Assembly (NCBI RefSeq): GCF_001953955.1
Contig: NZ_CP019301.1
Location: 124,001-188,000 of the forward strand
DNA length: 64,000 nucleotides
Origin: Prevotella intermedia ATCC 25611 = DSM 20706
Lineage (GTDB): Bacteria; Bacteroidota; Bacteroidia; Bacteroidales; Bacteroidaceae
Direction: 5' to 3'
The position numbers and the translations under genes were made by a program. Numbering within the stretch: position 1 is the first letter of the stretch; each line of letters opens with the position of its first letter. The notes under the pieces are model-generated. The model was not told the DNA's origin. It did no database searches and saw only the letters and a list, made by a program, of their open reading frames with translations. Shown here piece after piece: positions 1 through 64,000 of this stretch.

Positions 1-1057
1 GTTTGTCGTCGGCAAACTGCACGTCTTCGAGCACGCTCTTGCTTTCGGCGATGAGCTCTTTCCAGTCTTTAAAGCCTGGCTTGTGTATGTTGGCAACCAT
101 TACACGGCCACGTGGCGCACCGTCGTTGGTGAGCAAATAGATGTTGTCGCCGATGGTTTCGATGGGGCTGTACTGCAAATCCATATTGGAAGTCATCTGT
201 ATGAACTGCGAGTTTGGCACACGAAGGTCGCGCACGTATAGGTTCATACCCGAGCCTGCACCGCTCTCATTGAGGAACATCATGGTTTCGTCCTCGTTCA
301 GCGACACCGAGTAGAAGCGCAGTGGGTGGGCTGGATTCTGATAGAACAATACGTCGTCGCTCTGTTTCGTGCCTATCTTGTGGTAGTAAACCTTGTGCAC
401 TTCGTTCTTTGAACTGAACTCCTTGCCCTTTTCGGGAGCATCGTAGGCACTGTAAAAGAAGCCGTTGCCGCACCATTGCGCGCCGCCAAACTTCGCCCAT
501 TCTATATGGTCGGACAGCAGTTCGCCCGTTGCAACGTCCTTCACGTATATTTCCTGCCAGTCGCTGCCACTGCGCGAGATGACGTAAGCCATATATCTGC
601 CGTCTTTAGAGAAGCTCGTGTTCTGCAGTGCCACGGTGCCGTCGTCGCTCAGCTTGTTAGGGTCGAGAAACTCGTTGAGCTGTCCTCCCAACTCGTCCAT
701 TTGGTAAAGAACACTCTGGTTTTGCAGTCCGTTGTTCTTATACACATACCATTTGCCATTCTTGTTGAACGGTGTGCCCACCTTTTCAAAGTCTGCCACC
801 TCCTTCAAGCGTTTCAAGAGCTTGGCACGGAAGGGTATTTTCGCCAAATAAGCGTTGGTTACTTTGTTTTCAGCCTCTACCCACGCCATGGTTTCTTGGC
901 TTCGGTCGGCTTCCAAAGGGCGGTAAGGGTCGGGCACTTTCACACCGAAGTATGTGTCCACAGTGCCGTCTTTCGGTGCCTGCGGATAGACAATGTTCTG
1001 TGCTGTCATTGTTGTTGCTGTCAGCGCAAGTGCCGACAATGCGATAAACTTTCTCAT
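1..1057 (-). CDS. Prolyl oligopeptidase, S9A family (N-terminal part, runs off the window)
   Basis: The reading frame starts at 1057 on the minus strand and stays open to the window edge, giving about 352 residues. It opens with a signal peptide (MRKFIALSALALTATTMTAQ) followed by the S9A hallmark PDPYRPLEADRS-ET-WVEAEN near residue 45, which is the start of the family's seven-bladed propeller. The catalytic alpha/beta-hydrolase domain lies outside the window, so Ser/Asp/His cannot be checked. The family cleaves proline-containing peptides; the signal peptide suggests a periplasmic form as in other Bacteroidota. A TATCTTTG -7 box lies 42 bp upstream of the start, supporting a monocistronic start here. 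Family assignment is secure, exact substrate is not. Confidence 0.88.
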   Translation of the reverse strand, partial: MRKFIALSALALTATTMTAQNIVYPQAPKDGTVDTYFGVKVPDPYRPLEADRSQETMAWVEAENKVTNAYLAKIPFRAKLLKRLKEVADFEKVGTPFNKNGKWYVYKNNGLQNQSVLYQMDELGGQLNEFLDPNKLSDDGTVALQNTSFSKDGRYMAYVISRSGSDWQEIYVKDVATGELLSDHIEWAKFGGAQWCGNGFFYSAYDAPEKGKEFSSKNEVHKVYYHKIGTKQSDDVLFYQNPAHPLRFYSVSLNEDETMMFLNESGAGSGMNLYVRDLRVPNSQFIQMTSNMDLQYSPIETIGDNIYLLTNDGAPRGRVMVANIHKPGFKDWKELIAESKSVLEDVQFADDK

Positions 1058-1098
1058 TCTGTTGTTAGGTTTATGTTATTCCAATATTTTATTTGCCA

Positions 1099-1106
1099 CA
1101 AAGATA
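1099..1106 (-). promoter_or_regulatory. Bacteroidota -7 box (TATCTTTG) for the prolyl oligopeptidase gene
   Basis: On the minus strand the sequence reads TATCTTTG, an exact match to the TAnnTTTG -7 element used by the Bacteroidota housekeeping sigma factor. It lies about 40 bp ahead of the ATG at 1057. No convincing -33 TTTG was found at the usual distance. Confidence 0.6.
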
Positions 1107-1196
1107 CTAATATTTTTTGTATTTCTAAATTCACAACAAGTATTATTATGCAGATAATTTTCGTCCTTTTGATTTTCTGTTTGTCTTGCTCGATAT

Positions 1197-1382
1197 TGTA
1201 AAGATAATTCCGTTAAAAAGTGGCAATTGCGTTTTGGCATTGCGAAAGCGGCTGTTTTGCATCGCAAAACAGCCGCTTTTACCTTGTAAAACCTACGCTT
1301 TTGGAATGCAAAACAATAGGTTTTGTAATGTGTTGATGGATAAGTAGTTAGGCGACAGTTGCGCTTGTGAAAAATATTTACA
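1197..1382 (+). repeat. 186-bp modular palindromic element, copy C1 (slots A, A', B')
   Basis: This is the first of the dispersed element copies. It runs from TGTAAAGATAATTC to the end motif GAAAAATATTTACA, 186 bp. The central slots read A (word GGCT), A' (AGCC) and B' (CTAC), so slot 1 can pair with the adjacent slot 2. It sits between the prolyl oligopeptidase promoter and the clpC terminator. It has no CTAG-rich leader. Confidence 0.9.
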
Positions 1383-1412
1383 CTATTATCGTCTGTTTTT
1401 GCCTATATACAA

Positions 1413-1452
1413 AAAAGACCGTAGCATAGAATGGGGTATGCTACGGTCTTTT
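1413..1452. terminator. Bidirectional intrinsic terminator downstream of clpC
   Basis: A perfect 16-bp stem (AAAAGACCGTAGCATA with its complement) encloses an 8-nt loop and has A-tract and T-tract on its two sides, so it can end transcription in either direction. It lies about 90 bp past the clpC stop codon. Confidence 0.9.
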
Positions 1453-1539
1453 TATTGTCGGGCACCAATGCTGTTCTTGCTGTTCGATTAATGCGTTTAT
1501 GCTTGTATGTAGGCACGCCTTTTGGCTGTACCTGCGCCT

Positions 1540-4065
1540 TTACTTAAACGTAAGTTCGTCTGCGTTAGGGTTCTTGCCGATAGCGATGGTTTCGCCCTCG
1601 TGGACTTTTCCTGCAAGTATTCTTTCGCAAATGCCGTCTTCAATATAGTTTTGTATGGCACGTTTCAGTGGGCGTGCGCCGAACTGGACGTCGTATCCCT
1701 TCGTGGCAACAAACTCTTTTGCCTTGTCGGTGATGGTGATGTCGTAGCCGAGTTCCTTTACACGCTTGAAAAGACTGCGCAGTTCGATGTCGATAATCAA
1801 CTTGATGGCAGCGAGGTCGAGCTGGTCGAAGGTGATGATTTCGTCCAAACGGTTCAGAAATTCGGGTGCAAACTGCTTGCTCAGGCTTTTCTGTATGATG
1901 GCACGAGCACGCTCCTTGTCTTGTTCGTTGTGCGAAAGTCCGTTGATATTCGCTGCCGTGAAGCCCACGCCTTGTCCGAATTCCTTCAGCTGGCGTGTAC
2001 CCGCATTCGACGTCATTATAATAATGGTGTTGCGGAAGTCAATCAGGCGTCCGTTGCCGTCGGTGAGTCTGCCCTCGTCGAGCACTTGCAATAGCATGTT
2101 GAACACGTTGCCGTGTGCCTTCTCTATCTCGTCGAGCAAGACGATAGAGTAGGGGTGGCGTCGCACTTGCTCGGTAAGCTGTCCGCCTTCTTCGTATCCC
2201 ACGTATCCCGGAGGCGCACCAATGAGTCGGGAAGTGTTGAAACTCTCGGTATATTCGCTCATATCGATGCGGATAAGGGCATCTTTAGAGCCGAACATAA
2301 TTTCGGCTAACTTCTTTGCCAAGTAGGTTTTGCCCACGCCTGTGGGACCGAGGAACATGAACGCACCTATGGGGTGGTTGGGGTCTTTCAGTCCTACGCG
2401 GTTGCGCTGAATGGCTTTCACCATCTTTTCGATGGCTTTATCCTGTGCGATAACCTCTCGTTTCAGATTGTCTGCCATATTGACAAGTCGCACGCCTTCG
2501 CTTTCCTGCATACGCTGTACGGGTACGCCTGTCATCATCGACACCACGTCAGCCACCTTGTCTTCGTCCACTTCCACACGGTTGTGGTCGTCGCCGCGCT
2601 CCCATCTCTGCTGTGCGTCCTGCAGTTTTTGCTCTAATACGGTCTGCTTGTCGCGGAAGTTGGCAGCCAACTCGAAGTTTTGGTTCTTCACCGCCTCCTT
2701 CTTGTTCTTGTCAGCTTCGTCCAATTCCTTCTTGAGTTCCACGATTTCGCTTGGCACCTGTGCATTTTGCAGGTGTACACGAGAGCCTACCTCGTCCATT
2801 GCATCGATTGCCTTGTCGGGGAAGAAGCGGTCGGTAACGTAGCGGTCTGTCAGTTTGACACACGCCGTAATGGCTTCGTCGGTGTACGAAACGTGGTGGT
2901 GAGCCTCGTAGCGGTCCTTGATGTTGTTCAGAATCTGCAAGGTTTCGTCTACCGTTGTTGGTTCTACGAGCACCTTCTGGAAGCGGCGTTCCAATGCGCC
3001 GTCCTTCTCTATGGAGTTGCGATATTCATCTAATGTCGTTGCGCCGATGCACTGTATGGTGCCACGGGCGAGGGCTGGCTTCAGTATGTTGGCAGCGTCC
3101 ATCGAGCCTGGGGTAGAGCCTGCACCGATGAGGGTATGTATTTCGTCGATGAAGATGATGACGTCGGGGTTCTGTTCGATTTCCTTGATGAGTGCACGAA
3201 TGCGCTCCTCGAACTGTCCGCGATACTTCGTACCTGCCACAACGCCTGTCAAATCGAGGGTTACGACACGTTTGTTGAAAAGGATAGGCGACGTCATACG
3301 CTTCACGATGAGTTGCGCAAGTCCTTCAACAATAGCACTTTTACCCACACCGGGCTCGCCGATGAGAATAGGGTTGTTCTTCTTTCGTCTGCCTAATATT
3401 TCGCTTACGCGCTGTATCTCCTTTTCGCGCCCCACCACAGGGTCGAGTTTGCCTTCCGCAGCCGCCTTCGTGAGGTCGGTTCCGAAGTTGTCGAGCACTG
3501 GCGTACCTGTTCTTGGCGCATTGGCTTGTGCCGTTCTCGTGCCGTCGCCGCTGCCACTGTGTCGGTTCATAATAGGGTCTTCGTCCTCGTCTTCGCTTGC
3601 CATGCCGATGCCGTCCTGTATCGGGTCGGTGGGTTGGTAGAGATGTTCGAGAGCCTTGGCGTAGTTAAGGTCGTTGTTTTGCAGCACTTCCTTTGCGCCA
3701 TTGTTCACGTTGTCGTGCAGAATGGCGAGCAATAGGTGCTGTACGTCAACCGTTTGGGTGCGCTGGCTGCGTGCTTCGAGCACTGCCAACTTCAATATGT
3801 TGTTTGCCTGTTCGTTCAACATCATATCGTTGGAGAGCGGCAACTGACCTTCGTTTTCGTTGCGTACACGTTCTTCCAACTGACTTTTTATGTTCTCCAA
3901 ATTGAGGTGTAATTTCCCAAACATATTGCTTACAGCCCCTTCTTTCTCTCGTAGAATGGCGAGCATAATGTGTTCTGGCCCCACTGCGCGGCTCGCCAAT
4001 CGTTCGGCTTCTTCGCGGCTGTAGGACAGAACCTCTGAAACTTTGGGTGAAAACTGATTTATCAT
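1540..4065 (-). CDS. clpC: Clp protease ATP-binding subunit ClpC
   Basis: This 841-aa protein is a class I Clp/Hsp100 unfoldase that feeds substrates to ClpP in the cytoplasm. Clp_N double repeats occupy about 1-140, followed by an acidic linker with SEDEDEDP (157-164). The first AAA+ module has Walker A GEPGVGKS (236-243) and Walker B IIFIDE (303-308). A short UVR-like middle segment ([18 protein letters not shown]) near 464-481 marks ClpC rather than ClpB, which carries a much longer coiled coil. The second AAA+ module has Walker A GPTGVGKT (573-580). Length is close to other ClpC proteins. It is transcribed alone: a terminator-like hairpin lies upstream and a strong terminator downstream. 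Confidence 0.93.
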
Positions 4066-4143
4066 ATTATTCTTGTACCTTTCTTTTTGTGTTATAAGGC
4101 ATTTGCCTTGTTCTCAGACTTGTATTGCAAATGGTGTGCCAAA

Positions 4144-4187
4144 GAGAAAATGGCAAGGGGAAACACGTTTGTTTCTTCTTGCCACTT
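4144..4187 (-). terminator. Probable terminator of the glgA / DUF4270 / small-protein operon
   Basis: On the minus strand, TGGCAAG pairs with CTTGCCA, with a second inner stem AAACA/TGTTT, and is followed by ATTTTCTCTTT. It begins just after the stop codon of the 43-aa gene, so it would end that operon before clpC. Confidence 0.55.
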
Positions 4188-4193
4188 CTGTAT

Positions 4194-4325
4194 TTATAAC
4201 GCTTCGTCGTCGGGTTTGCGAATGTTGCGCACCTTTTTTGTCTTCAGGTGTTTCTTCTTTCGCAGCCATGCTGCTTTGCGTTGTTCGTATTCTTCGTAAT
4301 GTTTCTCCAAGAAGTTATCTGCCAT
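4194..4325 (-). CDS. Small basic protein, 43 aa, unknown function
   Basis: A 43-codon frame begins at ATG 4325, overlapping the last 11 bases of the DUF4270 gene, and stops at TAA 4194. The product starts MADNFLEKHYEEYEQRKAAW, then a lysine/arginine-rich stretch (LRKKKHLKTKKVRNIRKP) and an acidic end DDEAL. It is probably helical and strongly basic in its second half, which would fit nucleic-acid or ribosome binding, but nothing identifies the function. The tight overlap with the upstream gene and the terminator directly after it suggest a real, co-transcribed gene. Small proteins of this style are often missed by annotation cut-offs. Confidence 0.6.
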   Translation of the reverse strand: MADNFLEKHYEEYEQRKAAWLRKKKHLKTKKVRNIRKPDDEAL

Positions 4326-5772
4326 GGAACTTGCTGTAAACGACCGACATCTTTATGTTTCCTTTCGACTTGTCGCCTCCGAGCAGCATCGTGCTGGTGA
4401 GTCCCATATAGTATGAGACTTTGTTGATGACGGTATTCTTATTTTCATCTTTCGTTGTTTTCAATTCTACGGGTATCACGAGCACTTTCCCCCAATTAGG
4501 ATTGCTGCCCGCAGTGGCACGGTTGCGTATGAAGTAGTTCACGATTCCTGCCACGTTGTTGAACTTGTAGCTGTTGCTTTGTGCATTGTAGGTAGCGATG
4601 AACGACGTCTTGTTGTCGTTTAGTTTGTTCTTTTCAAAGAATATGGCAGCCGAATCTGTTGGCAGAATAAGGACGTTTGTCGGTATGTCCATATTGTATT
4701 TCGATGCCTTTTTGTTCGTTATTCTCTGGAGTTCGAACTTCGCTGTGTTCAATGTATCGTTTTCGTGCCCTTTCATTATTTCATTGATGGGCAGCTCAAC
4801 TTCCGTAAAGAGACCCGCAGGAGTCTTCAGGTACGATACGTCAGGGGTGTTTATCAATGCCTTCAGCTGCTCTTGGTCGGACTTGAAGTTGGTAAGCTGC
4901 AACACTTCCTCGGTGCTGGTGAACTGGGTAACTCCTGTTTTTATCTTGTCTTTGTCCTTCGTGTCCTTATAACGATAGTACACTACGAGTTGCACGGCTT
5001 CGATGGCAGCCATAGAGCCAAGCCCATTTGTAACCTTGATGTAGAAGCCTGGGCAGATGTTGTTGAGGAACTTGTAGATGTTACGGAAATCGTTTGGATT
5101 TTCATAATACTTGTTCATCATATACGTACCGTAGTTGTTGTAAACCTTGCCTGCCTTGTCGGTGTACGGTTTGTTCAGTCTTACCTTGATACTGGGCACG
5201 TAGTTCTTGTCCTTCTTTACGCTGTCGGGCACTGTAAATTCCGTCAGTGTGTAGGTGCTGGCTATTTCCAATCCGTTGTTTGCTGCGGTACGAAGATATC
5301 CTTCCGCCTCTGGGTCGAAGTCGGTGAGGTATTTCTTGCCCTCCTTTACGGGGTGGTCAAGTTCGTAGGTGGTGATTTTGATTGGTGCCAGCGAGTCGCC
5401 GAAGTGCGTAAAATAGTACAGGCGCAGTTCGCAAGAGTCGGCAACGATGTTTCCGCTTGCGTCTTTGCTCTGCACAATGTCCTTCTTAGGCATCTCGAAG
5501 TTGGGCAAAACGTAAAGTTGCGACATAAGATTTGCCGTAATTTCCGACTGTGTTTCGAGGTCTTTTATCTGCCCGAGATACCCTTTTGCCGAACGCGAGA
5601 GTATGCGGTTAGCCAATATGCTGTGCGCACCGACATTGAATGTGTCGGCTTGTACTTTAAGTTTGTCTGCCTCGTCTGTGAGCGAACCACCGATTCCACC
5701 AGTTGTATCGTCGCAAGAGGTTAGGGCTAACGCCATAAGGGCGAAGCCAAAAGCTAAGAGTTTTGCTTTCAT
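4315..5772 (-). CDS. DUF4270 family lipoprotein
   Basis: The 485-aa protein begins with a lipoprotein signal peptide with lipobox LTSC (Cys at 20), so it should be anchored to a membrane and probably exported to the outer membrane. The body matches the DUF4270 family of Bacteroidales: an N-terminal GGSLTDEADKL region, a middle beta-rich domain with YYFTHFGDS, and an LVVYYRYK strand. Function of the family is unknown. Its ATG overlaps the glgA-like stop codon as ATGA, so the two are translationally coupled; the same pairing next to panC/panD is common in Bacteroidales. Confidence 0.85.
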   Translation of the reverse strand: MKAKLLAFGFALMALALTSCDDTTGGIGGSLTDEADKLKVQADTFNVGAHSILANRILSRSAKGYLGQIKDLETQSEITANLMSQLYVLPNFEMPKKDIVQSKDASGNIVADSCELRLYYFTHFGDSLAPIKITTYELDHPVKEGKKYLTDFDPEAEGYLRTAANNGLEIASTYTLTEFTVPDSVKKDKNYVPSIKVRLNKPYTDKAGKVYNNYGTYMMNKYYENPNDFRNIYKFLNNICPGFYIKVTNGLGSMAAIEAVQLVVYYRYKDTKDKDKIKTGVTQFTSTEEVLQLTNFKSDQEQLKALINTPDVSYLKTPAGLFTEVELPINEIMKGHENDTLNTAKFELQRITNKKASKYNMDIPTNVLILPTDSAAIFFEKNKLNDNKTSFIATYNAQSNSYKFNNVAGIVNYFIRNRATAGSNPNWGKVLVIPVELKTTKDENKNTVINKVSYYMGLTSTMLLGGDKSKGNIKMSVVYSKFHGR

Positions 5773-6581
5773 TCTATTAATTTATTGTAGAACTCAGTGT
5801 ACTTTGTCTTTATTTCGTCTGTTTCTTCAGGCTGCAACATAATGTTCTCCTTGTTGTCGTTGGCATACTTCATCAACTCTTTGTTCACATCGTTGCTTGT
5901 CTGTATGATGCCGTCGGAATAGTCTATGGCAAGCTTTCCCAACTCCATGAAGTCGAAATTGTCGCCGTATTTCTCTATTTTACTCAATTCAGCGTCTCTG
6001 AATTCGAGGCATTGCTTGAACTTTTTGCCCAAGCTGTCGTGTGGTTGCTCAGAGAACAGCGACGTAACAACTTTGGAATTGGCAAACTGCGGTTCGTCGC
6101 GATAAGCTGTTTTAACGTAGAAAGGCACTACGGCAGACATCCAACCTTGGCAGTGAATAACGTCTGGTGCCCATCTTAGCTTCTTTACGGTTTCCAATAC
6201 GCCGCGCGCAAAGAAAATGGCACGTTCGCCGTTGTCTGGGTAATCGTTGCCCAATTCGTCCTTTGTCATTGCCGACCGCTTCTGGAAGTAGTCCTCGTTG
6301 TCGATGAAATAGACTTGAATATGTGTCTGCGGTATGCTTGCCACCTTGATAATCAGCGGGTGATCCATTTCATCTATGATGAGATTCATACCCGAAAGGC
6401 GTATTACCTCGTGCAGCTGGCCGCGTCGTTCGTTGATGGCAGCCCATTTCGGCATAAATGTGCGAATTTCAAAACCAGCGTCTTGCATATGTTGTGGCAT
6501 ATCTGCGCCAAAGATTGACATCTCCGAATTCGGAACATACGGTGCGATTTCTTGGTTTATGAACAATACTTTCTTTCCCAT
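5769..6581 (-). CDS. Glycogen/starch synthase N-terminal-type protein (GT5), short form
   Basis: The 270-aa product matches the N-terminal Rossmann half of GT5 glycogen synthases: VLFINQEIAPYVPNSEMS at the start, then FGADMPQHMQDAGFEIRTFMP, DNEDYFQKRS and WAPDVIHCQGWMSA. The usual ADP-glucose-binding second half is absent. The short form is typical of Bacteroidales and is not a local truncation: it ends in-frame at a coupled downstream gene. It may therefore be a non-canonical or partner subunit rather than a full synthase. It is divergently transcribed from panC and has its own TAACTTTG -7 box. Confidence 0.8.
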   Translation of the reverse strand: MGKKVLFINQEIAPYVPNSEMSIFGADMPQHMQDAGFEIRTFMPKWAAINERRGQLHEVIRLSGMNLIIDEMDHPLIIKVASIPQTHIQVYFIDNEDYFQKRSAMTKDELGNDYPDNGERAIFFARGVLETVKKLRWAPDVIHCQGWMSAVVPFYVKTAYRDEPQFANSKVVTSLFSEQPHDSLGKKFKQCLEFRDAELSKIEKYGDNFDFMELGKLAIDYSDGIIQTSNDVNKELMKYANDNKENIMLQPEETDEIKTKYTEFYNKLIE

Positions 6582-6602
6582 TTTCTTTTACTTTACTATC
6601 GG

Positions 6603-6610
6603 CAAAGTTA
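6603..6610 (-). promoter_or_regulatory. -7 box (TAACTTTG) for the glgA-like operon
   Basis: The minus strand reads TAACTTTGCC about 22 bp ahead of the glgA-like ATG, an exact TAnnTTTG match. The short distance predicts a very short leader. Confidence 0.6.
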
Positions 6611-6716
6611 CGGAAAAATATTGAAATTACGGCTTGAAAGTTTTGAAAACGTCTATAAAAGGTAGAATATTGGTATATTTTTAGCGTATTCTTACGAGTT
6701 TTAAATAAAATTGTTG

Positions 6717-6724
6717 TTACTTTG
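6717..6724 (+). promoter_or_regulatory. -7-like box (TTACTTTG) for panC-panD
   Basis: TTACTTTGC lies 24 bp ahead of the panC ATG chosen here. It matches the Bacteroidota -7 element except for one base. It also argues against any start upstream of 6749. Confidence 0.45.
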
Positions 6725-6748
6725 CACCCGAATTACAGAAACTTCAAA

Positions 6749-7600
6749 ATGAGAATATTTGAAAAGGTTGTCGATTTACAGAACGAACTTTTCGAGGTTC
6801 GCAGGCAGGGAAAGACCGTCGGACTTGTGCCCACGATGGGCGCATTGCACGATGGGCACGCCTCGTTGGTAAGACAGAGCGTGCAGCAGAACGATGTAAC
6901 CGTAGTATCGGTGTTCCTCAATCCCACACAGTTTAACGACAAGGGCGACTTAGACCGCTATCCACGCACGTTGGACGCCGACTGCAAACTTGTGGAAGCG
7001 TGCGGTGCTGACTATGTTTTTGCGCCGTCGGTGAGCGAGATGTACCCCACACCCGATACGCGCCACTTCGAGTTTCCGCCACAATCGACCGTTATGGAGG
7101 GTGCGAAACGCCCGGGACACTTCAACGGCGTATGCCAGGTTGTCAGCCGTTTGTTCTACATCACGCGCCCCAACCGTGCCTATTTCGGCGAGAAAGATTG
7201 GCAGCAGATAGCTGTGGTGAAGCGACTTGTAGGCTTCATCAATATGAATATCGAGATAGTGGAGTGCCCCATCGTGCGCGACGAAGACGGACTGGCAAAG
7301 AGTTCGCGAAACTCGCTGCTCTCTGCCGACGAACGAGCCATAGCTCCTAATATATATAAGGTGTTGAAATCGAGCACCAACGAAGCAGGAAAGATGAGCG
7401 TTCAGCAACTTCACGACAAGGTGGTGGCAGACATTAACGCCATCGAAGGCTTGGAAGTGGAGTATTTCGACATCGTAGACGGCAACACCCTGCTGCCTGT
7501 GCAGTCGTGGGACGACACGCCGTACGTGGTGGGCTGCATCACGGTTTATTGTGGCAAAACGCCTATCCGACTTATCGACCATATTAAATATAAGGGCTAA
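6749..7600 (+). CDS. panC: Pantoate--beta-alanine ligase
   Basis: PanC joins pantoate to beta-alanine using ATP, the last step of pantothenate synthesis, in the cytoplasm. The 283-aa frame starts at ATG 6749 ([11 protein letters not shown]); upstream in-frame codons lie over the promoter. The ATP-binding HIGH-type motif is [10 protein letters not shown] (28-37), pantoate-binding residues lie in [15 protein letters not shown] follows near residue 147, and the KMSKS-like loop is [13 protein letters not shown] near 174-186. panD follows five bases after the stop, so the beta-alanine supplier and user are co-expressed. Confidence 0.96.
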
Positions 7601-7605
7601 AGAAT

Positions 7606-7950
7606 ATGCAGATAGAAGTATTGAAGAGCAAATTGCACTGCGTTAAGGTTACCGAAGCCAACCTTAACTATATAGGAAGCATCACCATCGACGAGGATTT
7701 GATGGACGCTGCCAATATGATTGCTGGCGAAAAGGTTCAGATTGTGGACAACAACAACGGCGAACGGTTCGAGACTTATATTATAAAAGGTGAACGAGGC
7801 ACTGGCTGTATCTGTCTGAACGGTGCTGCGGCACGCAAGGTTCAGGTAGGCGACACGGTCATCATCATCAGCTATGCCCTGATGGACTTCGAGGAAGCAA
7901 AGGCATTCAAGCCCACAGTGGTATTCCCCAAAGAGGGCAACCGACTCTAA
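7606..7950 (+). CDS. panD: Aspartate 1-decarboxylase
   Basis: PanD makes beta-alanine from aspartate. The 114-aa proenzyme has the self-cleavage site YIGS with Gly24-Ser25, where Ser25 becomes the pyruvoyl cofactor. Downstream motifs [12 protein letters not shown] and [13 protein letters not shown] are standard for the family. It follows panC at once and is the last gene of that operon. Confidence 0.96.
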
Positions 7951-7995
7951 GAATTAGACCCCACCCACCTTGTTTCAAGCGTGGAAGAACGACTA

Positions 7996-8075
7996 AAAAA
8001 CTGTAAACATTTTCTACAAACATAACTGTTGTGTAACAAACTTGTTGTCAATGCGTTGTGAAACATACGCTTTTG
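7996..8075 (-). repeat. Fragment of the modular element (3' end only)
   Basis: Read on the minus strand, the segment aligns with the right-hand third of the 186-bp element: the end of the hairpin region, the GTTATGCAATAGTTACG-like stretch and GAAAATGTTTACA. It is more diverged than full copies and the palindromic slots are missing. It fills most of the panD to HEAT-gene gap (7951-8123). Confidence 0.65.
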
Positions 8076-8123
8076 CTGTGCCAACGTGTAGACAGAACTA
8101 TCTGAATTATATAAAAAACAGCT

Positions 8124-8741
8124 ATGGATATAGAAAACATACTGAACAAGATACAGCAAGTAGAGCATGGATTTCAGCATATCATCGATGCAACCGATGA
8201 AATTCTTTCCTCATACTCAAAGAAAGAATGCTTTGAACTTGCGCTCAAGCTGTTCAAACACGATGCCTATCAAGTCCGAATGTTGGCAACAACAATGTTG
8301 GGGCGACTGGCAACAGAGGATAACGATGCACTTTGCTTTCTGAAAGAACAAGTCGGTATCGATAAGAACTGGCGCGTGCAGGAGATGCTTGCAAAAGCTT
8401 TCGATGACGTTTGCAGGCACAGAGGCTACGAAACTTGCTTACCGCTCATCGAAGAATGGATAAACAACGATAACCCAAATGTTATCCGTGCAGCAACAGA
8501 GGGCTTGAGGATTTGGACAAGTCGTCCATTCTTTAAGGAAAACCCATCGGTGGCAATTGCGCTGATTGCCAAAAACAAGGCACACGAAAGCGAATATGTG
8601 CGGAAATCGGTAGGGAACGCTCTGAAAGATATAAGCAAGAAGCACAACGACTTGATACAGAGCGAGGTTGCGCTATGGGACTTGAACAACACTTTAACAA
8701 TGTTTACATACAAATATGCAACCAAGTTGTTAAAGAAATAA
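8124..8741 (+). CDS. HEAT-repeat protein, unknown function
   Basis: The 205-aa protein has a pattern of paired amphipathic helices: KLFKHDAYQVRMLATTMLGRL, KNWRVQEMLAKAFDDVCR, NPNVIRAATEGLRIW and SEYVRKSVGNALKDISK. This is the HEAT / DNA-alkylation-repeat layout, as in AlkD-like proteins. The catalytic tryptophan/aspartate set of true AlkD glycosylases cannot be confirmed from sight. It has no signal peptide and is 18 bp ahead of the SRPBCC gene, so the two form a small operon. A role in binding damaged DNA or protein is possible but not shown. Confidence 0.65.
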   Translation: MDIENILNKIQQVEHGFQHIIDATDEILSSYSKKECFELALKLFKHDAYQVRMLATTMLGRLATEDNDALCFLKEQVGIDKNWRVQEMLAKAFDDVCRHRGYETCLPLIEEWINNDNPNVIRAATEGLRIWTSRPFFKENPSVAIALIAKNKAHESEYVRKSVGNALKDISKKHNDLIQSEVALWDLNNTLTMFTYKYATKLLKK

Positions 8742-8759
8742 CAGAAAGGACGGAGCGTT

Positions 8760-9152
8760 ATGCTGGTAAAAGCAAATAAAAAAGCTACATTCCCATACGG
8801 CTTACAGAGAGTTTGGGAGGTTGTAACCTCGCTTACCAACTACTCGTGGAGAAGCGATATTGAGAAGATTGAAGTGGTATCGGACACGCAATTCATAGAA
8901 ACAACGAAGGACGGATACAGAACTGTGTTTACCATAACAAAACAAGAGCCTTGTAGATTGTGGGAGTTTGATATGGAAAACGAAAATATAAAAGGACATT
9001 GGGTGGGAGTTTTCAGTGGAAACGACGAAAGTACGACAATTGATTTCACGGAATACATCGAGCCGAAGAAATGGTTTCTACTTCCGTTTCTGAAGATATA
9101 CTTGAGGAAACAGCAAGCCCAATACATCAAAGATTTAAGAAAGGTACTGTAA
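8760..9152 (+). CDS. SRPBCC (START-like) family protein
   Basis: The 130-aa product fits the SRPBCC fold: it begins with KKATFPYGLQRVWEVVTSLTNYSWRSDI, the typical helix-grip opening, then alternating strands (IEVVSDTQFIETTKDG, YRTVFTITKQEPCRLWEF) and a long C-terminal helix (FLKIYLRKQQAQYIKDLRK). Such proteins bind small hydrophobic ligands; the ligand is unknown. It is second in the operon with the HEAT-repeat gene. Confidence 0.75.
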   Translation: MLVKANKKATFPYGLQRVWEVVTSLTNYSWRSDIEKIEVVSDTQFIETTKDGYRTVFTITKQEPCRLWEFDMENENIKGHWVGVFSGNDESTTIDFTEYIEPKKWFLLPFLKIYLRKQQAQYIKDLRKVL

Positions 9153-9315
9153 TGCAGCTATTCTAAGCATAACAGTCTTACGCCACAACTCTGCGAAATT
9201 CGCTGTAAGGAATAAAGGAAGTTTAGCGCAGACAACTATCTCCTTTCGCTTTTCTGAAGGAAAAGGAGCATTTACCCCTTTACTCAACTTCGTTCGCACA
9301 CCTTATTATATATAT

Positions 9316-10362
9316 ACGCGAGTTCGGGTTAAGAATGTCCTTGTAAAAGTTGGAAATCTCGTTAGTTTTTTGTAACTTTATAGTTGTAAATCAATAACTT
9401 ACAAAACAGCCAAGCAATGATTACCAAAGACAAAGTTACGGAAATATTCTGTATTATTGATGAGTTTGACAAGAATTTGAATGTTGAACTGAGTAAAAAC
9501 CTATGTTTACCATCTTATAACAGCAATGGAAAACGTTGCAGGAATCGTAAGGGAAGGCTTTCTGAGAGTGAAATCATGACAATCCTTGTGTGCTATCACT
9601 TCGGTACATATCGTAATTTCAAGGAGTATTATCAGAACTGTATCCGTGGGTGGCTCAGGCATGAATTCCCTGCTGCCGTCTCCTATAACCGTTTTGTGGA
9701 ACTCACGCCCCGTGTGTTCCTCAAGATGATGTTGTTCATGAAGCTCCATGCCTTCGGCAGGTGTACAGGCATAACGTTCGTTGACAGCACGATGATTCCT
9801 GTATGTCACAATGTAAGACGGAATTTCAACAAGGTCTTTGCCGGTCTTGCCAAGAACGGCAAGGGTACCATGGGCTGGTGTCATGGATTCAAGCTGCATC
9901 TGCTCTGCAATGATTCCGGTGAAGTGATAACATTCTGTCTTACAGGGGAAAACGTAGATGACAGGGACAGTAGAGTGTGGTCGGTGTTTGCAAAGGTTCT
10001 CTATGGAAAGGTATTTGCTGACAGAGGATACATCAAACAGGAACTCTTCGAGAGTCTGTTCAGTCAAGGTATCGGGCTCGTTCATGGACTTAAAGCAAGA
10101 ATGAAGAATAAGCTTATGCCTGTATGGGACAAGATTATGATGAGAAAAAGATACATCATCGAGTGCATTAATGAACTGCTAAAGAACAAGGCGAACCTTG
10201 TACACTCACGACACCGGTCAATACATAACTTTATCATGAACTTATGTTCTGCCCTTACGGCGTATTGCTTTTATGAGAATAAGCCAGAGGCACTGCCGGT
10301 ATATGTAGAAAATTCAAGACAGTTAGAACTATTTGCATAATAAACTTATCCCGAACTGGCGT
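9316..10362 (+). mobile_element. Intact IS982-family insertion sequence
   Basis: The element is about 1.05 kb with 18-bp terminal inverted repeats: left ACGCGAGTTCGGGTTAAG (9316-9333) and right, read inward, ACGCCAGTTCGGGATAAG (10345-10362), 16 of 18 matching. It holds one uninterrupted transposase gene. No convincing target duplication is visible: the left flank is a TATATATAT run and the right flank AGAGTTTCT. The right end abuts a fragment of the dispersed modular element. Confidence 0.88.
9417..10340 (+). CDS. IS982-family transposase
   Basis: The 307-aa protein is a DDE transposase of the IS982 family. Diagnostic segments are FGTYRNFKEYYQ, AVSYNRFVEL, ITFVDST with the first acidic residue, GLAKNGKGTMGWCHGFKLHL, GNVDDRD with the second, VFADRGYIKQELFE, and a final IIECINELLKN with the glutamate. 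The frame is complete and lies inside matching inverted repeats, so the element may still be mobile. Confidence 0.93.
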   Translation: MITKDKVTEIFCIIDEFDKNLNVELSKNLCLPSYNSNGKRCRNRKGRLSESEIMTILVCYHFGTYRNFKEYYQNCIRGWLRHEFPAAVSYNRFVELTPRVFLKMMLFMKLHAFGRCTGITFVDSTMIPVCHNVRRNFNKVFAGLAKNGKGTMGWCHGFKLHLLCNDSGEVITFCLTGENVDDRDSRVWSVFAKVLYGKVFADRGYIKQELFESLFSQGIGLVHGLKARMKNKLMPVWDKIMMRKRYIIECINELLKNKANLVHSRHRSIHNFIMNLCSALTAYCFYENKPEALPVYVENSRQLELFA

Positions 10363-10460
10363 AGAGTTTCTAGAAAATTCTAGTTCTCCTAGAATTTTTA
10401 GACGAATCTACTTTTTCTTCGGTACCAGCAGCGTGATAAACCACGCCCATACATATAAAA
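10363..10460 (-). repeat. Leader fragment of the modular element next to the IS982 right end
   Basis: Directly after the IS end there is a CTAG-rich inverted-repeat stretch (TCTAGAAAATTCTAG, then CTCCTAGAATTTTTAG) and a small hairpin GCGTG-ATAAAC-CACGC. The same order appears at the leader side of copy C2 (18240-18330), where the hairpin is GCGTG-ATACTT-CACGC. The 186-bp core is missing here. It fits an element cut off by the IS or by a later deletion. Confidence 0.65.
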
Positions 10461-10542
10461 AGCTATGTTTATAAATGTGCGCCAATATAGGCTTTATGCT
10501 GTATACGGCATTCTGTTTTTACTCTCATCGGTGGCATTACAA

Positions 10543-10592
10543 ATAAAAACGCGGAACGTATAGATATTCTATCGTTCTGCGTTCTTTATTTT
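10543..10592 (-). terminator. Terminator of the BspA-like gene
   Basis: An imperfect stem ACGCGGAACGTATAGA / TCTATCGTTCTGCGT is flanked by A-rich and T-rich runs. It starts about 90 bp past the stop codon of the minus-strand leucine-rich-repeat gene. The AT flanks make it usable in both directions. Confidence 0.7.
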
Positions 10593-10678
10593 AAAGAGTT
10601 TATTATCTCCTCACTGGTTGTGTGAACTACCTCTGTGAGAGGTACAAAATATTTCTCTTTTTATAGTTTCCTCATATT

Positions 10679-13600
10679 TTACTTGATGATAACCTTGCGT
10701 CCGCCCTTAATGAAGATACCACGCTGAGGATTTGTAACACGCTGACCATTGAGGTTGTAGTAAGCGTTATCAGCGTTCTTCTCTTCTGCGTCAATCGTTA
10801 CAATGGCATTTGTAGTGTTATCGTCAGAGAAAGAGAACTCTACCTTAGAGCCTGCAGGCATTCCTTCTATCTTGGCATAAGCCTTGTGTACAGGGATAGA
10901 AACGGTGCTAGCCATAGCCTTTTTAAAGATACCTTTCTGCATTACATAGATAACCTCGTCGACTGTTGATGCCCCTACATTGCGAGGATTTACAGTAACA
11001 CCATGCATAATGTTGTTGGCAATGGTGTAGTTCTTGTCATCGTCCTCACCGATAGCGTAGTAGAAGTCGCTTGGTGTGGTTTCGTTGTCGAGAGCCTTAA
11101 GCAATACGCCTGTATAAGCAGGCACATAGCCAAAGTTACCGTTGCCAACGCCGTTCACATCTACACTTGACATTCTGATGTGGTAAGTAGAGGTTCCATA
11201 GTCACCATTGCCTGGCTTCACTTCGCCCAACTTAGCAACGAAGGCACCTATTTTAGCAGTACTCTTTTCTCTGCTGTAGATGTTGAAGTCTACGTCAAAC
11301 TCACGAGCAAACGTTCCGTACTTGTAACTGATCTTCACGTCCTTAATTTGGTAATCAATTTGTGAGGTGAAGTTGAATTTACTCGTTTCCTCCTTATCGG
11401 TATCTTTGTTGTAGACAGTCTTAGCCCACTTTTCCTTATAGGTATCGAGCGCTGACTTCTTTACATATATTGTGGTTGTTGGTGCAAACTCGCTGTAGTT
11501 AGTTCCTGTTTCGTCTAACTCGAAGCGAGTGGTACTCAACATCTCCTTGGTAGGATTGCTCTCGATGAAGAACACGCTCTTCACAGTGCTCTCGAGCTTA
11601 TTTTTGTCTTTGCTGGTGATGAAAGCCTTGGCACCAATGTACTTGACATCTTTTCTCACCACTACTTCCTGAACTTTCTCGCTTAGACCTTCGAAAGCGT
11701 AATCACCTATCAGGCTCACGTTGTAAGTCTTGCCTTCATGCTTGATACTTGTAGGCAACACAAAGGTGTGGTCTTCGCGTTTCGTGCTGAGCATATCTAC
11801 GGCGTTGTCTGACACAGCGATATATTCCTCACGACCTTCGGTGAACGACTGTCCTATGCCTTTAAACTTCTTGTAGAAAGCTTCGGCATTATATTGGCTA
11901 TAGAGTTCCTTGCGAACGTTAATGGTGATGTTCTTGAACATTTCAGGAGCCTGAGAACCATCGTCGAACGACATTGTATTCTTCGACTGATTGATGTTGT
12001 TCGGATTAATCATCTTATCGCAGAGGAAGGTAATAGTATTCAAGTTCTTGCAGAGACCGAAAGCACGTTCACCAATTGTAGTTACCTTGTTAGGAATTGT
12101 AACATTGGTAAGTTTGGTACAATCGAAGAAAGCGTAATTTCCAATCTTCACTATAGATGGAGGGAGCAATGTGAAATTGCTGTTCGCCTTTCCAGGAGGG
12201 AAGATACGAAGTTCTTTCTTGTCTTTTGACAGCAAGTAGCCGTCTACGCTTGAGTATACTTCATTCTTCTTGCTTACATTGATATCTGTCAGGTTGTCGC
12301 AATACTTAAACGCTTCAGGGTCTATCTTGGTTGTGAACTCGGTTACATCAATCTTGTTGAGAACCTTACAGCTACGGAAAGCTTCGCGTTCGATGGTCTT
12401 CACCTTCTTAGGTATGCTGATACTTGTCAAACCACAGTCGGCAAAGGCACCTGCGCCAATTTTTTCAATATCTGCATCATCATGAAACTTCACGGTGGTC
12501 ATATTCTTACAACCACTGAAAGCATTAAGTTCTATATTCTTCACTGACTTGGGGAAGTTGAATGATTCAAGTTTCTCGGCATTGGCAAAGGCATTAGACT
12601 CAATGGTTTCCAAATCGCAGCTACCCTCAATATTGAAATTCTTGAGTTTCTTATTTGTCGCAAATGCAGAGGCTTTGATTGTCTTCAGCTTCGAACCTTC
12701 AGGAATTGTGATTTTCTCTAACTCCCCACATTCGTAGAAGGCAGCAGCAATCTCGGTAATAGAAGCTGGCAAAACCACTTCTTTCAATTTATCGCAAGCT
12801 CGGAACACATCGGCTTTGAGTTCTTTAACTTTAGAAGGGGTTTGAAAATTAACAGTAACAAGTTCTTTCATATTACGGAAAGCTTCCACACCGATGGTTT
12901 CCACTGTGTTAGGAATATCCATTGATTTAAGTTTGTTTGCCCCTTGGAAGGCTTTCTGTGCTAACTCCTTAACAGTTGTTGGGATATTGTACTTTTCTCC
13001 GTCCTTAGCAGGTGGATAGAAATAGAGGATATCCTTGTTTTTAGAAAAGAGGACGCCTGCTTCGTCAGTAAAGTCAGGATTGTCTGAATGCACCTTGTAT
13101 TCTTTAAGTTTTGAACACTCCTCAAAGGCTCCTTCTTTTAATCCAGTTGTTCCAGTCCCTTTTAAGAGGGTCTTAGGTATCGTAATCGTCTCGAGCTTCT
13201 GTGGTTTGTAAAGTGCAGATACTTCCATTGTTTCCACATTATTCAAATCAAGAGAAGTCATATGTAGATTAAGCATTATTGCAAATACAGCAATCCTCTT
13301 GATGTCAGCTGGAACCTGGTAAGCCGCAGTAGTTTTTGCTCTTGGATAGCAAACCAACGTTTTCGTAACGTCATTGAACAGTACGCCATCTTCGACTCTA
13401 TAGTTTGTTGTACCACCAGCAGGCATCTCAAATTCTACCAAGTTGGTAGAAACAACAATAGAAGGGTATTTCTCTTGTACGTCTTTCAAATTCTTAGGTA
13501 GCACTATCTTCGTAAGATTGGTAATGCCGTGAAAAGCATTGACGCAAATTCTTTCCACTTCGCCGTCAACCGTATAAGTGCCAGTTGAATTTCCCTCCAT

Positions 13601-14122
13601 TACTTTTGATGGAACGCAACGAAGTTCTTTTTTGCCTTTCGTATAGAGTGCGCCTTTGTCATCAGACTCAAATACGGTATGACCAGACTCAACAGTACAC
13701 TTGGGAACCTCTTCCACCGCCGACCATGCCGTTTCTAATATTTGTGTTACACTTTTGGGAATGTTTATTTCGGTGAGTTTCGCACCCTTGAAACAATCAT
13801 TGTTTAACTTTATAATGGTTTCAGGCAATTTTACAGAGGTAACCCCAAAAGAAGTATAACCACTTTGGAAACCCACCTCGGTAACCTTGAAAGTTGTTCC
13901 CTTATTATCGTTTATCGTAGCAGGAATCTTCAACGCTCCAGTTATTTTTGTGCCCAAAAACATTAAAGAAGCGTTTTCCTTTTCTGGCACAAGAACTTTG
14001 TAGTAGGTATTACCATTATCGAACGAAACAATCTCATGGACTGTGTAAGCCCAAAGGCTTTGGGGTATTGCCATGAGCAGCAATGGTAATAATAAAAATC
14101 TAATTTTTCTCATATTTATCAT
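10679..14122 (-). CDS. BspA-like leucine-rich-repeat surface protein, 1147 aa
   Basis: The protein starts with a signal peptide (IRFLLLPLLLMAIPQSLWA). Residues from about 30 to 850 are packed with BspA/LRR_5-type repeats of about 23 residues, for example LTSISIPKKVKTIEREAFRSC and LTNVTIPNKVTTIGERAFGLC. The C-terminus (YYNLNGQRVTNPQRGIFIK, then GGRKVIIK) resembles the Prevotella type IX C-terminal sorting segment, so it is probably exported and kept at the cell surface. BspA-family proteins bind fibronectin, fibrinogen or other bacteria; the ligand here is unknown. The start could be Met1 or Met4. The leader is about 130 nt from a TAACTTTG box that lies beside the truncated IS. Confidence 0.88.
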   Translation of the reverse strand: MINMRKIRFLLLPLLLMAIPQSLWAYTVHEIVSFDNGNTYYKVLVPEKENASLMFLGTKITGALKIPATINDNKGTTFKVTEVGFQSGYTSFGVTSVKLPETIIKLNNDCFKGAKLTEINIPKSVTQILETAWSAVEEVPKCTVESGHTVFESDDKGALYTKGKKELRCVPSKVMEGNSTGTYTVDGEVERICVNAFHGITNLTKIVLPKNLKDVQEKYPSIVVSTNLVEFEMPAGGTTNYRVEDGVLFNDVTKTLVCYPRAKTTAAYQVPADIKRIAVFAIMLNLHMTSLDLNNVETMEVSALYKPQKLETITIPKTLLKGTGTTGLKEGAFEECSKLKEYKVHSDNPDFTDEAGVLFSKNKDILYFYPPAKDGEKYNIPTTVKELAQKAFQGANKLKSMDIPNTVETIGVEAFRNMKELVTVNFQTPSKVKELKADVFRACDKLKEVVLPASITEIAAAFYECGELEKITIPEGSKLKTIKASAFATNKKLKNFNIEGSCDLETIESNAFANAEKLESFNFPKSVKNIELNAFSGCKNMTTVKFHDDADIEKIGAGAFADCGLTSISIPKKVKTIEREAFRSCKVLNKIDVTEFTTKIDPEAFKYCDNLTDINVSKKNEVYSSVDGYLLSKDKKELRIFPPGKANSNFTLLPPSIVKIGNYAFFDCTKLTNVTIPNKVTTIGERAFGLCKNLNTITFLCDKMINPNNINQSKNTMSFDDGSQAPEMFKNITINVRKELYSQYNAEAFYKKFKGIGQSFTEGREEYIAVSDNAVDMLSTKREDHTFVLPTSIKHEGKTYNVSLIGDYAFEGLSEKVQEVVVRKDVKYIGAKAFITSKDKNKLESTVKSVFFIESNPTKEMLSTTRFELDETGTNYSEFAPTTTIYVKKSALDTYKEKWAKTVYNKDTDKEETSKFNFTSQIDYQIKDVKISYKYGTFAREFDVDFNIYSREKSTAKIGAFVAKLGEVKPGNGDYGTSTYHIRMSSVDVNGVGNGNFGYVPAYTGVLLKALDNETTPSDFYYAIGEDDDKNYTIANNIMHGVTVNPRNVGASTVDEVIYVMQKGIFKKAMASTVSIPVHKAYAKIEGMPAGSKVEFSFSDDNTTNAIVTIDAEEKNADNAYYNLNGQRVTNPQRGIFIKGGRKVIIK

Positions 14123-14261
14123 TTAACGTGATTAATCTTACCCTCAAGCTAATTTTGTCCATACTTACCATTGGACTACTCTTAATACTTAAATAAAGAT
14201 GAAATTCTTTCAAACTATGGTTTACCCATATTATCCTTAGTCATTGATTACATAATGTTTG

Positions 14262-14269
14262 CAAAGTTA
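14262..14269 (-). promoter_or_regulatory. -7 box (TAACTTTG) for the BspA-like gene
   Basis: The minus strand reads TTTAACTTTGCAAAC about 140 bp ahead of the start codon. The IS982 remnant begins about 65 bp further upstream, so its loss of a left end may have reshaped the region upstream of this promoter. Confidence 0.6.
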
Positions 14270-14330
14270 AACATTTTATTGAAAATAAACAAACTTTTAT
14301 TGAAAAAATACATTATTGCTATGCAAAACA

Positions 14331-15083
14331 GACTCACCGCTTCCGAGACCTCAAGTCCTTCTACTTAGGCTATATCTGCCAGCATATGCGTGGAGACTTC
14401 CCACATCGGATTTCCTACAACCGCTTCATCGAGCGTCAAGCACAGGTCGCACTGCACCTGTTGCTGTTTCTCCAGACATGTGCACTGGGCAAGTGTTCAG
14501 GCATATCCATCATTGATTCCACACCACTGTCTTCCTGCCACATCAAGCGTGAGCGGCAGCACAGGACCATGAGGGGCTGGGCGGCAAAGGGAAAGTGCAC
14601 CATGGGCTGGTTCTACGGCTTCAAGCTACATCTTGTCATCAATGACAAGGGAGAGATTATCCAGTGGAAGCTCACGCCAGGAAACGTAGATGACAGGGAA
14701 CCATTGAAGGATAAACGCTTCACCGAGAGGTTGTTTGGAAAACTCTTCGCAGACAGGGGGTATATCAGTCAGAACCTCTTTGAGATGCTCTTTGTGGACA
14801 ATATACATTTGGTGACCAAGATAAAGAAGAACATGAAGAACTCCCTGATGAGCCTGTATGATAAGTTGTTGCTCAGAAAGCGTTCTGTGATAGAGACGGT
14901 GAACGATGAACTGAAGAATGTGTGTCAGATAGAACACACCAGACATCGCTCTTTTGATAACTTTGCAACAAATCTGATAGCAGGAATCATTGCATACAAT
15001 CTGTTGCCAAAGAAGCCAGAAATGAACATAGAGATAATTGATAAAAGCAGGATAATTGCATAGAGCTTATATCGAACTCACGT
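14331..15083 (+). mobile_element. IS982-family element remnant, left end lost
   Basis: Only the right two thirds of a second IS982-type element remains. The right inverted repeat, read inward, is ACGTGAGTTCGATATAAG (15066-15083), similar to that of the intact IS but not identical. The left terminus and the first ~70 transposase codons are gone. Sequence right of the repeat continues as the 3' end of a modular element copy. Confidence 0.82.
14335..15063 (+). pseudogene. 5'-truncated IS982-family transposase
   Basis: Homology starts at about 14335 with HRFRDLKSFYLGYICQHM and runs through ISYNRFIERQ, GISIIDSTPLSSCHIK, GWAAKGKCTMGWFYGFKLHL, NVDDREP, LFADRGYISQ and ETVNDELKN to a normal stop. The N-terminal helical domain and the start codon are missing. 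An internal ATG at 14386 could begin a 225-aa product but it would lack DNA-binding residues. The protein is clearly a different IS982 subfamily member from the intact one at 9417, not a copy of it. Confidence 0.85.
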
Positions 15084-15087
15084 TAAA

Positions 15088-15137
15088 TGAGTTACACAAC
15101 AGGAACGTCTGTGAAAAATGTTTACACGCTTTTCCCC
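15088..15137 (+). repeat. Fragment of the modular element (3' end) beside the IS remnant
   Basis: The stretch GTTACACAACAGGAACG followed by CTGTGAAAAATGTTTACACG matches the last ~45 bases of the 186-bp element in plus orientation. It starts right after the IS982 right inverted repeat, as expected if the IS had landed inside an element copy. Confidence 0.6.
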
Positions 15138-15220
15138 TTTCTCTTCTTTATTGGAAGGCTTATAGTAAGGTGTTTGTTAAAACTTTTCGCTTATGTTTTT
15201 GCCATGTAAACTTTAATGTT

Positions 15221-15228
15221 TATCTTTG
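15221..15228 (+). promoter_or_regulatory. -7 box (TATCTTTG) for the four-helix-bundle gene
   Basis: An exact TAnnTTTG match lies 45 bp ahead of ATG 15274. It overlaps the region where an upstream alternative start would be, which favours the ATG at 15274. Confidence 0.6.
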
Positions 15229-15273
15229 CAGGAGTGGGCTGAAAAGGAAGTAAAGCCATACTTTGCAATTACT

Positions 15274-15942
15274 ATGAAAGAACAACAAGATGATAAACAG
15301 GGGGCACAGAAAGGCGTTTTGCGGCAGAGTGTGCCCTACAACAAACTATTTTTCTATCAAAAGGCAGATGCCATATACCAACTGACGTATGTATTTTGTC
15401 AGCGTTTTCTGCCCAAATATGGCGACCGTACAGTAGACCAAATGGTGCAGGCCGCACGTTCGGGCAAGCAAAACATTGTAGAAGGAATAGAAGACGGCAG
15501 CACTTCGACAGAGATGGAGCTCAAGCTGCTCAACGTGGCTCGCAGTTCGCTGCAGGAGTTGCGCGAAGACTATGACGACTATCTGCACACGCGTTGTCTT
15601 ACACGATGGACGCCTGAGCATTCGCGCTACAATGCTATGCTCGATTTCTGCAAGCGGCACAACAAGGCGGGAGATTATCTGTTGTACGCCAATAAGTGGA
15701 CAGCCGAGGAGTTTTGCAATACGTTGCTTACGCTCTGCCACATAACAGACAAGATGATGTGCAGCTATCTTGCTCGTTTAGAAAAGCAGTTTGTGGAGCA
15801 GGGAGGCATTAAGGAGCGTATGTATGCTGCCCGCACGGGGTATAGGAAAGCGCAAGAGGAACTGCTGAAAAGGCTGCAAGCCGAGAATGTGCAGCTGAAA
15901 GCAGAGGTGGAAAAACTGAAGGCAGAGTTGGCGAAGCGGTAG
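15274..15942 (+). CDS. Four-helix-bundle protein with C-terminal coiled-coil suffix
   Basis: The 222-aa protein belongs to the group related to 23S rRNA intervening-sequence proteins. The core reads FFYQKADAIYQLTYVFCQRF, DQMVQAARSGKQNIVEGIEDG and MELKLLNVARSSLQELREDY, which is the IVP-type helical bundle. The C-terminal 50 residues form a heptad-like helix (LLKRLQAENVQLKAEVEKL), the suffix seen in Bacteroidota members. Function is unknown; the relatives are pentamer-forming and suspected to bind nucleic acid. It stands alone between an IS remnant and a bidirectional hairpin. Confidence 0.75.
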   Translation: MKEQQDDKQGAQKGVLRQSVPYNKLFFYQKADAIYQLTYVFCQRFLPKYGDRTVDQMVQAARSGKQNIVEGIEDGSTSTEMELKLLNVARSSLQELREDYDDYLHTRCLTRWTPEHSRYNAMLDFCKRHNKAGDYLLYANKWTAEEFCNTLLTLCHITDKMMCSYLARLEKQFVEQGGIKERMYAARTGYRKAQEELLKRLQAENVQLKAEVEKLKAELAKR

Positions 15943-15981
15943 GGGTAGGTTGCTTTAGGGCTGATAGGGGTTTATAGAGGC

Positions 15982-16013
15982 TTTAGAACTCCTAGAAAGA
16001 CTAGGAATTCTAA
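15982..16013. terminator. Palindromic hairpin between convergent genes
   Basis: TTTAGAA-c-TCCTAG pairs with CTAGGA-a-TTCTAAA across a 5-nt loop. It lies between the stop codons of two convergent genes and could end transcription from both sides. Its CTAG content resembles the leader of the modular element. Confidence 0.5.
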
Positions 16014-16027
16014 AAGCTTTAAAGCAT

Positions 16028-17188
16028 TTACCGCTGCTTCGCCTTCCTTGCATATTCAAAGAGCGAAGAGGGTAGGTGGCAATACCCTGTGGGATTTTTC
16101 TCAAGATAGTCTTGGTGGTATTCCTCGGCAGGGTAGAAGTTCTTGAGCGGAAGGAGTTCCACTTCGAGGGGCACAGAGTGCTTGCGCTCTTCTGCATCGA
16201 ACACCTTTTTAATGATAGCACGGTCGGCAGGGTCGGTGTAGTAGACCCCTGTGCGATATTGCGAGCCGCGGTCGTTGCCCTGCTGATTGTGGCTTGTAGG
16301 GTCGATAGACACGAAGTAGAGCTTCACAAGGAAGTCTAACGAAACCACGTCGGGGTCGTACTTTATGTGTACGGCTTCGGCAAAGCCTGTGGCATCGGTG
16401 CATACTTCCTTGTAGGTGGGGTTCTTTGTGTTGCCGTTGGCATAGCCCACTTCGGTAGACAGCACGCCCTTCACCTGCTTTATGTAGTGTTCTGTGCCCC
16501 AGAAACAGCCGCCAGCCACGTATATTTCCTTCTCTCGGCGCAACAATTTGGTGTACTCTCCGTAGCCTTCCTTTTCCATTTCGGCAAGCGGAACGAAACG
16601 CAGCGACGCACTGTTGATGCAGTAGCGCAGTCCGCCCTTGTCGGAAGGACCGTCATTGAACACGTGTCCGAGGTGGGCATTGCCCGTTCGGCTCTTCACT
16701 TCGGTGCGCTGCATACCGTGCGAATTGTCGGCTTTCTCTACCACGAGACGTTTGTCGATAGGCTTCGAGAATGCAGGCCAGCCGCAGCCAGAGTCGTATT
16801 TGTCGGTAGACGAGAATAGCGGCTCGCCCGTGGTAATGTCTACATAGATGCCTGGGCGAAACTCGTTGTCGTACTGGTTGGTAAACGGTCGCTCCGTAGC
16901 CGCTTGCTGTGTAACGGCATACTGTTCGGCTGTGAGTTGGCGGCGCAGCGTTGCGTCGTCGGGTCGTGTGAATGTTCTTGTTGTCATATTGCTTTTATTG
17001 ATGATAGAGTCGCCACTTTCTTGGGTGGCCGACTTGGTGTTATTGCTGCACGATGCGCCTACGGCAGTGAAGAGCAAAGCCAGTAGAGGCAGCAGCAGAC
17101 GGAATGTTCCTGTTATCTTTCGGTACGCCATTAACGAACTGATGAATGGCGAAAATGCAGTGGTTGTGTTAAGATGTTTCTTCATCAT
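16028..17188 (-). CDS. msrAB: Fused methionine sulfoxide reductase MsrB-MsrA, exported
   Basis: One 386-aa chain carries MsrB first and MsrA second, repairing R- and S-methionine sulfoxide respectively. MsrB shows the zinc cysteine in [18 protein letters not shown] and the catalytic cysteine in [14 protein letters not shown]. MsrA shows the catalytic motif [10 protein letters not shown] (about residue 230) and HYEDYLEK-like [10 protein letters not shown]. The N-terminus has a hydrophobic segment ([19 protein letters not shown]), so it is probably periplasmic or membrane-tethered; the lipobox is weak. Met20 (17131) gives a more usual signal peptide than Met1 (17188), so the start is uncertain. 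It converges on the four-helix-bundle gene. Confidence 0.92.
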
Positions 17189-17355
17189 AATTCTATTAGT
17201 TTTATTGTTTTACTTTGCTAAAGTAGCAAAAAACATTCGTTCTGCCGTTACTTCTTTATTTTATTTAACAAAAAGAATTGTAAAGGAAACAGTGGGCTAG
17301 ACAGAAAAAGTTGTAAAAATTCTATTTATTGTTTGGCGTGTTCGCAATAAATAAC

Positions 17356-17363
17356 TATATTTG
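17356..17363 (+). promoter_or_regulatory. -7 box (TATATTTG) for ferritin
   Basis: TATATTTGC lies 52 bp ahead of the ferritin ATG, an exact match to TAnnTTTG. Confidence 0.6.
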
Positions 17364-17415
17364 CAATATGAAAATCCGACAATAACGTCGGCAATAGTAA
17401 ACAAGATTTGTAATT

Positions 17416-17901
17416 ATGGACATTAACAAAACAATGCAAGATGCATTCAACAAGCAGATTGAAGCCGAACTTTGGTCGTCTAATCTCTATTTAGGTATGG
17501 CTTTTTGGTTCAAGAAAGAGGGCTGGAACGGTTTTGCAAACTGGTTGTTCAAGCAGGCAGACGAAGAAAGAGAGCACGCACTCGATATGGCAAACTATCT
17601 GGTAACTCGTGGCGGTGTGCCTACAATGAGTGCAATTCCTGCTGTAAAGAACGATTGGAAAGATGCCAAGGAGGTGTTCGAGGCTGTGTTGAAGCACGAA
17701 CAGCACGTTACCGACCTTATCAACAAGTTGGCAGATGTTGCTGACGAGGAGAAAGACCGTGCATCGCAGAACTTCGTAGCGAAGTATATCGACGAACAGG
17801 TAGAGGAAGAGAAGAACGTACGAGACATTCTCTTGCTCTTCAAGCAAATGCCAATGCACACACTCGCACACATCGACCGCAAGGTTGGCGAGCGCGAATA
17901 G
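17416..17901 (+). CDS. ftnA: Bacterial non-heme ferritin
   Basis: The 161-aa protein stores iron in a 24-subunit shell. The ferroxidase site is recognisable: glutamate in QIEAELWSS (helix A), the EEREHALDM motif in helix B with its Glu and His, a glutamate in LKHEQHVTDLI, and VEEEKNVRD in helix D. Length matches prokaryotic ferritins, and there is no heme-binding methionine pattern of bacterioferritin visible. It is transcribed alone, with a -7 box before it and an intrinsic terminator after it. Ferritin in this group commonly serves iron storage and oxidative-stress survival. Confidence 0.94.
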   Translation: MDINKTMQDAFNKQIEAELWSSNLYLGMAFWFKKEGWNGFANWLFKQADEEREHALDMANYLVTRGGVPTMSAIPAVKNDWKDAKEVFEAVLKHEQHVTDLINKLADVADEEKDRASQNFVAKYIDEQVEEEKNVRDILLLFKQMPMHTLAHIDRKVGERE

Positions 17902-17932
17902 GCAAGGCAATCATAAGCAATTTTTTGTTTTT

Positions 17933-17965
17933 AGGGGACTGTCCGCAAGGGTAGTCCCCTTTTTT
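17933..17965 (+). terminator. Intrinsic terminator of ferritin gene
   Basis: AGGGGACT pairs with AGTCCCCT and is followed by a T-run. It lies about 30 bp past the stop codon. Confidence 0.85.
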
Positions 17966-18024
17966 GGCACTGCAGAAACTTAATGGAACAGTCTTCTTTA
18001 GGAACGAAAGGAAAGCCGTAAAGC

Positions 18025-18330
18025 TGTAAATATTTTTCGCAAGCGTAGCTGTTGTGTAACTATCTTGTTATCAATGCTTTGCAAAACCTATTGTTTTGCG
18101 TTCCAAAAGCGGCTGTTTTGCACGGTAAAAGCGTAGGTTTTGCAGCGCAAAAGAGCCGCTTTCGCAATGCCAAATCGAAATTAGCGTTTTTCAAAGAAAT
18201 TATCTTTACAAAATTAAGGCTGTTTCTATTTGTTGGTTTAAAGTTCTAGGTATTTTAGGGAAACTAGAATTTCTATATGAAACTTTATTTTTTCAGCTGT
18301 GCCAGCAGCGTGATACTTCACGCCTCTATA
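18025..18330 (-). repeat. Modular palindromic element, copy C2 (slots A*, B', A') with leader
   Basis: The 186-bp core is at 18025-18210 on the minus strand. Slot 1 carries the variant A* (arm ends CTTTTGC in place of GTTTTGC), slot 2 is B' and slot 3 is A', so slot 1 pairs with slot 3 with one mismatch. The leader follows at 18211-18330 with CTAG-type inverted repeats and the GCGTG-ATACTT-CACGC hairpin. It lies between the ferritin terminator and the mrp promoter and is the only full copy in minus orientation. Confidence 0.9.
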
Positions 18331-18430
18331 CACCCAATCGTCTTGTTGCGTGGGTATCAACGGCGCACTGAAAAACCACTCCCCGAAAATATCGGCTACG
18401 TTATTCCTTTGCAACTTCGAGTTTTTTCAG

Positions 18431-18438
18431 TAACTTTG
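18431..18438 (+). promoter_or_regulatory. -7 box (TAACTTTG) for mrp
   Basis: TAACTTTGC lies 30 bp ahead of ATG 18469. It shows that the start is the ATG at 18469 and not a codon further upstream inside the element leader. Confidence 0.65.
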
Positions 18439-18468
18439 CAAGCACTATACAATATAAACAAGGTAAAT

Positions 18469-19572
18469 ATGGCACTATATCCAAAACTCATTACCGACGC
18501 ATTGGAGCAGGTAATGTACCCCGGAACAAAGAAAAACCTCATAGAAAGCGAAATGCTTGCCGACGATATACGCATCGATGGAAACAAAGTGAGCTTCACT
18601 TTGGTGTTTCCACGCGAGACTGACCCCTTTATGAAGTCTACCATCAAGGCTGCCGAAGCGCAGATACACTACTCGGTGGGCAAAGATGTGGAAGTAGAAA
18701 TAAACACCGAATTCAAGTCTGCGCCACGCCCTGAGGTGGGCAAAATGCTGCCGCAGGTGAAGAATGTAATCGCCGTCAGTTCGGGAAAAGGCGGCGTGGG
18801 CAAGAGCACCGTATCTGCCAATCTCGCCATTGCCTTGGCTCGCTTGGGCTACAAGGTGGGCTTGTTGGACACCGACGTGTTCGGTCCCAGTATGCCGAAG
18901 ATGTTTGGCGTAGAACAGGAACGCCCTTTCGCCGTAGAGAAAGACGGCAGGCAACTCATCGAACCCATCGAAAAGTATGGCGTGAAGTTGCTTTCCATCG
19001 GCTTTTTCGTAAACCCCGACACCGCAACGCTGTGGCGTGGCAGTATGGCTTGCAACGCTTTGAAGCAGCTGATTGCCGATGCCGACTGGGGCGAGTTGGA
19101 CTATTTCATTCTCGATACGCCTCCGGGCACGAGCGACATTCACCTCACGCTTCTCCAAACTTTGGCTATCACGGGCGCAGTCATCGTTTCTACCCCGCAA
19201 AACGTGGCACTTGCCGATGCGCGTAAGGGCATAGATATGTACCGAAACGAAAAGGTGAATGTGCCAATTCTTGGTTTGGTGGAGAATATGGCGTACTTCA
19301 CGCCTGCCGAACTGCCCAACAACAAGTATTACATCTTCGGCAAAGACGGTGCAAAGAACCTCGCCAAGGAAATGAACTGTCCGCTTTTGGCACAGATTCC
19401 GTTGGTACAGAGCATCTGCGAGAACGGCGACAAGGGCGAGCCATCGGCAGTAGACATCGACAGCGTAACGGGTCAGGCATTCATAAACCTTGCACAAGCT
19501 GTGGTTACGGTGGTGAACCGACGCAACAAGGAGCAAGACCCTACGAAGATAGTGAAGGTGTCGCAGCAGTAA
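18469..19572 (+). CDS. mrp: Mrp/ApbC-type P-loop ATPase (iron-sulfur cluster carrier family)
   Basis: The 367-aa protein has an N-terminal DUF59/MIP18 domain (about 1-85) and a C-terminal deviant P-loop ATPase with SSGKGGVGKST near 105-115, LLDTDVFGPSMPKMFG and DYFILDTPPGTSD. Family members carry and insert Fe-S clusters. The CxxC pair that normally follows the ENM(S/A)YF segment is missing: the loop reads ENMAYFTPAELPNNKYYIFG. The same lack is, as far as I recall, common in Bacteroidota Mrp proteins. Start chosen at 18469 because of the promoter directly upstream. Confidence 0.92.
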   Translation: MALYPKLITDALEQVMYPGTKKNLIESEMLADDIRIDGNKVSFTLVFPRETDPFMKSTIKAAEAQIHYSVGKDVEVEINTEFKSAPRPEVGKMLPQVKNVIAVSSGKGGVGKSTVSANLAIALARLGYKVGLLDTDVFGPSMPKMFGVEQERPFAVEKDGRQLIEPIEKYGVKLLSIGFFVNPDTATLWRGSMACNALKQLIADADWGELDYFILDTPPGTSDIHLTLLQTLAITGAVIVSTPQNVALADARKGIDMYRNEKVNVPILGLVENMAYFTPAELPNNKYYIFGKDGAKNLAKEMNCPLLAQIPLVQSICENGDKGEPSAVDIDSVTGQAFINLAQAVVTVVNRRNKEQDPTKIVKVSQQ

Positions 19573-19593
19573 AAAAGATAACGAAACAATAAC

Positions 19594-19632
19594 AAAAAAT
19601 GGGAAGCCGTGTTGGGCTTCCCATTCTTTTTT
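19594..19632 (+). terminator. Intrinsic terminator of mrp
   Basis: AATGGGAAGCC pairs perfectly with GGCTTCCCATT across a short loop and is followed by CTTTTTT. It starts about 25 bp past the stop codon. Confidence 0.9.
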
Positions 19633-19719
19633 CTGCTTGTAAAGGCGTTGTTCATCGCCTTCTTCGCATTTTACGTTATATGGTGTTGAACATCAGACAG
19701 ATAAACGGAGTATGGCGAG

Positions 19720-20205
19720 TTATGCCTTTGTGTTTTTCTGCTGTTGTTCCAACTTCTCTGCTTCGCGCACCTTCTTTAGTTTTCTGTGTGCAGCGATGTG
19801 CGTTACGAATACGATGGAAACGACAGTACCGCCCTTTATTACCTCGGGTACCTTGTCTTTGAAGTGTATTAAACCGTTGATGGCAATGAACAAGCCAATT
19901 GTGGCAACCTCTATGGCGAAGATGCGGTAGAATTTGCTTGCCACAACGGCTTGACGTACAGTCTTTATTTCAAAGTCGTTGCGTACCCAACGCTGCGTGG
20001 GGCGATAGGAAGCGAGGTGCAATAGCACAGCGGCAATACTGATAGTGGTTAGTGCTATGAGTATATCGGTTTCGGCTTTGTGCCTTGCAATAGCCACAAT
20101 GCCTATTATCCACATAACGAGGAGGATAGCTGCCGACACGGCTTCGTAGATAGTAGATTGCTGCGTACGGCGTAGTCGGAGTTTTTCAATCGGTGTTGTT
20201 GCCAT
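19720..20205 (-). CDS. Four-helix membrane protein of the SPFH/RHH operon, unknown function
   Basis: The 161-aa protein has four predicted membrane segments (about 22-42, 50-68, 92-112 and 122-140), for example AAILLVMWIIGIVAIA and FAIEVATIGLFIAINGLI. A charged C-terminal tail (KKVREAEKLEQQQKN) faces one side. I do not recognise a named family. Its start overlaps the ribbon-helix-helix gene by 20 bp, so the two are translationally linked, and the SPFH gene lies upstream on the same strand. A role in a membrane complex with the SPFH protein is an inference from context. Confidence 0.7.
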   Translation of the reverse strand: MATTPIEKLRLRRTQQSTIYEAVSAAILLVMWIIGIVAIARHKAETDILIALTTISIAAVLLHLASYRPTQRWVRNDFEIKTVRQAVVASKFYRIFAIEVATIGLFIAINGLIHFKDKVPEVIKGGTVVSIVFVTHIAAHRKLKKVREAEKLEQQQKNTKA

Positions 20206-20410
20206 CTTTATTGTTTGTTTTTATTGTAGCTTCACCCTTCGTTTTCTGCTTCGGAAGGCGGCGTGCCTTGCGCAGTGCTTCGGTTATAATCCACTGCAGC
20301 TGTCCGTTGGTAGACCGAAACTCGTCGGCTGCCCACTTCTCTATGGCACTCATCGTGTCCGCATCGACCCGAAGAATGAAGCTTTTGGTGTTGTTGTCTT
20401 TCTTTGCCAT
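20186..20410 (-). CDS. Arc/ribbon-helix-helix-type small protein
   Basis: The 74-aa product has the ribbon-helix-helix layout: a strand [20 protein letters not shown], then a second helix region [16 protein letters not shown], as in Arc-family DNA-binding proteins. The tail is lysine-rich and probably disordered. It lies between an SPFH gene and a membrane-protein gene that it overlaps. Such proteins usually act as dimeric repressors, often of their own operon, but it might instead bind RNA or proteins. The close overlap makes a regulatory role in this operon likely, not proven. Confidence 0.75.
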
Positions 20411-20549
20411 GTACTTTTTCGCTTACGGCTACAAAGCCATTGGTTCTTTTTCTGTTCGTCAAAGCGTCGTTTTCTTGCCGTGGCAATGCTCAAGGAAGTT
20501 GCGTATTGCTCGTTTGGCTTGATGAAAACGCCTTGTATACTGAACGTAT

Positions 20550-20573
20550 CGTTGGGGCGGAGGTGCCCCAACG
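20550..20573. other. Strong GC-rich hairpin between SPFH and RHH genes
   Basis: CGTTGGGGC pairs perfectly with GCCCCAACG around a 6-nt loop. On the minus (coding) strand it begins 9 nt after the SPFH stop codon but has no T-run behind it, so it looks more like an mRNA-stabilising or attenuating hairpin than a full terminator. Confidence 0.65.
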
Positions 20574-20582
20574 AGTTTGTTT

Positions 20583-21548
20583 TTACATATTCAGCGTGCC
20601 CGAATTTACAACAGGTTGGGTTGCGCTTTCGCTGCACAACACCACCATAAGGTTGCTCACCATGGCTGCTTTCTTGTCCTCGTCAAGCTCTACAATGTTT
20701 TCCTTGTCGAGCTTTTTCAGTGCCATATCCACCATTGACACTGCTCCTTCTACGATTTTCTCGCGTGCAGAGATGATAGCACTTGCCTGTTGGCGGCGCA
20801 ACATAACGGCGGCAATCTCTGGAGCGTACGCAAGATAGTTGATGCGAGCCTCTATAATCTCGATGCCAGCCATCTCTAAACGCTCGTCGAGAGTCTGCTC
20901 CAACAGTTTGTTTATCTCTTCGCTGTTGTCTCGGAGGGTTTGTGCCTCGCCGTCGTCGTCGAGGTTGTCGTAGGCGTATTGACCTGCCACGTGGCGCAAG
21001 GCAGCATCGCCCTGTATGCGCACGAAGCGTTCGAACGCCTCCATAATGTTGCCTACAGCTGCTTTTGTGCTTATCTCTTCGCTTGAACCAGCCATTGTCT
21101 CAGAGTCAATCTCAAAGATTGCCTTGTACGTATCTTTGAGTCGCCACACCAACATCATACCAATCATAACGGGGTTGCCCGTCTTATCGTTCACTTTGAT
21201 AGGCTCAGCGTCGATGTTGCGTGCACGGAACGACAGCTTTTTGGTGTTGATGAAAGGGTTTACCCAGTGGAAACCCACCTCGGTGAAGGTTCCCTTGTAT
21301 TGTCCGAAGAACATCATAACGCGCGCCTCGTTGGGTTCTATCTTCACGAAACCGCAGGCACAAAAGAGGAAACTCAGCAGCAGCACCGCAGCAAGAGCAA
21401 GCCAGATTCCGCCGTTTTGGTCGTCGTCCAGCAATATAAAACCATAAATCGCACTTGCCACACCACCTATAAAGGCTGCAAGAACGAGTACGAGCATAAC
21501 AAAACCGTTTATTACACTTCCTTTAAATGCAAATTCTTTCTTTTCCAT
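20583..21548 (-). CDS. SPFH/band-7 domain membrane protein
   Basis: Starting at ATG 21548 the product has 321 aa. Two membrane segments come first ([20 protein letters not shown] and [19 protein letters not shown], within residues 10-65), then a band-7 domain: [50 protein letters not shown] and the coiled [23 protein letters not shown] proteins scaffold membrane microdomains and often regulate partner proteases. A longer frame from 21602 exists, but the TATCTTTG promoter box at 21600-21607 rules that start out. It heads an operon with the RHH and membrane-protein genes. Confidence 0.88.
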
Positions 21549-21599
21549 AGTTCTATTGTTTTTGAATGTTATCTTAAAAGTAATATCATTTTGATATCG

Positions 21600-21607
21600 C
21601 AAAGATA
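21600..21607 (-). promoter_or_regulatory. -7 box (TATCTTTG) for the SPFH operon
   Basis: Minus strand TATCTTTGCG lies about 50 bp ahead of ATG 21548. The inverted repeat ATATC-ATTTTG-ATAT lies directly downstream of it and could be an operator site, but is AT-rich and may be chance. Confidence 0.6.
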
Positions 21608-21679
21608 TGCTTTTAATTTTGAATTTGCCAAATGTTTCTGCAATAATTAAGATACATTAACGATACTATCAGACAGCGG

Positions 21680-21850
21680 AACGCCCTTGCAGCATTGGTG
21701 CAGACCATACTGCACTGACGCTGCAAAGGCGTTGCATCGTTGTTGCAAAGGCATTACACTGAAAGTGCAGAAGCCGTTGCACAACATAAAAACTTACGCA
21801 AGACCGTGTGGAAGTCTGCGCAAAACCGTTCGAAAGTCTGTTCGTTGCTG
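21680..21850 (+). repeat. Degenerate short repeats upstream of the SPFH gene
   Basis: The gap between the SPFH promoter and the HutD-like gene (21608-21859) has no credible gene. It holds repeated variants of GCTGCAAAGGCGTTGCA and a loose tandem pair, GCAAGACCGTGTGGAAGTCTG then GCAAAACCGTTCGAAAGTCTG. No function can be assigned. Confidence 0.45.
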
Positions 21851-21859
21851 CACAGAAGC

Positions 21860-22375
21860 CTATTCGGAGAATCTTGCGATAGCGGCTTTGCCCTTCAAGC
21901 AGAATGGTTTTGCGAGGGTGGCAGTGTCGTGTTTGCCGATGCGTTCGCCGTCTACGAAGATGTCTTCGAGGGCAAATACCACCGTTTTTCGGCTGTCGCT
22001 GAAGCATTCGTCCTGCACGATGCCCACTTCAACGTCTATGCCGTGCCGCACGATAATGTTGAAGTCGATAGCCCCCTTTGTGTTTTCAGAGCTTACAACC
22101 TCGTTGCCTTCAAACCTGTATAATTCGTTGTGCGACAGCAGTATGCGGCGTCCGTCTTTCAACAACGTTATTTCGCCCTCCAAGGGGAGTATGTAGCGTG
22201 TGAAGCCCGTGAAGTCGGAGAAGTCGCTTTCCGTCAGTTCGATGATGGCAGACGATATGCGCAAGTCGAAGCGGCGTGCCGCCAAGTCGCCGTCAGCGGG
22301 GCTGATGAATATCTGTCGTGTAGTTCCGCCCTTCCACATTGTGGTCTGGTACTGTTCTTGGGTTGTTATTTCCAT
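21860..22375 (-). CDS. HutD/Ves family cupin-like protein
   Basis: The 171-aa protein matches HutD/Ves: it opens with YQTTMWKGGTTRQIFISPADGD, then FDLRISSAIIELTESDFSDFTGFTRYILPLEG, and NIIVRHGIDVEVGI. These are the conserved beta-barrel strands of the family. HutD has been linked to control of histidine use and Ves to cold stress, but the biochemical role is unknown and no hut genes are present here. Transcribed alone from a TATATTTG box at 22424-22431. Confidence 0.82.
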   Translation of the reverse strand: MEITTQEQYQTTMWKGGTTRQIFISPADGDLAARRFDLRISSAIIELTESDFSDFTGFTRYILPLEGEITLLKDGRRILLSHNELYRFEGNEVVSSENTKGAIDFNIIVRHGIDVEVGIVQDECFSDSRKTVVFALEDIFVDGERIGKHDTATLAKPFCLKGKAAIARFSE

Positions 22376-22423
22376 GTTTTCCGAAGCATTTTTTGTTTAT
22401 TTATCGTAGTTGTTTCAACACTG

Positions 22424-22431
22424 CAAATATA
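22424..22431 (-). promoter_or_regulatory. -7 box (TATATTTG) for the HutD-like gene
   Basis: Minus strand TATATTTGC about 50 bp ahead of the start codon, an exact TAnnTTTG match. Confidence 0.55.
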
Positions 22432-22530
22432 TGAATTTAATTCCGAAAACCCCTTGTTTTCGTGCGGATAATTGCTGCGTTGGGGAAGGTGAAACTGCAC
22501 TGGATATTTGGTGTTGTGAACGAAAAGTGG

Positions 22531-22538
22531 TATATTTG
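22531..22538 (+). promoter_or_regulatory. -7 box (TATATTTG) for the 122-aa gene
   Basis: TATATTTGC lies about 46 bp ahead of ATG 22584. Confidence 0.55.
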
Positions 22539-22583
22539 CAGTAGAAACGCAAACACCAATAAGTATTATTCAAACAGTAACCG

Positions 22584-22952
22584 ATGGGAAGAAACAAGTT
22601 TTCGGAAAGCGAAATAAAGGAAATAGCAAAGCTCTTGCGACTTAAAAATGCGGGCAACCGCTACCAACAGAAGCTCGTGCGCCACGACTTGCGTGTGGAT
22701 TACGAGTTCAACATCTCCGATTTCAACCAACCGGGCAAAGCCTTTGGAGAGAAAGAACTGCACGATACGATACGCCGTGGTGCTATCGTTATACTCGACG
22801 AGCAGACCATTGCCGATATGAAAGCAAAGCGAGCACGCGACAAGGCGCGCGACCAAGCACGCCAAGAGGCAGAAGCCATTGCCAGCGGAGAGGTTACGGA
22901 CTGGAAAGAAGCAATGAAAGAGTGGGAAGCACAGACGGAAAACCAGCAATAG
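22584..22952 (+). CDS. Conserved hypothetical protein, 122 aa, charged C-terminal helix
   Basis: The product has no signal peptide or membrane segment. It starts with MGRNKFSESEIKEIAKLLRL, a basic helix, then a more globular middle (NISDFNQPGKAFGEKELHD), and ends in a long highly charged helix (ADMKAKRARDKARDQARQEA). I do not recognise a named domain; the layout suggests a small cytoplasmic, possibly nucleic-acid-binding protein. Its last 73 codons and downstream flank are duplicated at 25127, on the far side of the S41 peptidase gene. Confidence 0.65.
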   Translation: MGRNKFSESEIKEIAKLLRLKNAGNRYQQKLVRHDLRVDYEFNISDFNQPGKAFGEKELHDTIRRGAIVILDEQTIADMKAKRARDKARDQARQEAEAIASGEVTDWKEAMKEWEAQTENQQ

Positions 22953-23287
22953 CGCATAGGTATTTGTAAGACGCAATGTTGGTTGGGGTGCAATTTATTA
23001 CGCTGCTAACACAGTAGAAAAAATAAAGTGTCATATAGAAATTGTAGTTTTCCTAGAATACCTAGAACTTTAAGCCAACGCATAGAAACAACTTTGATTT
23101 TGTAAAGATAATTTATAAGGAAAACGCTAATTTTGATTTGGCATTGCGAAAGCGGCTGTTTTGCATCGCAAAACAGCCGCTTTTACCGTGCAAAACCTAC
23201 GCTTTTGGATTGCAAAACAATAGGTTTTGCAATGCGTTGATAACGAGGTGGTTATACGATAGTTATGCTTGTGAAAAATATTTACAC
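22731..23287 (+). repeat. Left copy of a ~555-bp direct repeat flanking the S41 peptidase
   Basis: The segment contains the 3' part of the 122-aa gene, its downstream flank and the whole modular element C3. It recurs at 25127-25679 with the same order and only scattered substitutions. The shared flank outside the element (GCGCATAGGTATTTGTAA and beyond) shows that this is a segmental duplication and not two independent element insertions. Confidence 0.88.
23001..23287 (+). repeat. Modular palindromic element, copy C3 (slots A, A', B') with leader
   Basis: Leader from TACGCTGCTAACACAG (23001), then the 186-bp core at 23101-23286. Slots are A, A', B', so the short hairpin (slot 1 with slot 2) is perfect. 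The slot 1-2 linker is ATC. The stretch from here to the next promoter (23288-23636) shows no gene, repeat or clear signal. Confidence 0.9.
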
Positions 23288-23636
23288 ATTTGTAACCTGC
23301 TTATCGTTGGTATGGAGGAAGGAGAGAAGGTGCGGACTTCTGTAATAAAGAGGGGGCGATATTTTTCGAGCGAAGTTCTCAACAACTTGTGGGCGGACGA
23401 GATACTGTGCATTTTCATTAAGGTTATTATGTGTTGCTGAGAGTTTTGCTCGAAAATAGAATAACTCTATCTGGTAACAAATAAGAGTTAAGGTCAGTAA
23501 TCAATAAGATAGCCAAAGAAACGGAACTTGATAAATTCTTTGTCTATGGCTATATACTCATAGTGAAAGCCACCAAATACTTTCATTAACCTTACTAAAT
23601 ACTTTTGTTATCTATGCGTGATACAAAAAGATTTTG

Positions 23637-23644
23637 TAACTTTG
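23637..23644 (+). promoter_or_regulatory. -7 box (TAACTTTG) for the S41 peptidase
   Basis: TAACTTTG lies about 30 bp ahead of ATG 23675. Confidence 0.6.
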
Positions 23645-23674
23645 TGGCGACAATTTAATAATACTTGAAATGCT

Positions 23675-24958
23675 ATGAAGAAGTTTTTTATATTTATCAT
23701 CGTTGTTTTAGGACTGATGGTTGCTGTGTTTGCAGCTTATGTTCTGATTAAGTGGTATCCAATCCGTGGACATGCTGAGTTGGAGGAGATTCAACAGTAT
23801 GATACAGATAAGATACCAGTCGAGCCAAAAGATTTCAGAAATGATTTCGAAGAGATATTCGAACTGGTCAAGGATAGGTACCCATATACAGATAAGAAAC
23901 ATATAAACTTCGATTCGATTCACGACACATACCTTCAGCGCATTGATACTATGCAGTCGAAGGTGGCTTATTCATTGCTGATAATGGAATTCTTCAGCAA
24001 TTTGAAATGCGCTCATGCTGATAATTACTGCATACAGTTTCCTTGGTTTATACAAGGACAGAATATCGCAGTCGTTGAGAATCGTGTATTTATTGATAAC
24101 CCATTGGACTTTGCAGTCAAGGCTGGATTGCAGGATAAAGACGAGATTGTTTCAGTAGATGGTGTACCAACAAGAAAATGGGTGATGCGCAATGCCAAGT
24201 ATATCTCTGCCTCTACCGATGCCTACCGTTACCTACGGTCGGCAATGGATATACTCTGTAGTTATACAGACTCTATAAAGACGCTTGGTATTATTCGGCA
24301 TGGCAAACCACTAACGCTCACAGTTCGTTTGCAATCTGAATATTTCCCCACAAAGACAGGGGGACAAAGCGTAACATGGAAAAGCTTATCTTCAAAGGTT
24401 GGATATATTGATGTGAGAAGTATGGAAGATGGTGCTGATACGAAGTTTTATGAAGCTTTGAAACAACTAAGCAAGCTACCATTCCTGATAGTTGATATGC
24501 GTAATAATGGTGGAGGAAACAGTAGGATAGGAGACAGTATTGCGCAGTACCTGATAACAAGTGAACAGGTAATCTGGAATGGTTCTTCAATGTCGCCTTC
24601 TCCTAACCGTTATCAGGGCAAGGTAATTATCCTGATGGGTACTTACACCTGCTCTTCGGCTGAGAGTTTTCTCATTACAATGAAGGAGAGCGGTGATGCT
24701 GTATTGGTTGGTACACCTTCAGCAGGCGATACAGGTGGAAACCCATGCTTATTTAAAACCTCGCATGGAATATTCTATCGGATTCCTGTGGGTCATAGTT
24801 TCACTACTTCCCCCAAGGGCTTCCCTTTAGAAGGCAAAGGGGTAGTTCCCGATTATCTTGTACCGATGCGGGTCAATGATTTCTTATTGGGGAAGGATAC
24901 CCAACTATCTTATGCACTGGAACTGACAGAGAAATATTCACGGCACTTTGCTCGATGA
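23675..24958 (+). CDS. S41 family peptidase, membrane-anchored
   Basis: The 427-aa protein has an N-terminal membrane anchor or signal (FFIFIIVVLGLMVAVFAAYVLI), a PDZ-like middle (AVKAGLQDKDEIVSVDGVPTRKW) and a C-terminal protease domain: VGYIDVRSM, the substrate strand FLIVDMRNNGGGNS, and the nucleophile region TYTCSSAES with Ser at 327/328. S41 proteases cut C-terminal tails of periplasmic or secreted proteins. The gene has its own promoter and a perfect terminator. Its base composition looks more AT-rich than its neighbours, and it sits between direct repeats, so it may have been acquired or rearranged. Confidence 0.88.
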   Translation: MKKFFIFIIVVLGLMVAVFAAYVLIKWYPIRGHAELEEIQQYDTDKIPVEPKDFRNDFEEIFELVKDRYPYTDKKHINFDSIHDTYLQRIDTMQSKVAYSLLIMEFFSNLKCAHADNYCIQFPWFIQGQNIAVVENRVFIDNPLDFAVKAGLQDKDEIVSVDGVPTRKWVMRNAKYISASTDAYRYLRSAMDILCSYTDSIKTLGIIRHGKPLTLTVRLQSEYFPTKTGGQSVTWKSLSSKVGYIDVRSMEDGADTKFYEALKQLSKLPFLIVDMRNNGGGNSRIGDSIAQYLITSEQVIWNGSSMSPSPNRYQGKVIILMGTYTCSSAESFLITMKESGDAVLVGTPSAGDTGGNPCLFKTSHGIFYRIPVGHSFTTSPKGFPLEGKGVVPDYLVPMRVNDFLLGKDTQLSYALELTEKYSRHFAR

Positions 24959-25048
24959 CGAACTAAATCGGACTTTTGATATTTATTCCGATAAAAGGAT
25001 AGATAGAATAACGAAAGTGCAGAAATTATCATACAGAATAATAGCAAA

Positions 25049-25087
25049 AGCCACGCAAACCGACAATTTGCGTGGCTTCTTTTTTTC
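25049..25087 (+). terminator. Intrinsic terminator of the S41 peptidase gene
   Basis: AAGCCACGCAAA pairs perfectly with TTTGCGTGGCTT (12 bp) around a 7-nt loop and is followed by a run of T. Confidence 0.92.
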
Positions 25088-25126
25088 GCTTTGCTCAACA
25101 ACCCGTATTTGTCTTTGAGCGAGTAG

Positions 25127-25344
25127 GCAAAGCCTTTGGCGAAGAGGAACTGCACGATGCAATACGTCGTGGTGCTATCGTTATCCTCGACGAGCAGACC
25201 ATTGCCGATATGAAAGCAAAGCGGGCACGCGACAAGGCGCGCGACCAAGCACGCCAAGAGGCAGAAGCCATTGCCAGCGGAGAAGTTACGGACTGGAAAG
25301 AAGCAATGAAAGAGTGGGAAGCACAGGCAGAAAGCCAGCAATAG
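25127..25344 (+). pseudogene. 3' fragment of the 122-aa gene, duplicated
   Basis: Codons for GKAFGEEELHDAIRRGAIVI through to the stop match residues 50-122 of the protein at 22584, with few changes. The first ~49 codons and the promoter are missing; upstream in-frame sequence belongs to the S41 terminator region. It is therefore a truncated duplicate and not a working gene. The preserved frame suggests a fairly recent event. Confidence 0.85.
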
Positions 25345-25390
25345 CGCATAGGTATTTGTAAGGCGCAATGCAGTTTGGGGTGCAATTCAT

Positions 25391-25679
25391 TACGCTGCTA
25401 ACACAGTAGAAAGAATTAAGGGTCATATAGAAATTATAGTTTCTCTATAATCCATAGAACTTTAAGCCAACGCATAGAAATAGCCTTAATTTTGTAAAGA
25501 TAATTTCTTTGAAAAATGCTAATTTCGATTTGGCGTTGCGAAAGCGGCTGTTTTGCGATGCAAAACAGCCGCTTTTACCGTGCAAAACCTACGCTTTTGG
25601 AATACAAAACAATAGGTTTTGCAATGCGTTGATAATGAAGCGGTTATGCAATAGATACACTTGTGAAAAATATTTACAC
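25391..25679 (+). repeat. Modular palindromic element, copy C4 (slots A, A', B') with leader
   Basis: The core is at 25493-25678 (186 bp). Slots are A, A', B' as in C3, but the slot 1-2 linker is GAT, the exact reverse complement of ATC in C3. That is what inversion between the two paired arms would produce. Confidence 0.9.
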
Positions 25680-25829
25680 TTTTATTGCCTACTTTCCGTC
25701 TATAAAACGAGGAATGTAGGGGTAGTTGTGTAGCTGCTGAAAGGGATTCGTCTATGCGGTAAGGCGAAGCGATAGGAGCATTCTGCTGATTATCAGCTGG
25801 CTTTGAGGTGTTGTTTTGGGGCTGCCAAA

Positions 25830-26648
25830 TTATTGGTCGGGGTTCTCCACAAAACCTTTGTATTGGTCTTCCAAGCCGCTGTTTATGCTTTCGTAAGCTT
25901 TTTTCAGGGTTGCCTGCTCGAACTCCGCATCCTTTCCTTTCGGCTCTATGGGTTTGTGAATGGTAAGGGTGAGGGGGTGCCAAACAGGGAAATGCCAGTC
26001 TTTGGTGCGTGGCATTACGTCGAAAGAGCCGTTGATGGTTATCGGACAAACGGGCAGTTGCAGCTCGTTTGCCAGCATGAATGCGCCACGGCGAAATATG
26101 CCCAAATGACCCGTAAAGGTGCGTGCGCCTTCAGGAAATACCACTACCGACATACCTTCGCGAAGGGTTTCGCGGGCTTGGTCGTAGGTTCGCTTTATCT
26201 TGCTCGCTCCTGACTTGTCTACAAATATGTGGTGGGCGGACTCGCAGGCTATGCCTACGAAGGGTATTTTGCGTATTGCCTTCTTCATCAGCCACTTGAA
26301 GTTGCGACCGAGAAAGCCGTAAATAAGGAATATGTCGAACGCTCCTTGGTGATTGGCAACGAACACATAGCTTTGTTTGTCGCACAGATGCTCTCGTCCT
26401 TCAACCTTTACGGGCAGCAAGAGGGCACGAATGACGAACCGTCCCCACAGTTTGCCAGGGTGATAACCCCAGAAATGCCCGTCGCCAAGCCTACACCCAA
26501 CGGCTGTTACAATGGCTGTTATGAGCGATGCAAGCAGGAAGAGGGGCAGGAAAATGAAGAACGCATAGAGCCGATAGAGCAGTGTGAGGACTGCGTTGAG
26601 CGGTGTTTTGCGTTTGGCGAGTGTAGTTGTTTGGTTGTGTTGTTGCAT
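25830..26648 (-). CDS. plsC: 1-acyl-sn-glycerol-3-phosphate acyltransferase (PlsC family)
   Basis: The 272-aa inner-membrane enzyme adds the second acyl chain in phosphatidic acid synthesis. An N-terminal hydrophobic region (FFIFLPLFLLASLITAIVTA) anchors it. The catalytic NHQGAFD (HxxxxD) is near residue 98, the acceptor-binding FPEGARTFTG near 172, and MKKAIRKIPFVG lies between. It is last in the operon DUF4369-pyrC-metallophosphoesterase-plsC, with a 21-bp gap to the gene before it. Confidence 0.9.
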   Translation of the reverse strand: MQQHNQTTTLAKRKTPLNAVLTLLYRLYAFFIFLPLFLLASLITAIVTAVGCRLGDGHFWGYHPGKLWGRFVIRALLLPVKVEGREHLCDKQSYVFVANHQGAFDIFLIYGFLGRNFKWLMKKAIRKIPFVGIACESAHHIFVDKSGASKIKRTYDQARETLREGMSVVVFPEGARTFTGHLGIFRRGAFMLANELQLPVCPITINGSFDVMPRTKDWHFPVWHPLTLTIHKPIEPKGKDAEFEQATLKKAYESINSGLEDQYKGFVENPDQ

Positions 26649-26669
26649 TGTAGTTCGGTTTTATGTCGG

Positions 26670-27845
26670 CTATTTTGTTGTTGCGGCTCTGAGTGTAATC
26701 ACCACAATCTCGTTCGGCATATTCAGTCGGAACGGTGCAAAGCCTCCCAATCCTGCGGTTACGTTGAGTATATGGTCGCCACTTCGGTAGACGCCGTAGT
26801 CGTTTTTCTCTTTCAACTGTGTGGGGCGGAAGCCGAATATCTCCATTTGTCCGGCGTGGGTGTGGCCGCACAGCGTTATCTGTGCCAAGTTTTGAGGCAG
26901 TATGTGGCGACGCCATGCCGACGGGTCGTGCTGCAACATAATGACGAATGCGTTTGGTTTCACTCCCTTCAGTGTTTGCTTGTAGTCGGCTTTCTGTGGG
27001 AAGGGCGGCTTGCCGTCGTTCTCTGCTCCTGCAATAACGATGCTGTCGTTGCCTCGCCGTATGATTTTGTTGCTGTTGTTCAGCAGTGTCCAGCCTAATT
27101 TATTGCGCACAATGTCGGCAAACAGTGCCACTTGCTTCTTCTCTTCTTCGGGTGTAACGTCCACATATTCAGCATAGTCGTGGTTTCCTGCCACGGCTAT
27201 GGTGCCCTTCATCGACGACTTCAGCAGCGGCGCGAAGAGCAAAATCTCGTCGGGTCGCATATTCTGCAAGTCGCCCGTGAACACTATTTGGTCGGCTTTT
27301 ATGCTTCTTATGCTGTCCATTTCGTTTTCGAGAATGCCTTTTCGCCACCCTTTGAACGAGCCGACGTGGAGGTCGGACACGTGAATGATGCGGTATCCGT
27401 CGAAGCTTTTGGGCAGATTGGGCACCGTTAGTGTTTCGTGGCGCACCCTAATCTGCGAAAAGCCGTAGGTGAGTCCGAACATATAGGCTGAAAGAGCTAC
27501 GCTGCCGACTGCCACACCTACGTAATGACCATAGTTTCGGCGCGTGCGAATGATGGTTTTGCGCACTATCCAGCCTATGAGCGAGCAGATGCCGAAGATG
27601 GTTTTCGGTCCTACGAATGCGCCCAAGAGAAACAAATAGGTGTTGAGCCACGTAAGATTGCTCGGTGCAAAGTTGCGTATCGATGCCAAGACACAGGTGT
27701 AAATGACGAGGAAGATGGTGGGAATCCACCAAGCAAGCCTCTGTTGCCACGACAGGCGAATGCGCTTGCGGAAGTAGTGGGCGTCTATATAAACGTCGGA
27801 AAGTACGATGACGAGCAGTAGGGGAATGGCTATTCGGGCAATCAT
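26670..27845 (-). CDS. Membrane-bound metallophosphoesterase (YkuE/calcineurin type)
   Basis: The 391-aa protein has an N-terminal membrane region of three to four helices (LLLVIVLSDVYIDA, WWIPTIFLVIYTCVLAS, VAVGSVALSAYMFGL), then a metallophosphoesterase domain with all metal motifs: HVSDLHVGSFKG, FTGDLQN, GNHDYAEY and LCGHTHAGQ. YkuE-like relatives act on phosphate esters at the membrane; the substrate here is unknown. It begins four bases after pyrC ends, so it is co-transcribed. Confidence 0.88.
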   Translation of the reverse strand: MIARIAIPLLLVIVLSDVYIDAHYFRKRIRLSWQQRLAWWIPTIFLVIYTCVLASIRNFAPSNLTWLNTYLFLLGAFVGPKTIFGICSLIGWIVRKTIIRTRRNYGHYVGVAVGSVALSAYMFGLTYGFSQIRVRHETLTVPNLPKSFDGYRIIHVSDLHVGSFKGWRKGILENEMDSIRSIKADQIVFTGDLQNMRPDEILLFAPLLKSSMKGTIAVAGNHDYAEYVDVTPEEEKKQVALFADIVRNKLGWTLLNNSNKIIRRGNDSIVIAGAENDGKPPFPQKADYKQTLKGVKPNAFVIMLQHDPSAWRRHILPQNLAQITLCGHTHAGQMEIFGFRPTQLKEKNDYGVYRSGDHILNVTAGLGGFAPFRLNMPNEIVVITLRAATTK

Positions 27846-27849
27846 AGAT

Positions 27850-29202
27850 TTACTGTTTTATGTTTCGGAAAGTTATTTGTTCGCCTCGATAGTCGGCATC
27901 GAACTTGCCGTTGTCGAGTATATGGACGCCGTTGCAAAGCGTATGCAGTACCTGCCAGCTGTATTGGTGTCCCTGCATCGGGCTCCATTTGCACTTGCTC
28001 TGTATGTTTGCTTCGGTTACAGTCCAAGGCGTGTTGGGCTTTACGATGGCGATGTCGGCACGATAGCCCTTGCGCAAGAAGCCCCGCTCGTCGATTTGGA
28101 AGAGTCGGGCAGGGGAGTGCGCCATCAGTTCGACGAGCCTTTCGATGGTCAGCACGCCGTTATCGACAAGTTCCAGCATCGTCGGCAGCGAGTATTGCAC
28201 CATCGGCATGCCCGAAGTGGCACGTGCGCAGCCGCCCTGTTTCTGCGATAAGAGGTGGGGTGCGTGGTCGGTTGCCACAGTCGTGATGCGTCCGTCGGCA
28301 AGTGCTCGGCGCAGTTCGGCACGGTCGTGCGCTGTTTTCACCGAGGGATTGCACTTTATCAGTGCCCGCTTCGTGGTGTAGTCGTCGTTCGTGAAGTAGA
28401 GATGCGCTATCACAGCCTCCATCGTTACGAAGTCGCGGACGTGCGGTTGCTGCAGCAAATCCAGCTCTCGAGCCGTCGAAAGGTGGGCAATGTGCAGGCG
28501 TGTCTTGTGTTTCAGTGCCAGTTCCACTGCCAATCGTGAACTTTCGCAGCACGCTTTTTCGCTCCGAATCTTGTAGTGGTGGCTGATGTCGGGGTCGTCG
28601 CCGTAGCGTGCTTTCGCCTCTTTCATGTTCTCGTTGATGATGCCCGAATCCTCGCAGTGCGTCATTACGGGTAGCCCTTCGGCTGCTGCGGTGGCAAAAA
28701 TGCTCTCCAATGCGTTGCGTCGGTCTACCAGCATATTGCCCGTAGATGCGCCCATAAAGAGTTTTACGGCTGGTACAAGGTGCTTGTCGAGCTGCTTTAT
28801 GGTGTCGCTGTTGGTGTTTGTGGCACCGAAAAAGAACGAATAGTTGATGTGGCTGCTACGTTTGGCACGCTCGAACTTGTCGTTCAGTGCGTCAATCGTC
28901 GTGGTCTGCGGGTTTGTGTTGGGCATTTCGCAGAACGAAGTAACTCCTCCGTAGGCTGCCGCACGGCTTTCGCTCTCTATGTTCGCCTTGTCTTCCATTC
29001 CCGGTTCGCGGAAATGGACGTGCGTATCTATAACTCCGGGAATAACAAAGCACCCCGTAGCATCGATGATTTCATCGAAATTGCTACGGGGTGCTTCGTT
29101 TTCGGGTATGATATTGGCAATCCGATTGTCTTCAATGACGATTGCGCCATTGAAACTTTGTCCTTCATTGACAATCGTTCCGCCGTGAATGAGTTTCCTC
29201 AT
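27850..29202 (-). CDS. pyrC: Dihydroorotase
   Basis: The 450-aa enzyme closes carbamoyl-aspartate to dihydroorotate in pyrimidine synthesis. It is the class I type: zinc motif DTHVHFREPG (near 59-68), the EMPNTNPQTTT substrate loop, HCEDSGII, HIAHLST, and ATDHAPHLL with the catalytic aspartate. It lies between the DUF4369 lipoprotein gene (33 bp upstream) and the metallophosphoesterase gene. An unusually strong perfect hairpin lies inside its early coding region (29048-29096). Confidence 0.95.
   Translation of the reverse strand: MRKLIHGGTIVNEGQSFNGAIVIEDNRIANIIPENEAPRSNFDEIIDATGCFVIPGVIDTHVHFREPGMEDKANIESESRAAAYGGVTSFCEMPNTNPQTTTIDALNDKFERAKRSSHINYSFFFGATNTNSDTIKQLDKHLVPAVKLFMGASTGNMLVDRRNALESIFATAAAEGLPVMTHCEDSGIINENMKEAKARYGDDPDISHHYKIRSEKACCESSRLAVELALKHKTRLHIAHLSTARELDLLQQPHVRDFVTMEAVIAHLYFTNDDYTTKRALIKCNPSVKTAHDRAELRRALADGRITTVATDHAPHLLSQKQGGCARATSGMPMVQYSLPTMLELVDNGVLTIERLVELMAHSPARLFQIDERGFLRKGYRADIAIVKPNTPWTVTEANIQSKCKWSPMQGHQYSWQVLHTLCNGVHILDNGKFDADYRGEQITFRNIKQ
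29048..29096 (-). other. 15-bp perfect hairpin inside the pyrC coding region
   Basis: AAGCACCCCGTAGCA pairs without mismatch with TGCTACGGGGTGCTT, and the loop holds a further CGATG/CATCG stem. It covers codons about 36-51 of pyrC. Free coding sequence rarely forms such a stem; it could affect translation or be a remnant of an inverted duplication. Confidence 0.8.
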
Positions 29203-29234
29203 CGTGTGTCGTGTCTATATATAATGTGTAGTTT

Positions 29235-30095
29235 TTATTGTCTTGCCGTCAGTGTGTCGCCTGCCATTTCGGCTGGTGTCGGCGGCACAATGTCGCTGTT
29301 GGGCGTTTCTGCCATACCTGTCTGCATTGGTTCCTGCGCAGGCATTTCCATACCATTCATTTCCTTTTGCGCACGTTGGAAGTTCTCGTAGAAGTCCTTT
29401 ATTGCACTGTTGGCTTTGAAACTGTCGGGTGCTTTCGCTATAATGAACTCCACCCACGAGGGCAATTGGCTGATTGCGTTCATGTAAAGATAGTCGTTCA
29501 TCCATACAGGGTACGCATTCGGCGTCATATCGTACGACACTCGCGTGAGAAAGCCCCACGGCGAGAGCGCATTGTCGAAGTTTTCGGTTACGAAAGCCGT
29601 AAAAAGCTTGTCGATATTGGCATATACCTGCAATGCTTTCTTTATAAGACGGGCGTCGGTAGCTTGCTCGTCGTGTCCGTTCATAATGGCTGCGCCTTCC
29701 TCGTGGTCTATTTCAACATACTGATTGCGCAGCTGTGTGAACTTCTTCCAGAAGGTATTGAGCTTGTCGTTCAGCGGTGTGCCGCTCACATTCAGCTGTG
29801 TATTGTCGAGTTTCAGGTGTATATTGCCTTCCTCGAGTACGAGGGGAAACTGCAAATTCATATCGTCCATATACACTTGCACTATCTGTACGGAGTCGAG
29901 TGTGCCTCTGAAAGCGAACTCTCCGTGTACGACATCGCACGAATCGATGGTTATCAGCGTGTCGGCAGAGCCTCCTTTCAGGTACAGTTTCCGTCCGTCG
30001 AGGTTGGAAATGTTTGACGAACCCTGTATATAATATGACTTGGCGCACGACGTGAATGTCATTAAGACAATGAAAGCGTATAGTATTTTCTTCAT
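29235..30095 (-). CDS. DUF4369 family lipoprotein
   Basis: The start at 30095 gives 286 aa with a lipobox FTSC (Cys at 17). A longer frame from 30122 would begin on top of the -7 box and is rejected. The N-terminal ~110 residues (YIQGSSNISNLDGRKLYLKG, then GEFAFRGTLDSVQIVQVYMDD) are the beta-sandwich DUF4369 domain, found in Bacteroidota thiol-redox lipoproteins, but no thioredoxin CxxC follows. The C-terminal part is helical and ends in a proline/methionine-rich tail. It heads the pyrC operon. Function unknown. Confidence 0.82.
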   Translation of the reverse strand: MKKILYAFIVLMTFTSCAKSYYIQGSSNISNLDGRKLYLKGGSADTLITIDSCDVVHGEFAFRGTLDSVQIVQVYMDDMNLQFPLVLEEGNIHLKLDNTQLNVSGTPLNDKLNTFWKKFTQLRNQYVEIDHEEGAAIMNGHDEQATDARLIKKALQVYANIDKLFTAFVTENFDNALSPWGFLTRVSYDMTPNAYPVWMNDYLYMNAISQLPSWVEFIIAKAPDSFKANSAIKDFYENFQRAQKEMNGMEMPAQEPMQTGMAETPNSDIVPPTPAEMAGDTLTARQ

Positions 30096-30119
30096 AGAAT
30101 GCGTTCTTATTCTGACATA

Positions 30120-30127
30120 CAAATTTA
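30120..30127 (-). promoter_or_regulatory. -7 box (TAAATTTG) for the DUF4369-pyrC operon
   Basis: Minus strand TAAATTTG about 25 bp ahead of ATG 30095. Its position decides the start codon. Confidence 0.6.
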
Positions 30128-30202
30128 CAATGTATTTGTGAAGTAGCGAAAGTTTTTCATTGAATTTAATTTATTCACGGTGTTTTTAGGCTTTTTTCAA
30201 GT

Positions 30203-30628
30203 TTATGATTGTTTCTCTTTCCCTATCAGATAGTCTATTCTGTGTATGGTATAAATCTCGAGTGCGGTTGCAATGAGCAGGATTACGACCCAATTATGAT
30301 AGAAAATGTTCACGTAGGTGGTATATCCGCCAATGGAATTGGCAAGATATTGCTTTACGAAACCGTAGCTGTCTTCCACCATGAACAAGCCTGCAAGAAT
30401 GAAACCTATGTCTGCCAGCACCATAATCTTGCGCAGGCGGCGTATGGTAAGGTTTGTTCCGAGGTATTGTTGGCGCATCTGCATGGTGGCAAAGCATATT
30501 GCGCCTATCAGCATTATTATGCAAGCCACGTCTTGTATGATAAAGAAAGCGTAAAGACCAGTGCCCACTGCCATCAGCAAACCGCCGATGGCGTAGATGA
30601 TGCTTTCCGTTTTATTCAGTTGTCTCAT
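30203..30628 (-). CDS. Small four-helix membrane protein, unknown function
   Basis: The 141-aa protein has four hydrophobic segments (IIYAIGGLLMAVGTGLYAFF, ACIIMLIGAICFATM, KIMVLADIGFILAGLFMV, WVVILLIATALEIYTI). No catalytic motif is visible. Its start overlaps the end of the FtsB/DivIC-like gene by 17 bp, so the two are translationally coupled. The pairing suggests, but does not show, a role near the division or envelope machinery. Confidence 0.75.
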   Translation of the reverse strand: MRQLNKTESIIYAIGGLLMAVGTGLYAFFIIQDVACIIMLIGAICFATMQMRQQYLGTNLTIRRLRKIMVLADIGFILAGLFMVEDSYGFVKQYLANSIGGYTTYVNIFYHNWVVILLIATALEIYTIHRIDYLIGKEKQS

Positions 30629-31007
30629 ATTGGTTTTTGCCCTTTAAGGGTTGCTCGTCGTCGCTCAATACGAATATATCTTCGTCGTCCGCCTTCATGA
30701 AGTATCGTTCGCGGGCTATCTTTGCGATGGCGCGAGGACTTTTTTTCAGTTCCCGCAGCCTTTCCGTATCGTGCTGATACATCTTCTCGTATTTGTCAAT
30801 CTCGGTGTTGAGGTCTTTTATCTGATAATAGCATTCCACGCGACGGCGGAAGCTGTTCTCGTCGAGAACGCCCACGATGAGCACACCAAGTATGATGACG
30901 ATATGATACCTGAAGCGACTTAGGAATGAAAAAATATGTCCTGTAATTTTGCTCACTTTGTTCCTTGTTACTATGTGTAGCCTTTCGCCAATGCCATTGC
31001 GCTGCAA
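30612..31007 (-). CDS. Septum formation initiator family protein (FtsB/DivIC-like)
   Basis: The 131-aa protein has the expected layout: a short cytoplasmic start, one membrane helix (YHIVIILGVLIVGVL), a coiled coil (YYQIKDLNTEIDKYEKMYQHDTERLRELKK) and the family signature SPRAIAKIARERYFMKADDEDIFV. FtsB/DivIC proteins form a trimeric complex with FtsL and FtsQ at the division site. It is divergent from dnaX and has its own TACTTTTG box. An internal start is possible but Met1 fits the promoter distance. Confidence 0.85.
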   Translation of the reverse strand: MQRNGIGERLHIVTRNKVSKITGHIFSFLSRFRYHIVIILGVLIVGVLDENSFRRRVECYYQIKDLNTEIDKYEKMYQHDTERLRELKKSPRAIAKIARERYFMKADDEDIFVLSDDEQPLKGKNQYETTE

Positions 31008-31039
31008 AGCGGTGCAGACATCGTCGTGGCTATCTTCTG

Positions 31040-31047
31040 CAAAAGTA
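31040..31047 (-). promoter_or_regulatory. -7 box (TACTTTTG) for the FtsB-like operon
   Basis: Minus strand TACTTTTGC about 33 bp ahead of ATG 31007. Confidence 0.55.
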
Positions 31048-31143
31048 ATGAAAACTTTTGGAAAATGCAGGAACGGTGTGCAGATTTTACGCTAATTAAC
31101 AATTAAATCTTCCTTGCTGTCCTGCCATTCCCTTACTTTTTAT

Positions 31144-31151
31144 TATCTTTG
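31144..31151 (+). promoter_or_regulatory. -7 box (TATCTTTG) for dnaX
   Basis: TATCTTTGC lies about 24 bp ahead of the dnaX ATG, giving a very short leader. Confidence 0.65.
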
Positions 31152-31174
31152 CAACACCAAAAGAAAATAGAACT

Positions 31175-32959
31175 ATGGACGAATATATCGTTTCGGCACG
31201 AAAATACCGACCCATGTCGTTCTCTACCGTGGTGGGACAGCAGGCTCTTACCACAACGTTGATGAACGCCGTGAAGAACGGAAAACTTGCCCACGCTTAC
31301 CTTTTCTGCGGCCCCCGTGGCGTAGGAAAGACCACTTGCGCACGCATTTTTGCCAAGACCATCAACTGCGAACACCCTACCGAGCAGGGCGAAGCGTGCA
31401 ACGAGTGCGAGAGTTGCCAGTCGTTCAACGAGGGACGAAGCTACAACATCTTCGAACTTGATGCGGCAAGCAACAACTCTGTTGAGAATATCAAGACGCT
31501 GATGGAACAGACTCGCATTCCGCCACAGGTGGGACGATACAAGGTTTTCATCATCGACGAGGTGCACATGCTGTCTACTGCGGCTTTCAACGCTTTTCTG
31601 AAAACGCTGGAAGAACCGCCCGCACACGTCATCTTCATTCTCGCTACGACCGAAAAGCACAAGATTCTGCCCACCATACTCTCGCGTTGTCAGATTTACG
31701 ACTTCGAGCGTATGTCGGTGTCGGGCATCATCAACCACCTGAAAGCAGTGGCAGAGAAAGAGGGAATCGCTTACGAAGAGCAGGCATTGAACGTGATTGC
31801 CGAGAAAGCCGACGGCGGAATGCGCGACGCACTCTCCATTTTCGACCAGGCAGCGAGCTTCTCGCAGGGCAACATAACCTATCAGAAAGTGATAGAAGAC
31901 CTTAACGTGCTGGACACGGAAAACTATTTCAACATCGTAGACCTATCGGTTGAAAACAAGGTACCCGAAATAATGGTGCTCCTGAACAACGTCATCAACA
32001 AGGGTTTCGATGCAGGCAACCTCGTGAACGGCTTAGCTTCGCACGTGCGCAACGTGCTGATGGCGAAAGACCCACAGACACTTCCGCTGCTCGAAACCAG
32101 CCAGCAGCAACGCCAACGCTATCAGGAACAGGCGGCAAAGTGCCCCACACAGTTCCTCTACAAGGCACTGGAGGTTATGAACCGCTGCGATGTGGAATAC
32201 CGCCAAAGCTCGAACAAGCGACTTTTGGTGGAACTTACGCTCATACAAGTGGCACAAATCACGCAGAAAGACGACGATGTGCCCAGTTCGGGGCGTAGCC
32301 CCAAGCAGCTGAAAACCCTGTTCAGAAATCTTATTGTAAAGGCTCAACCGCAAACAGCGTCGCAGGTAGCTGGGGCGAGCCGTAAGCATAATGCCCACGA
32401 CGATGGGCGCAGCAGCGTGGCAACCCACGTTACCGTCAGCACCACAACCCCTCCCGCGAGCACTCCTCCCGCCGTTCCCACCATGCCGAAAGTAAAGCTC
32501 GGCGGTCTCGGAATGTCGTTTGCAAACTTGCTGAACGAAGGAAAGAAAGAGGAAAAGCAAGAAGAAGAGGTAGAAATAACCAACAAGGACGAGAACCAAA
32601 GCTTCACCCCACAGGAGCTAATCGTGGAATGGAAGGGTATGTGCACCCGCATTGCCAAGACGAACGCAGGCTTGGCGCAGCGTATGAAGTTTATAAAGCC
32701 ACAGATTCTGCCCGACGGAAAGATAGAAATAGTGGCAGGAAACAAAATCCTACTCGACGAAATGCACGCCATTCAAGGTCGCATACGTGCCACGATGGCG
32801 CAGCGTCTGCACAACGGACAAATCGACGTGGTGTTGCGATTGGCAAAGGCAGAGGAGATAAAACCCATTCTCACCCCTCGCCAAGAACTCGAGAAAATGA
32901 AGCAACAGAACAGTTCCATCGCTAAGCTCATTGAGCAGTTGGGGCTCGATTTAGCGTAA
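31175..32959 (+). CDS. dnaX: DNA polymerase III subunit gamma/tau
   Basis: The 594-aa clamp-loader ATPase has an AAA+ domain with Walker A GPRGVGKT (46-53), the zinc cysteines C65, C75, C78 and C81, Walker B VFIIDEVHML (about 122-131), and sensor ILATTEKHKI. The helical lid follows to about 360. A low-complexity linker (TTTPPASTPPAVPTMP) leads to a tau-type C-terminal domain (LIVEWKGMCTRI...). No A-rich slippery heptamer of the E. coli kind was seen, so programmed frameshifting to gamma is not supported here. Transcribed alone; element C5 follows its stop codon. Confidence 0.95.
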   Translation: MDEYIVSARKYRPMSFSTVVGQQALTTTLMNAVKNGKLAHAYLFCGPRGVGKTTCARIFAKTINCEHPTEQGEACNECESCQSFNEGRSYNIFELDAASNNSVENIKTLMEQTRIPPQVGRYKVFIIDEVHMLSTAAFNAFLKTLEEPPAHVIFILATTEKHKILPTILSRCQIYDFERMSVSGIINHLKAVAEKEGIAYEEQALNVIAEKADGGMRDALSIFDQAASFSQGNITYQKVIEDLNVLDTENYFNIVDLSVENKVPEIMVLLNNVINKGFDAGNLVNGLASHVRNVLMAKDPQTLPLLETSQQQRQRYQEQAAKCPTQFLYKALEVMNRCDVEYRQSSNKRLLVELTLIQVAQITQKDDDVPSSGRSPKQLKTLFRNLIVKAQPQTASQVAGASRKHNAHDDGRSSVATHVTVSTTTPPASTPPAVPTMPKVKLGGLGMSFANLLNEGKKEEKQEEEVEITNKDENQSFTPQELIVEWKGMCTRIAKTNAGLAQRMKFIKPQILPDGKIEIVAGNKILLDEMHAIQGRIRATMAQRLHNGQIDVVLRLAKAEEIKPILTPRQELEKMKQQNSSIAKLIEQLGLDLA

Positions 32960-32983
32960 AGGGCAGCGCAAAGCCAGCGTTTC

Positions 32984-33262
32984 TACGCTGCATTAACAGC
33001 GTGTTCATCTAGAAATTCTAGTTTTCCTAGAGCTTCTAGAAACTCTAGCATAAAACTTTAAAACAGCCTTCCTTTTGTAAAGATAATTCCAACGAAAAAC
33101 GCTAATTTCGATTTTGCACTGCGAAAGCGGCTGTTTTGCAACGCAAAACCTACGCTTTTACCGTGCAAAACAGCCGCTTTTGGAATGCAAAACAATAGGT
33201 TTTGCAAAGTGTTGATAATTAAGCCATTACGCAACAGTTACGCTTGTGAAAAATATTTACAC
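32984..33262 (+). repeat. Modular palindromic element, copy C5 (slots A, B', A') with leader
   Basis: Leader with CTAG hairpins (TCTAGAAATTCTAG and CTAGAGCTTCTAG) starts 25 bp past dnaX; the 186-bp core is 33076-33261. Slots are A, B', A', so slot 1 pairs perfectly with slot 3 and encloses slot 2, the long hairpin. The rest of the gap to the moxR promoter (33263-33498) shows no gene. Confidence 0.9.
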
Positions 33263-33498
33263 TTTTGCCGCTTGCTTTTCGTCCATAAAACGAGTTGTAC
33301 GGGCGAAAGTTTCGTGGTGGCGCAAAGGGTTTTTGCCTGTCGGTTCGTGCTTTTGGCGGTGTGTGGAAATGGGGCAAATAGAGTAATAATTGTTACCACT
33401 GCCCCCTTATTCCTCAAAGTTTCTTAATTTATTGCGCTTGTCAATCTTTTTTAATATAATTTAGTTGGAAAGCTTACATATTTACGCTTTTAAAGTGT

Positions 33499-33506
33499 TA
33501 CTTTTG
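33499..33506 (+). promoter_or_regulatory. -7 box (TACTTTTG) for the moxR-bat operon
   Basis: TACTTTTGC lies about 39 bp ahead of the moxR ATG. It is the only promoter-like box seen before the ten-kilobase run of closely spaced genes. Confidence 0.55.
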
Positions 33507-33544
33507 CGTGAATATTAAAAGAAAGTAGTACAAAATCCAGAATT

Positions 33545-34540
33545 ATGGCAGAAGCTATAGACATTCGCGAACTAAACATAAGGATAGAACAGAAGAGTGC
33601 ATTCGTAACAAATCTTGTTACAGGAATGAATCAAGTCATCGTGGGGCAGCAGCATCTTATCGACTCGCTGCTCATTGGTCTGCTCAGCGACGGACATATC
33701 TTGCTCGAAGGTGTGCCGGGACTGGCAAAGACACTGGCTATAAAAACGCTTTCGCAGCTTATCAGCGCAAAGTACAGCCGCATACAGTTCACCCCCGACC
33801 TTCTTCCTGCCGATGTCATAGGTACGCAAATCTATTCGCAAAAGGAAGAAAAGTTCCAAGTAAAGAAAGGTCCGGTGTTTGCCAACTTCGTCTTGGCCGA
33901 CGAAATAAACCGTGCGCCGGCGAAGGTTCAGAGTGCGTTGCTCGAAGCGATGCAGGAACACCAAGTAACTATCGGCGAGGAAACCTTCACGCTGCCGACG
34001 CCTTTCATGGTAATGGCAACGCAAAACCCAATAGAGCAGGAGGGAACCTATATGCTCCCAGAAGCACAGGTAGACCGTTTCATGCTGAAAGTAGTTATCA
34101 ACTACCCAACACTCGAGGAAGAAAAGCGTGTCATTCGTGAAAACCTGAGCGAGCATCTGCCCATCGTAACCCCCGTAACATCGGCAGACGACATACTCGA
34201 AGCCCGCAGCGTGGTGCGCGAGGTGTATATCGACGAGAAGATAGAGCAATACATTGCCGACATCGTTTTTGCTACCCGCTACCCCGAACGCTACGATTTG
34301 GCGAGCCTCCGACAGATGATTACCTTCGGCGGAAGTCCACGTGCCAGCATCAACCTTGCCAAGGCAGCACGTGCATACGCCTTCATAAAGCGTCGCGGAT
34401 ATGTTGTTCCAGAAGATGTTCGCGCCGTGGCACACGATGTTCTGCGCCACCGCATCGGTCTTTCCTACGAGGCTGAGGCCAGCAACGTAAACACCGAAGG
34501 CATCGTAAGCGATATTATCAACAAAGTACAGGTTCCCTAA
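33545..34540 (+). CDS. MoxR family AAA+ ATPase
   Basis: The 331-aa protein has Walker A GVPGLAKT (near 56), the MoxR-type ATP-sensor region VLADEINRAPAKVQSALLEAMQEHQVTIG, and MVMATQNPIEQEGTYMLPEAQVDRFM. MoxR proteins act as chaperones that fold or activate partner proteins carrying von Willebrand A (VWA) domains. Here it starts the bat operon and three VWA-containing products follow, which fits that role. Confidence 0.93.
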   Translation: MAEAIDIRELNIRIEQKSAFVTNLVTGMNQVIVGQQHLIDSLLIGLLSDGHILLEGVPGLAKTLAIKTLSQLISAKYSRIQFTPDLLPADVIGTQIYSQKEEKFQVKKGPVFANFVLADEINRAPAKVQSALLEAMQEHQVTIGEETFTLPTPFMVMATQNPIEQEGTYMLPEAQVDRFMLKVVINYPTLEEEKRVIRENLSEHLPIVTPVTSADDILEARSVVREVYIDEKIEQYIADIVFATRYPERYDLASLRQMITFGGSPRASINLAKAARAYAFIKRRGYVVPEDVRAVAHDVLRHRIGLSYEAEASNVNTEGIVSDIINKVQVP

Positions 34541-34560
34541 ACGCAACGGACGGATAACGT

Positions 34561-35430
34561 ATGAACACCACCGAAATGCTCAGTCGGGTACGAAAGATTG
34601 AGATTAAGACGCGTCGTCTTAGTCAGAACATCTTTGCAGGGCAATACCATTCAGCCTTCAAGGGGCGTGGTATGGCTTTCTCGGAGGTGCGTGAATACCA
34701 GTACGGCGACGATGTCCGCGATATAGAATGGAACGTTACGGCACGTTTCCATCACCCCTTTGTGAAGGTTTTCGAGGAAGAACGAGAACTCACCGTGATG
34801 CTGCTCATCGACGTCAGCGGCTCGTTGGACTTCGGAACAACCCACCAGATGAAGCGCGATATGGCAACCGAGATTGCCGCAACCCTTGCTTTCTCTGCCA
34901 TACAGAACAACGATAAAATCGGCGTTATCTTCTTTTCCGACCGCATAGAGAAATATATTGCACCCAAGAAGGGGCGCAAGCACATTCTCTACATCATACG
35001 TGAGATGCTCAACTTCGAGCCCGAAAGCAAGAAAACCGACGTCAATGCAGCCATAGAGTTCCTCACCCGTGTGGTGAAGCGACCTTGCACGGCGTTCGTG
35101 CTGAGCGATTTCTACGTGCGTTCCGACTTCGAGCACGTGTTGCAGATAGCTAACCGAAAGCACGACGTCATAGCCGTTCAGGTGTACGACATTCGTGCCA
35201 AGGAGTTGCCCGACGTAGGACTGATGAAGGTCAGCGATGCCGAAACAGGGCACGAAATGCTGGTAGATACGGGCAGCGTAAAGTTGCGCAACGCCTATAA
35301 AGCCAATTGGCTGAAACGGCAGGACGAATTGCAGGCAGTGTTCTCGAAGAGCAATGTAGACTGTATATCCATTGCAACGAACGACGATTACGTTAAAAAA
35401 CTAATGGCACTATTTGCCCAACGAAGCTGA
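34561..35430 (+). CDS. DUF58 (VWA-like) protein of the bat operon
   Basis: The 289-aa product carries the DUF58 signature GRGMAFSEVREYQYGDDVRDIEWN (about 36-59) and a VWA domain with the metal-binding motif LIDVSGSLDFG near 83. There is no signal peptide, so it is cytoplasmic, and it is the usual direct partner of MoxR. Its TGA overlaps the next ATG (ATGA at 35427-35430 region), so translation is coupled. Confidence 0.92.
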   Translation: MNTTEMLSRVRKIEIKTRRLSQNIFAGQYHSAFKGRGMAFSEVREYQYGDDVRDIEWNVTARFHHPFVKVFEEERELTVMLLIDVSGSLDFGTTHQMKRDMATEIAATLAFSAIQNNDKIGVIFFSDRIEKYIAPKKGRKHILYIIREMLNFEPESKKTDVNAAIEFLTRVVKRPCTAFVLSDFYVRSDFEHVLQIANRKHDVIAVQVYDIRAKELPDVGLMKVSDAETGHEMLVDTGSVKLRNAYKANWLKRQDELQAVFSKSNVDCISIATNDDYVKKLMALFAQRS

Positions 35431-36497
35431 TGAAGAAGTTTTTCCTAACCATAACCCTCGCTCTCGTGGCTGTACTCGCCTCTGCACAGGTGCGTGTGAA
35501 AGCCGTGTTGGACTCTGCGAAGATACTCATAGGCGAGCCAACCCACTGGTCTGTCGTGGTAGATGCCCCCAAGGGTGCGAAGGTGGCGTATGCCCACTTT
35601 GCCGATACCACCAATGTGCCGCGCGGAATAGAGGTTATGGAACAGCACATCGACACCGTTCGCAACGGCAATGCCTACACGCTGGCATTCCGTCGCACCC
35701 TTACGGCGTGGGACGCACGCAACTACGAGCTGCCTGCCGTTACCGTTCAGGTAGACGGAAAGGACTATACCACCGACAAACTCGCCTTCGATGTCGAGGA
35801 AGTGAAGGTAGACACCGCTGCTACGGCACCTGCACGACCCAACGACGGCATACAGAAACCACCGTTTCAGCTAAGCGAGTGGTTACCATATTACGGTCTT
35901 TGCGTACTCGCCTTGCTGCTCTTGGCAGTGGCATACGCCATCAGTCTGCGGTTGAAGAACCAGAAACCGCTTGTGAAACGCAAGCAACCCGAACGCAAAC
36001 TGCTGCCACACGAGAAGGCAATGCGTGCCATAGAGCAGGTGAAGACTCAGAACAGCAGTACTGACAACGCCGACGAAAAGGCGTATTACACCGCACTCAC
36101 CGACATTCTCCGTGAGTATCTGGAAGACCGATTCGGCATTAAGGCAATGGAAATGACGTCGGCAGAAATCGTGGAAACGCTGCGACGCGAGAGCAACAGC
36201 GAGACCAACGCCGAGTTGGAGCGTGTGTTTGCCACTGCCGACCTTGTGAAGTTTGCCAAGTATTCCACACAGGACAACGAGAAGAACTACTATCTCGGCA
36301 ATGTCGTGGACTATATAGAAGAAACCAAGGCTGGCTATCAGCCACCGCAGGAACCGACCCTTTCGGCTGCCGAACAGGAAGACTTGCGCAATCAGCGTAT
36401 GCGTCGCATCTTGCGTTGGTGCAAGTATGCCGCCATCGTGGCAGCCCTCGCACTTGCTGCTATCGCAGCGTGGGGCATAACCGAACTGATGAATTAA
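35430..36497 (+). CDS. Bat-operon membrane protein with periplasmic N-domain
   Basis: The 355-aa protein has a signal peptide (FFLTITLALVAVLASAQ), a periplasmic beta-domain (VRVKAVLDSAKILIGEPTHW) to about 140, a membrane helix (YYGLCVLALLLLAVAYAISL), a cytoplasmic helical region (KAYYTALTDILREYLEDRFGIKAMEMTSAEIV) and a second helix (YAAIVAALALAAIAAWGI). It corresponds to the unnamed protein found between DUF58 and batA in other Bacteroidota. It probably couples the cytoplasmic MoxR/DUF58 pair to the periplasmic Bat proteins; that is inference. Confidence 0.8.
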   Translation: MKKFFLTITLALVAVLASAQVRVKAVLDSAKILIGEPTHWSVVVDAPKGAKVAYAHFADTTNVPRGIEVMEQHIDTVRNGNAYTLAFRRTLTAWDARNYELPAVTVQVDGKDYTTDKLAFDVEEVKVDTAATAPARPNDGIQKPPFQLSEWLPYYGLCVLALLLLAVAYAISLRLKNQKPLVKRKQPERKLLPHEKAMRAIEQVKTQNSSTDNADEKAYYTALTDILREYLEDRFGIKAMEMTSAEIVETLRRESNSETNAELERVFATADLVKFAKYSTQDNEKNYYLGNVVDYIEETKAGYQPPQEPTLSAAEQEDLRNQRMRRILRWCKYAAIVAALALAAIAAWGITELMN

Positions 36498-36515
36498 GAG
36501 GAGGACGAAGCGAAA

Positions 36516-37484
36516 ATGGAATTTGCAAACAAAGAATACTTATTGCTGCTTTTGCTCCTTATACCTTATATAATATGGTATTTCCTTTACAGGAACAAAA
36601 GCGAGCCCACGCTGCGTATGGGCGATACCTTTACGTTTCGGTATGCACCGAAGAGCTGGAAGGTGCGCCTTGTGCATCTGCCCATGCTCCTGCGCTGTGT
36701 GGTATATGCACTGGTGGTCATCGTTCTGGCTCGTCCGCAGTCCAATAGTCCCGTTGGCGACGAGCAGGTAGAGGGCATCAATATTATGTTGGCGGTCGAT
36801 GTGTCTGCCAGTATGCTGTCCGACGATGTGGAACCCAACCGCATCGAAGTGGCAAAAGACGTGGCACGGGAGTTTATTTCCTCACGTCCGAACGACAATA
36901 TAGGGCTTACTATCTTTGCAGGAGAGGCGTTTACGCAGTGCCCAATGACCACCGACCACGCCTCGTTGCTTAATTTGCTGGCTGGCGTAAGAGCCGATTT
37001 GTCGGTGAACAAGCTGATACAAGACGGTACGGCAATCGGTATGGGATTGGCAAATGCTGTCGGACGCCTCAAGAACGTTGAGGCTAAGAGCAAGGTTGTA
37101 ATACTCTTGACCGACGGAAGCAACAATGTGGGCGACATTTCGCCCCTCACAGCCGCTGCCATAGCAAAGAAGTTCGGCGTGCGTGTCTACACCATCGGAC
37201 TTGGAACCGAAGGTACCGATGCGCAGGGAAGGGTCGTAGGCGAGATAGACTATAAGACCTTGCAGGACATTGCCATGCAAACCGACGGCGAGTTCTACCG
37301 TGCACAGAGCCGAAGCGAGCTGTCGCAGATATACAAGGACATCGACAAATTGGAGAAAACAAAGCTCGATGCCACCTCCTACGGTAAGCGATACGAGGCT
37401 TATGTGCCTTTCGCTATGTTGGCATTGTTGGTGTTTTTTGTCGAAGTAGTGTTGCGAATAACAGTGTTTAAACGTATTCCTTAA
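36516..37484 (+). CDS. batA: BatA, VWA-domain membrane protein
   Basis: The 322-aa protein has N-terminal membrane segments (YLLLLLLLIPYIIWYFLY; LLRCVVYALVVIVLA), a VWA domain with the MIDAS motif DVSASMLSDDVEPNR near 90 and TDGSNN, and a C-terminal membrane helix (FAMLALLVFFVEVVLRI). Bat proteins were named for aerotolerance in Bacteroides fragilis and are thought to help survive oxidative or envelope stress. It is followed at 42 bp by batB, a paralogue. Confidence 0.92.
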   Translation: MEFANKEYLLLLLLLIPYIIWYFLYRNKSEPTLRMGDTFTFRYAPKSWKVRLVHLPMLLRCVVYALVVIVLARPQSNSPVGDEQVEGINIMLAVDVSASMLSDDVEPNRIEVAKDVAREFISSRPNDNIGLTIFAGEAFTQCPMTTDHASLLNLLAGVRADLSVNKLIQDGTAIGMGLANAVGRLKNVEAKSKVVILLTDGSNNVGDISPLTAAAIAKKFGVRVYTIGLGTEGTDAQGRVVGEIDYKTLQDIAMQTDGEFYRAQSRSELSQIYKDIDKLEKTKLDATSYGKRYEAYVPFAMLALLVFFVEVVLRITVFKRIP

Positions 37485-37526
37485 CGGACATAAGGGCGTT
37501 CGGAGAGGACAAGAATAAAAGAAAGA

Positions 37527-38549
37527 ATGTTCAGATTTGCTAATCCCACATACCTATGGTTGCTTCTGCTGATTCCCATATTGGCAGCAGTCTACCATAT
37601 TTGGGCTTTCAAGCGCAGCAAACGTATGGCTCGTTTCGGCGACAAAACGCTGTTGAGGCAACTCGTGCCAGGCTATTCAAAGCATCGTCCGCTGCTGAAA
37701 TTCTACCTTATGGAGGTTATCCTGACGCTCTTGGTCGTTATGATAGCACGTCCGCAAATGGGTACGAAGATATCGAAAGACAAGCGTGAGGGCATCGAAG
37801 CGATGATTGCGTTGGACATCAGCAACTCTATGCTTGCCGAAGATGTCGCTCCGTCGAGGTTGGAACGCAGCAAACGGCTCGTTGAAGACCTGCTGAATCA
37901 TTTCACAAACGATAAAATCGGACTCGTAGTCTTCGCTGGCGACGCTTTCGTACAGCTGCCAATTACTGCCGATTACATATCTGCAAAGATGTTCTTGGAC
38001 AATATCAGTCCTTCGCTCATAGGCTCTCAAGGCACCGATATAGCAAAGGCAATCGAGCTTTCGCAGCATAGTTTCACGCAGAACAGCAAGTTCGGCAAAG
38101 CCATCATCATCATTACCGACGGCGAAAACCACGAGGGCGGGGCAGAAGAGATGGCTCGGAAGGCGCAGAAAGCAGGCATTCGGGTCTTCATTCTCGGCAT
38201 CGGTTCAACGGCAGGAGCACCCATTCCGATGGACGACGGCAGCTATTTGCAGGACAAGAACGGACAAACCGTGATGACAAAGCTCAACGAGGATATGTGC
38301 AGAAAGGTTGCCGAGGCTGGAAAAGGTATGTACATACATGTCGATAACACGGCGGCGGCAGAGCAGATGCTCGACAACGAGATTGCAAAAATGCAGCACG
38401 GCGAAATTGAAAGTGTGTCGTACAGCGATTATGCCGACCAGTTTCCCGCCCTTGCAGCCATCGTCTTGCTTCTCCTTATCGTAGAGGCATTGCTTATGGA
38501 ACGCAAGAATCCGCTGCTCAATCGCATAAATCTGTTTACTAAGAAATAA
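37527..38549 (+). CDS. batB: BatB, VWA-domain membrane protein
   Basis: The 340-aa protein shares the BatA layout: N-terminal helices (YLWLLLLIPILAAVYHIW; LLKFYLMEVILTLLVVMIA), VWA domain with DISNSMLAEDVAPSRLER near 95 and TDGENHEGGAEEMA, and a C-terminal helix (ALAAIVLLLLIVEALLM). The MIDAS serines and aspartates are intact. The stop codon and the batC ATG are directly adjacent (TAAATG). Confidence 0.92.
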   Translation: MFRFANPTYLWLLLLIPILAAVYHIWAFKRSKRMARFGDKTLLRQLVPGYSKHRPLLKFYLMEVILTLLVVMIARPQMGTKISKDKREGIEAMIALDISNSMLAEDVAPSRLERSKRLVEDLLNHFTNDKIGLVVFAGDAFVQLPITADYISAKMFLDNISPSLIGSQGTDIAKAIELSQHSFTQNSKFGKAIIIITDGENHEGGAEEMARKAQKAGIRVFILGIGSTAGAPIPMDDGSYLQDKNGQTVMTKLNEDMCRKVAEAGKGMYIHVDNTAAAEQMLDNEIAKMQHGEIESVSYSDYADQFPALAAIVLLLLIVEALLMERKNPLLNRINLFTKK

Positions 38550-39227
38550 ATGATAAGGAAATTATACATATTGCTTTGCCTTGCTTTTGTCGTACTTGCG
38601 GCAACGGCACAGACCGATAGGCAGTACATTCGCAAGGGTAATGCAGCCTTTGCAGCCAAGAAGTACGGCGAAGCAGAGGTGAATTACCGAAAGGCTCTCG
38701 CTGCCAACGGGCAGAATGCGATAGCCGCTTACGACCTCGGTTGTGCCATGCAGGCGCAGCACAAGGATTCTTTGGCGATACAGAACTACACGTTGGCGGC
38801 GGAAAACGAGGCGAACAAAGTCCGCCGTGCAAGTGCTTTCCACAATCTGGGAACGGTATTTCAAGGTAAAAAAGACTATCAGAAAGCGGTGGAAGCCTAC
38901 AAGAATGCACTGCGCAACAACCCCAAACACACCAACGCACGCTACAATCTGACCCAGTGTATGCGACTTCTGAAGAAGCAACAGCAGCAACAACAGCAGA
39001 ACAAGCAGCAGCAAAAGGACGATAAAAAGGATAAGAACAAGAATAAGAACAACGATAAAAACAAGCAGCAGAATCCTCAAGACAAGAAGAAAGAGGACGA
39101 CGGAATGAGCAAGGACAACGCCGAGCAGATGCTGAATGCAGCCATGCAGGAAGAAAAAGCAACGTTGCAACGGCTCAAGGAACACATGAAGCAGTCTCCA
39201 AGCAGACATTTAGAAAAGAACTGGTAA
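38550..39227 (+). CDS. batC: BatC, TPR protein with a low-complexity linker
   Basis: The 225-aa exported protein has a signal peptide (LYILLCLAFVVLAATAQ), then TPR repeats (KKYGEAEVNYRKALAANGQN, ASAFHNLGTVFQGKKDYQKA, VEAYKNALRNNPKHTNARYN) to about 140. Residues 143-185 are almost only Q, K, D and N, the usual flexible linker of BatC, and the last segment EQMLNAAMQEEKATLQRLKEH is the conserved end. It is likely a periplasmic scaffold for BatA, BatB and BatD. Confidence 0.9.
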   Translation: MIRKLYILLCLAFVVLAATAQTDRQYIRKGNAAFAAKKYGEAEVNYRKALAANGQNAIAAYDLGCAMQAQHKDSLAIQNYTLAAENEANKVRRASAFHNLGTVFQGKKDYQKAVEAYKNALRNNPKHTNARYNLTQCMRLLKKQQQQQQQNKQQQKDDKKDKNKNKNNDKNKQQNPQDKKKEDDGMSKDNAEQMLNAAMQEEKATLQRLKEHMKQSPSRHLEKNW

Positions 39228-39234
39228 CGACATT

Positions 39235-41811
39235 ATGAAACGACATATCAACATACTGCTATCCTTTCTGCTACCGCTTGCAGCGTTGGCACAGCACGTT
39301 CGTGTGGCAGCACCGCGACAAGTAGAGGTAGGAGAGCAATTCCAAGTAGAGTATATTATTTATACTGAAGATGTAGAAGAACTGAAATTGGGCAAGATGC
39401 CGCACGGTATCGAACTGTTGGCAGGTCCTTATCGTACTTCGCAAAGGAACTTACAGATGGTGAACGGCCACATGAGCAGTTCGTCGTCAGAGTCGTACAC
39501 CTACGTCTTCATGGCAACAAAGCGAGGCAATTTCAATATTCCGCCTGCACGGATTATCGTGAAAGGTCAGACATTGGCGTCTACACCGGTGAAGATAACG
39601 GCTGCGGGAAATGCCAATATTAGTCGTTCGGCACAGTCGAACGGTGGCGGAAGGCAGGACATAGCGATTACCCGCCCCGAAGTAAAGACCATTGGGAGCA
39701 AGGATTTGTTCGTCAAGGTAACGGCAAACAAGCGCACCGTGCACGAGCAAGAACCAGTGTTGCTTACCTATAAGGTATATACGAACGTGAACTTGGTGCG
39801 TATGGCAGGCAAGATGCCTGATATTAAAGGCTCTCATGTGCAAGAGATAACCCTGCCGCAACAGAAGGTTTTCCGCACCGAAAAGCTGAACGGACGCACC
39901 TATCGCACCACCACTTGGAGCCAGTATGTAGTCTATCCGCAGGCAACAGGCAAGCTTCGTGTGCCTTCCGTAACCTTTACAGGACTTGTGCGCCCCAATA
40001 TTGACGACTTCGACCCCTTTGCTTTTATGAACGATGGGGGCGATATACAGAAGCAGGTAGAAGCAGAAGGCATCGCCATCGACGTGCTGCCACTGCCCCA
40101 AAAACCCACCGACTTCTCGGGTGCAGTGGGCAAACTCAACATCAAGGCACAGCTGAACAAGACCGATGTAAAGGAAGGCGACCCCGTAAACCTGCGCATT
40201 GTCATTGCAGGTGTGGGCAACCTGAAGCTTATGCGCCAGCCCACAGTAACGTTTCCCGACGGTTTCGACGTCTACGACCCTAAGCTATCAGACAAGACAC
40301 ACCTCACCGCCAACGGCGTAGAGGGCAGTATGGTCTACGACTTCCTGGCTGTTCCACGCAAGGAGGGCAAATATACGGTGCCACCTGTAACCTTCGTTTA
40401 CTTCGACACGGCTACCAAATCGTACAAGACTTTGCGCACACAAGCGTTCAAAATCAACGTGGCTAAGGGCGACGGAACAACGCAAAACGTGGAAGCTTTC
40501 ACCGGAAACGGCAAACAGGACATACGCGGACTGAAGACAGGAGCAGAGCAAATGCTGGCTGAAACAAACTTCTTCGGCTCGTTCGGCTATTGGTTCGTGG
40601 CACTGTTGCTTGTCGCCGTGTTCGTCGTTGCCCTCATAATGCTGCGCAAACGTGCCAATATCCGTGGCGACATAGCCCGCCTGAAGGGCAAGAACGCCGA
40701 GCGTGTGGCACTCAATCGTCTGCATAAAGCCAAGGTATTCCTTGAGATGCGCAAGGCAGAAGACTTCTACGACGAGAACCTGCGGGCACTTTGGGGATAC
40801 GTCAGCGACAAGTTGAACATTCCCGTAGAGCAGCTCTCGCGCAACAATGTGAAGGAAAACTTTGCCGAATTGGGCATCGACGGCAGCGTGATAGACAAGT
40901 TCATAGCCGCTTTGGACGAATGCGAGTTCCAGCGTTATGCACCCGGCGACGAGCGTGGCAATATGTCGCTGACCTACGACGCGGCGGTGAAAGCCATTAC
41001 AGACATAGAAGAAGCAATGAGAAACCAACGCACAAAAGCGACTGACAAGGGTAACGGCACTACATTCCTGCTGCTGTCTGCACTCGTTTTCGCCCTTTTC
41101 GCCCTGTCGCAGCACGCCTCTGCCGTTACGATGGAGGAGGCTGCAAAGGCTTACAACAAAGGTAATTACCAAGAAGCGATAAAGGATTACCAAGCACTGA
41201 TAAAGCAAAAGCCATCGGCACCCCTTTATTACAACCTCGGCAATGCGTACTATCGCAACAGCGACGTTACGCAAGCCATCATCGCTTACGAACGTGCGCT
41301 GAAACTTGCGCCCAGCGACGAGGACACACGCTACAACCTACAGCTGGCTCAAGCAAAGACCATCGACCGCCTGTCGCCCGAATCCGACGTCTTCTTTATG
41401 CGATGGCTGCACGCCGTAGTCTATGCTATGAGCATCGACGCATGGGGCATAGTAAGCTTGGTGGTACTCTTTTTCAGTCTTGCCTTTGCGCTGATGTACT
41501 TCCTTGCCACCACCATATCGAAGCGCAAGGTGGGCTTTTTCGCTGCTTTTGGTTTCCTTTTGCTCTTTGTGCTCTGCGTTGTCTTTGCCAAAATGCAGCA
41601 GAACGAAAAGCGAAACTGCAATCAAGCCATCATCGTTGCCTCCATTGCCACCGTGAAAGCAACCCCCGATGCAAAGGGCGAAAATGCCATTACGCTGCAC
41701 GAAGGCACGAAGGTTGAAATCGTAGACAGCAGTATGGACGACTGGAAAGGCATACGCCTGCCCGACCAATCGACAGGCTGGATACCCGCAAACCAGTTAG
41801 AAGAAATATAA
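39235..41811 (+). CDS. batD: BatD-BatE fusion protein
   Basis: A single 858-aa chain joins BatD and BatE. BatD occupies about 1-590: signal peptide (ILLSFLLPLAALAQ), beta-sandwich repeats (HVRVAAPRQVEVGEQFQVEY; KLNIKAQLNKTDVKEGDP), and a membrane helix (GYWFVALLLVAVFVVALIML). BatE begins near 600 with a second export-type helix (FLLLSALVFALFALSQHASA), TPRs (AAKAYNKGNYQEAIKDYQAL; LYYNLGNAYYRNSDVTQAI), two more helices, and a C-terminal SH3-type domain (ATPDAKGENAITLHEGTKVE). In the founding B. fragilis operon batD and batE are separate. No stop or frameshift signature lies at the junction. Confidence 0.88.
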   Translation: MKRHINILLSFLLPLAALAQHVRVAAPRQVEVGEQFQVEYIIYTEDVEELKLGKMPHGIELLAGPYRTSQRNLQMVNGHMSSSSSESYTYVFMATKRGNFNIPPARIIVKGQTLASTPVKITAAGNANISRSAQSNGGGRQDIAITRPEVKTIGSKDLFVKVTANKRTVHEQEPVLLTYKVYTNVNLVRMAGKMPDIKGSHVQEITLPQQKVFRTEKLNGRTYRTTTWSQYVVYPQATGKLRVPSVTFTGLVRPNIDDFDPFAFMNDGGDIQKQVEAEGIAIDVLPLPQKPTDFSGAVGKLNIKAQLNKTDVKEGDPVNLRIVIAGVGNLKLMRQPTVTFPDGFDVYDPKLSDKTHLTANGVEGSMVYDFLAVPRKEGKYTVPPVTFVYFDTATKSYKTLRTQAFKINVAKGDGTTQNVEAFTGNGKQDIRGLKTGAEQMLAETNFFGSFGYWFVALLLVAVFVVALIMLRKRANIRGDIARLKGKNAERVALNRLHKAKVFLEMRKAEDFYDENLRALWGYVSDKLNIPVEQLSRNNVKENFAELGIDGSVIDKFIAALDECEFQRYAPGDERGNMSLTYDAAVKAITDIEEAMRNQRTKATDKGNGTTFLLLSALVFALFALSQHASAVTMEEAAKAYNKGNYQEAIKDYQALIKQKPSAPLYYNLGNAYYRNSDVTQAIIAYERALKLAPSDEDTRYNLQLAQAKTIDRLSPESDVFFMRWLHAVVYAMSIDAWGIVSLVVLFFSLAFALMYFLATTISKRKVGFFAAFGFLLLFVLCVVFAKMQQNEKRNCNQAIIVASIATVKATPDAKGENAITLHEGTKVEIVDSSMDDWKGIRLPDQSTGWIPANQLEEI

Positions 41812-41825
41812 AAACCGAAGATACA

Positions 41826-42527
41826 ATGGATTTGTTCACTATCATCGAATACGACAAAGCCTTGCTGTTGGTACTCAACGGCAGCAACAGCGCATTCCTC
41901 GACCACGTAGTACTCGTGTTCACATCGGGTCTTACGTGGATTCCCATGTATATATCCCTGCTCTATCTCGTAGTGAAGAACAACGAGAAGTGGAGCCGCA
42001 TCTTTCTCATTGTGGCTGCTGTGGCTGCGTGTATGCTGCTTTCCAACGGCATAAACGGCGGTTTGGTGAAACCATTGGTCGGTCGTCTGCGCCCATCGTT
42101 CGACCCTTCGCTGGCAGACAGCATATCGTTGGTGAACGGTTATACGGCAGACGGCTTCAGCTTCTTCTCCGCCCACTCCTGCAACGCCTTCACCGTGGTA
42201 GTGTTCTTTGTGCTTTTGGTGCGCAGCCGTGTGCTTTCCACCTTCCTCTTCGTTTGGGCGATAACCGTTGCGTGGACGCGTCTGTACCTCGGCGTGCACT
42301 TCCCAACCGATGTTCTCATGGGTACGCTGGCTGGAATAACCATCGCTTCGCTGTGCTACTTCGGCTACAGCAAGATAACAAGGCGTGTTGCGCCCATATC
42401 GCCCTATGTTACAGACCAATACACACAGACGGGTTACAGTCTGAAAGATATAGATGTTGTGCTTGCAACAATCGTTTTAACCTGCATTTACTGCGTCGTG
42501 CGTGGTGTGATAGAAGCAGGATTATAA
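41826..42527 (+). CDS. PAP2 superfamily phosphatase
   Basis: The 233-aa membrane protein has the three PAP2 motifs: KPLVGRLRPS (near 81), FSAHS (near 117) and RLYLGVHFPTDVLMG (about 157), plus five to six membrane helices. PAP2 enzymes remove phosphate from lipid carriers such as undecaprenyl pyrophosphate or from phosphatidic acid; which one is acted on here is unknown. It lies 14 bp after batD/E and 11 bp before queA, so it is probably read from the bat promoter. Confidence 0.9.
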   Translation: MDLFTIIEYDKALLLVLNGSNSAFLDHVVLVFTSGLTWIPMYISLLYLVVKNNEKWSRIFLIVAAVAACMLLSNGINGGLVKPLVGRLRPSFDPSLADSISLVNGYTADGFSFFSAHSCNAFTVVVFFVLLVRSRVLSTFLFVWAITVAWTRLYLGVHFPTDVLMGTLAGITIASLCYFGYSKITRRVAPISPYVTDQYTQTGYSLKDIDVVLATIVLTCIYCVVRGVIEAGL

Positions 42528-42538
42528 CCCCCAACAAC

Positions 42539-43813
42539 ATGTTAGAAAAAACAAGACATATTAAAATATCGGATTACGACTATCCGCTGCCCGACGAACG
42601 CATCGCAAAGTTCCCACTCGCACAGCGCGACCACAGCAAACTGTTGCTCTACAAGCATGGCGAAGTGGGCGAGGACGTGTTCTGCAACCTGCCCACCCAC
42701 CTGCCCAAAGGTGCGCTTATGGTGTTCAACAATACAAGGGTGATACAGGCACGTATGCACTTCCGCAAGGAAACAGGTGCGCTCATCGAGATATTCCTTA
42801 TGGAACCTGCACAGCCTACCGACTACGAACTGATGTTCCAGACCAATGCACGGTGCTCGTGGCTCTGTATGATAGGTAACCTGAAGAAGTGGAAAGAGGG
42901 CACGCTGAAACGTTCGTTTGAAATCAACGGCAACACGCTGGAACTCACAGCCACCGTAGACCGCACGAAGGCGAATGCGGCAGCAGCGGGCGGAACCAAC
43001 CATTGGGTAGACTTTGCGTGGGACAACAGCAAGGTGTCGTTTGCCGAAATACTCGAAGCAGTGGGCGAGTTGCCCATACCGCCCTACCTGAACCGCAACA
43101 CCCAAGAGAGCGACAAGCAGACCTATCAGACCGTTTATTCAAAGATAAAAGGCTCGGTGGCAGCACCTACGGCAGGTCTGCACTTCACTAACAAGGTGTT
43201 GGCAGCACTCGACGAGGCAGGCATCGTCCGCGACGAACTCACCCTTCACGTCGGCGCAGGCACCTTCAAGCCCGTAAAGAGCACCGAGATAGAAGGGCAC
43301 AACATGCACACCGAATACGTGGTGGTGCATCGCCACACCCTCGAAAACCTGCTTTCGCACGGCTGTTCTGCCATCGCCGTGGGCACAACCAGCGTGCGCA
43401 CGCTCGAAAGTCTTTACTATATGGGCGTGAAGTTGGAGCGCAATCCGCAGGCTGCGGAAGACGAACTGCATGTTTGCCAATGGGAACCTTACGAGCAGGA
43501 ACACAATGCCGATGGGCTCGTCATCGTGAATGGCACTGCCGTAACTGTAGAACGAGCATTGCAAAATCTGCTTGCCTACTTGGACAGCAATGACTTGTCG
43601 GCTCTCCATTCCAGCACGCAAATCATCATTGCGCCAGGCTTTAACTACAAGATAGTGAAGATGCTCGTAACCAACTTCCACCAACCGCAGTCTACGCTCC
43701 TGCTTCTTGTGAGCGCATTCCTCAAAGGCGATTGGCACAAAGTGTACGACTATGCCCTCGCAAACAACTTCCGCTTCTTGAGTTATGGCGACAGCAGTCT
43801 GCTCATACCGTAG
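42539..43813 (+). CDS. queA: S-adenosylmethionine:tRNA ribosyltransferase-isomerase
   Basis: QueA transfers the ribosyl part of SAM to 7-aminomethyl-7-deazaguanine in tRNA, a late step of queuosine synthesis. From ATG 42539 the product has 424 aa, slightly long for the family. Recognisable parts are FDYPLP-type SDYDYPLPDERIAKFPLAQRDHSKLL, VFNNTRVIQARM, SVAAPTAGLHFT, TLHVGAGTFKPV, HTEY and NFHQPQSTLLLLVSAFL. A much longer upstream frame is only a shadow over the PAP2 gene. It ends the bat-PAP2-queA run and is followed by element C6. Confidence 0.95.
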   Translation: MLEKTRHIKISDYDYPLPDERIAKFPLAQRDHSKLLLYKHGEVGEDVFCNLPTHLPKGALMVFNNTRVIQARMHFRKETGALIEIFLMEPAQPTDYELMFQTNARCSWLCMIGNLKKWKEGTLKRSFEINGNTLELTATVDRTKANAAAAGGTNHWVDFAWDNSKVSFAEILEAVGELPIPPYLNRNTQESDKQTYQTVYSKIKGSVAAPTAGLHFTNKVLAALDEAGIVRDELTLHVGAGTFKPVKSTEIEGHNMHTEYVVVHRHTLENLLSHGCSAIAVGTTSVRTLESLYYMGVKLERNPQAAEDELHVCQWEPYEQEHNADGLVIVNGTAVTVERALQNLLAYLDSNDLSALHSSTQIIIAPGFNYKIVKMLVTNFHQPQSTLLLLVSAFLKGDWHKVYDYALANNFRFLSYGDSSLLIP

Positions 43814-43915
43814 CTTTGTCTGCGGATAGAAACAACAGAAAAAGGGCAAAAATACAATACAGAGTCAGTAAAAAAACATTACAAGGATACGAAAAGATAA
43901 TTATCTGTCAATCAG

Positions 43916-44052
43916 ATGTTTACAAAGGCGTTGTAAAAGCGGTTGTTTTGCAATGCGAAAGCGTAGGTTTTGCAAGGCAAAACAGCCGCTTTTACCGTGC
44001 AAAACCTACGCTTTTGAAATGCGATAGCGAAATTATGGTTTTTTGTAAACAT
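43916..44052. repeat. Compact modular element, copy C6 (slots A, B, A', B')
   Basis: This 137-bp variant has a perfect 11-bp terminal inverted repeat (ATGTTTACAAA with TTTGTAAACAT). Inside, four 17-bp modules stand in the order A (variant word GGTT), B (GTAG), A' (AGCC), B' (CTAC). A would pair with A' and B with B', so the stems cross instead of nesting. It lies between queA and the Smr gene. Confidence 0.82.
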
Positions 44053-44085
44053 TTATTACAGCAATCGAAGTAAAAGATAAAGAAA

Positions 44086-45276
44086 ATGAAAATAGGCGAT
44101 AAGGTTAGATTTTTGAGCGAAGTTGGAGGTGGCACCATCTCTGGTTTCCAAGGCAACAAGATAGTTTTGGTGGAAGACGAAGACGGTTTTGAAATTCCTA
44201 CGCCCATCAACGACGTGGTGTTGGTGGGCAACGACGATATGTCGGAAGCCAAGATAAAAAGCTTGGAGCAGACAAAGCAGGAACAGGAAGAAGGCAAATC
44301 GAAGTCGATAAAAGCCCGACTGAGCGACCACGCCGATACGGTAGTCGACGAGAAGTGGGACGAAGTGGAAGAGCCAGACTACGACCCAGCAGACAATTTC
44401 ATTCCGCAGCCACGCGAACGAGAGGGTGGCAACACGCTCACGGCATATTTGGCGTTTGTTCCGACAAAGCTCCGGGAACTGAACAACACCGATTTTGAAT
44501 CGTATATGGTGAACGACAGCAACTATTATATACATTATATATATATGGTGGGCAACGGAAAAGAGTGGCGTTGCAAGTCGGTAGGCGAGATAGAACCCAA
44601 CACGAAGGTGTTTATGGAGCAGTTTGCCTACACCGATTTGAACGACCTTACCGAAACGTGCGTGCAGCTTTTTGCCTACAAAGCCGACAAACCGTTCGAG
44701 CGGAAGCCCGCACTCGACACGCGAATCCGCATCGATGCCACGAAGTTTTATAAGCTGAACACTTTCCGTGAGAACGATTTCTTCGACTCGCCCGCACTGC
44801 TTTACGCCATTACCGAGAAAGCAAAGGTGGAGGAAACACACATCGAGCCGAAGTTGGAACTGCCCAAGAAACTGCAGGGCAGCAACACCAAAAATGTGGT
44901 ACCACAACCACAGCCAGCCCGAAAATCATTGGAACGGAGGTACGAAAACAACCAAAGTAAGGCAAAACATTCCAAACAAATTCTTAAAAACGATAAAATT
45001 GTTGTAGATTTGCATGCTGAAGAGGTGTTGGAAACCACCGCAGGTATGTCGGCGGGCGATATCTTGGAATATCAGATGGGAATTTTCCACGCCACTTTGG
45101 AACAGTATAAGAACAAGAACCAGCAGAAAATAGTCTTTATTCACGGTAAAGGCGAAGGCGTTCTGCGCCGTGCCATACTCCGCGAACTGAACTATCGGTA
45201 CAAGAAATACCAGTTCCAAGACGCGTCGTTCCGCGAATACGGCTACGGCGCAACGCAAGTAACAATAATAACCTAA
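44086..45276 (+). CDS. DUF2027 / Smr-domain protein
   Basis: The 396-aa protein starts with a small beta domain (MKIGDKVRFLSEVGGGTISG), followed by an acidic/charged linker, the DUF2027 domain (LTAYLAFVPTKLRELNNTDFESYMVNDSNYY) in about 120-260, and a C-terminal Smr domain with VVDLHAEEV (near 306) and the conserved IHGKGEGVLRRAI. Smr domains, as in MutS2, cut or bind branched nucleic acids or RNA; here no MutS part is present. nadE follows after 15 bp. Function is not known. Confidence 0.88.
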   Translation: MKIGDKVRFLSEVGGGTISGFQGNKIVLVEDEDGFEIPTPINDVVLVGNDDMSEAKIKSLEQTKQEQEEGKSKSIKARLSDHADTVVDEKWDEVEEPDYDPADNFIPQPREREGGNTLTAYLAFVPTKLRELNNTDFESYMVNDSNYYIHYIYMVGNGKEWRCKSVGEIEPNTKVFMEQFAYTDLNDLTETCVQLFAYKADKPFERKPALDTRIRIDATKFYKLNTFRENDFFDSPALLYAITEKAKVEETHIEPKLELPKKLQGSNTKNVVPQPQPARKSLERRYENNQSKAKHSKQILKNDKIVVDLHAEEVLETTAGMSAGDILEYQMGIFHATLEQYKNKNQQKIVFIHGKGEGVLRRAILRELNYRYKKYQFQDASFREYGYGATQVTIIT

Positions 45277-45291
45277 TATAGATTTTTAAGA

Positions 45292-47247
45292 ATGAAATAC
45301 GGATTTATCAAAGTGGCTACGGCAATACCTGAAGTAAGGATTGCAGACACTAAGTTTAATCTTGAAGCTATTGAAAAGCAAATTGTGATGGCTGAGGGGC
45401 AGGGGGTTGAGATAATCGTCTTCCCAGAGTTCTGTATTACGGGCTATACGTGTCAGGACTTGTTCCGCCAACAATTGTTGCTCGACGACTCGGAGCACGC
45501 TATGATGATGTTGCTCGACTTCACACGCCAGCTCGACATCATTGCCATTGTCGGCATTCCTGTGTGCGTCGGTCCATTGTTGCTAAACTGTGCTGCCGTG
45601 GTTCAGCACGGAAAAATCATCGGAATCGTGCCCAAGACCTATCTGCCGAACTATGCAGAGTTCTACGAAAAGCGTTGGTTTGCATCGGCACGCGACCTTT
45701 GTCCAACACAAATACACTACGCTGGTCAGACCGTATTGGTTACGCCAGCACGTCAGATATTCCGTACAGCCGACGGAGTGAAGTTCGGAATCGAAATCTG
45801 CGAGGACATCTGGGCACCCATTCCGCCAAGCAATGCACTCACATTGGCAGGCGTAGAGATTATGTTCAACCTTTCGGCAAGTACCGAACAGATTGGTAAG
45901 CACCGCTATCTCGAGGCTTTGCTGGCACAGCAGAGTGCCCGTACCATCTCGGCGTATGTGTATAGCAGCTGCGGTTTCGGCGAAAGCTCGCAAGATGTAG
46001 TGTTCGGTGGCAATGCCTTCATATACGAAAACGGAACCCAGATAGCCGAGGCTGAACGCTTCTCGCTCGACCCACAACTCATCATAGGCGAGATTGACAT
46101 AGAGAAACTGCGCTCAGAGCGTCGCTCGAACACCACCTTTGCGAATGCACAGAAGGATATGTATGTAGACCCAATCGGCGGTGTGCTGCCCGAAAAGACC
46201 TACGTAAACTGTTTGCCAAAGGAGAATACGGAACGCGAATTCACCCTTACACGCAGGATAAATCCACAGCCTTTCATTCAAAGCGAGGATATGGAGGCTG
46301 CCTGCGAGGAGGTTTTCAACATTCAGGTAACGGGCTTGGCAAGGCGATTGCTACACACCAACTGCAAGACCATCGTAATCGGCGTGAGCGGCGGACTCGA
46401 TTCTACACTCGCATTGCTTGTCTGTGTGCGTGCTTTCGATAAGCTGAAGTTCGACCGCAAGGGCATTATCGGCGTTACGATGCCAGGCTTCGGTACGTCA
46501 GAACGTACACACAGAAATGCCATTGCACTTATGGAAGAGTTGGGTGTGGAGATAAAAGAGATAAGCATAGAGCCATCGGTGGTGCAGCATTTGAAGGATA
46601 TAGGGCACGATATAGACGTTCACGACTCTACCTACGAGAATGCACAGGCACGCGAACGCACACAAATCTTGATGGATTTGTCGAACAAATACGGTGGAAT
46701 GGTTATCGGAACGGGCGACCTAAGCGAACTTGCGCTCGGCTGGTGTACCTACAACGGCGACCACATGAGTATGTATGCCGTAAACGGAAGTGTGCCCAAG
46801 ACACTTGTGCGCCACCTCGTTACCTACGTTGCCGACCTTTCCGACAACGCCAAAGTGGCAGAAGCACTGCACGACATCGTGGCAACACCGATTTCGCCAG
46901 AGCTTACTCCTGCCGACGAAAAGGGCGAAATACAGCAGAAGACGGAAGACATCGTTGGCCCATACGAGTTGCACGACTTCTTCCTCTACTACTTCCTGCG
47001 CCACGGTTTCCACCCATCGAAGATTTATTACCTTGCAGGAAAGGCGTTCGAAGGCAAGTACACAGGCGAGGAAATAAAGAAATGGCTCTACACTTTCGTA
47101 AGTCGCTTCTTCAAACATCAGTTCAAACGCTCGTGTCTGCCCGATGGTCCGAAGGTAGGAACGGTGAGTCTGTCGCCCCGTGGCGATTGGCGCATGCCGT
47201 CAGATGCCAACAGCACCAACTGGTTGGCAGAGATTGAGCAACTCTAA
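45292..47247 (+). CDS. nadE: Glutamine-dependent NAD+ synthetase
   Basis: The 651-aa enzyme makes NAD+ from deamido-NAD+ with ammonia taken from glutamine. The N-terminal amidase domain has the nitrilase triad: Glu in VFPEFCITGY (near 45), Lys in VPKTYLPNYAEFYE, Cys in GIEICEDIW (near 166). The C-terminal synthetase has the ATP loop GVSGGLDSTLALL (near 366) and GTGDLSELALGWCTYNGDH. This is the long two-domain form. It is translated just after the Smr gene. Confidence 0.96.
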   Translation: MKYGFIKVATAIPEVRIADTKFNLEAIEKQIVMAEGQGVEIIVFPEFCITGYTCQDLFRQQLLLDDSEHAMMMLLDFTRQLDIIAIVGIPVCVGPLLLNCAAVVQHGKIIGIVPKTYLPNYAEFYEKRWFASARDLCPTQIHYAGQTVLVTPARQIFRTADGVKFGIEICEDIWAPIPPSNALTLAGVEIMFNLSASTEQIGKHRYLEALLAQQSARTISAYVYSSCGFGESSQDVVFGGNAFIYENGTQIAEAERFSLDPQLIIGEIDIEKLRSERRSNTTFANAQKDMYVDPIGGVLPEKTYVNCLPKENTEREFTLTRRINPQPFIQSEDMEAACEEVFNIQVTGLARRLLHTNCKTIVIGVSGGLDSTLALLVCVRAFDKLKFDRKGIIGVTMPGFGTSERTHRNAIALMEELGVEIKEISIEPSVVQHLKDIGHDIDVHDSTYENAQARERTQILMDLSNKYGGMVIGTGDLSELALGWCTYNGDHMSMYAVNGSVPKTLVRHLVTYVADLSDNAKVAEALHDIVATPISPELTPADEKGEIQQKTEDIVGPYELHDFFLYYFLRHGFHPSKIYYLAGKAFEGKYTGEEIKKWLYTFVSRFFKHQFKRSCLPDGPKVGTVSLSPRGDWRMPSDANSTNWLAEIEQL

Positions 47248-47340
47248 AACAAACGTTTTCGCCAAGTCGGATTGTGCAATGGCAAACGTGTTTGAGCATT
47301 GCCACGACCAGAAAACGCACCTCTTGAGGAACGAAAAAGA

Positions 47341-47850
47341 ATGAAACGAATCCTTTTCACATTCCTATTACTCTTAATTGCCATATTGGGGAAAGCCCAG
47401 TATGGCAATTATGTCCAATTAACGGCAGTAGAATTGTTGCAATATCAGCTGCAAAAGACACGCAAGCAGCCCGCAACGCCACCCTTCCGCCGCTACGGTC
47501 TGCGCCGCATACGTGCCTCTAAGTACCTCGACGACAGCGACCCACGCCACATTTGGGGCTGGCATTTGCAGCCCAACGAGCAGTACGAAGCATCAGAACC
47601 CCTCTATAAACTCTTTCAAAAGGGCGACCTTTCCTCGCTCGGAATCATCGACACGCAAGGCGCAGGCATCGAAGTCGTGTTTTGGGACAAGACCTATTAT
47701 CGCCGCTTTTCGCAGCAACTGCGCAACATAGGTTTCATTCTGAGCAACAGTCCTGCAGCCACGAACGTGCTGCAATTCCGCAAACCCGACACCACCGTGC
47801 GGGTAGATGTTACCATTTGGGCTGATATATACATCTTTAAAATAGAGTAG
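47341..47850 (+). CDS. Small secreted protein, unknown function
   Basis: Starting at ATG 47341 the product has 169 aa with a signal peptide (ILFTFLLLLIAILGKAQ). The mature part is basic and beta-rich (FRRYGLRRIRASKYLDDSD; VEVVFWDKTYYRRF-like segment; VDVTIWADIYIFKIE). I do not recognise a family. An upstream in-frame start at 47299 would delay the signal peptide and is less likely. It lies 93 bp past nadE and is followed by element C7. Confidence 0.7.
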   Translation: MKRILFTFLLLLIAILGKAQYGNYVQLTAVELLQYQLQKTRKQPATPPFRRYGLRRIRASKYLDDSDPRHIWGWHLQPNEQYEASEPLYKLFQKGDLSSLGIIDTQGAGIEVVFWDKTYYRRFSQQLRNIGFILSNSPAATNVLQFRKPDTTVRVDVTIWADIYIFKIE

Positions 47851-47916
47851 GGCGCACCACTTGGTTTGCTTTGGTAGCACCTTTTCCTCTCCTTTGCAAC
47901 CCTTTTTCCTTGCATT

Positions 47917-48174
47917 TATATAGAATTCCTAGGAGAACTAGAGTTTTCTAGAATCTCTAGCACAACCCCCGAAAACACCCTTAGCTTTGTAAATATAATT
48001 CGCAGGAAAAACGGTAATTTCGATTTGGCACTGCGAAAGCGGCTGTTTTGCAACGCAAAACCTACGCTTTTACCGTGCAAAACAGCCGCTTTTGGAATGC
48101 AAAACAATAGGTTTTGCAAAGCGTTGAAAGCAAGATAGTTATGCAATAGTTACGCCTGTGAAAAATATTTACAC
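47917..48174 (+). repeat. Modular palindromic element, copy C7 (slots A, B', A') with leader
   Basis: A CTAG leader (AATTCCTAGGAGAACTAGAG and TTTTCTAGAATCTCTAG) is followed by the core at 47988-48173, exactly 186 bp. Slots A, B', A' give a perfect long hairpin and match C5. A strong terminator lies 50 bp further on at 48225, so transcription from the gene upstream probably reads through the element. Confidence 0.9.
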
Positions 48175-48224
48175 TTTTATAATCTATTTTCCATATAACA
48201 GGCAGCATTAAAAGTCTATATGTT

Positions 48225-48257
48225 GGGAGCGTGAAATGTTCACGCTCCTATTTTTTT
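48225..48257 (+). terminator. Intrinsic terminator after element C7
   Basis: GGAGCGTGAA pairs perfectly with TTCACGCTCC around ATG and is followed by TATTTTTTT. It is the first clear terminator after the secreted-protein gene, about 375 bp past its stop. Confidence 0.9.
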
Positions 48258-48389
48258 ATCACTTACTTGGCAATGCCGTGAATGTGGGGTTGCAACATAA
48301 GCACATAATAGACACACCACAATATAGCAACTATTGGCAGGAAAAAGAAAAACATTGAGGGAATATTTGAGCGTATGGCATAAAAGCGT

Positions 48390-48661
48390 TACCTTTGCAT
48401 AAGATAAGCTGCACTCGAACATTCAAGAATAAATTCTTACGTTACTCGTTGGCATTATCTTTGCATAAGATAAGCTGCACTCGAACATTCAAGAATAAAT
48501 TCTTATGTTGCTCGCTGGCGTTATCTTTGCATAAGATAAGCTGCACTCGAACATTCAAGAATGAATTCTTATGTTGCTCGTTGGCATTACCTTTGCATAA
48601 GATAAGCTGCACTCGAACATTTAAGAATGAATTCTTATGTTTCTCGTTGGCATTATCTTTG
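48390..48661 (+). promoter_or_regulatory. Tandem array of five -7 boxes in exact 66-bp register
   Basis: TAnnTTTG boxes start at 48390, 48456, 48522, 48588 and 48654, exactly 66 bp apart (TACCTTTG or TATCTTTG). Each is followed by GCATAAGATAAGCTGCACTC, GAACATTCAAG and the near-palindrome AAGAAT-nn-ATTCTT. The last unit is cut after the box. It lies about 130 bp ahead of the surface-protein gene at 48795. Because 66 is divisible by three, a repetitive 22-residue frame is also open through it; I regard that as a by-product. Confidence 0.85.
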
Positions 48662-48794
48662 CATACGCTAAAAAAATCAATATTATGACCTTGTAATAAA
48701 TAAGGTAGAAATTTATTTTAACTTCTCAAACGCCCGCGCCTCCGACACGGCGTTGCTCTGAAAGAGTTTCAACAGGGAGGCACAAGTAAAAACA

Positions 48795-50828
48795 ATGATG
48801 ACAAACTTATTAAGAAACAGCTGCGCAACGTTCGTGGCGTTGTTCATTGCAATGTTTGCCCTGCCCACCACGACGCAGGCGCAAATCGAGTACAACCTTG
48901 CGGTTGGTGGCAAGGTGGTAACTTCAGATAACTGCAAAGACCTCTCCGAGATTGACGGCGTAAGCGGAACTGTAAACTACGAACCTAAAACCAAAACGCT
49001 AACACTGCAAGACGCAACGATAGAAGGCGACATTATGTACGCCATATCTTCAGACATCTACGGTCTGAAAATTAAAGTCTTGGGCACCAACAAGATAACT
49101 GCACAGGCTTATGGAATTATCTTCTCAAGACCAACAAGTATCATAGGCGACGGAACACTCGAGATAGTAGGTAGCGACGAAAGCGGTATCAACACCAGTG
49201 GCAACACGCTCACCGTCGAGGGCTGCACTCTGAATGTCAAGGGAGGAAAGTTTGGCATTAGAGGATATGACGGTAATCACGGCGAAGACATCACTGTCAA
49301 GAACGCCAAGATAACCGCAGAGGGCACAAGTGAAGGCTCTATCGGCAACATAGCATCGCTCGCTATGGAAGGCTGTGCCATCATCGAGCCTGCTGGAGCA
49401 GCGTTCGACGAATCTTTGCACGGCGTTGCACTGAACGGAGCGTTGGTGAAAGACAAGGTAATTATCGCACCAGCTTCGGCACCTGTTACCGAATACGAAC
49501 TCATTATTGCAGGTACAAAGGTGAACGATAAGAACTGTGGCAACCTTTCTGAGATTGAAGGGGTGAAGGGAACCGTGAAGTACGACCCTGAAACCAAGAC
49601 CCTAACACTCGAAGATGCTACGATAAATATCGAAAAAGAGGATGCAATTTACTCTGTAATCGACGGTTTGACACTCAAGGTTGTTGGTAACAACACGCTG
49701 AAAGGCACCAATACAGCCATCGGTTTCCAAAAGCCAATGACCATTACAGGCGGCGGTACGCTCAATGCAGAGAGCACTAAAGAAACTGCTATCTACGCTG
49801 TCGGTACTTCTCTTGTTATCGAAGATTGCACCATAAATGCGAAAGGATTAGCCTGTGGCATCTCTGGAAATGACGGAGAGAATAGCGAGCAGCTCACCAT
49901 CAAGAATGCCAAGGTAACTGCCGAAGGCAAAGAGGGAGGCTCTGTATGCGACTTTGTTACCCTCACGATGGAAGGTTGCGTTATCACCGAACCTGTGGGA
50001 GCAGCGTTCAACGAGTCGTTGCACGGCGTTGCACTGAACGGAGCGTTGGTAAAAGACAAGGTTGTCATTGGTCCTGCACCAGCACCTATAACCGAATACG
50101 AGCTTATGATTGCAGGCGTAAAGGTGAACGAGAAGAACTGTGGCAACCTTTCTGAGATTGAAGGCGTGGACGGAACAGTGAAGTACGACGATGAAACGAA
50201 GACCCTCACCCTCGAAAATGCTACGATAAATGTAGGAGAGAAGAATGCCATCTTCTCTGTAATCGACGGTCTGACAATCAAGGTTGTCGGCAACAACACG
50301 CTGAAAGGCAGCGAGGCAGCTATCGTCTTCTCAAAGCCAATGACCATTGCAGGTGGTGGTACGCTCAACGTGGAGAGCACCAAACAAACAGCTATCAACG
50401 CTATTGGTACTGCTCTCACCATTGAAGATTGCACCGTAAATGCGAAAGGATTGGACTGTGGTATCTCTGGAAACAGTGGAAAGGACGAAGAGAAGCTCAC
50501 TGTCAAGAAAGCTACGGTAAGTGCAGAGGGCACAAACTTGGGCTCAATCTGTAACTTGGCAATGCTCACCATGGAGGGTTGCGCCATTACCGAACCAGTG
50601 GTAGCTGAATTTGACGAATCGCTGAAAGGCGTTGCGCTCAAGGGAACATTGGTAAAGGGCAAGGTGGTGATAACCAACGGTGCAACAGCTATCGGCTCAT
50701 TGACAACCGACACAGCCACTGCAAAGCAGGGTATCTACACCCTTAGCGGTGTCCGTCTTTCTGTTGAACTGAACAAACTGCCAAAGGGCGTGTACATTGT
50801 AAACGGCAAGAAGGTAGTAAAGCAATAA
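48795..50828 (+). CDS. Three-repeat secreted surface protein, probable type IX cargo
   Basis: The 677-aa protein has a signal peptide (CATFVALFIAMFALPTTTQA) and three homologous blocks of about 201 residues starting near 33, 234 and 435 (EYNLAVGGKVV, EYELIIAGTKV, EYELMIAGVKV). Each block alternates short strands such as GTLNAESTKETAIYAVG and LTIKNAKVTAEG, which suggests a right-handed beta-helix. The end (GIYTLSGVRLSVELNKLPKG, then VYIVNGKKVVKQ) is the Prevotella-type sorting tail. Ligand and function are unknown. The nucleotide similarity between blocks suggests recent internal duplication. It is preceded by the promoter array and a leader hairpin (AACGCC/GGCGTT, 48729-48754). Confidence 0.83.
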   Translation: MMTNLLRNSCATFVALFIAMFALPTTTQAQIEYNLAVGGKVVTSDNCKDLSEIDGVSGTVNYEPKTKTLTLQDATIEGDIMYAISSDIYGLKIKVLGTNKITAQAYGIIFSRPTSIIGDGTLEIVGSDESGINTSGNTLTVEGCTLNVKGGKFGIRGYDGNHGEDITVKNAKITAEGTSEGSIGNIASLAMEGCAIIEPAGAAFDESLHGVALNGALVKDKVIIAPASAPVTEYELIIAGTKVNDKNCGNLSEIEGVKGTVKYDPETKTLTLEDATINIEKEDAIYSVIDGLTLKVVGNNTLKGTNTAIGFQKPMTITGGGTLNAESTKETAIYAVGTSLVIEDCTINAKGLACGISGNDGENSEQLTIKNAKVTAEGKEGGSVCDFVTLTMEGCVITEPVGAAFNESLHGVALNGALVKDKVVIGPAPAPITEYELMIAGVKVNEKNCGNLSEIEGVDGTVKYDDETKTLTLENATINVGEKNAIFSVIDGLTIKVVGNNTLKGSEAAIVFSKPMTIAGGGTLNVESTKQTAINAIGTALTIEDCTVNAKGLDCGISGNSGKDEEKLTVKKATVSAEGTNLGSICNLAMLTMEGCAITEPVVAEFDESLKGVALKGTLVKGKVVITNGATAIGSLTTDTATAKQGIYTLSGVRLSVELNKLPKGVYIVNGKKVVKQ

Positions 50829-50840
50829 GAACAGTTTTGT

Positions 50841-50867
50841 AAGGGCGTACATTATTGCGCCCTTTTT
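50841..50867 (+). terminator. Intrinsic terminator of the three-repeat protein gene
   Basis: AAGGGCG pairs with CGCCCTT and is followed by a T-run, starting 12 bp past the stop codon. Confidence 0.8.
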
Positions 50868-50895
50868 CCCCTCACGGGGAAGACGAAACTAACGG

Positions 50896-50940
50896 AAATC
50901 CCCTTACTCGGAATTGGTCGGGTGAGGGGATTTTGTTGTT
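50896..50940 (+). terminator. Second terminator-like hairpin
   Basis: AAATCCCCTTAC pairs with GTGAGGGGATTT (one wobble) and is followed by TGTTGTTT. It stands between the first terminator and element C8. Confidence 0.6.
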
Positions 50941-50969
50941 TTTGCATCGTTACGCTTGTACGGTTGTTT

Positions 50970-51155
50970 TGTAAAGATAATTCTGACGAAAAACGGTAAT
51001 TTCGATTTGGCGTTGCGAAAGCGGCTGTTTTGCAACGCAAAACCTACGCTTTTACCGTGCAAAAGAGCCGCTTTTGGAATGCAAAACAATAGGTTTTGCA
51101 ACGTATTGATAATTAGGTTGTTATGCGATAGTTACGCTTGTGAAAAATATTTACA
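50970..51155 (+). repeat. Modular palindromic element, copy C8 (slots A, B', A*')
   Basis: The core is exactly 186 bp with no CTAG leader. Slot 3 carries the A* arm (GCAAAAG-AGCC), so the long hairpin has one mismatch. Between here and the malic enzyme stop (51156-51434) there is no gene; a small hairpin CCGATAG/CTATCGG lies at 51249-51266. Confidence 0.9.
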
Positions 51156-51346
51156 GTTTTATAGTCTTATTTCTGCATATTGAGCAAGGAATAGAAGCGG
51201 AATAGAGGGAGTGGGCGAGGAGGTTTTCTGTTCGGAAGAGGATAGGTTCCGATAGGTTTCTATCGGTTTGTTGTGAATGTAAATGCCACAGCAAGATGAT
51301 AGGGCAGATAGGGTAGTTCAAGTTACTGTTGCTTCGTTATAAATGT

Positions 51347-51382
51347 AAACGCCACCTTGCTGAGGGCAGTAAGGTGGCGTTT
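51347..51382. terminator. Terminator of maeB; near-twin of the hairpin at 54526
   Basis: AAACGCCACCTT pairs perfectly with AAGGTGGCGTTT around a 12-nt loop (GCTGAGGGCAGT). On the minus strand it follows the malic enzyme stop by about 50 bp. Stem and most of the loop recur at 54526-54561. Confidence 0.75.
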
Positions 51383-51434
51383 GTATTATAATAAGGTAGC
51401 GTTTGTGTGGTAAGCACGCAGTTCTGGTGCTTGC

Positions 51435-53723
51435 TTATAGCTTGTTCTTTATCTTTTCTATATAGGCGTCGATTGCTGCAACTGCCGTGATGTTCACGAT
51501 GTCGCGTACAGAACATTCGAAGTCGGTGAAGTGGATAGGCTTGTTCAGTCCCATTTGGATAGGACCTATCACCTCTGTTTCGGGACTGAAGCCTTGCAGC
51601 AGCTTGTATGCACTGTTGGCAGAGGCAAGGTTCGGGAATATGAGCGTGTTCACGTCTTTGCCTTTCAAGCGTGTGAAGGGGTACTTCTCGTCGCGCAACT
51701 TCTTGTCCAACGCAAAGTTTATCTGCATTTCTCCGTCTATCAGCCAATCGGGGTGGGCTTCCTGTGTCATAGCCAACGCCTCGCGAACCTGCTGTGGTGA
51801 GCCGCCTTCGTCGCTGCCAAAGTTGGAGAACGACACCATTGCCATAACGGGATTGTCGTTGAAGAACTTCACGGAATGGTGGGCGAGCCGTGTTATATCG
51901 ACAAGCGTTTCGGTGTTTGGCATACGGTTTATCAGCGTGTCGGCAATGTAGTAGATGCCTCGTTTGGTATTCAATATGTGCATTGTGCCGAAGTGTTTGT
52001 ATTCGGGACGAATGCCGATAACGTCTTTCGCCATTTTAATGGTGTCGCTGTATTTGGTGTACAGTCCTGTTATCATGGCGTCGGCATCGCCGTTTTCAAC
52101 CATCGACATACCGAAATAGTTGCGTTCGTACATCTTGTCGTAAGCCTCGTCGAAGGTGTAGCCCTCGCGTGCACGCTTTTCCGCAAGGTGTTTGGCGTAT
52201 GTGGCTCTGCGTCCCTGCTCTTTGTCGGCACGCATATCAATGAGCTCTATGCCTGTCAGGTCGAGCTTCAGACGGTTGGCTACACGCTTTATACGGTCGG
52301 GGTGCCCCAGCAATATGGGTTGGCAGATGCCCTCTTGCTTGGCTTGCACGGCAGCCTTGAGCATATTTTGGTGCACTCCTTCGGCAAATACGACACGCTG
52401 TGGGTGCTGTGCTGCGGTGGCGTGCAGGTAGCGTGTGAATTTCGTTTCTTGTCCGAGCAGCTGCATCAGCTTGTCTTTGTATGCCTCGAAGTCCTCTATC
52501 TGTCTTCTTGCCACGCCGCTGTCGATAGCCGCTTTCGCCACTGCTGCGCTGACAACGGTTATCAGTCGTGGGTCTACGGGCTTCGGAATGAAGTATTTCT
52601 GTCCGAAGGTAAGGTCGTTCACGTGGTAAACCTCGTTTACAATGTCGGGCACGGGCTGCTTTGCCAGTTCGGCTATGGCGTGCACGGCTGCGAGTTTCAT
52701 TTCCTCGTTGATGGCTTTTGCGTGTACGTCGAGCGCACCGCGGAAGATGTAGGGGAAGCCTATGACGTTGTTGATTTGGTTCGGATAGTCCGAGCGACCA
52801 GTAGCCATAAGCACGTCGGGGCGTGCTACCATTGCGTCTTCGTACGATATTTCGGGTACTGGATTTGCCAATGCGAACACGATAGGGTTGTCGTTCATCG
52901 ACTGAATCATCTCTTTCGAGAGAATGTTGCCCTTTGATAGTCCCACGAAAACATCGGCACCCTTCATCGCTTCCTCCAATGTGTGCACGTCCTTGCGGTC
53001 GGTTGCGAAGAGTTTCTTTTGCTCCGTGAGGTTCGGACGGTCGGTTGTAATGACGCCGTGAGAGTCCAACATCAGTATGTTTTCCTTCTTCAAGCCCAAC
53101 GCCATATACAGTTTCGTGCACGAAATGGCAGCTGCGCCTGCGCCGTTCACCACCAGTTGCACCTTTGCGATGTCTTTTCCAGCCACTTCAAGCGCATTTT
53201 TAAGACCTGCCGAAGATATGATGGCTGTGCCGTGCTGGTCGTCGTGCATCACGGGAATGTCCAACGTGCGCTTTAGGCGTTCTTCTATTGCGAAACATTC
53301 GGGAGCCTTGATGTCCTCAAGGTTAATGCCACCAAATGTCGGAGCTATCTTTTCGACCGCTTCGCAGAACTTGTCGGGGTCGGTTTCGTCTATCTCTATA
53401 TCGAACACATCTATGCCACCGTAAATCTTGAACAGCAGTCCTTTGCCCTCCATCACAGGCTTACCGCTCATCGCACCGATGTTGCCAAGTCCGAGAACGG
53501 CTGTTCCGTTCGTTATAACGGCTACAAGGTTTCCCTTGTCGGTGTACTTGTAAGCATTGTCGGGGTTTTCTTGGATTTCCAAACAAGGATATGCAACGCC
53601 TGGAGAATAGGCAAGACTCAAGTCGGTTTGTGTGCTATATGATTTTGTTGGAATTACTTCTATCTTTCCTGGGCGGCCATTCTGGTGATATTCGAGAGCC
53701 GCCTCTTTTGTTATTTTTACCAT
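51435..53723 (-). CDS. maeB: NADP-dependent malic enzyme with phosphotransacetylase-like domain
   Basis: The 762-aa MaeB-type enzyme converts malate to pyruvate and CO2 and reduces NADP. The malic domain (about 1-420) shows SLAYSPGVAYPCLEI, VMHDDQHGTAII, the nucleotide loop VVNGAGAAAISC and ALANPVPEI. The C-terminal part (about 430-762) resembles phosphate acetyltransferase (RVVFAEGVHQNMLKAAV; VDITRLAHHSVKFFNDNPVM) but in MaeB this domain is regulatory, binding acetyl-CoA-type effectors, not catalytic. It has its own TAACTTTG box and terminator and is divergent from the TetR gene. Confidence 0.95.
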   Translation of the reverse strand: MVKITKEAALEYHQNGRPGKIEVIPTKSYSTQTDLSLAYSPGVAYPCLEIQENPDNAYKYTDKGNLVAVITNGTAVLGLGNIGAMSGKPVMEGKGLLFKIYGGIDVFDIEIDETDPDKFCEAVEKIAPTFGGINLEDIKAPECFAIEERLKRTLDIPVMHDDQHGTAIISSAGLKNALEVAGKDIAKVQLVVNGAGAAAISCTKLYMALGLKKENILMLDSHGVITTDRPNLTEQKKLFATDRKDVHTLEEAMKGADVFVGLSKGNILSKEMIQSMNDNPIVFALANPVPEISYEDAMVARPDVLMATGRSDYPNQINNVIGFPYIFRGALDVHAKAINEEMKLAAVHAIAELAKQPVPDIVNEVYHVNDLTFGQKYFIPKPVDPRLITVVSAAVAKAAIDSGVARRQIEDFEAYKDKLMQLLGQETKFTRYLHATAAQHPQRVVFAEGVHQNMLKAAVQAKQEGICQPILLGHPDRIKRVANRLKLDLTGIELIDMRADKEQGRRATYAKHLAEKRAREGYTFDEAYDKMYERNYFGMSMVENGDADAMITGLYTKYSDTIKMAKDVIGIRPEYKHFGTMHILNTKRGIYYIADTLINRMPNTETLVDITRLAHHSVKFFNDNPVMAMVSFSNFGSDEGGSPQQVREALAMTQEAHPDWLIDGEMQINFALDKKLRDEKYPFTRLKGKDVNTLIFPNLASANSAYKLLQGFSPETEVIGPIQMGLNKPIHFTDFECSVRDIVNITAVAAIDAYIEKIKNKL

Positions 53724-53775
53724 AATACGAGTTTAATACTGACTTTAATTCACTGCACAAAACTATGTAGAGATG

Positions 53776-53783
53776 CAAAGTTA
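53776..53783 (-). promoter_or_regulatory. -7 box (TAACTTTG) for maeB
   Basis: Minus strand TAACTTTGC about 53 bp ahead of the maeB ATG. It lies within 55 bp of the divergent TetR-gene box, so a regulator binding between them could affect both. Confidence 0.6.
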
Positions 53784-53828
53784 CTAAATAAAAACAACAA
53801 AAGGATTGTGTTAATGATATTATTTTTG

Positions 53829-53836
53829 TAATTTTG
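53829..53836 (+). promoter_or_regulatory. -7 box (TAATTTTG) for the TetR regulator
   Basis: TAATTTTGC lies 24 bp ahead of ATG 53860, an exact TAnnTTTG match. Confidence 0.6.
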
Positions 53837-53859
53837 CGAATAAATAAAATACTTCACCT

Positions 53860-54477
53860 ATGGTTATAGAGAACGATTACAAGAAAGAAGTGAAGGCGAA
53901 AATACTTGAGTTAGCCACTACAATGTTTTTCCAATATGGCATTCGTAAGGTAAAGATGGACGATATTGCAGCACGTCTGAAAATATCAAAGCGAACGCTT
54001 TACGAAATATATCAGAACAAGGAAGACTTGCTTTATGAGGTTGTTGTGCTGAACGACAAGCGTGGTTTGGAGAAACTTGAGGAGTTCGACAAGCCCGGAG
54101 TCAATGTCATCAACATCATAATACACGTGTTTAAGCTGCAAACTGAAGAGTTCAGTAGGGTGAATCCTGTTTTCTTGGAGGACATTGGGAAGTATCCAAA
54201 GTTAATGGAGTACATTCAGAACAAGCGGAAACGCAAGCGTAAACAAGTGGTGGCGTTCATAGAGCGTGGCATCAGTGAGGGGTGTTTCCTGCCCGATATA
54301 AACATAGAGATAATGAACACGCTTGCCGATGCTTCGGCACACTACATTATGAGCAACAACCTCTACAACAAATACAACATCAAGGAGATATTCAGAACTG
54401 TTGTCTTGCTGTATATAAGAGGTATATGCACCGAGAAAGGCATAAGGTTGCTTGACGAAGAAATGAAAGGTTTTTAA
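53860..54477 (+). CDS. TetR/AcrR family transcriptional regulator
   Basis: The 205-aa protein has a TetR helix-turn-helix at its start: AKILELATTMFFQYGIRKVKMDDIAARLKISKRTLYEIYQNKEDLLYEVV (about 14-63, seen in short stretches). The C-terminal all-helical ligand domain (VINIIIHVFKLQTEEF; RTVVLLYIRGICTEKGIRL) is not diagnostic. The ligand and targets are unknown. It is divergent from maeB, with about 135 bp between the start codons, so maeB or its own gene are candidate targets. Confidence 0.88.
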   Translation: MVIENDYKKEVKAKILELATTMFFQYGIRKVKMDDIAARLKISKRTLYEIYQNKEDLLYEVVVLNDKRGLEKLEEFDKPGVNVINIIIHVFKLQTEEFSRVNPVFLEDIGKYPKLMEYIQNKRKRKRKQVVAFIERGISEGCFLPDINIEIMNTLADASAHYIMSNNLYNKYNIKEIFRTVVLLYIRGICTEKGIRLLDEEMKGF

Positions 54478-54525
54478 GACTGTTTGCTCGGTCGGGCACC
54501 TTATATATAATAGGAACGGAAACGT

Positions 54526-54561
54526 AAACGCCACCTTGCTGAGAGCAACAAGGTGGCGTTT
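54526..54561. terminator. Terminator between tetR and relA-like genes; near-twin of 51347
   Basis: Same 12-bp perfect stem (AAACGCCACCTT/AAGGTGGCGTTT) as at 51347 with loop GCTGAGAGCAAC. It lies between the convergent TetR and RelA-like genes and can serve both. Confidence 0.75.
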
Positions 54562-54600
54562 ATAAGTTTATAAAATAGGAGTGGCAGGATTATAACGACG

Positions 54601-56799
54601 TTATAGTCTTGTTATTTGTTTTACTCCCCTTATGTTTTTCAGCTTCTTTATGAGGGCGTTCAGCTTCGATGTGTCTTCAATCAGCACAACGAGGTTTCCC
54701 GAAAACAGACCGTCGTGCGAGTCAATGTTGATGGAACGCATCACAACCTTCTCTTCTTTCGACATCACATTGGTAATATTGTTCACTATTCCAATATCGT
54801 CGTGCCCAATGATGCGCAGCGTTATGCTGTAATTTGCCCCGCCTTTGCCGCTCCATTTGGCTTTCACTACACGGTAGCCGAAGCGTTTGCGCAGTTCGGG
54901 AGCGTTGGGACAGTCCTCTCGGTGTATCTTTATTCCGCCGTTCACGGTAACGAATCCGAAGATGGGGTCGCCATAAATAGGGTTGCAACACTTCGATAAC
55001 GAGAAGTCGATGCCCTTTAAATTCTGGTCTATTACGAGCACGTCTTCGTTGTTCTTCAGCAGTTCTGCCGTTTCATCGGCAAGCTCGAATTTCTCAGCAC
55101 TTTCGGTTTCTTTCTGCGTATTCTGATTGTGCGTCTGATTGTAGAGCTGCTGATACGTTTCTATCACGTTGTTTACATCGAGCTTTTCGTCGGCTATTTG
55201 CTTGTAGAACTCCGTAATTTCCTTGAAGCCAAGATGCTTTATAAGGTGGAAAAGCGTTTGTTCCTCTATTTCAATCTTCTTGTTCTTGAACCTTCTTTCG
55301 AGCATTTCCTTTGCATATACACCTTCTTTCACCTGCGTTTCCTTCAATGCAAGGCGTATTTTCGACTTTGCACGAGCCGATTTTGCTATGTTCAGCCATT
55401 CTTGTTTCGGCTTTTGCGTGGCTGACGTCGTTACTTCCACGGTGTCGCCGCTGTGCAGTTCGGTTCTTATAGAGGCATTCTTGCCGTTTATCTTTCCACC
55501 AACGCATTGGTTTCCAATCTTTGAATGAATGTGATAGGCAAAGTCCAACAAGGTGGCACCTTTAGGAAACTTCAGCAAATCGCCTTTCGGTGTGAACACG
55601 TAAATCTCTTTGTCGTACAGGTCGCGCTTGAACTGCGTCATCACTTCCAAGTTGTCGCCTGCCTCCAACGCCGTTCTGATAGACGCCAACCACGTGTCCA
55701 TTCCTTCTTCTGCTTGTATTCCCTTGTATCGCCAGTGCGCTGCCAAGCCGTGTTCGGCAACTTCGTCCATACGTTCGGTGCGTATTTGCACCTCCACCCA
55801 TTTGGTATTAGGACCTAAAACCGTAATGTGCAGACACTCGTAGCCGTTCGATTTGGGCACAGATATCCAATCGCGCAAGCGTTTGGGGTTGGGTTGATAC
55901 ATATCGGTTACGATAGAGTACGCCTGCCAGCACTGCATTTTCTCCTTTTGGGTAGGCGAATCCAAGATGATTCTTATGGCAAAGAGGTCGTATATGCCCT
56001 CAAACGCACACTTCTGCTTCTTCATTTTCTGCCAGATGGAGTGTATCGACTTCGTCCTGCCCTTTATATGAAAGCGCAATCCTGCATTCTGAAGCTCCTT
56101 GCTGACAGGTTCTATGAACTCCTTTATGTAGGCATCGCGTGCCTTTTTCGTTTCATTCAGTTTCTCTTTTATGTGGTAATAGGCATCGTGTTCCAAGTAT
56201 TTCAGCGACAAATCTTCGAGTTCGCTCTTCAGCTGATAGAGTCCTAACTTGTGGGCGAGCGGTGCATACAGATAGTTTGCCTCCTCTGCGACCTGTCGTT
56301 GTGCCTCTTTGTTGTCGGTGTCGCGTATTTGTCGCATTAGATTCACGCGGTCGGCAATCATAATAAGTATGACGCGCATGTCTTCTGCAAACGAAAGCAA
56401 GAGATTGCGGAAGTTCTCGCTCTCGATGATAGGATTCTTTTTATACAGATTCTGAATGCGTGCCAAACCTTGAATAATCTGCGCGACACTCCTTCCGAAG
56501 TCGGTTTCTATTTGCTTTATCTCCAATGCGCCATTCTCAAAGCCTGCATAGAGCACGGTGGCAAGTACCGAATCGCGCTTCAAGCCGATGTTGCGGACAG
56601 CTATCAGTGATGTCTGCATGGCACAAAGCAACTCGCTCAGACCGAAGACATTGCGTTCCATAGCTCCCTTTTCTTCCATTAGCTTAATGTAGGAAGCCAG
56701 CTTTTCCTTGTCTTGTTCTGTTATGTCGTTCGCCAACTCTTCGTTCAATTCCTCGGTAAGAGCGTGAAAGCTTTTTAGTTCGTCGTCTGTGAAAATCAT
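54601..56799 (-). CDS. RelA/SpoT family protein with degenerate hydrolase site
   Basis: Starting at ATG 56799 (MIFTDDELK) the product has 732 aa. The synthetase domain is recognisable: GRTKSIHSIWQKMKKQ, YDLFAIRIILD, GYECLHITVLGPNTKWVEVQIRTERMDEVAEHGLAAHWRYKG. A TGS domain (IYVFTPKGDLLKFPKGATLLDFAYHIHSKIG) and a C-terminal ACT domain follow. The N-terminal HD region is altered: the segment that should hold the HD pair reads SVLATVLYAGFENG and the first His position also lacks His, so (p)ppGpp hydrolysis is unlikely. It therefore looks like a synthesis-only RelA. A longer start at 56835 lies upstream of the promoter box. Confidence 0.88.
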   Translation of the reverse strand: MIFTDDELKSFHALTEELNEELANDITEQDKEKLASYIKLMEEKGAMERNVFGLSELLCAMQTSLIAVRNIGLKRDSVLATVLYAGFENGALEIKQIETDFGRSVAQIIQGLARIQNLYKKNPIIESENFRNLLLSFAEDMRVILIMIADRVNLMRQIRDTDNKEAQRQVAEEANYLYAPLAHKLGLYQLKSELEDLSLKYLEHDAYYHIKEKLNETKKARDAYIKEFIEPVSKELQNAGLRFHIKGRTKSIHSIWQKMKKQKCAFEGIYDLFAIRIILDSPTQKEKMQCWQAYSIVTDMYQPNPKRLRDWISVPKSNGYECLHITVLGPNTKWVEVQIRTERMDEVAEHGLAAHWRYKGIQAEEGMDTWLASIRTALEAGDNLEVMTQFKRDLYDKEIYVFTPKGDLLKFPKGATLLDFAYHIHSKIGNQCVGGKINGKNASIRTELHSGDTVEVTTSATQKPKQEWLNIAKSARAKSKIRLALKETQVKEGVYAKEMLERRFKNKKIEIEEQTLFHLIKHLGFKEITEFYKQIADEKLDVNNVIETYQQLYNQTHNQNTQKETESAEKFELADETAELLKNNEDVLVIDQNLKGIDFSLSKCCNPIYGDPIFGFVTVNGGIKIHREDCPNAPELRKRFGYRVVKAKWSGKGGANYSITLRIIGHDDIGIVNNITNVMSKEEKVVMRSINIDSHDGLFSGNLVVLIEDTSKLNALIKKLKNIRGVKQITRL

Positions 56800-56824
56800 A
56801 TTCGTTGCCTTTAATAATACAATA

Positions 56825-56832
56825 CAAAGGTA
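56825..56832 (-). promoter_or_regulatory. -7 box (TACCTTTG) for the RelA-like gene
   Basis: Minus strand TACCTTTG about 25 bp ahead of ATG 56799; its position rules out the upstream ATG at 56835. Confidence 0.6.
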
Positions 56833-56874
56833 CAAAAAAATGCCAAATTGTTCTCTAAATTAAGAAAAAGTAAG

Positions 56875-56882
56875 TAAATTTG
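56875..56882 (+). promoter_or_regulatory. -7 box (TAAATTTG) for the DUF4301 gene
   Basis: TAAATTTGC lies about 70 bp ahead of ATG 56952. Together with the box at 56825 it makes a compact divergent promoter region. Confidence 0.55.
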
Positions 56883-56951
56883 CGAAAGAGACAACAATTG
56901 CGGCACCCCTGTTTCGTTGCTGCATCTTAGTACATAAAAACTTATACTGTT

Positions 56952-58469
56952 ATGTTAACAAAGCAAGACGAACTATTATTGAACTCAAAAGGCATCACGC
57001 TTTCCGACTTTGAAAAGCAACTTGCCGACTTTAAAAACGGTTTTCCTTTCCTTAAAATAGAGAGCGCAGCCACAGTTGGCAATGGCGTTGTGCGTTTAAA
57101 GGAAAACGAAGTAAAGGAATTTACAACAGCTTGGGACAGTTACAAAGCCGAAAAACACAAGGTCGTGAAGTTTGTTCCTGCCTCCGGAGCAGCCAGCAGA
57201 ATGTTCAAAGACCTTTTCGCATTCCTCGAAGCAGCGTATGAAGTGCCTACGACCGACTTTGAAAAATTCTTTTTCGACAATCTGAAACACTTCGCTTTCT
57301 ACAACGAACTGAACGAAAAGTGCAAGGCTACACACGGAAAAGACATTGCGCAACTCGTGGAAGCAGGCAACCATAAAGCCATTGTTGCAACACTCTTGCA
57401 CACCGATGGACTTGACTACGGGCAGTTGCCGAAGGGCTTACTGCTATTCCACAAGTATGCCGAAGGCGAACGCACGGCAATGGAAGAACACCTTGTTGAG
57501 GCTGCCCAATACGCATCGTGCGGCGCAGAGGCACACGTTCACTTCACGGTATCGCACGAACACCTCGAACTTTTCAAGGCAAAGGCTGCCCAAAAGCAAC
57601 CTATGTACGAGGAAAACCACCGCACCCACTTCTCCATAACCTTCTCCGAGCAGAAGCCAAGCACCGATACCGTAGGTGCAAACCCCGACAATACGCCTTT
57701 CCGCAACGACGACGGCTCGCTTTTGTTCCGCCCCGGTGGGCACGGTGCGCTCATTCAGAATCTTAACGACATAGATGCCGACGTGGTATTCATCAAGAAT
57801 ATCGACAACGTAACGCCCGACCGACTGAAACCTGAAACCGTAACGTGGAAGAAGGTAATAGCAGGCGTATTGGTAACGTTGCAGGAAAAGACTTTCGAAT
57901 ACGTCAGGAAACTGAAGGCTGCCGACTATACGCCAGCCGACCTGCAGTGTATGAAGAACTTCTTGGAGAACGATTTGCACTGCCGCCGCAAGGACATCGA
58001 CCAGCTGAACAACGATGAATTGGCAGCCTACCTGCTCGAAAAGTTCAACCGTCCTATGCGTGTTTGCGGAATGGTAAGGAACAGCGGCGAGCCCGGTGGC
58101 GGTCCGTTCTATGCCTACAATGCCGATAACACCATCAGTTTGCAGATACTTGAAAGTTCGCAGATAGACAGCAACGACGCCGAATCGGTAAGAATGTTCA
58201 AGGAGGGAACCCACTTCAACCCCGTAGACTTGGTTTGCGCCACGAAGGACTATGCAGGAAAACCGTTCGATTTGCCACAGTTCGTAGACCCTGCCACAGG
58301 TTTCATCAGCAGCAAGTCGAAGAACGGAAAAGAGCTGAAAGCATTGGAACTCCCTGGTCTTTGGAACGGAGCAATGAGCAATTGGAACACTGTGTTCGTA
58401 GAAGTGCCCGCAATCACTTTCAATCCAGTAAAGACCGTAAACGACTTGTTGCGCGAGCAGCACCAGTAA
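56952..58469 (+). CDS. DUF4301 family protein
   Basis: The 505-aa cytoplasmic protein matches DUF4301: VVKFVPASGAASRMFKDLFAFL near 75-96, GHGALIQNLNDIDADVVFIKNIDNV in the middle, and RNSGEPGGGPFYAYN near 375. The repeated glycine-rich loops and the GHGAL...D pattern resemble nucleotidyltransferase folds, but no activity is known to me. It has its own promoter and a perfect terminator, so it is monocistronic. Confidence 0.85.
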   Translation: MLTKQDELLLNSKGITLSDFEKQLADFKNGFPFLKIESAATVGNGVVRLKENEVKEFTTAWDSYKAEKHKVVKFVPASGAASRMFKDLFAFLEAAYEVPTTDFEKFFFDNLKHFAFYNELNEKCKATHGKDIAQLVEAGNHKAIVATLLHTDGLDYGQLPKGLLLFHKYAEGERTAMEEHLVEAAQYASCGAEAHVHFTVSHEHLELFKAKAAQKQPMYEENHRTHFSITFSEQKPSTDTVGANPDNTPFRNDDGSLLFRPGGHGALIQNLNDIDADVVFIKNIDNVTPDRLKPETVTWKKVIAGVLVTLQEKTFEYVRKLKAADYTPADLQCMKNFLENDLHCRRKDIDQLNNDELAAYLLEKFNRPMRVCGMVRNSGEPGGGPFYAYNADNTISLQILESSQIDSNDAESVRMFKEGTHFNPVDLVCATKDYAGKPFDLPQFVDPATGFISSKSKNGKELKALELPGLWNGAMSNWNTVFVEVPAITFNPVKTVNDLLREQHQ

Positions 58470-58501
58470 GCAGCATAAAAGCAGTGCAATAACTGCATAT
58501 A

Positions 58502-58545
58502 AACAGTCCCACAATCCGTAAAGATTGTGGGACTGTTGCTTTTTG
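58502..58545 (+). terminator. Intrinsic terminator of DUF4301 gene
   Basis: AACAGTCCCACAATC pairs perfectly with GATTGTGGGACTGTT (15 bp) and is followed by GCTTTTT. Confidence 0.93.
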
Positions 58546-58629
58546 GGCTATTTCTTTCGTAGGTTTTAAGAATATGTTTTATAGGCGTGGTTGTTTTAAA
58601 AAGTATTCAGCACTTTATTATTTCTTTGA

Positions 58630-59430
58630 TTACTTTAGTAGATTGCGATGATTTTCGTTTTCAAGAACAACCATTTGCTGTATGGCAATCTTATTCAATT
58701 TGAGCAGACGCTCGCTTTGTGGTACGCCCTGTTCAATGAATACCGCATTTAGATTTTCCATATTGGAAAGACATATCAGTTCGTTTATGGTTGCATAGTC
58801 GCGTATGTTTCCTTTCTTGCCTGCATTTTCTTCACGCCATTGTTTGGCTGTCATACCGAACATAGCAACATTCAGCACGTCAGCCTCATTGGCATATATA
58901 GCATTTGCCTGTTGTGGTGTTACTTCTTCAGGAATAATATTTCGTTTAATGGCGTCGGTATGAATACGATAATTTATCTTTGACAATTCGCGTTTAGCCG
59001 ACCAACCAAGCATTTTTTGCTCTTCTTCCTTTAGTCGCTGATACTCTTTAACAAGCAGTAGCTGAAATTTAGGTGAAAGCCACATTCCAAAATGATATGC
59101 TATATCGCGATGCGCGTACGTTCCGCCATATCGCCCAGCCTTGGAATAAATGCCGATAGCGTGGGTATGTTCTATCCAAGTCTTTACCGAAAGCACAAAA
59201 TTGTTGCTTCCTGCAGCATCTCTAATTGTACCGAATTCGGTACAATTAAAGTCTGGGTTATACAACATTTCCCATTCGCCTAAGTATTCAATGGTGCCTT
59301 TGAGGCTTAGCCAACGGAAGATAATATGTTCTTGCATTTGGCTTCGAGCCATATCCGTCAGGCTGATATAGTCTTCATCGTTGTGTCTGACAATATTTAC
59401 AGCAGTATTCTGTACATTGATTTTCACCAT
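58630..59430 (-). CDS. KilA-N domain protein
   Basis: The 266-aa protein carries a KilA-N DNA-binding domain in its first ~130 residues: NIVRHNDEDYISLTDMARS, IEYLGEWEMLYNPDFNCTEF, IEHTHAIGIYSKAGRYGGTYAHRDIAYHFG. The C-terminal half (AIYANEADVLNVAMFGMTAKQWREEN; ATINELICLSNMENLNAVFI) is a helical domain seen with it in Bacteroidota. KilA-N proteins are phage- and virus-derived regulators; target unknown. A palindrome TTCGGCTAACCGAA lies just downstream of its -7 box, and a 26-bp perfect palindrome lies within the gene, so self-binding is possible. Confidence 0.85.
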   Translation of the reverse strand: MVKINVQNTAVNIVRHNDEDYISLTDMARSQMQEHIIFRWLSLKGTIEYLGEWEMLYNPDFNCTEFGTIRDAAGSNNFVLSVKTWIEHTHAIGIYSKAGRYGGTYAHRDIAYHFGMWLSPKFQLLLVKEYQRLKEEEQKMLGWSAKRELSKINYRIHTDAIKRNIIPEEVTPQQANAIYANEADVLNVAMFGMTAKQWREENAGKKGNIRDYATINELICLSNMENLNAVFIEQGVPQSERLLKLNKIAIQQMVVLENENHRNLLK

Positions 59431-59463
59431 TTTTCTATTATTTATTTTTCAATATAATCTTAT

Positions 59464-59477
59464 TTCGGCTAACCGAA
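59464..59477. promoter_or_regulatory. Operator-like palindrome at the KilA-N promoter
   Basis: TTCGGCTAACCGAA (TTCGG and CCGAA half-sites) lies just downstream of the TACCTTTG box (59480-59487, minus strand), covering the likely transcription start. A bound protein there would block transcription. Confidence 0.45.
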
Positions 59478-59479
59478 TA

Positions 59480-59487
59480 CAAAGGTA
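59480..59487 (-). promoter_or_regulatory. -7 box (TACCTTTG) for the KilA-N gene
   Basis: Minus strand TACCTTTG about 50 bp ahead of the KilA-N ATG. Confidence 0.55.
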
Positions 59488-59646
59488 TGGAATTATTTTT
59501 GTTTGTGGCAAATGGCAATAAAGTTTTGCATAGAAACGGCTTCTATATTTGCTAAAGACATCGATTAACCGATTTTTAGCAAACCCTGCCATAGGTTTTA
59601 TCAGCAGCATAGATAGGACGGTTTTAAAAGAAAACCACCTCCGTTT

Positions 59647-59833
59647 TGTAAAGATTATTCTGAAGAAAAACGGCAATTTCGATTTGGCATTGCGAAAGCG
59701 TAGGTTTTGCGATGCAAAACAGCCGCTTTTACCGTGCAAAACCTACGCTTTTGCAACGCAAAACAATAGGTTTTGTAAAGTGTTGATACATAGTTGGTTA
59801 TGCAAAACTTTCACTTGTAAAATTTCTTTACAT
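59647..59833 (+). repeat. Modular palindromic element, copy C9 (slots B, A', B')
   Basis: The core is 187 bp, with no CTAG leader. Unlike every other copy, slot 1 carries word B (GTAG) and slot 3 B', so the long hairpin is made with the other word. The slot 1-2 linker is GAT. It lies between the KilA-N gene and the KilA-N remnant. Confidence 0.9.
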
Positions 59834-59854
59834 ATTTTTAGCTTGCTTCTTCCT

Positions 59855-60036
59855 TAATTCAAGGATAGCCAATGTTGCTGTATGGCTATCTCTATTGCTT
59901 TGCAAAATGTTTGCTTTATGGTGCGTATAGCGTGCTTTTGCATTGTGTTTAGAGCTACGTCCGACGTACTGATAGGATACTCGTCATAGCGTCTGACAAT
60001 ATGAATAAACATTTTTTGTAAAATAAAATCTGCCAA
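59855..60036 (-). pseudogene. KilA-N gene remnant with a large internal deletion
   Basis: The minus strand reads IVRRYDEYPISTSDVALNTMQKHAI, matching IVRHNDEDYISLTDMARSQMQEHII at the start of the intact KilA-N protein, and then jumps to IEIAIQQHWLSL, matching KIAIQQMVVLE near its end. At the DNA level the stretches ATATTGTCAGACGC and GATAGCCATACAGCAA are shared. About 200 codons are missing between. It is a dead second copy. Confidence 0.75.
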
Positions 60037-60063
60037 AAAGAATGTTTTTTCAAAAAATATACT

Positions 60064-60071
60064 TATCTTTG
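60064..60071 (+). promoter_or_regulatory. -7 box (TATCTTTG) for the large surface protein
   Basis: TATCTTTGCG lies about 160 bp ahead of ATG 60230, giving a long leader. The leader includes AGTGC...GCACT complementary stretches (60107-60145) and a run of T before the start. Confidence 0.55.
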
Positions 60072-60229
60072 CGAAGTGTCAAAAATTCACTTATTTGCGT
60101 TTTAAGCAGTGCGGAAGTAAACGAAATGTTGATATGCGTAAGCACTAAGTAACCTTTTTACCATTTTATTGCTTACTTTTTTTAAGAGTTATAAAACTGC
60201 TAAATTAAAGAACTAAAAACATCATTATT

Positions 60230-63200
60230 ATGAAAAAGCATTATTTGTTGGTTCTATTTCTGTTCTTCTTCTGTGGTATGCAGGCAGACGAAGTGAAAGT
60301 TTTAGATGTAAACACCTATTCTTTGGCAATATCGCCAAATGGTAAGTATCTTGTGGGATACAATCCAACTAAAGTCCAATCAGGAGTTGGAACAGAGAGC
60401 TTCGTGTACGATGTCGGCAGCGGAAGCCTCCAATGGGTAACAGCCGACGACCCTGAGCATTGGAAAACCTGCGGTTTGTTCAGAGATGTGAACGATGCAG
60501 GCACGCTGTGTGGCTCGGTTAAGGACTTAGACCACATTATAGAATTCTACGGAACAAGTGCTCCTACCAACATTGCAGCTATATTTGAGAATGGGGAAGT
60601 TGTGAAACTCCCTTATGGAAATCTGGATATGACGAAAATAAAGCAGCACGAAGACGGAACCTTCGCAGCAGCACTGTCGAACGATGGAAAAGTCGTTGCA
60701 GGCTATTGCAAATGTTCTAATTTCGCATTCAGCTATCCTTGCAAGTGGACTCGTGGTGCAAACAACGAGTGGAAAATGGAGCAACTGCCCTTGCCCGAGA
60801 GCTATAAATACGGTCTTGCAATCAATGTGTCGTCTGACGGACGCACCATTGTGGGATTGGCAATAGAAGGAGGTAGAGCAATTGCGTGTTATTGGATAGA
60901 CGGAAAATGCTATACTGTGAACTGCACGAACGAAGATGCCGAGCTGGCGAAGATGAAACAGATGCGTATGATTGATATGAGCCCCAATGGCAAGTACTTC
61001 ATCTTCTCGCTTTCAAGCCGTTCCGACTACCGACTTTTCGATGTAGAGAAAGGCACATACCGCGTATTGCCCACCTTTGAGAGAAACGAAACAATGCGCA
61101 TACCTACGGTTGCTGATAATGGCGACGTGTTCGGTGCAATAACTTACAGCACGGCTGGTATGGGCGAAGTTTCATACAGAAGTTTCTGGTATCAATATTC
61201 TTCAGACCGAATTTTCGATTTCACCTATTATCTATATTTGTTCAATCCTCAACTTACCATACCTTTCCCATTGAATTATGAAGACAAAGCACAGGCATTC
61301 CCGTCTGCAGTGTCGGCAAACGGAAATGTTGTTACTGGCAATAGAGACACTAATATTGCGTTTGGGCAAATTCCTAAGGCATGGGTATTGAATGTAACCA
61401 AGCGAGATGTGGAAATTCCTGCCACCCCCAATAAACCAAATGGAGGTTCAACAGGGTTACACCAAATTCAGCTTTCGTGGAAGATAGACAAGGCAACTTA
61501 CAATTCATTGACGCTGAAAGGCTACAATGTGTACTGTGATGGTAAAAAGGTTGCAATCTTGAAGGAATTGCAAGACGAGATGACATTTGCGCTGAAAGAT
61601 GTCTATGCAGGCTACCGTAAGTTTGCAATCGAAGCGATATACACTGACAAACAAGGAAAAGAGATGCTTTCGCCACGCTCTAATCCTGAAGTAATTGCCG
61701 TTCCTGACGACTATTCGTTCCCACTTTTCGAAAATTTCGAGAAGGGTTCGCTGAATACTAACTATTGGACGAAGAGCAAGGATTACGGCGACGATGCCGA
61801 TACAGAGTGGTTGGTGGCAGCCCAAGTAGGACACGACGCCTCAATCGGACTGTCTACCGGAGTGTGCACATTCAAGCCTTACTCGTCAAGTGTGATAAGT
61901 CGTCCGCTCGATGCAACCAAGATAAACAAGGTGAAATGTTCGTTCTTGATACTTTGCAACCAAGAACCTGCACAGGGAGGCGGTGAGGTTGATTTAACCA
62001 AAGACACACTCAGCGTGGAATATACCGTAGATGGCGGAAAGTCGTGGAGCGTAGCCAAGGAATGGACAGTGAAGGAACTGCCGAACTTGGAAGGCATCTT
62101 GACGGTCGATTTAACGAAGCACGTTGCTGGCAAAGTATTCCAAGTAAGGTTCCGCAAGCACGGAAAGGGCGCAGTGTCATACTATTTCTACCTTGACAAC
62201 ATTATGATAGGCAGTGGCGACAACGTCGATGCACCAAAGGGATTCACAGGCAAAGTGATGAACAACGAACTCTTCCTGATGTGGAAGAACAGCCGAAACG
62301 GCTACTCGCTCAACTATCTTTCCGACCCAGAATCGCCAGGCTACACACTCGGTAATGAAGGAAAGGAACTCATCGGAGCAAACAAATTCATGCAAGGCGA
62401 GCTTGCGCCATACCACGGCAAGTACCTTACTTCGGTAACAAGCTACATCAACTACTACGACGATGCAAGCGGCGATAAGGGCATTCACGCAGCTGTTGTG
62501 GTGTTCGAAGACGGAAAACTCATCTGCGAACAGGAGATAGAGAACATCAAGTACAACGAGAATACAACCCAAAAGCTCAATCAGCCCATCAAGATTGACA
62601 GCGGAAAGGAACTGATTGTGGGCATTAAGATTCACGATTACGACGCCGAGCAGATTCCTCTGACCTACGAAAGCTCTAAATCGAGCGTAACTGGAAAGAG
62701 CGACCTCTACTCTGAAGACAACGGAAAGACTTGGAAAACCGTGCGCGACTTCTACGAAGACGACCCACAGATGGGCTCTTGCTGCTGGCGAATTACAGGC
62801 AACATAACCGACCAGCCTAACGATGCTGTCGCAGAAGAGGACAATACCCTCATCGGTTACAACGTTTTCCGCAACGGTGTGCAGCTGAACAACGTCTGCA
62901 TTCCTTTCGAAGTAACACGCTATATCGACAAGCAACCACTCGACAAGGCTGAATATACCGTCGTGGCATACTACAATGACGGAAGAGAATCTTTTGCTTC
63001 TACACCGTACATACTCGACTTAACCAATGGAATAGCACCGTTGGTAAACAAGTCTGTCTTATCGGTAGACAAGTCTGCAATAAGGTTGAATGCTGAAGGA
63101 ACGCTGCGCCTCTACTCTGTCGATGGGCATTTTGTAGCCAAGAGTGCCAAGGGCATTATTCCGTTAGGCAACATTTCTTCGGGCATCTACATCGTATTGG

Positions 63201-63250
63201 TTGAATATAATAATCAAAGATTCACCCAAAAGATTCTCATCAACAAATAA
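60230..63250 (+). CDS. Large secreted adhesin-like protein with type IX sorting domain
   Basis: The 1006-aa protein has a signal peptide (YLLVLFLFFFCGMQA), an N-terminal propeller-like region of repeated SPNGKYLVGY / SNDGKVVAGY / SSDGRTIVGL / SPNGKYFIFS strands (to about 390), a fibronectin III-like part (IQLSWKIDKATYNSLTLKGYNVYCDG), then a cleaved-adhesin-type beta domain (FPLFENFEKGSLNTNYW ... FYLDNIMIGSG) near 500-665. The last ~75 residues (LYSVDGHFVAKSAKGIIPLG, SSGIYIVLVEYNNQRFTQK) form the type IX C-terminal domain, so it should reach the cell surface or medium. The role is unknown; adhesion is a guess from the domains. Confidence 0.85.
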   Translation: MKKHYLLVLFLFFFCGMQADEVKVLDVNTYSLAISPNGKYLVGYNPTKVQSGVGTESFVYDVGSGSLQWVTADDPEHWKTCGLFRDVNDAGTLCGSVKDLDHIIEFYGTSAPTNIAAIFENGEVVKLPYGNLDMTKIKQHEDGTFAAALSNDGKVVAGYCKCSNFAFSYPCKWTRGANNEWKMEQLPLPESYKYGLAINVSSDGRTIVGLAIEGGRAIACYWIDGKCYTVNCTNEDAELAKMKQMRMIDMSPNGKYFIFSLSSRSDYRLFDVEKGTYRVLPTFERNETMRIPTVADNGDVFGAITYSTAGMGEVSYRSFWYQYSSDRIFDFTYYLYLFNPQLTIPFPLNYEDKAQAFPSAVSANGNVVTGNRDTNIAFGQIPKAWVLNVTKRDVEIPATPNKPNGGSTGLHQIQLSWKIDKATYNSLTLKGYNVYCDGKKVAILKELQDEMTFALKDVYAGYRKFAIEAIYTDKQGKEMLSPRSNPEVIAVPDDYSFPLFENFEKGSLNTNYWTKSKDYGDDADTEWLVAAQVGHDASIGLSTGVCTFKPYSSSVISRPLDATKINKVKCSFLILCNQEPAQGGGEVDLTKDTLSVEYTVDGGKSWSVAKEWTVKELPNLEGILTVDLTKHVAGKVFQVRFRKHGKGAVSYYFYLDNIMIGSGDNVDAPKGFTGKVMNNELFLMWKNSRNGYSLNYLSDPESPGYTLGNEGKELIGANKFMQGELAPYHGKYLTSVTSYINYYDDASGDKGIHAAVVVFEDGKLICEQEIENIKYNENTTQKLNQPIKIDSGKELIVGIKIHDYDAEQIPLTYESSKSSVTGKSDLYSEDNGKTWKTVRDFYEDDPQMGSCCWRITGNITDQPNDAVAEEDNTLIGYNVFRNGVQLNNVCIPFEVTRYIDKQPLDKAEYTVVAYYNDGRESFASTPYILDLTNGIAPLVNKSVLSVDKSAIRLNAEGTLRLYSVDGHFVAKSAKGIIPLGNISSGIYIVLVEYNNQRFTQKILINK

Positions 63251-63296
63251 GATGAAGTAAAGAACCCCTGTTCTAAGGAACATATTACACTGCGAT

Positions 63297-63344
63297 TGAC
63301 CTTTAATTATGGCGAAACTGCCATAGTTAAAGGTCATTTGTTTT
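63297..63344 (+). terminator. Intrinsic terminator of the large surface protein
   Basis: TGACCTTTAATTATGGC pairs with GCCATAGTTAAAGGTCA with one mismatch around a 6-nt loop and is followed by TTTGTTTT. Confidence 0.9.
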
Positions 63345-63477
63345 AGGCAGCTGGCAATAGTTTAAAGGGTTTCTCCCTAGAACATCTACTACCCCTAGAA
63401 CCCCTAAAACCACCAACCCCGCCACCCCCGCACCCATATTTCCCCCTCCCAGCTACCCCATACTCGCCGAAAATGCC

Positions 63478-63485
63478 TATCTTTG
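63478..63485 (+). promoter_or_regulatory. -7 box (TATCTTTG) in front of a gene fragment
   Basis: TATCTTTGC lies 94 bp ahead of the ATG at 63579. It is an exact TAnnTTTG match within a C-rich region. Confidence 0.45.
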
Positions 63486-63578
63486 CACAGCGGAACAATA
63501 CTGGGCTGCCTCCCATTTGCGGCACGTTGCAGCACCCACTCCGCACAACACGCCAACTCAAAACAACTGATAACGATA

Positions 63579-63781
63579 TGAGAAAACATCTTATCTTGCT
63601 CTGTACAGCGGCTTTCCTGTCGTCGCTGCACATCAACCGAAGCCAACAGAACCGAACGAGCCACCGCATCGAGCCGATGCAAAAGCCCCAACCACCCTTG
63701 CCGATGTCGCACTATCGGCAAAGCCGCCCTTGTGCTGCCGTCCGAATCCACGCCACAACCTCTACACTTTCCACGACGTAA
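63579..63781 (+). pseudogene. Possible 5' fragment of a secreted-protein gene
   Basis: The frame starts MRKHLILLCTAAFLSSLHIN, a convincing signal-peptide opening, but then becomes rich in R, H and P. A +1 shift gives a more protein-like reading (TTLADVALSAKPP, NLYTFHDVKPL) that runs into element C10. This fits a gene broken by a frameshift and cut off by the element. It may also be a chance frame. No family recognised. Confidence 0.35.
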
Positions 63782-63795
63782 AACCACTCCTATTT

Positions 63796-63981
63796 TGTAA
63801 AGATAATTCCATAGAAAAACCATAATTTCGATTTTACATTCCAAAAGCGGCTCTTTTGCAACGCAAAAGAGCCGCTTTTACCGTGTAAAACCTACGCTTT
63901 CGCAATGCAAAACAATAGGTTTTACAATGTGCTGATAACGAGATAGTTACGCAATAGTTTTGCTTGTGAAAAATATTTACA
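63796..63981 (+). repeat. Modular palindromic element, copy C10 (slots A*, A*', B')
   Basis: The core is exactly 186 bp, ending 19 bp before the window edge. Slot 1 carries the A* arm (GGCTCTTTTGC) and slot 2 the matching complement (GCAAAAGAGCC), a compensatory pair, so the short hairpin remains perfect. Slot 3 is B'. It follows the secreted-protein gene fragment directly. Confidence 0.88.
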
Positions 63982-64000
63982 CCTTTCTCGCCTTTTTTCA

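Follow-up and report, generated by a model that had tools for sequence, protein, structure and literature searches.

The window analysed here, a 64-kb stretch of the Prevotella intermedia ATCC 25611 genome, contains nine standard copies of an intergenic repeat, each of exactly 186 bp, together with one variant copy and two fragments. They are listed below, each standard copy with its combination of words, and for copy 33076 with the two arms of a stem.

1197..1382, + strand, 186-bp element, words A-a-b
7979..8089, - strand, 3' fragment of the element
15086..15147, + strand, 3' fragment of the element, adjoining the right end of an IS
18025..18210, - strand, 186-bp element, words A*-b-a
23101..23286, + strand, 186-bp element, words A-a-b
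25493..25678, + strand, 186-bp element, words A-a-b
33076..33261, + strand, 186-bp element, words A-b-a, located 116 bp after a dnaX-like gene
33124..33139, + strand, element positions 49-64 of copy 33076, forming the left arm of its 16-bp stem
33165..33180, + strand, element positions 90-105 of copy 33076, forming the right arm of its 16-bp stem
43920..44053, - strand, variant copy with the 22-bp core kept and other ends, TGTTTACA ... TGTAAACA, profile score 79 bits
47988..48173, + strand, 186-bp element, words A-b-a
50970..51155, + strand, 186-bp element, words A-b-a*, flanking genes convergent
59647..59832, + strand, 186-bp element, words B-a-b, locus also occupied in the sister species G017
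63796..63981, + strand, 186-bp element, words A*-a*-b

The nine standard start coordinates of the initial annotation are correct, with copy 18025 lying on the - strand, while copy 59647, which had been described as 187 bp long, measures 186 bp, its TTTACA ending at 59832. The count of ten copies in the window holds if 43920-44053 is taken as the tenth, but this copy is non-standard, and the two 3' fragments come in addition. The ends TGTAAA and TTTACA pair with each other, the outermost 6 bp being complementary, and the proposed imperfect inverted repeat with 11 of 14 positions matching was confirmed by eye. The 300 bp that end about 70 bp ahead of copy 25493 are 93% identical to the stretch before copy 23101.

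The 3' end of the element, CTTGTGAAAAATATTTACA, taken with at most 3 mismatches, occurs 112 + 107 = 219 times in its own genome (two replicons), while the reversed control pattern has 0 occurrences there, and the repeat is thus not a product of chance. The length was studied in 1,236,000 of 2,674,170 bp (46% of the genome), a non-uniform sample composed of spaced stretches and the window, with a profile cut-off of 60 bits and with measurement only where both ends were recognisable. This yielded 121 matches of at least 60 bits, 111 of them with two recognisable ends: 109 are 186 bp long, one is 187 and one is 158. The remaining ten, being cut, partial or degenerate, were left out of the length count, and one further copy outside it measures 275 bp, 89 above 186. 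The length is almost constant despite a divergence from the consensus of about 26 positions per copy in the same sample. The earlier suggestion that length is held while internal words are exchanged is therefore borne out, and the exchange is rule-bound; in the 46% of the genome collected with the profile model, the lengths are not broadly scattered, a scatter which the initial annotation had named as evidence to the contrary.

Each element contains about nine A/T tracts, invariant among copies and placed at 11-bp steps with a best period of 11.0 bp. The phasing score of the core is 5.67 as compared with 0.76 (sd 0.78) in 244,397 other windows, and 105 of 109 copies exceed the 99.9th percentile for tract phasing. 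Positions 49-64 pair with positions 90-105 to form a 16-bp stem, and where its 7-nt word differs between copies, the two arms have mostly changed in concert. When this stem, the end helix and the left hairpin were counted, two-sided changes were present in 155 cells, 144 of which belong to the stem, while the shuffles gave 93.1 +/- 6.0 (0/500 shuffles), and RNAalifold recovered the stem unprompted. The phased tracts, the fixed length and the covarying stem support the previous description as a structured RNA/DNA with strict spacing. An adjacent hairpin formed by slots 1-2 was considered as a conserved fold and rejected, its covariation being no higher than in the shuffles.

No copy lies inside a called gene (0/71 in its own genome, 0/56 and 0/17 in two relatives). 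The 5' neighbour gene is directed into the element in 55 of 69 cases, and same-direction versus opposite tandem contexts number 22:7, 18:8 and 4:3 in three genomes, the gene-end bias being weaker in G017, where divergent genes flank 13 of 56 copies. A role as a plain intrinsic terminator was rejected: by the authors' own hairpin/T-run rule, which is not a benchmarked program, a hairpin followed by a T run is present within the element in 1/46 cases on the + strand and 0/71 on the - strand, and a terminator-like hairpin is already located ahead of the element in 18/46.

The initial annotation assigned the repeat to no named family, which was mistaken, as the element is apparently PINSR, a repeat of the Prevotella intermedia/nigrescens group, or else its direct counterpart, matched by description and not by consensus letters. 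A 2015 paper described PINSR as intergenic, 188 bp long and without known function, with copy numbers of 177 and 184 and two chromosomes, with highly conserved borders and a copy behind tnaA in ATCC 25611; the cited part of the report denies terminal inverted repeats, confines it to a few related species of the intermedia/nigrescens group, and describes it as mostly conserved in place and not a typical MITE (PMC4755523). The identification follows from the similar copy number (~180 vs ~220, on two chromosomes), from the tnaA site, where a copy lies ~240 bp past the tnaA match in the same orientation, and from two additional conserved T, since columns -1 and 0 before the unit are T in 67/71 and 69/71 copies and TT+186 makes 188. 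The next outward column beyond TT is also T in 60/71 copies, and the 43.9% GC of the first sample was listed as support. The two are also alike in being intergenic, mostly fixed in place, unlike a typical MITE and apparently confined to few relatives; of 398 same-genus genomes searched at E <= 1e-12, 6 carry the 186-bp element, the own genome and G017 among them. In contrast to the denial of terminal inverted repeats, the last 6 bases pair here and 11/14 match. The existence of the repeat is thus already known, and the 11.0-bp phasing, the covarying stem with its dialects, the loss of 22-bp units in relatives and the kin arrays are new; neither these features nor the 22-bp modules and word rule appear in the cited part of the PINSR description.

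Thirteen loci, including that of copy 59647, are common to the P. intermedia genome and G017 in an orthologue search that served as a tally of shared loci only and covered ~19% of G017; a looser list, in which 26 out of 32 pairs had equal length, was dropped because it held MITE-flank matches between non-orthologous copies. Presence also differs. The copy behind tnaA has no counterpart at tnaA in G017, where the flank keeps the neighbouring sequence and, from the sequence, looks like a loss, while at another site a G017 copy is present and the own genome has none (window 54512-54568). By word counts, there are three species dialects of the word, GCGGCT(G/C) in the own genome, CCGTAGG in G017 and GTGCCTA/G in a further relative, G383. 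Between orthologues, no part of the core is less conserved than the words (0.714, with 0.924 for the remaining core). Concerted evolution does not emerge from identity alone, as words within species (0.745, 0.754) versus 0.714 between orthologues give a non-significant bootstrap P of 0.12 for 11 pairs. Species-wide dialects require some exchange between copies.

These observations are best accommodated, with a probability of about 0.5, by an old, non-coding, fold-constrained DNA-structural element, PINSR or equivalent, placed between genes at their ends and inherited mainly vertically, in place. What is conserved would be a shape, made of the pairing ends, the nine or so A/T tracts spaced by 11 bp and the 16-bp stem. 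Phased A/T tracts are expected to curve DNA, and such curved, hairpin-capable DNA could mark or insulate the boundaries between transcription units, like REP/BIME-type repeats, possibly by absorbing supercoiling or binding a nucleoid protein. Counted against the DNA-structural explanation are slots 1-2 without covariation, the words of the wider arrays, whose pairing is not kept, the weaker gene-end bias of G017 and the differences in presence.

A rather unlikely alternative is neutral upkeep without any selected function: the palindrome would be repaired, and the words moved around, by polymerase template switching from arm to arm and by conversion among copies. Template switching is reported, in the part of the work cited, to create and maintain hairpins (PMC8794818), and complementarity might arise from it without selection, which was also counted against the DNA-structural explanation; the low conservation of the words between orthologues and the exchange required by the dialects agree with such upkeep. 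Free correction of the arms, however, predicts the word combinations A-a-a and B-b-a, seen in 1 and 1 of 109 copies, and neutral upkeep leaves the fixed length, the invariant tracts and the intergenic place unexplained. It is also unlikely that the element acts as a structured RNA, read through on the + strand from the upstream gene and protecting or processing its 3' end by the hairpin. The orientation of the 5' genes and of the tandem contexts would suit this role, as would an excess of G-T over A-C deviations in the end helix (27:0) and left hairpin (76:20) and a mean fold z of -4.8 in 24 of 71 copies. The excess may derive from a few inherited events, though, and the main stem has both deviations equally (20:19), so that this count was rejected as a guide to the folding strand; the - strand of the same 24 copies folds too, with z of -5.4, an Rfam search of the window at gathering scores gives 0 matches, and a terminator-like hairpin precedes the element far more often than the element itself resembles one.

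Movement as a MITE by an IS transposase acting in trans is a doubtful explanation for the 186-bp unit. Ten of 71 copies lie within a 439-448-bp unit bounded, outside the 186 bp, by GTTCGGTATAAGAA-like inverted repeats resembling those that border PF13612 DDE insertion sequences of the same genome, so that some members of the family may have been carried. The G017 copy facing window 54512-54568 also has flanks of this kind, together with a further gene. These repeats were not detected around the other 61 copies at the threshold used, no target duplication is present at the 186-bp edges (z never above 1.5 for lengths of 2-12 bp), and the z of +4.6 to -4.2 from ~3,400 other offset/length combinations was read as noise. 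Conservation fades across 15-30 bp at the element edges and has no sharp stop, 13 loci are common to both species, and the G017 comparison has no clean empty site. Upkeep of a REPIN-like population by a RAYT (Y1) transposase is scarcely credible: the copies are hairpins in the hundreds, all intergenic among those sampled and differing in letters between species, but PF01797 has no match in 6/6 carriers of the element, while 11/23 genomes searched have one. Target duplication and RAYT mobility were both rejected. The non-autonomous element of the initial annotation is accordingly not supported for the 186-bp unit, with no target duplication, shared loci and no Y1 match, and survives as the possible carriage of a part of the family.

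REP/BIME and ERIC of enterobacteria are extragenic palindromic repeats, often found near gene ends as is the element, and REP depends on RAYT, of which there is no Y1 match here. To our knowledge, neither has a tract rhythm of 11 bp or exchangeable words. BrickBuilt of Porphyromonas gingivalis has 19 copies of 84-991 nt, with the length set largely by repeat number, as given in the cited part of the report (PMC4596501). It resembles the element in its intergenic position, its repeat unit (23 vs 22 bp) and a leader and tail with small inverted ends, but its repeat number is variable, whereas the element has copies by the hundred, almost uniform in length in this genome, with slot-specific words. 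Tandem 23-nt repeats of variable number were not found; the steps are 22 bp and the length is 186 bp in 109/111 copies, although in two relatives some copies differ in their number of units. DNA uptake sequence dialects of Neisseriaceae are, as far as the cited account goes, short genome-wide words differing between related species (PMC3630211). The three dialects recall this spread of a species-specific word, but here the words lie inside one long element and are usually complementary pairs, and uptake or recognition words are a very improbable reading, as the 16-mer at 456 places in the own genome amounts to only about two per element.

More broadly, and tentatively, at less than even odds, parts of Prevotella may possess a class of genome-wide DNA scaffolds in which A/T tracts at an 11-bp rhythm are separated by 7-nt words specific to the lineage; its form in the P. 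intermedia group would be a fixed 186-bp unit with two normally complementary words and a word set shifting together between sister species, pointing to concerted evolution driven by conversion or by a word-reading partner. Of 72 same-genus genomes, 13 have arrays with the 11-bp rhythm, counting the own genome and G017; most have other words, and the arrays of other species may have a like role. Pairing of the words is not kept in the wider phased arrays (0/4 and 3/7), and at 80 loci around dnaX in other genomes N7 gave 7 matches versus 1, 4, 1 and 1 for N5, N6, N8 and N9, which is nothing notable. With the new anatomy, a named yet unexplained repeat gains testable handles, namely the folding strand, DNA curvature and a reader of the words, and the question is raised of how a vocabulary spread over hundreds of dispersed copies can shift as a whole when many loci, the length and the fold persist. 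Three dialects at partly shared loci form a natural data set for separating selection on the fold from template-switch repair. In two relatives, half of the lengths other than 186 bp fall short of it by one or two units of 22 bp.

The 186-bp intergenic repeat, with ends TGTAAA and TTTACA, is taken here to be PINSR, a 188-bp intergenic repeat of Prevotella intermedia (Naito et al. 2015, PMC4755523), matched by the published description and not by consensus letters. Among the first 71 copies sampled from this genome, the two positions directly preceding the 186 bp are T in 67 and 69, which brings the length to the 188 bp of PINSR. A copy also lies behind tnaA and points the same way; PINSR is likewise reported downstream of tnaA in strain ATCC 25611 (PMC4755523). 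The initial annotation gave no named family; the length of 188 bp and the tnaA site point to one, and the repeat itself is already known. Naito et al. count 177 copies of PINSR in one P. intermedia strain and 184 in another, give it no known function, and describe it as free of terminal inverted repeats and distinct from MITEs (PMC4755523). A literature search for PINSR in Prevotella returned nothing besides Naito et al. 2015.

The window covers positions 124001-188000 of a 708,235-bp contig; the genome comprises two contigs and 2,674,170 bp in all (GC content 43.9% in the first genome sample). With up to three mismatches allowed, the 3' end of the element has 219 matches in the whole genome, and its reversed control pattern 0 in the same search. 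Copies were collected from the window and spaced stretches totaling 1,236,000 bp (46% of the genome); the second set of these stretches was confined to the large contig's first half and a portion of the small contig. The profile search gave 121 matches, 111 with both ends. The nine standard copies in the window lie where initially annotated, but the one at 59647, given as 187 bp, measures 186 bp like the others. The window also holds two 3' fragments and a variant copy near a gene start (43920-44053), with the same 22-bp core and symmetric ends TGTTTACA/TGTAAACA, perhaps a second subfamily.

All of the 71 copies lie outside called genes. Read in the direction of the element, the flanking genes are arranged +/- in 30 cases, +/+ in 22, -/- in 7 and -/+ in 7, with 5 copies at stretch ends; in the sister species G017 (n=56) +/+ 18, +/- 17, -/+ 13 and -/- 8; and in the same-genus genome G383 (n=17) +/- 5, +/+ 4, -/- 3, -/+ 3 and ends 2. 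The orientation bias is moderate evidence, since the gene caller was simple and some loci are shared. Of 46 copies that have a gene in the same direction at most 400 bp away, 18 are already preceded by a terminator-like hairpin (shuffled 0), and one contains such a hairpin itself. Two terminator-like hairpins (CGCCACCTTGCTGAG...) at 51341-51399 and 54520-54578, by different genes, are 81% similar. A 66-bp tandem array occupies 48386-48715, and three diverged 300-nt copies at 603 bp spacing lie at 49216-50721 within the open frame 48795-50828.

The near-invariant length claimed from the window holds across the sample: 109 of 111 copies are 186 bp, one is 187 and one 158, while the 186-bp copies carry on average 25.9 substitutions each against the consensus (2825 in total). 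G017 gave 62 matches and 56 copies with both ends, 45 of them at 186 bp and the others at 187 (3), 185 (2), 164 (2), 142 (2), 197 (1) and 204 (1); G383 gave 20 matches and 17 such copies, 10 at 186 bp and the others at 187 (2), 142 (2), 143 (2) and 164 (1). Nine of these 18 non-186 lengths fall short of 186 by one 22-bp unit or by two (143 included), and seven differ from it by one base.

T and A tracts with centres 11 bp apart lie within columns 37-128 of the element, and many tract columns are invariant across 112 copies from three species. The phasing score is 5.67 for element cores versus 0.76 (sd 0.78) for 244,397 other windows, whose 99.9th percentile is exceeded by 105/109 copies; the highest single non-element window, at 7.79, lies above the core score. 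The best-fitting period is 11.0 bp. Periods near 11 bp are often associated with the pitch that DNA has under negative supercoiling. Phased tracts in general are known to curve DNA.

The element was matched (E <= 1e-12) in 6/398 same-genus genomes, its own included; full-length copies were read in five, and the two matching copies seen in the sixth (G356) are both interrupted. The rhythm was searched as AAAA-N7-TTTT-N7-AAAA-N7-TTTT with at most one mismatch against an N8 version, a pass being at least 40 matches and a five-fold ratio. It is passed by 13/72 same-genus genomes: this one (774:0), G017 (733:3) and eleven others (322:2, 312:5, 237:10, 208:2, 172:1, 113:0, 102:0, 92:1, 85:1, 58:3, 40:1). 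None of the 47 genomes taken from other families passes, one (25:1) failing by count alone. The words between tracts differ from those described below in several rhythm-bearing genomes; in the few stretches read from other genomes, phased arrays are intergenic in 8/8 cases. Neighbouring words are complementary in only 0/4 cases in G065 and 3/7 in G010, both of the same genus, so the common feature of the wider class is the rhythm, not pairing.

The 7-nt words occupy columns 52-58, 74-80, 96-102 and 118-124. In the window's genome slot 1 holds GCGGCTG/C (A) in 83/109 copies and GCGTAGG (B) in 19/109; one CAGCCGC-type (a) and one CCTACGC-type (b) word share slots 2 and 3, in the orders A-b-a (61), A-a-b (27) and B-a-b (18; remainder 3). 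A near-perfect complement (at least 6/7 between two of slots 1-3) occurs in 100/109 copies (1000 shuffles: mean 78.1, maximum 90), in 43/45 in G017 (mean 37.1, maximum 43, equal to the observed) and in 9/10 in G383 (mean 5.9, maximum 9, again the observed value). Within the first 71 copies, pairing exceeds the shuffled level for slots 1-3 (44 vs 34.6) and falls below it for slots 1-2 (20 vs 31.9). The main words are CCGTAGG with CCTACGG in G017 and GTGCCTA/G with CAGGCAC-type in G383, where two copies carry the words of the window's genome at loci matching that genome (element identity 0.95 and 0.90).

Covariation was assessed in 112 copies of 186 bp from three genomes: 60/109 from the window's genome, chosen at random, 42/45 from G017 (the other three lie across stretch borders) and 10/10 from G383. 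Counted together, the stem 49-64/90-105, the end helix 1-6/181-186 (99.4% paired) and a left hairpin contain 155 cells altered in both pairing partners (the stem has 144 of these), versus 93.1 +/- 6.0 in shuffles (0/500 reach it) and at most 47 in slid versions. Eight pairs show such change, not above shuffles (184/500). The covariation is strong, not final, since relatedness survives shuffling. RNAalifold recovers the long stem unprompted; the adjacent stem 49-64/68-83, considered as a covarying fold, was rejected (90 vs 88.3 in shuffles).

The length, the rhythm and the compensating words show that a structure is being kept; the preferred, tentative reading is that selection keeps it for a structural role of the DNA at gene ends. 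An RNA hairpin is a less likely reading: the lack of strand asymmetry in the main stem and the arrays without pairing point to DNA rather than RNA. Neutral palindrome repair is likewise less likely, and a purely neutral origin is opposed by the rule of one a and one b word and by the constancy of the tracts.

Loci are shared between the window's genome and G017: 13 orthologous pairs were found (flanks 83-93% identical). Lengths are equal in 11/13, and element identity is 0.827 versus 0.780 for unrelated cross-species pairs. All three words are identical in 0/11 equal-length pairs, each member using its own species' common words. At the G017 tnaA flank the neighbouring sequence is kept and the element is absent; at another site, one G017 copy has MITE-like flanks and an extra gene where the window's genome has no copy. 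No target duplication was found at the 186-bp ends, and no Y1 transposase was matched in the six carrier genomes. Ten of the 71 copies are enclosed by a 439-448-bp MITE-like unit, which could have carried them along and whose inverted repeats resemble those of PF13612 insertion sequences in the same genome, two of which lie in the window:

9322-10356, insertion sequence of about 1 kb with a DDE transposase (PF13612), inverted repeats like ACGTGAGTTCGATATAAG
14386-15077, insertion sequence of about 1 kb with a DDE transposase (PF13612), inverted repeats like ACGTGAGTTCGATATAAG

Insertion sequences of about 1 kb with ACGTGAGTTCGATATAAG-like inverted repeats also occur in the sequence stretches L089, L100, L106, L107 and L116. 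The second replicon carries two copies, 99.8% identical and oppositely oriented, of a stretch of at least 5 kb (L106 3569-8559; L107 15001-20000). Interrupted repeats in several genomes (L094, L292, L294, L295; L106, L107) share border sequences on either side, with ATCTT at the end of the right border, which suggests that the repeat may serve as the target of an integrative element. The G017 copy at 57754 of stretch C89 (L241) has left and right flanks matching different places of the window's genome (L110 6006; window 50944) and marks a rearrangement breakpoint at the element.
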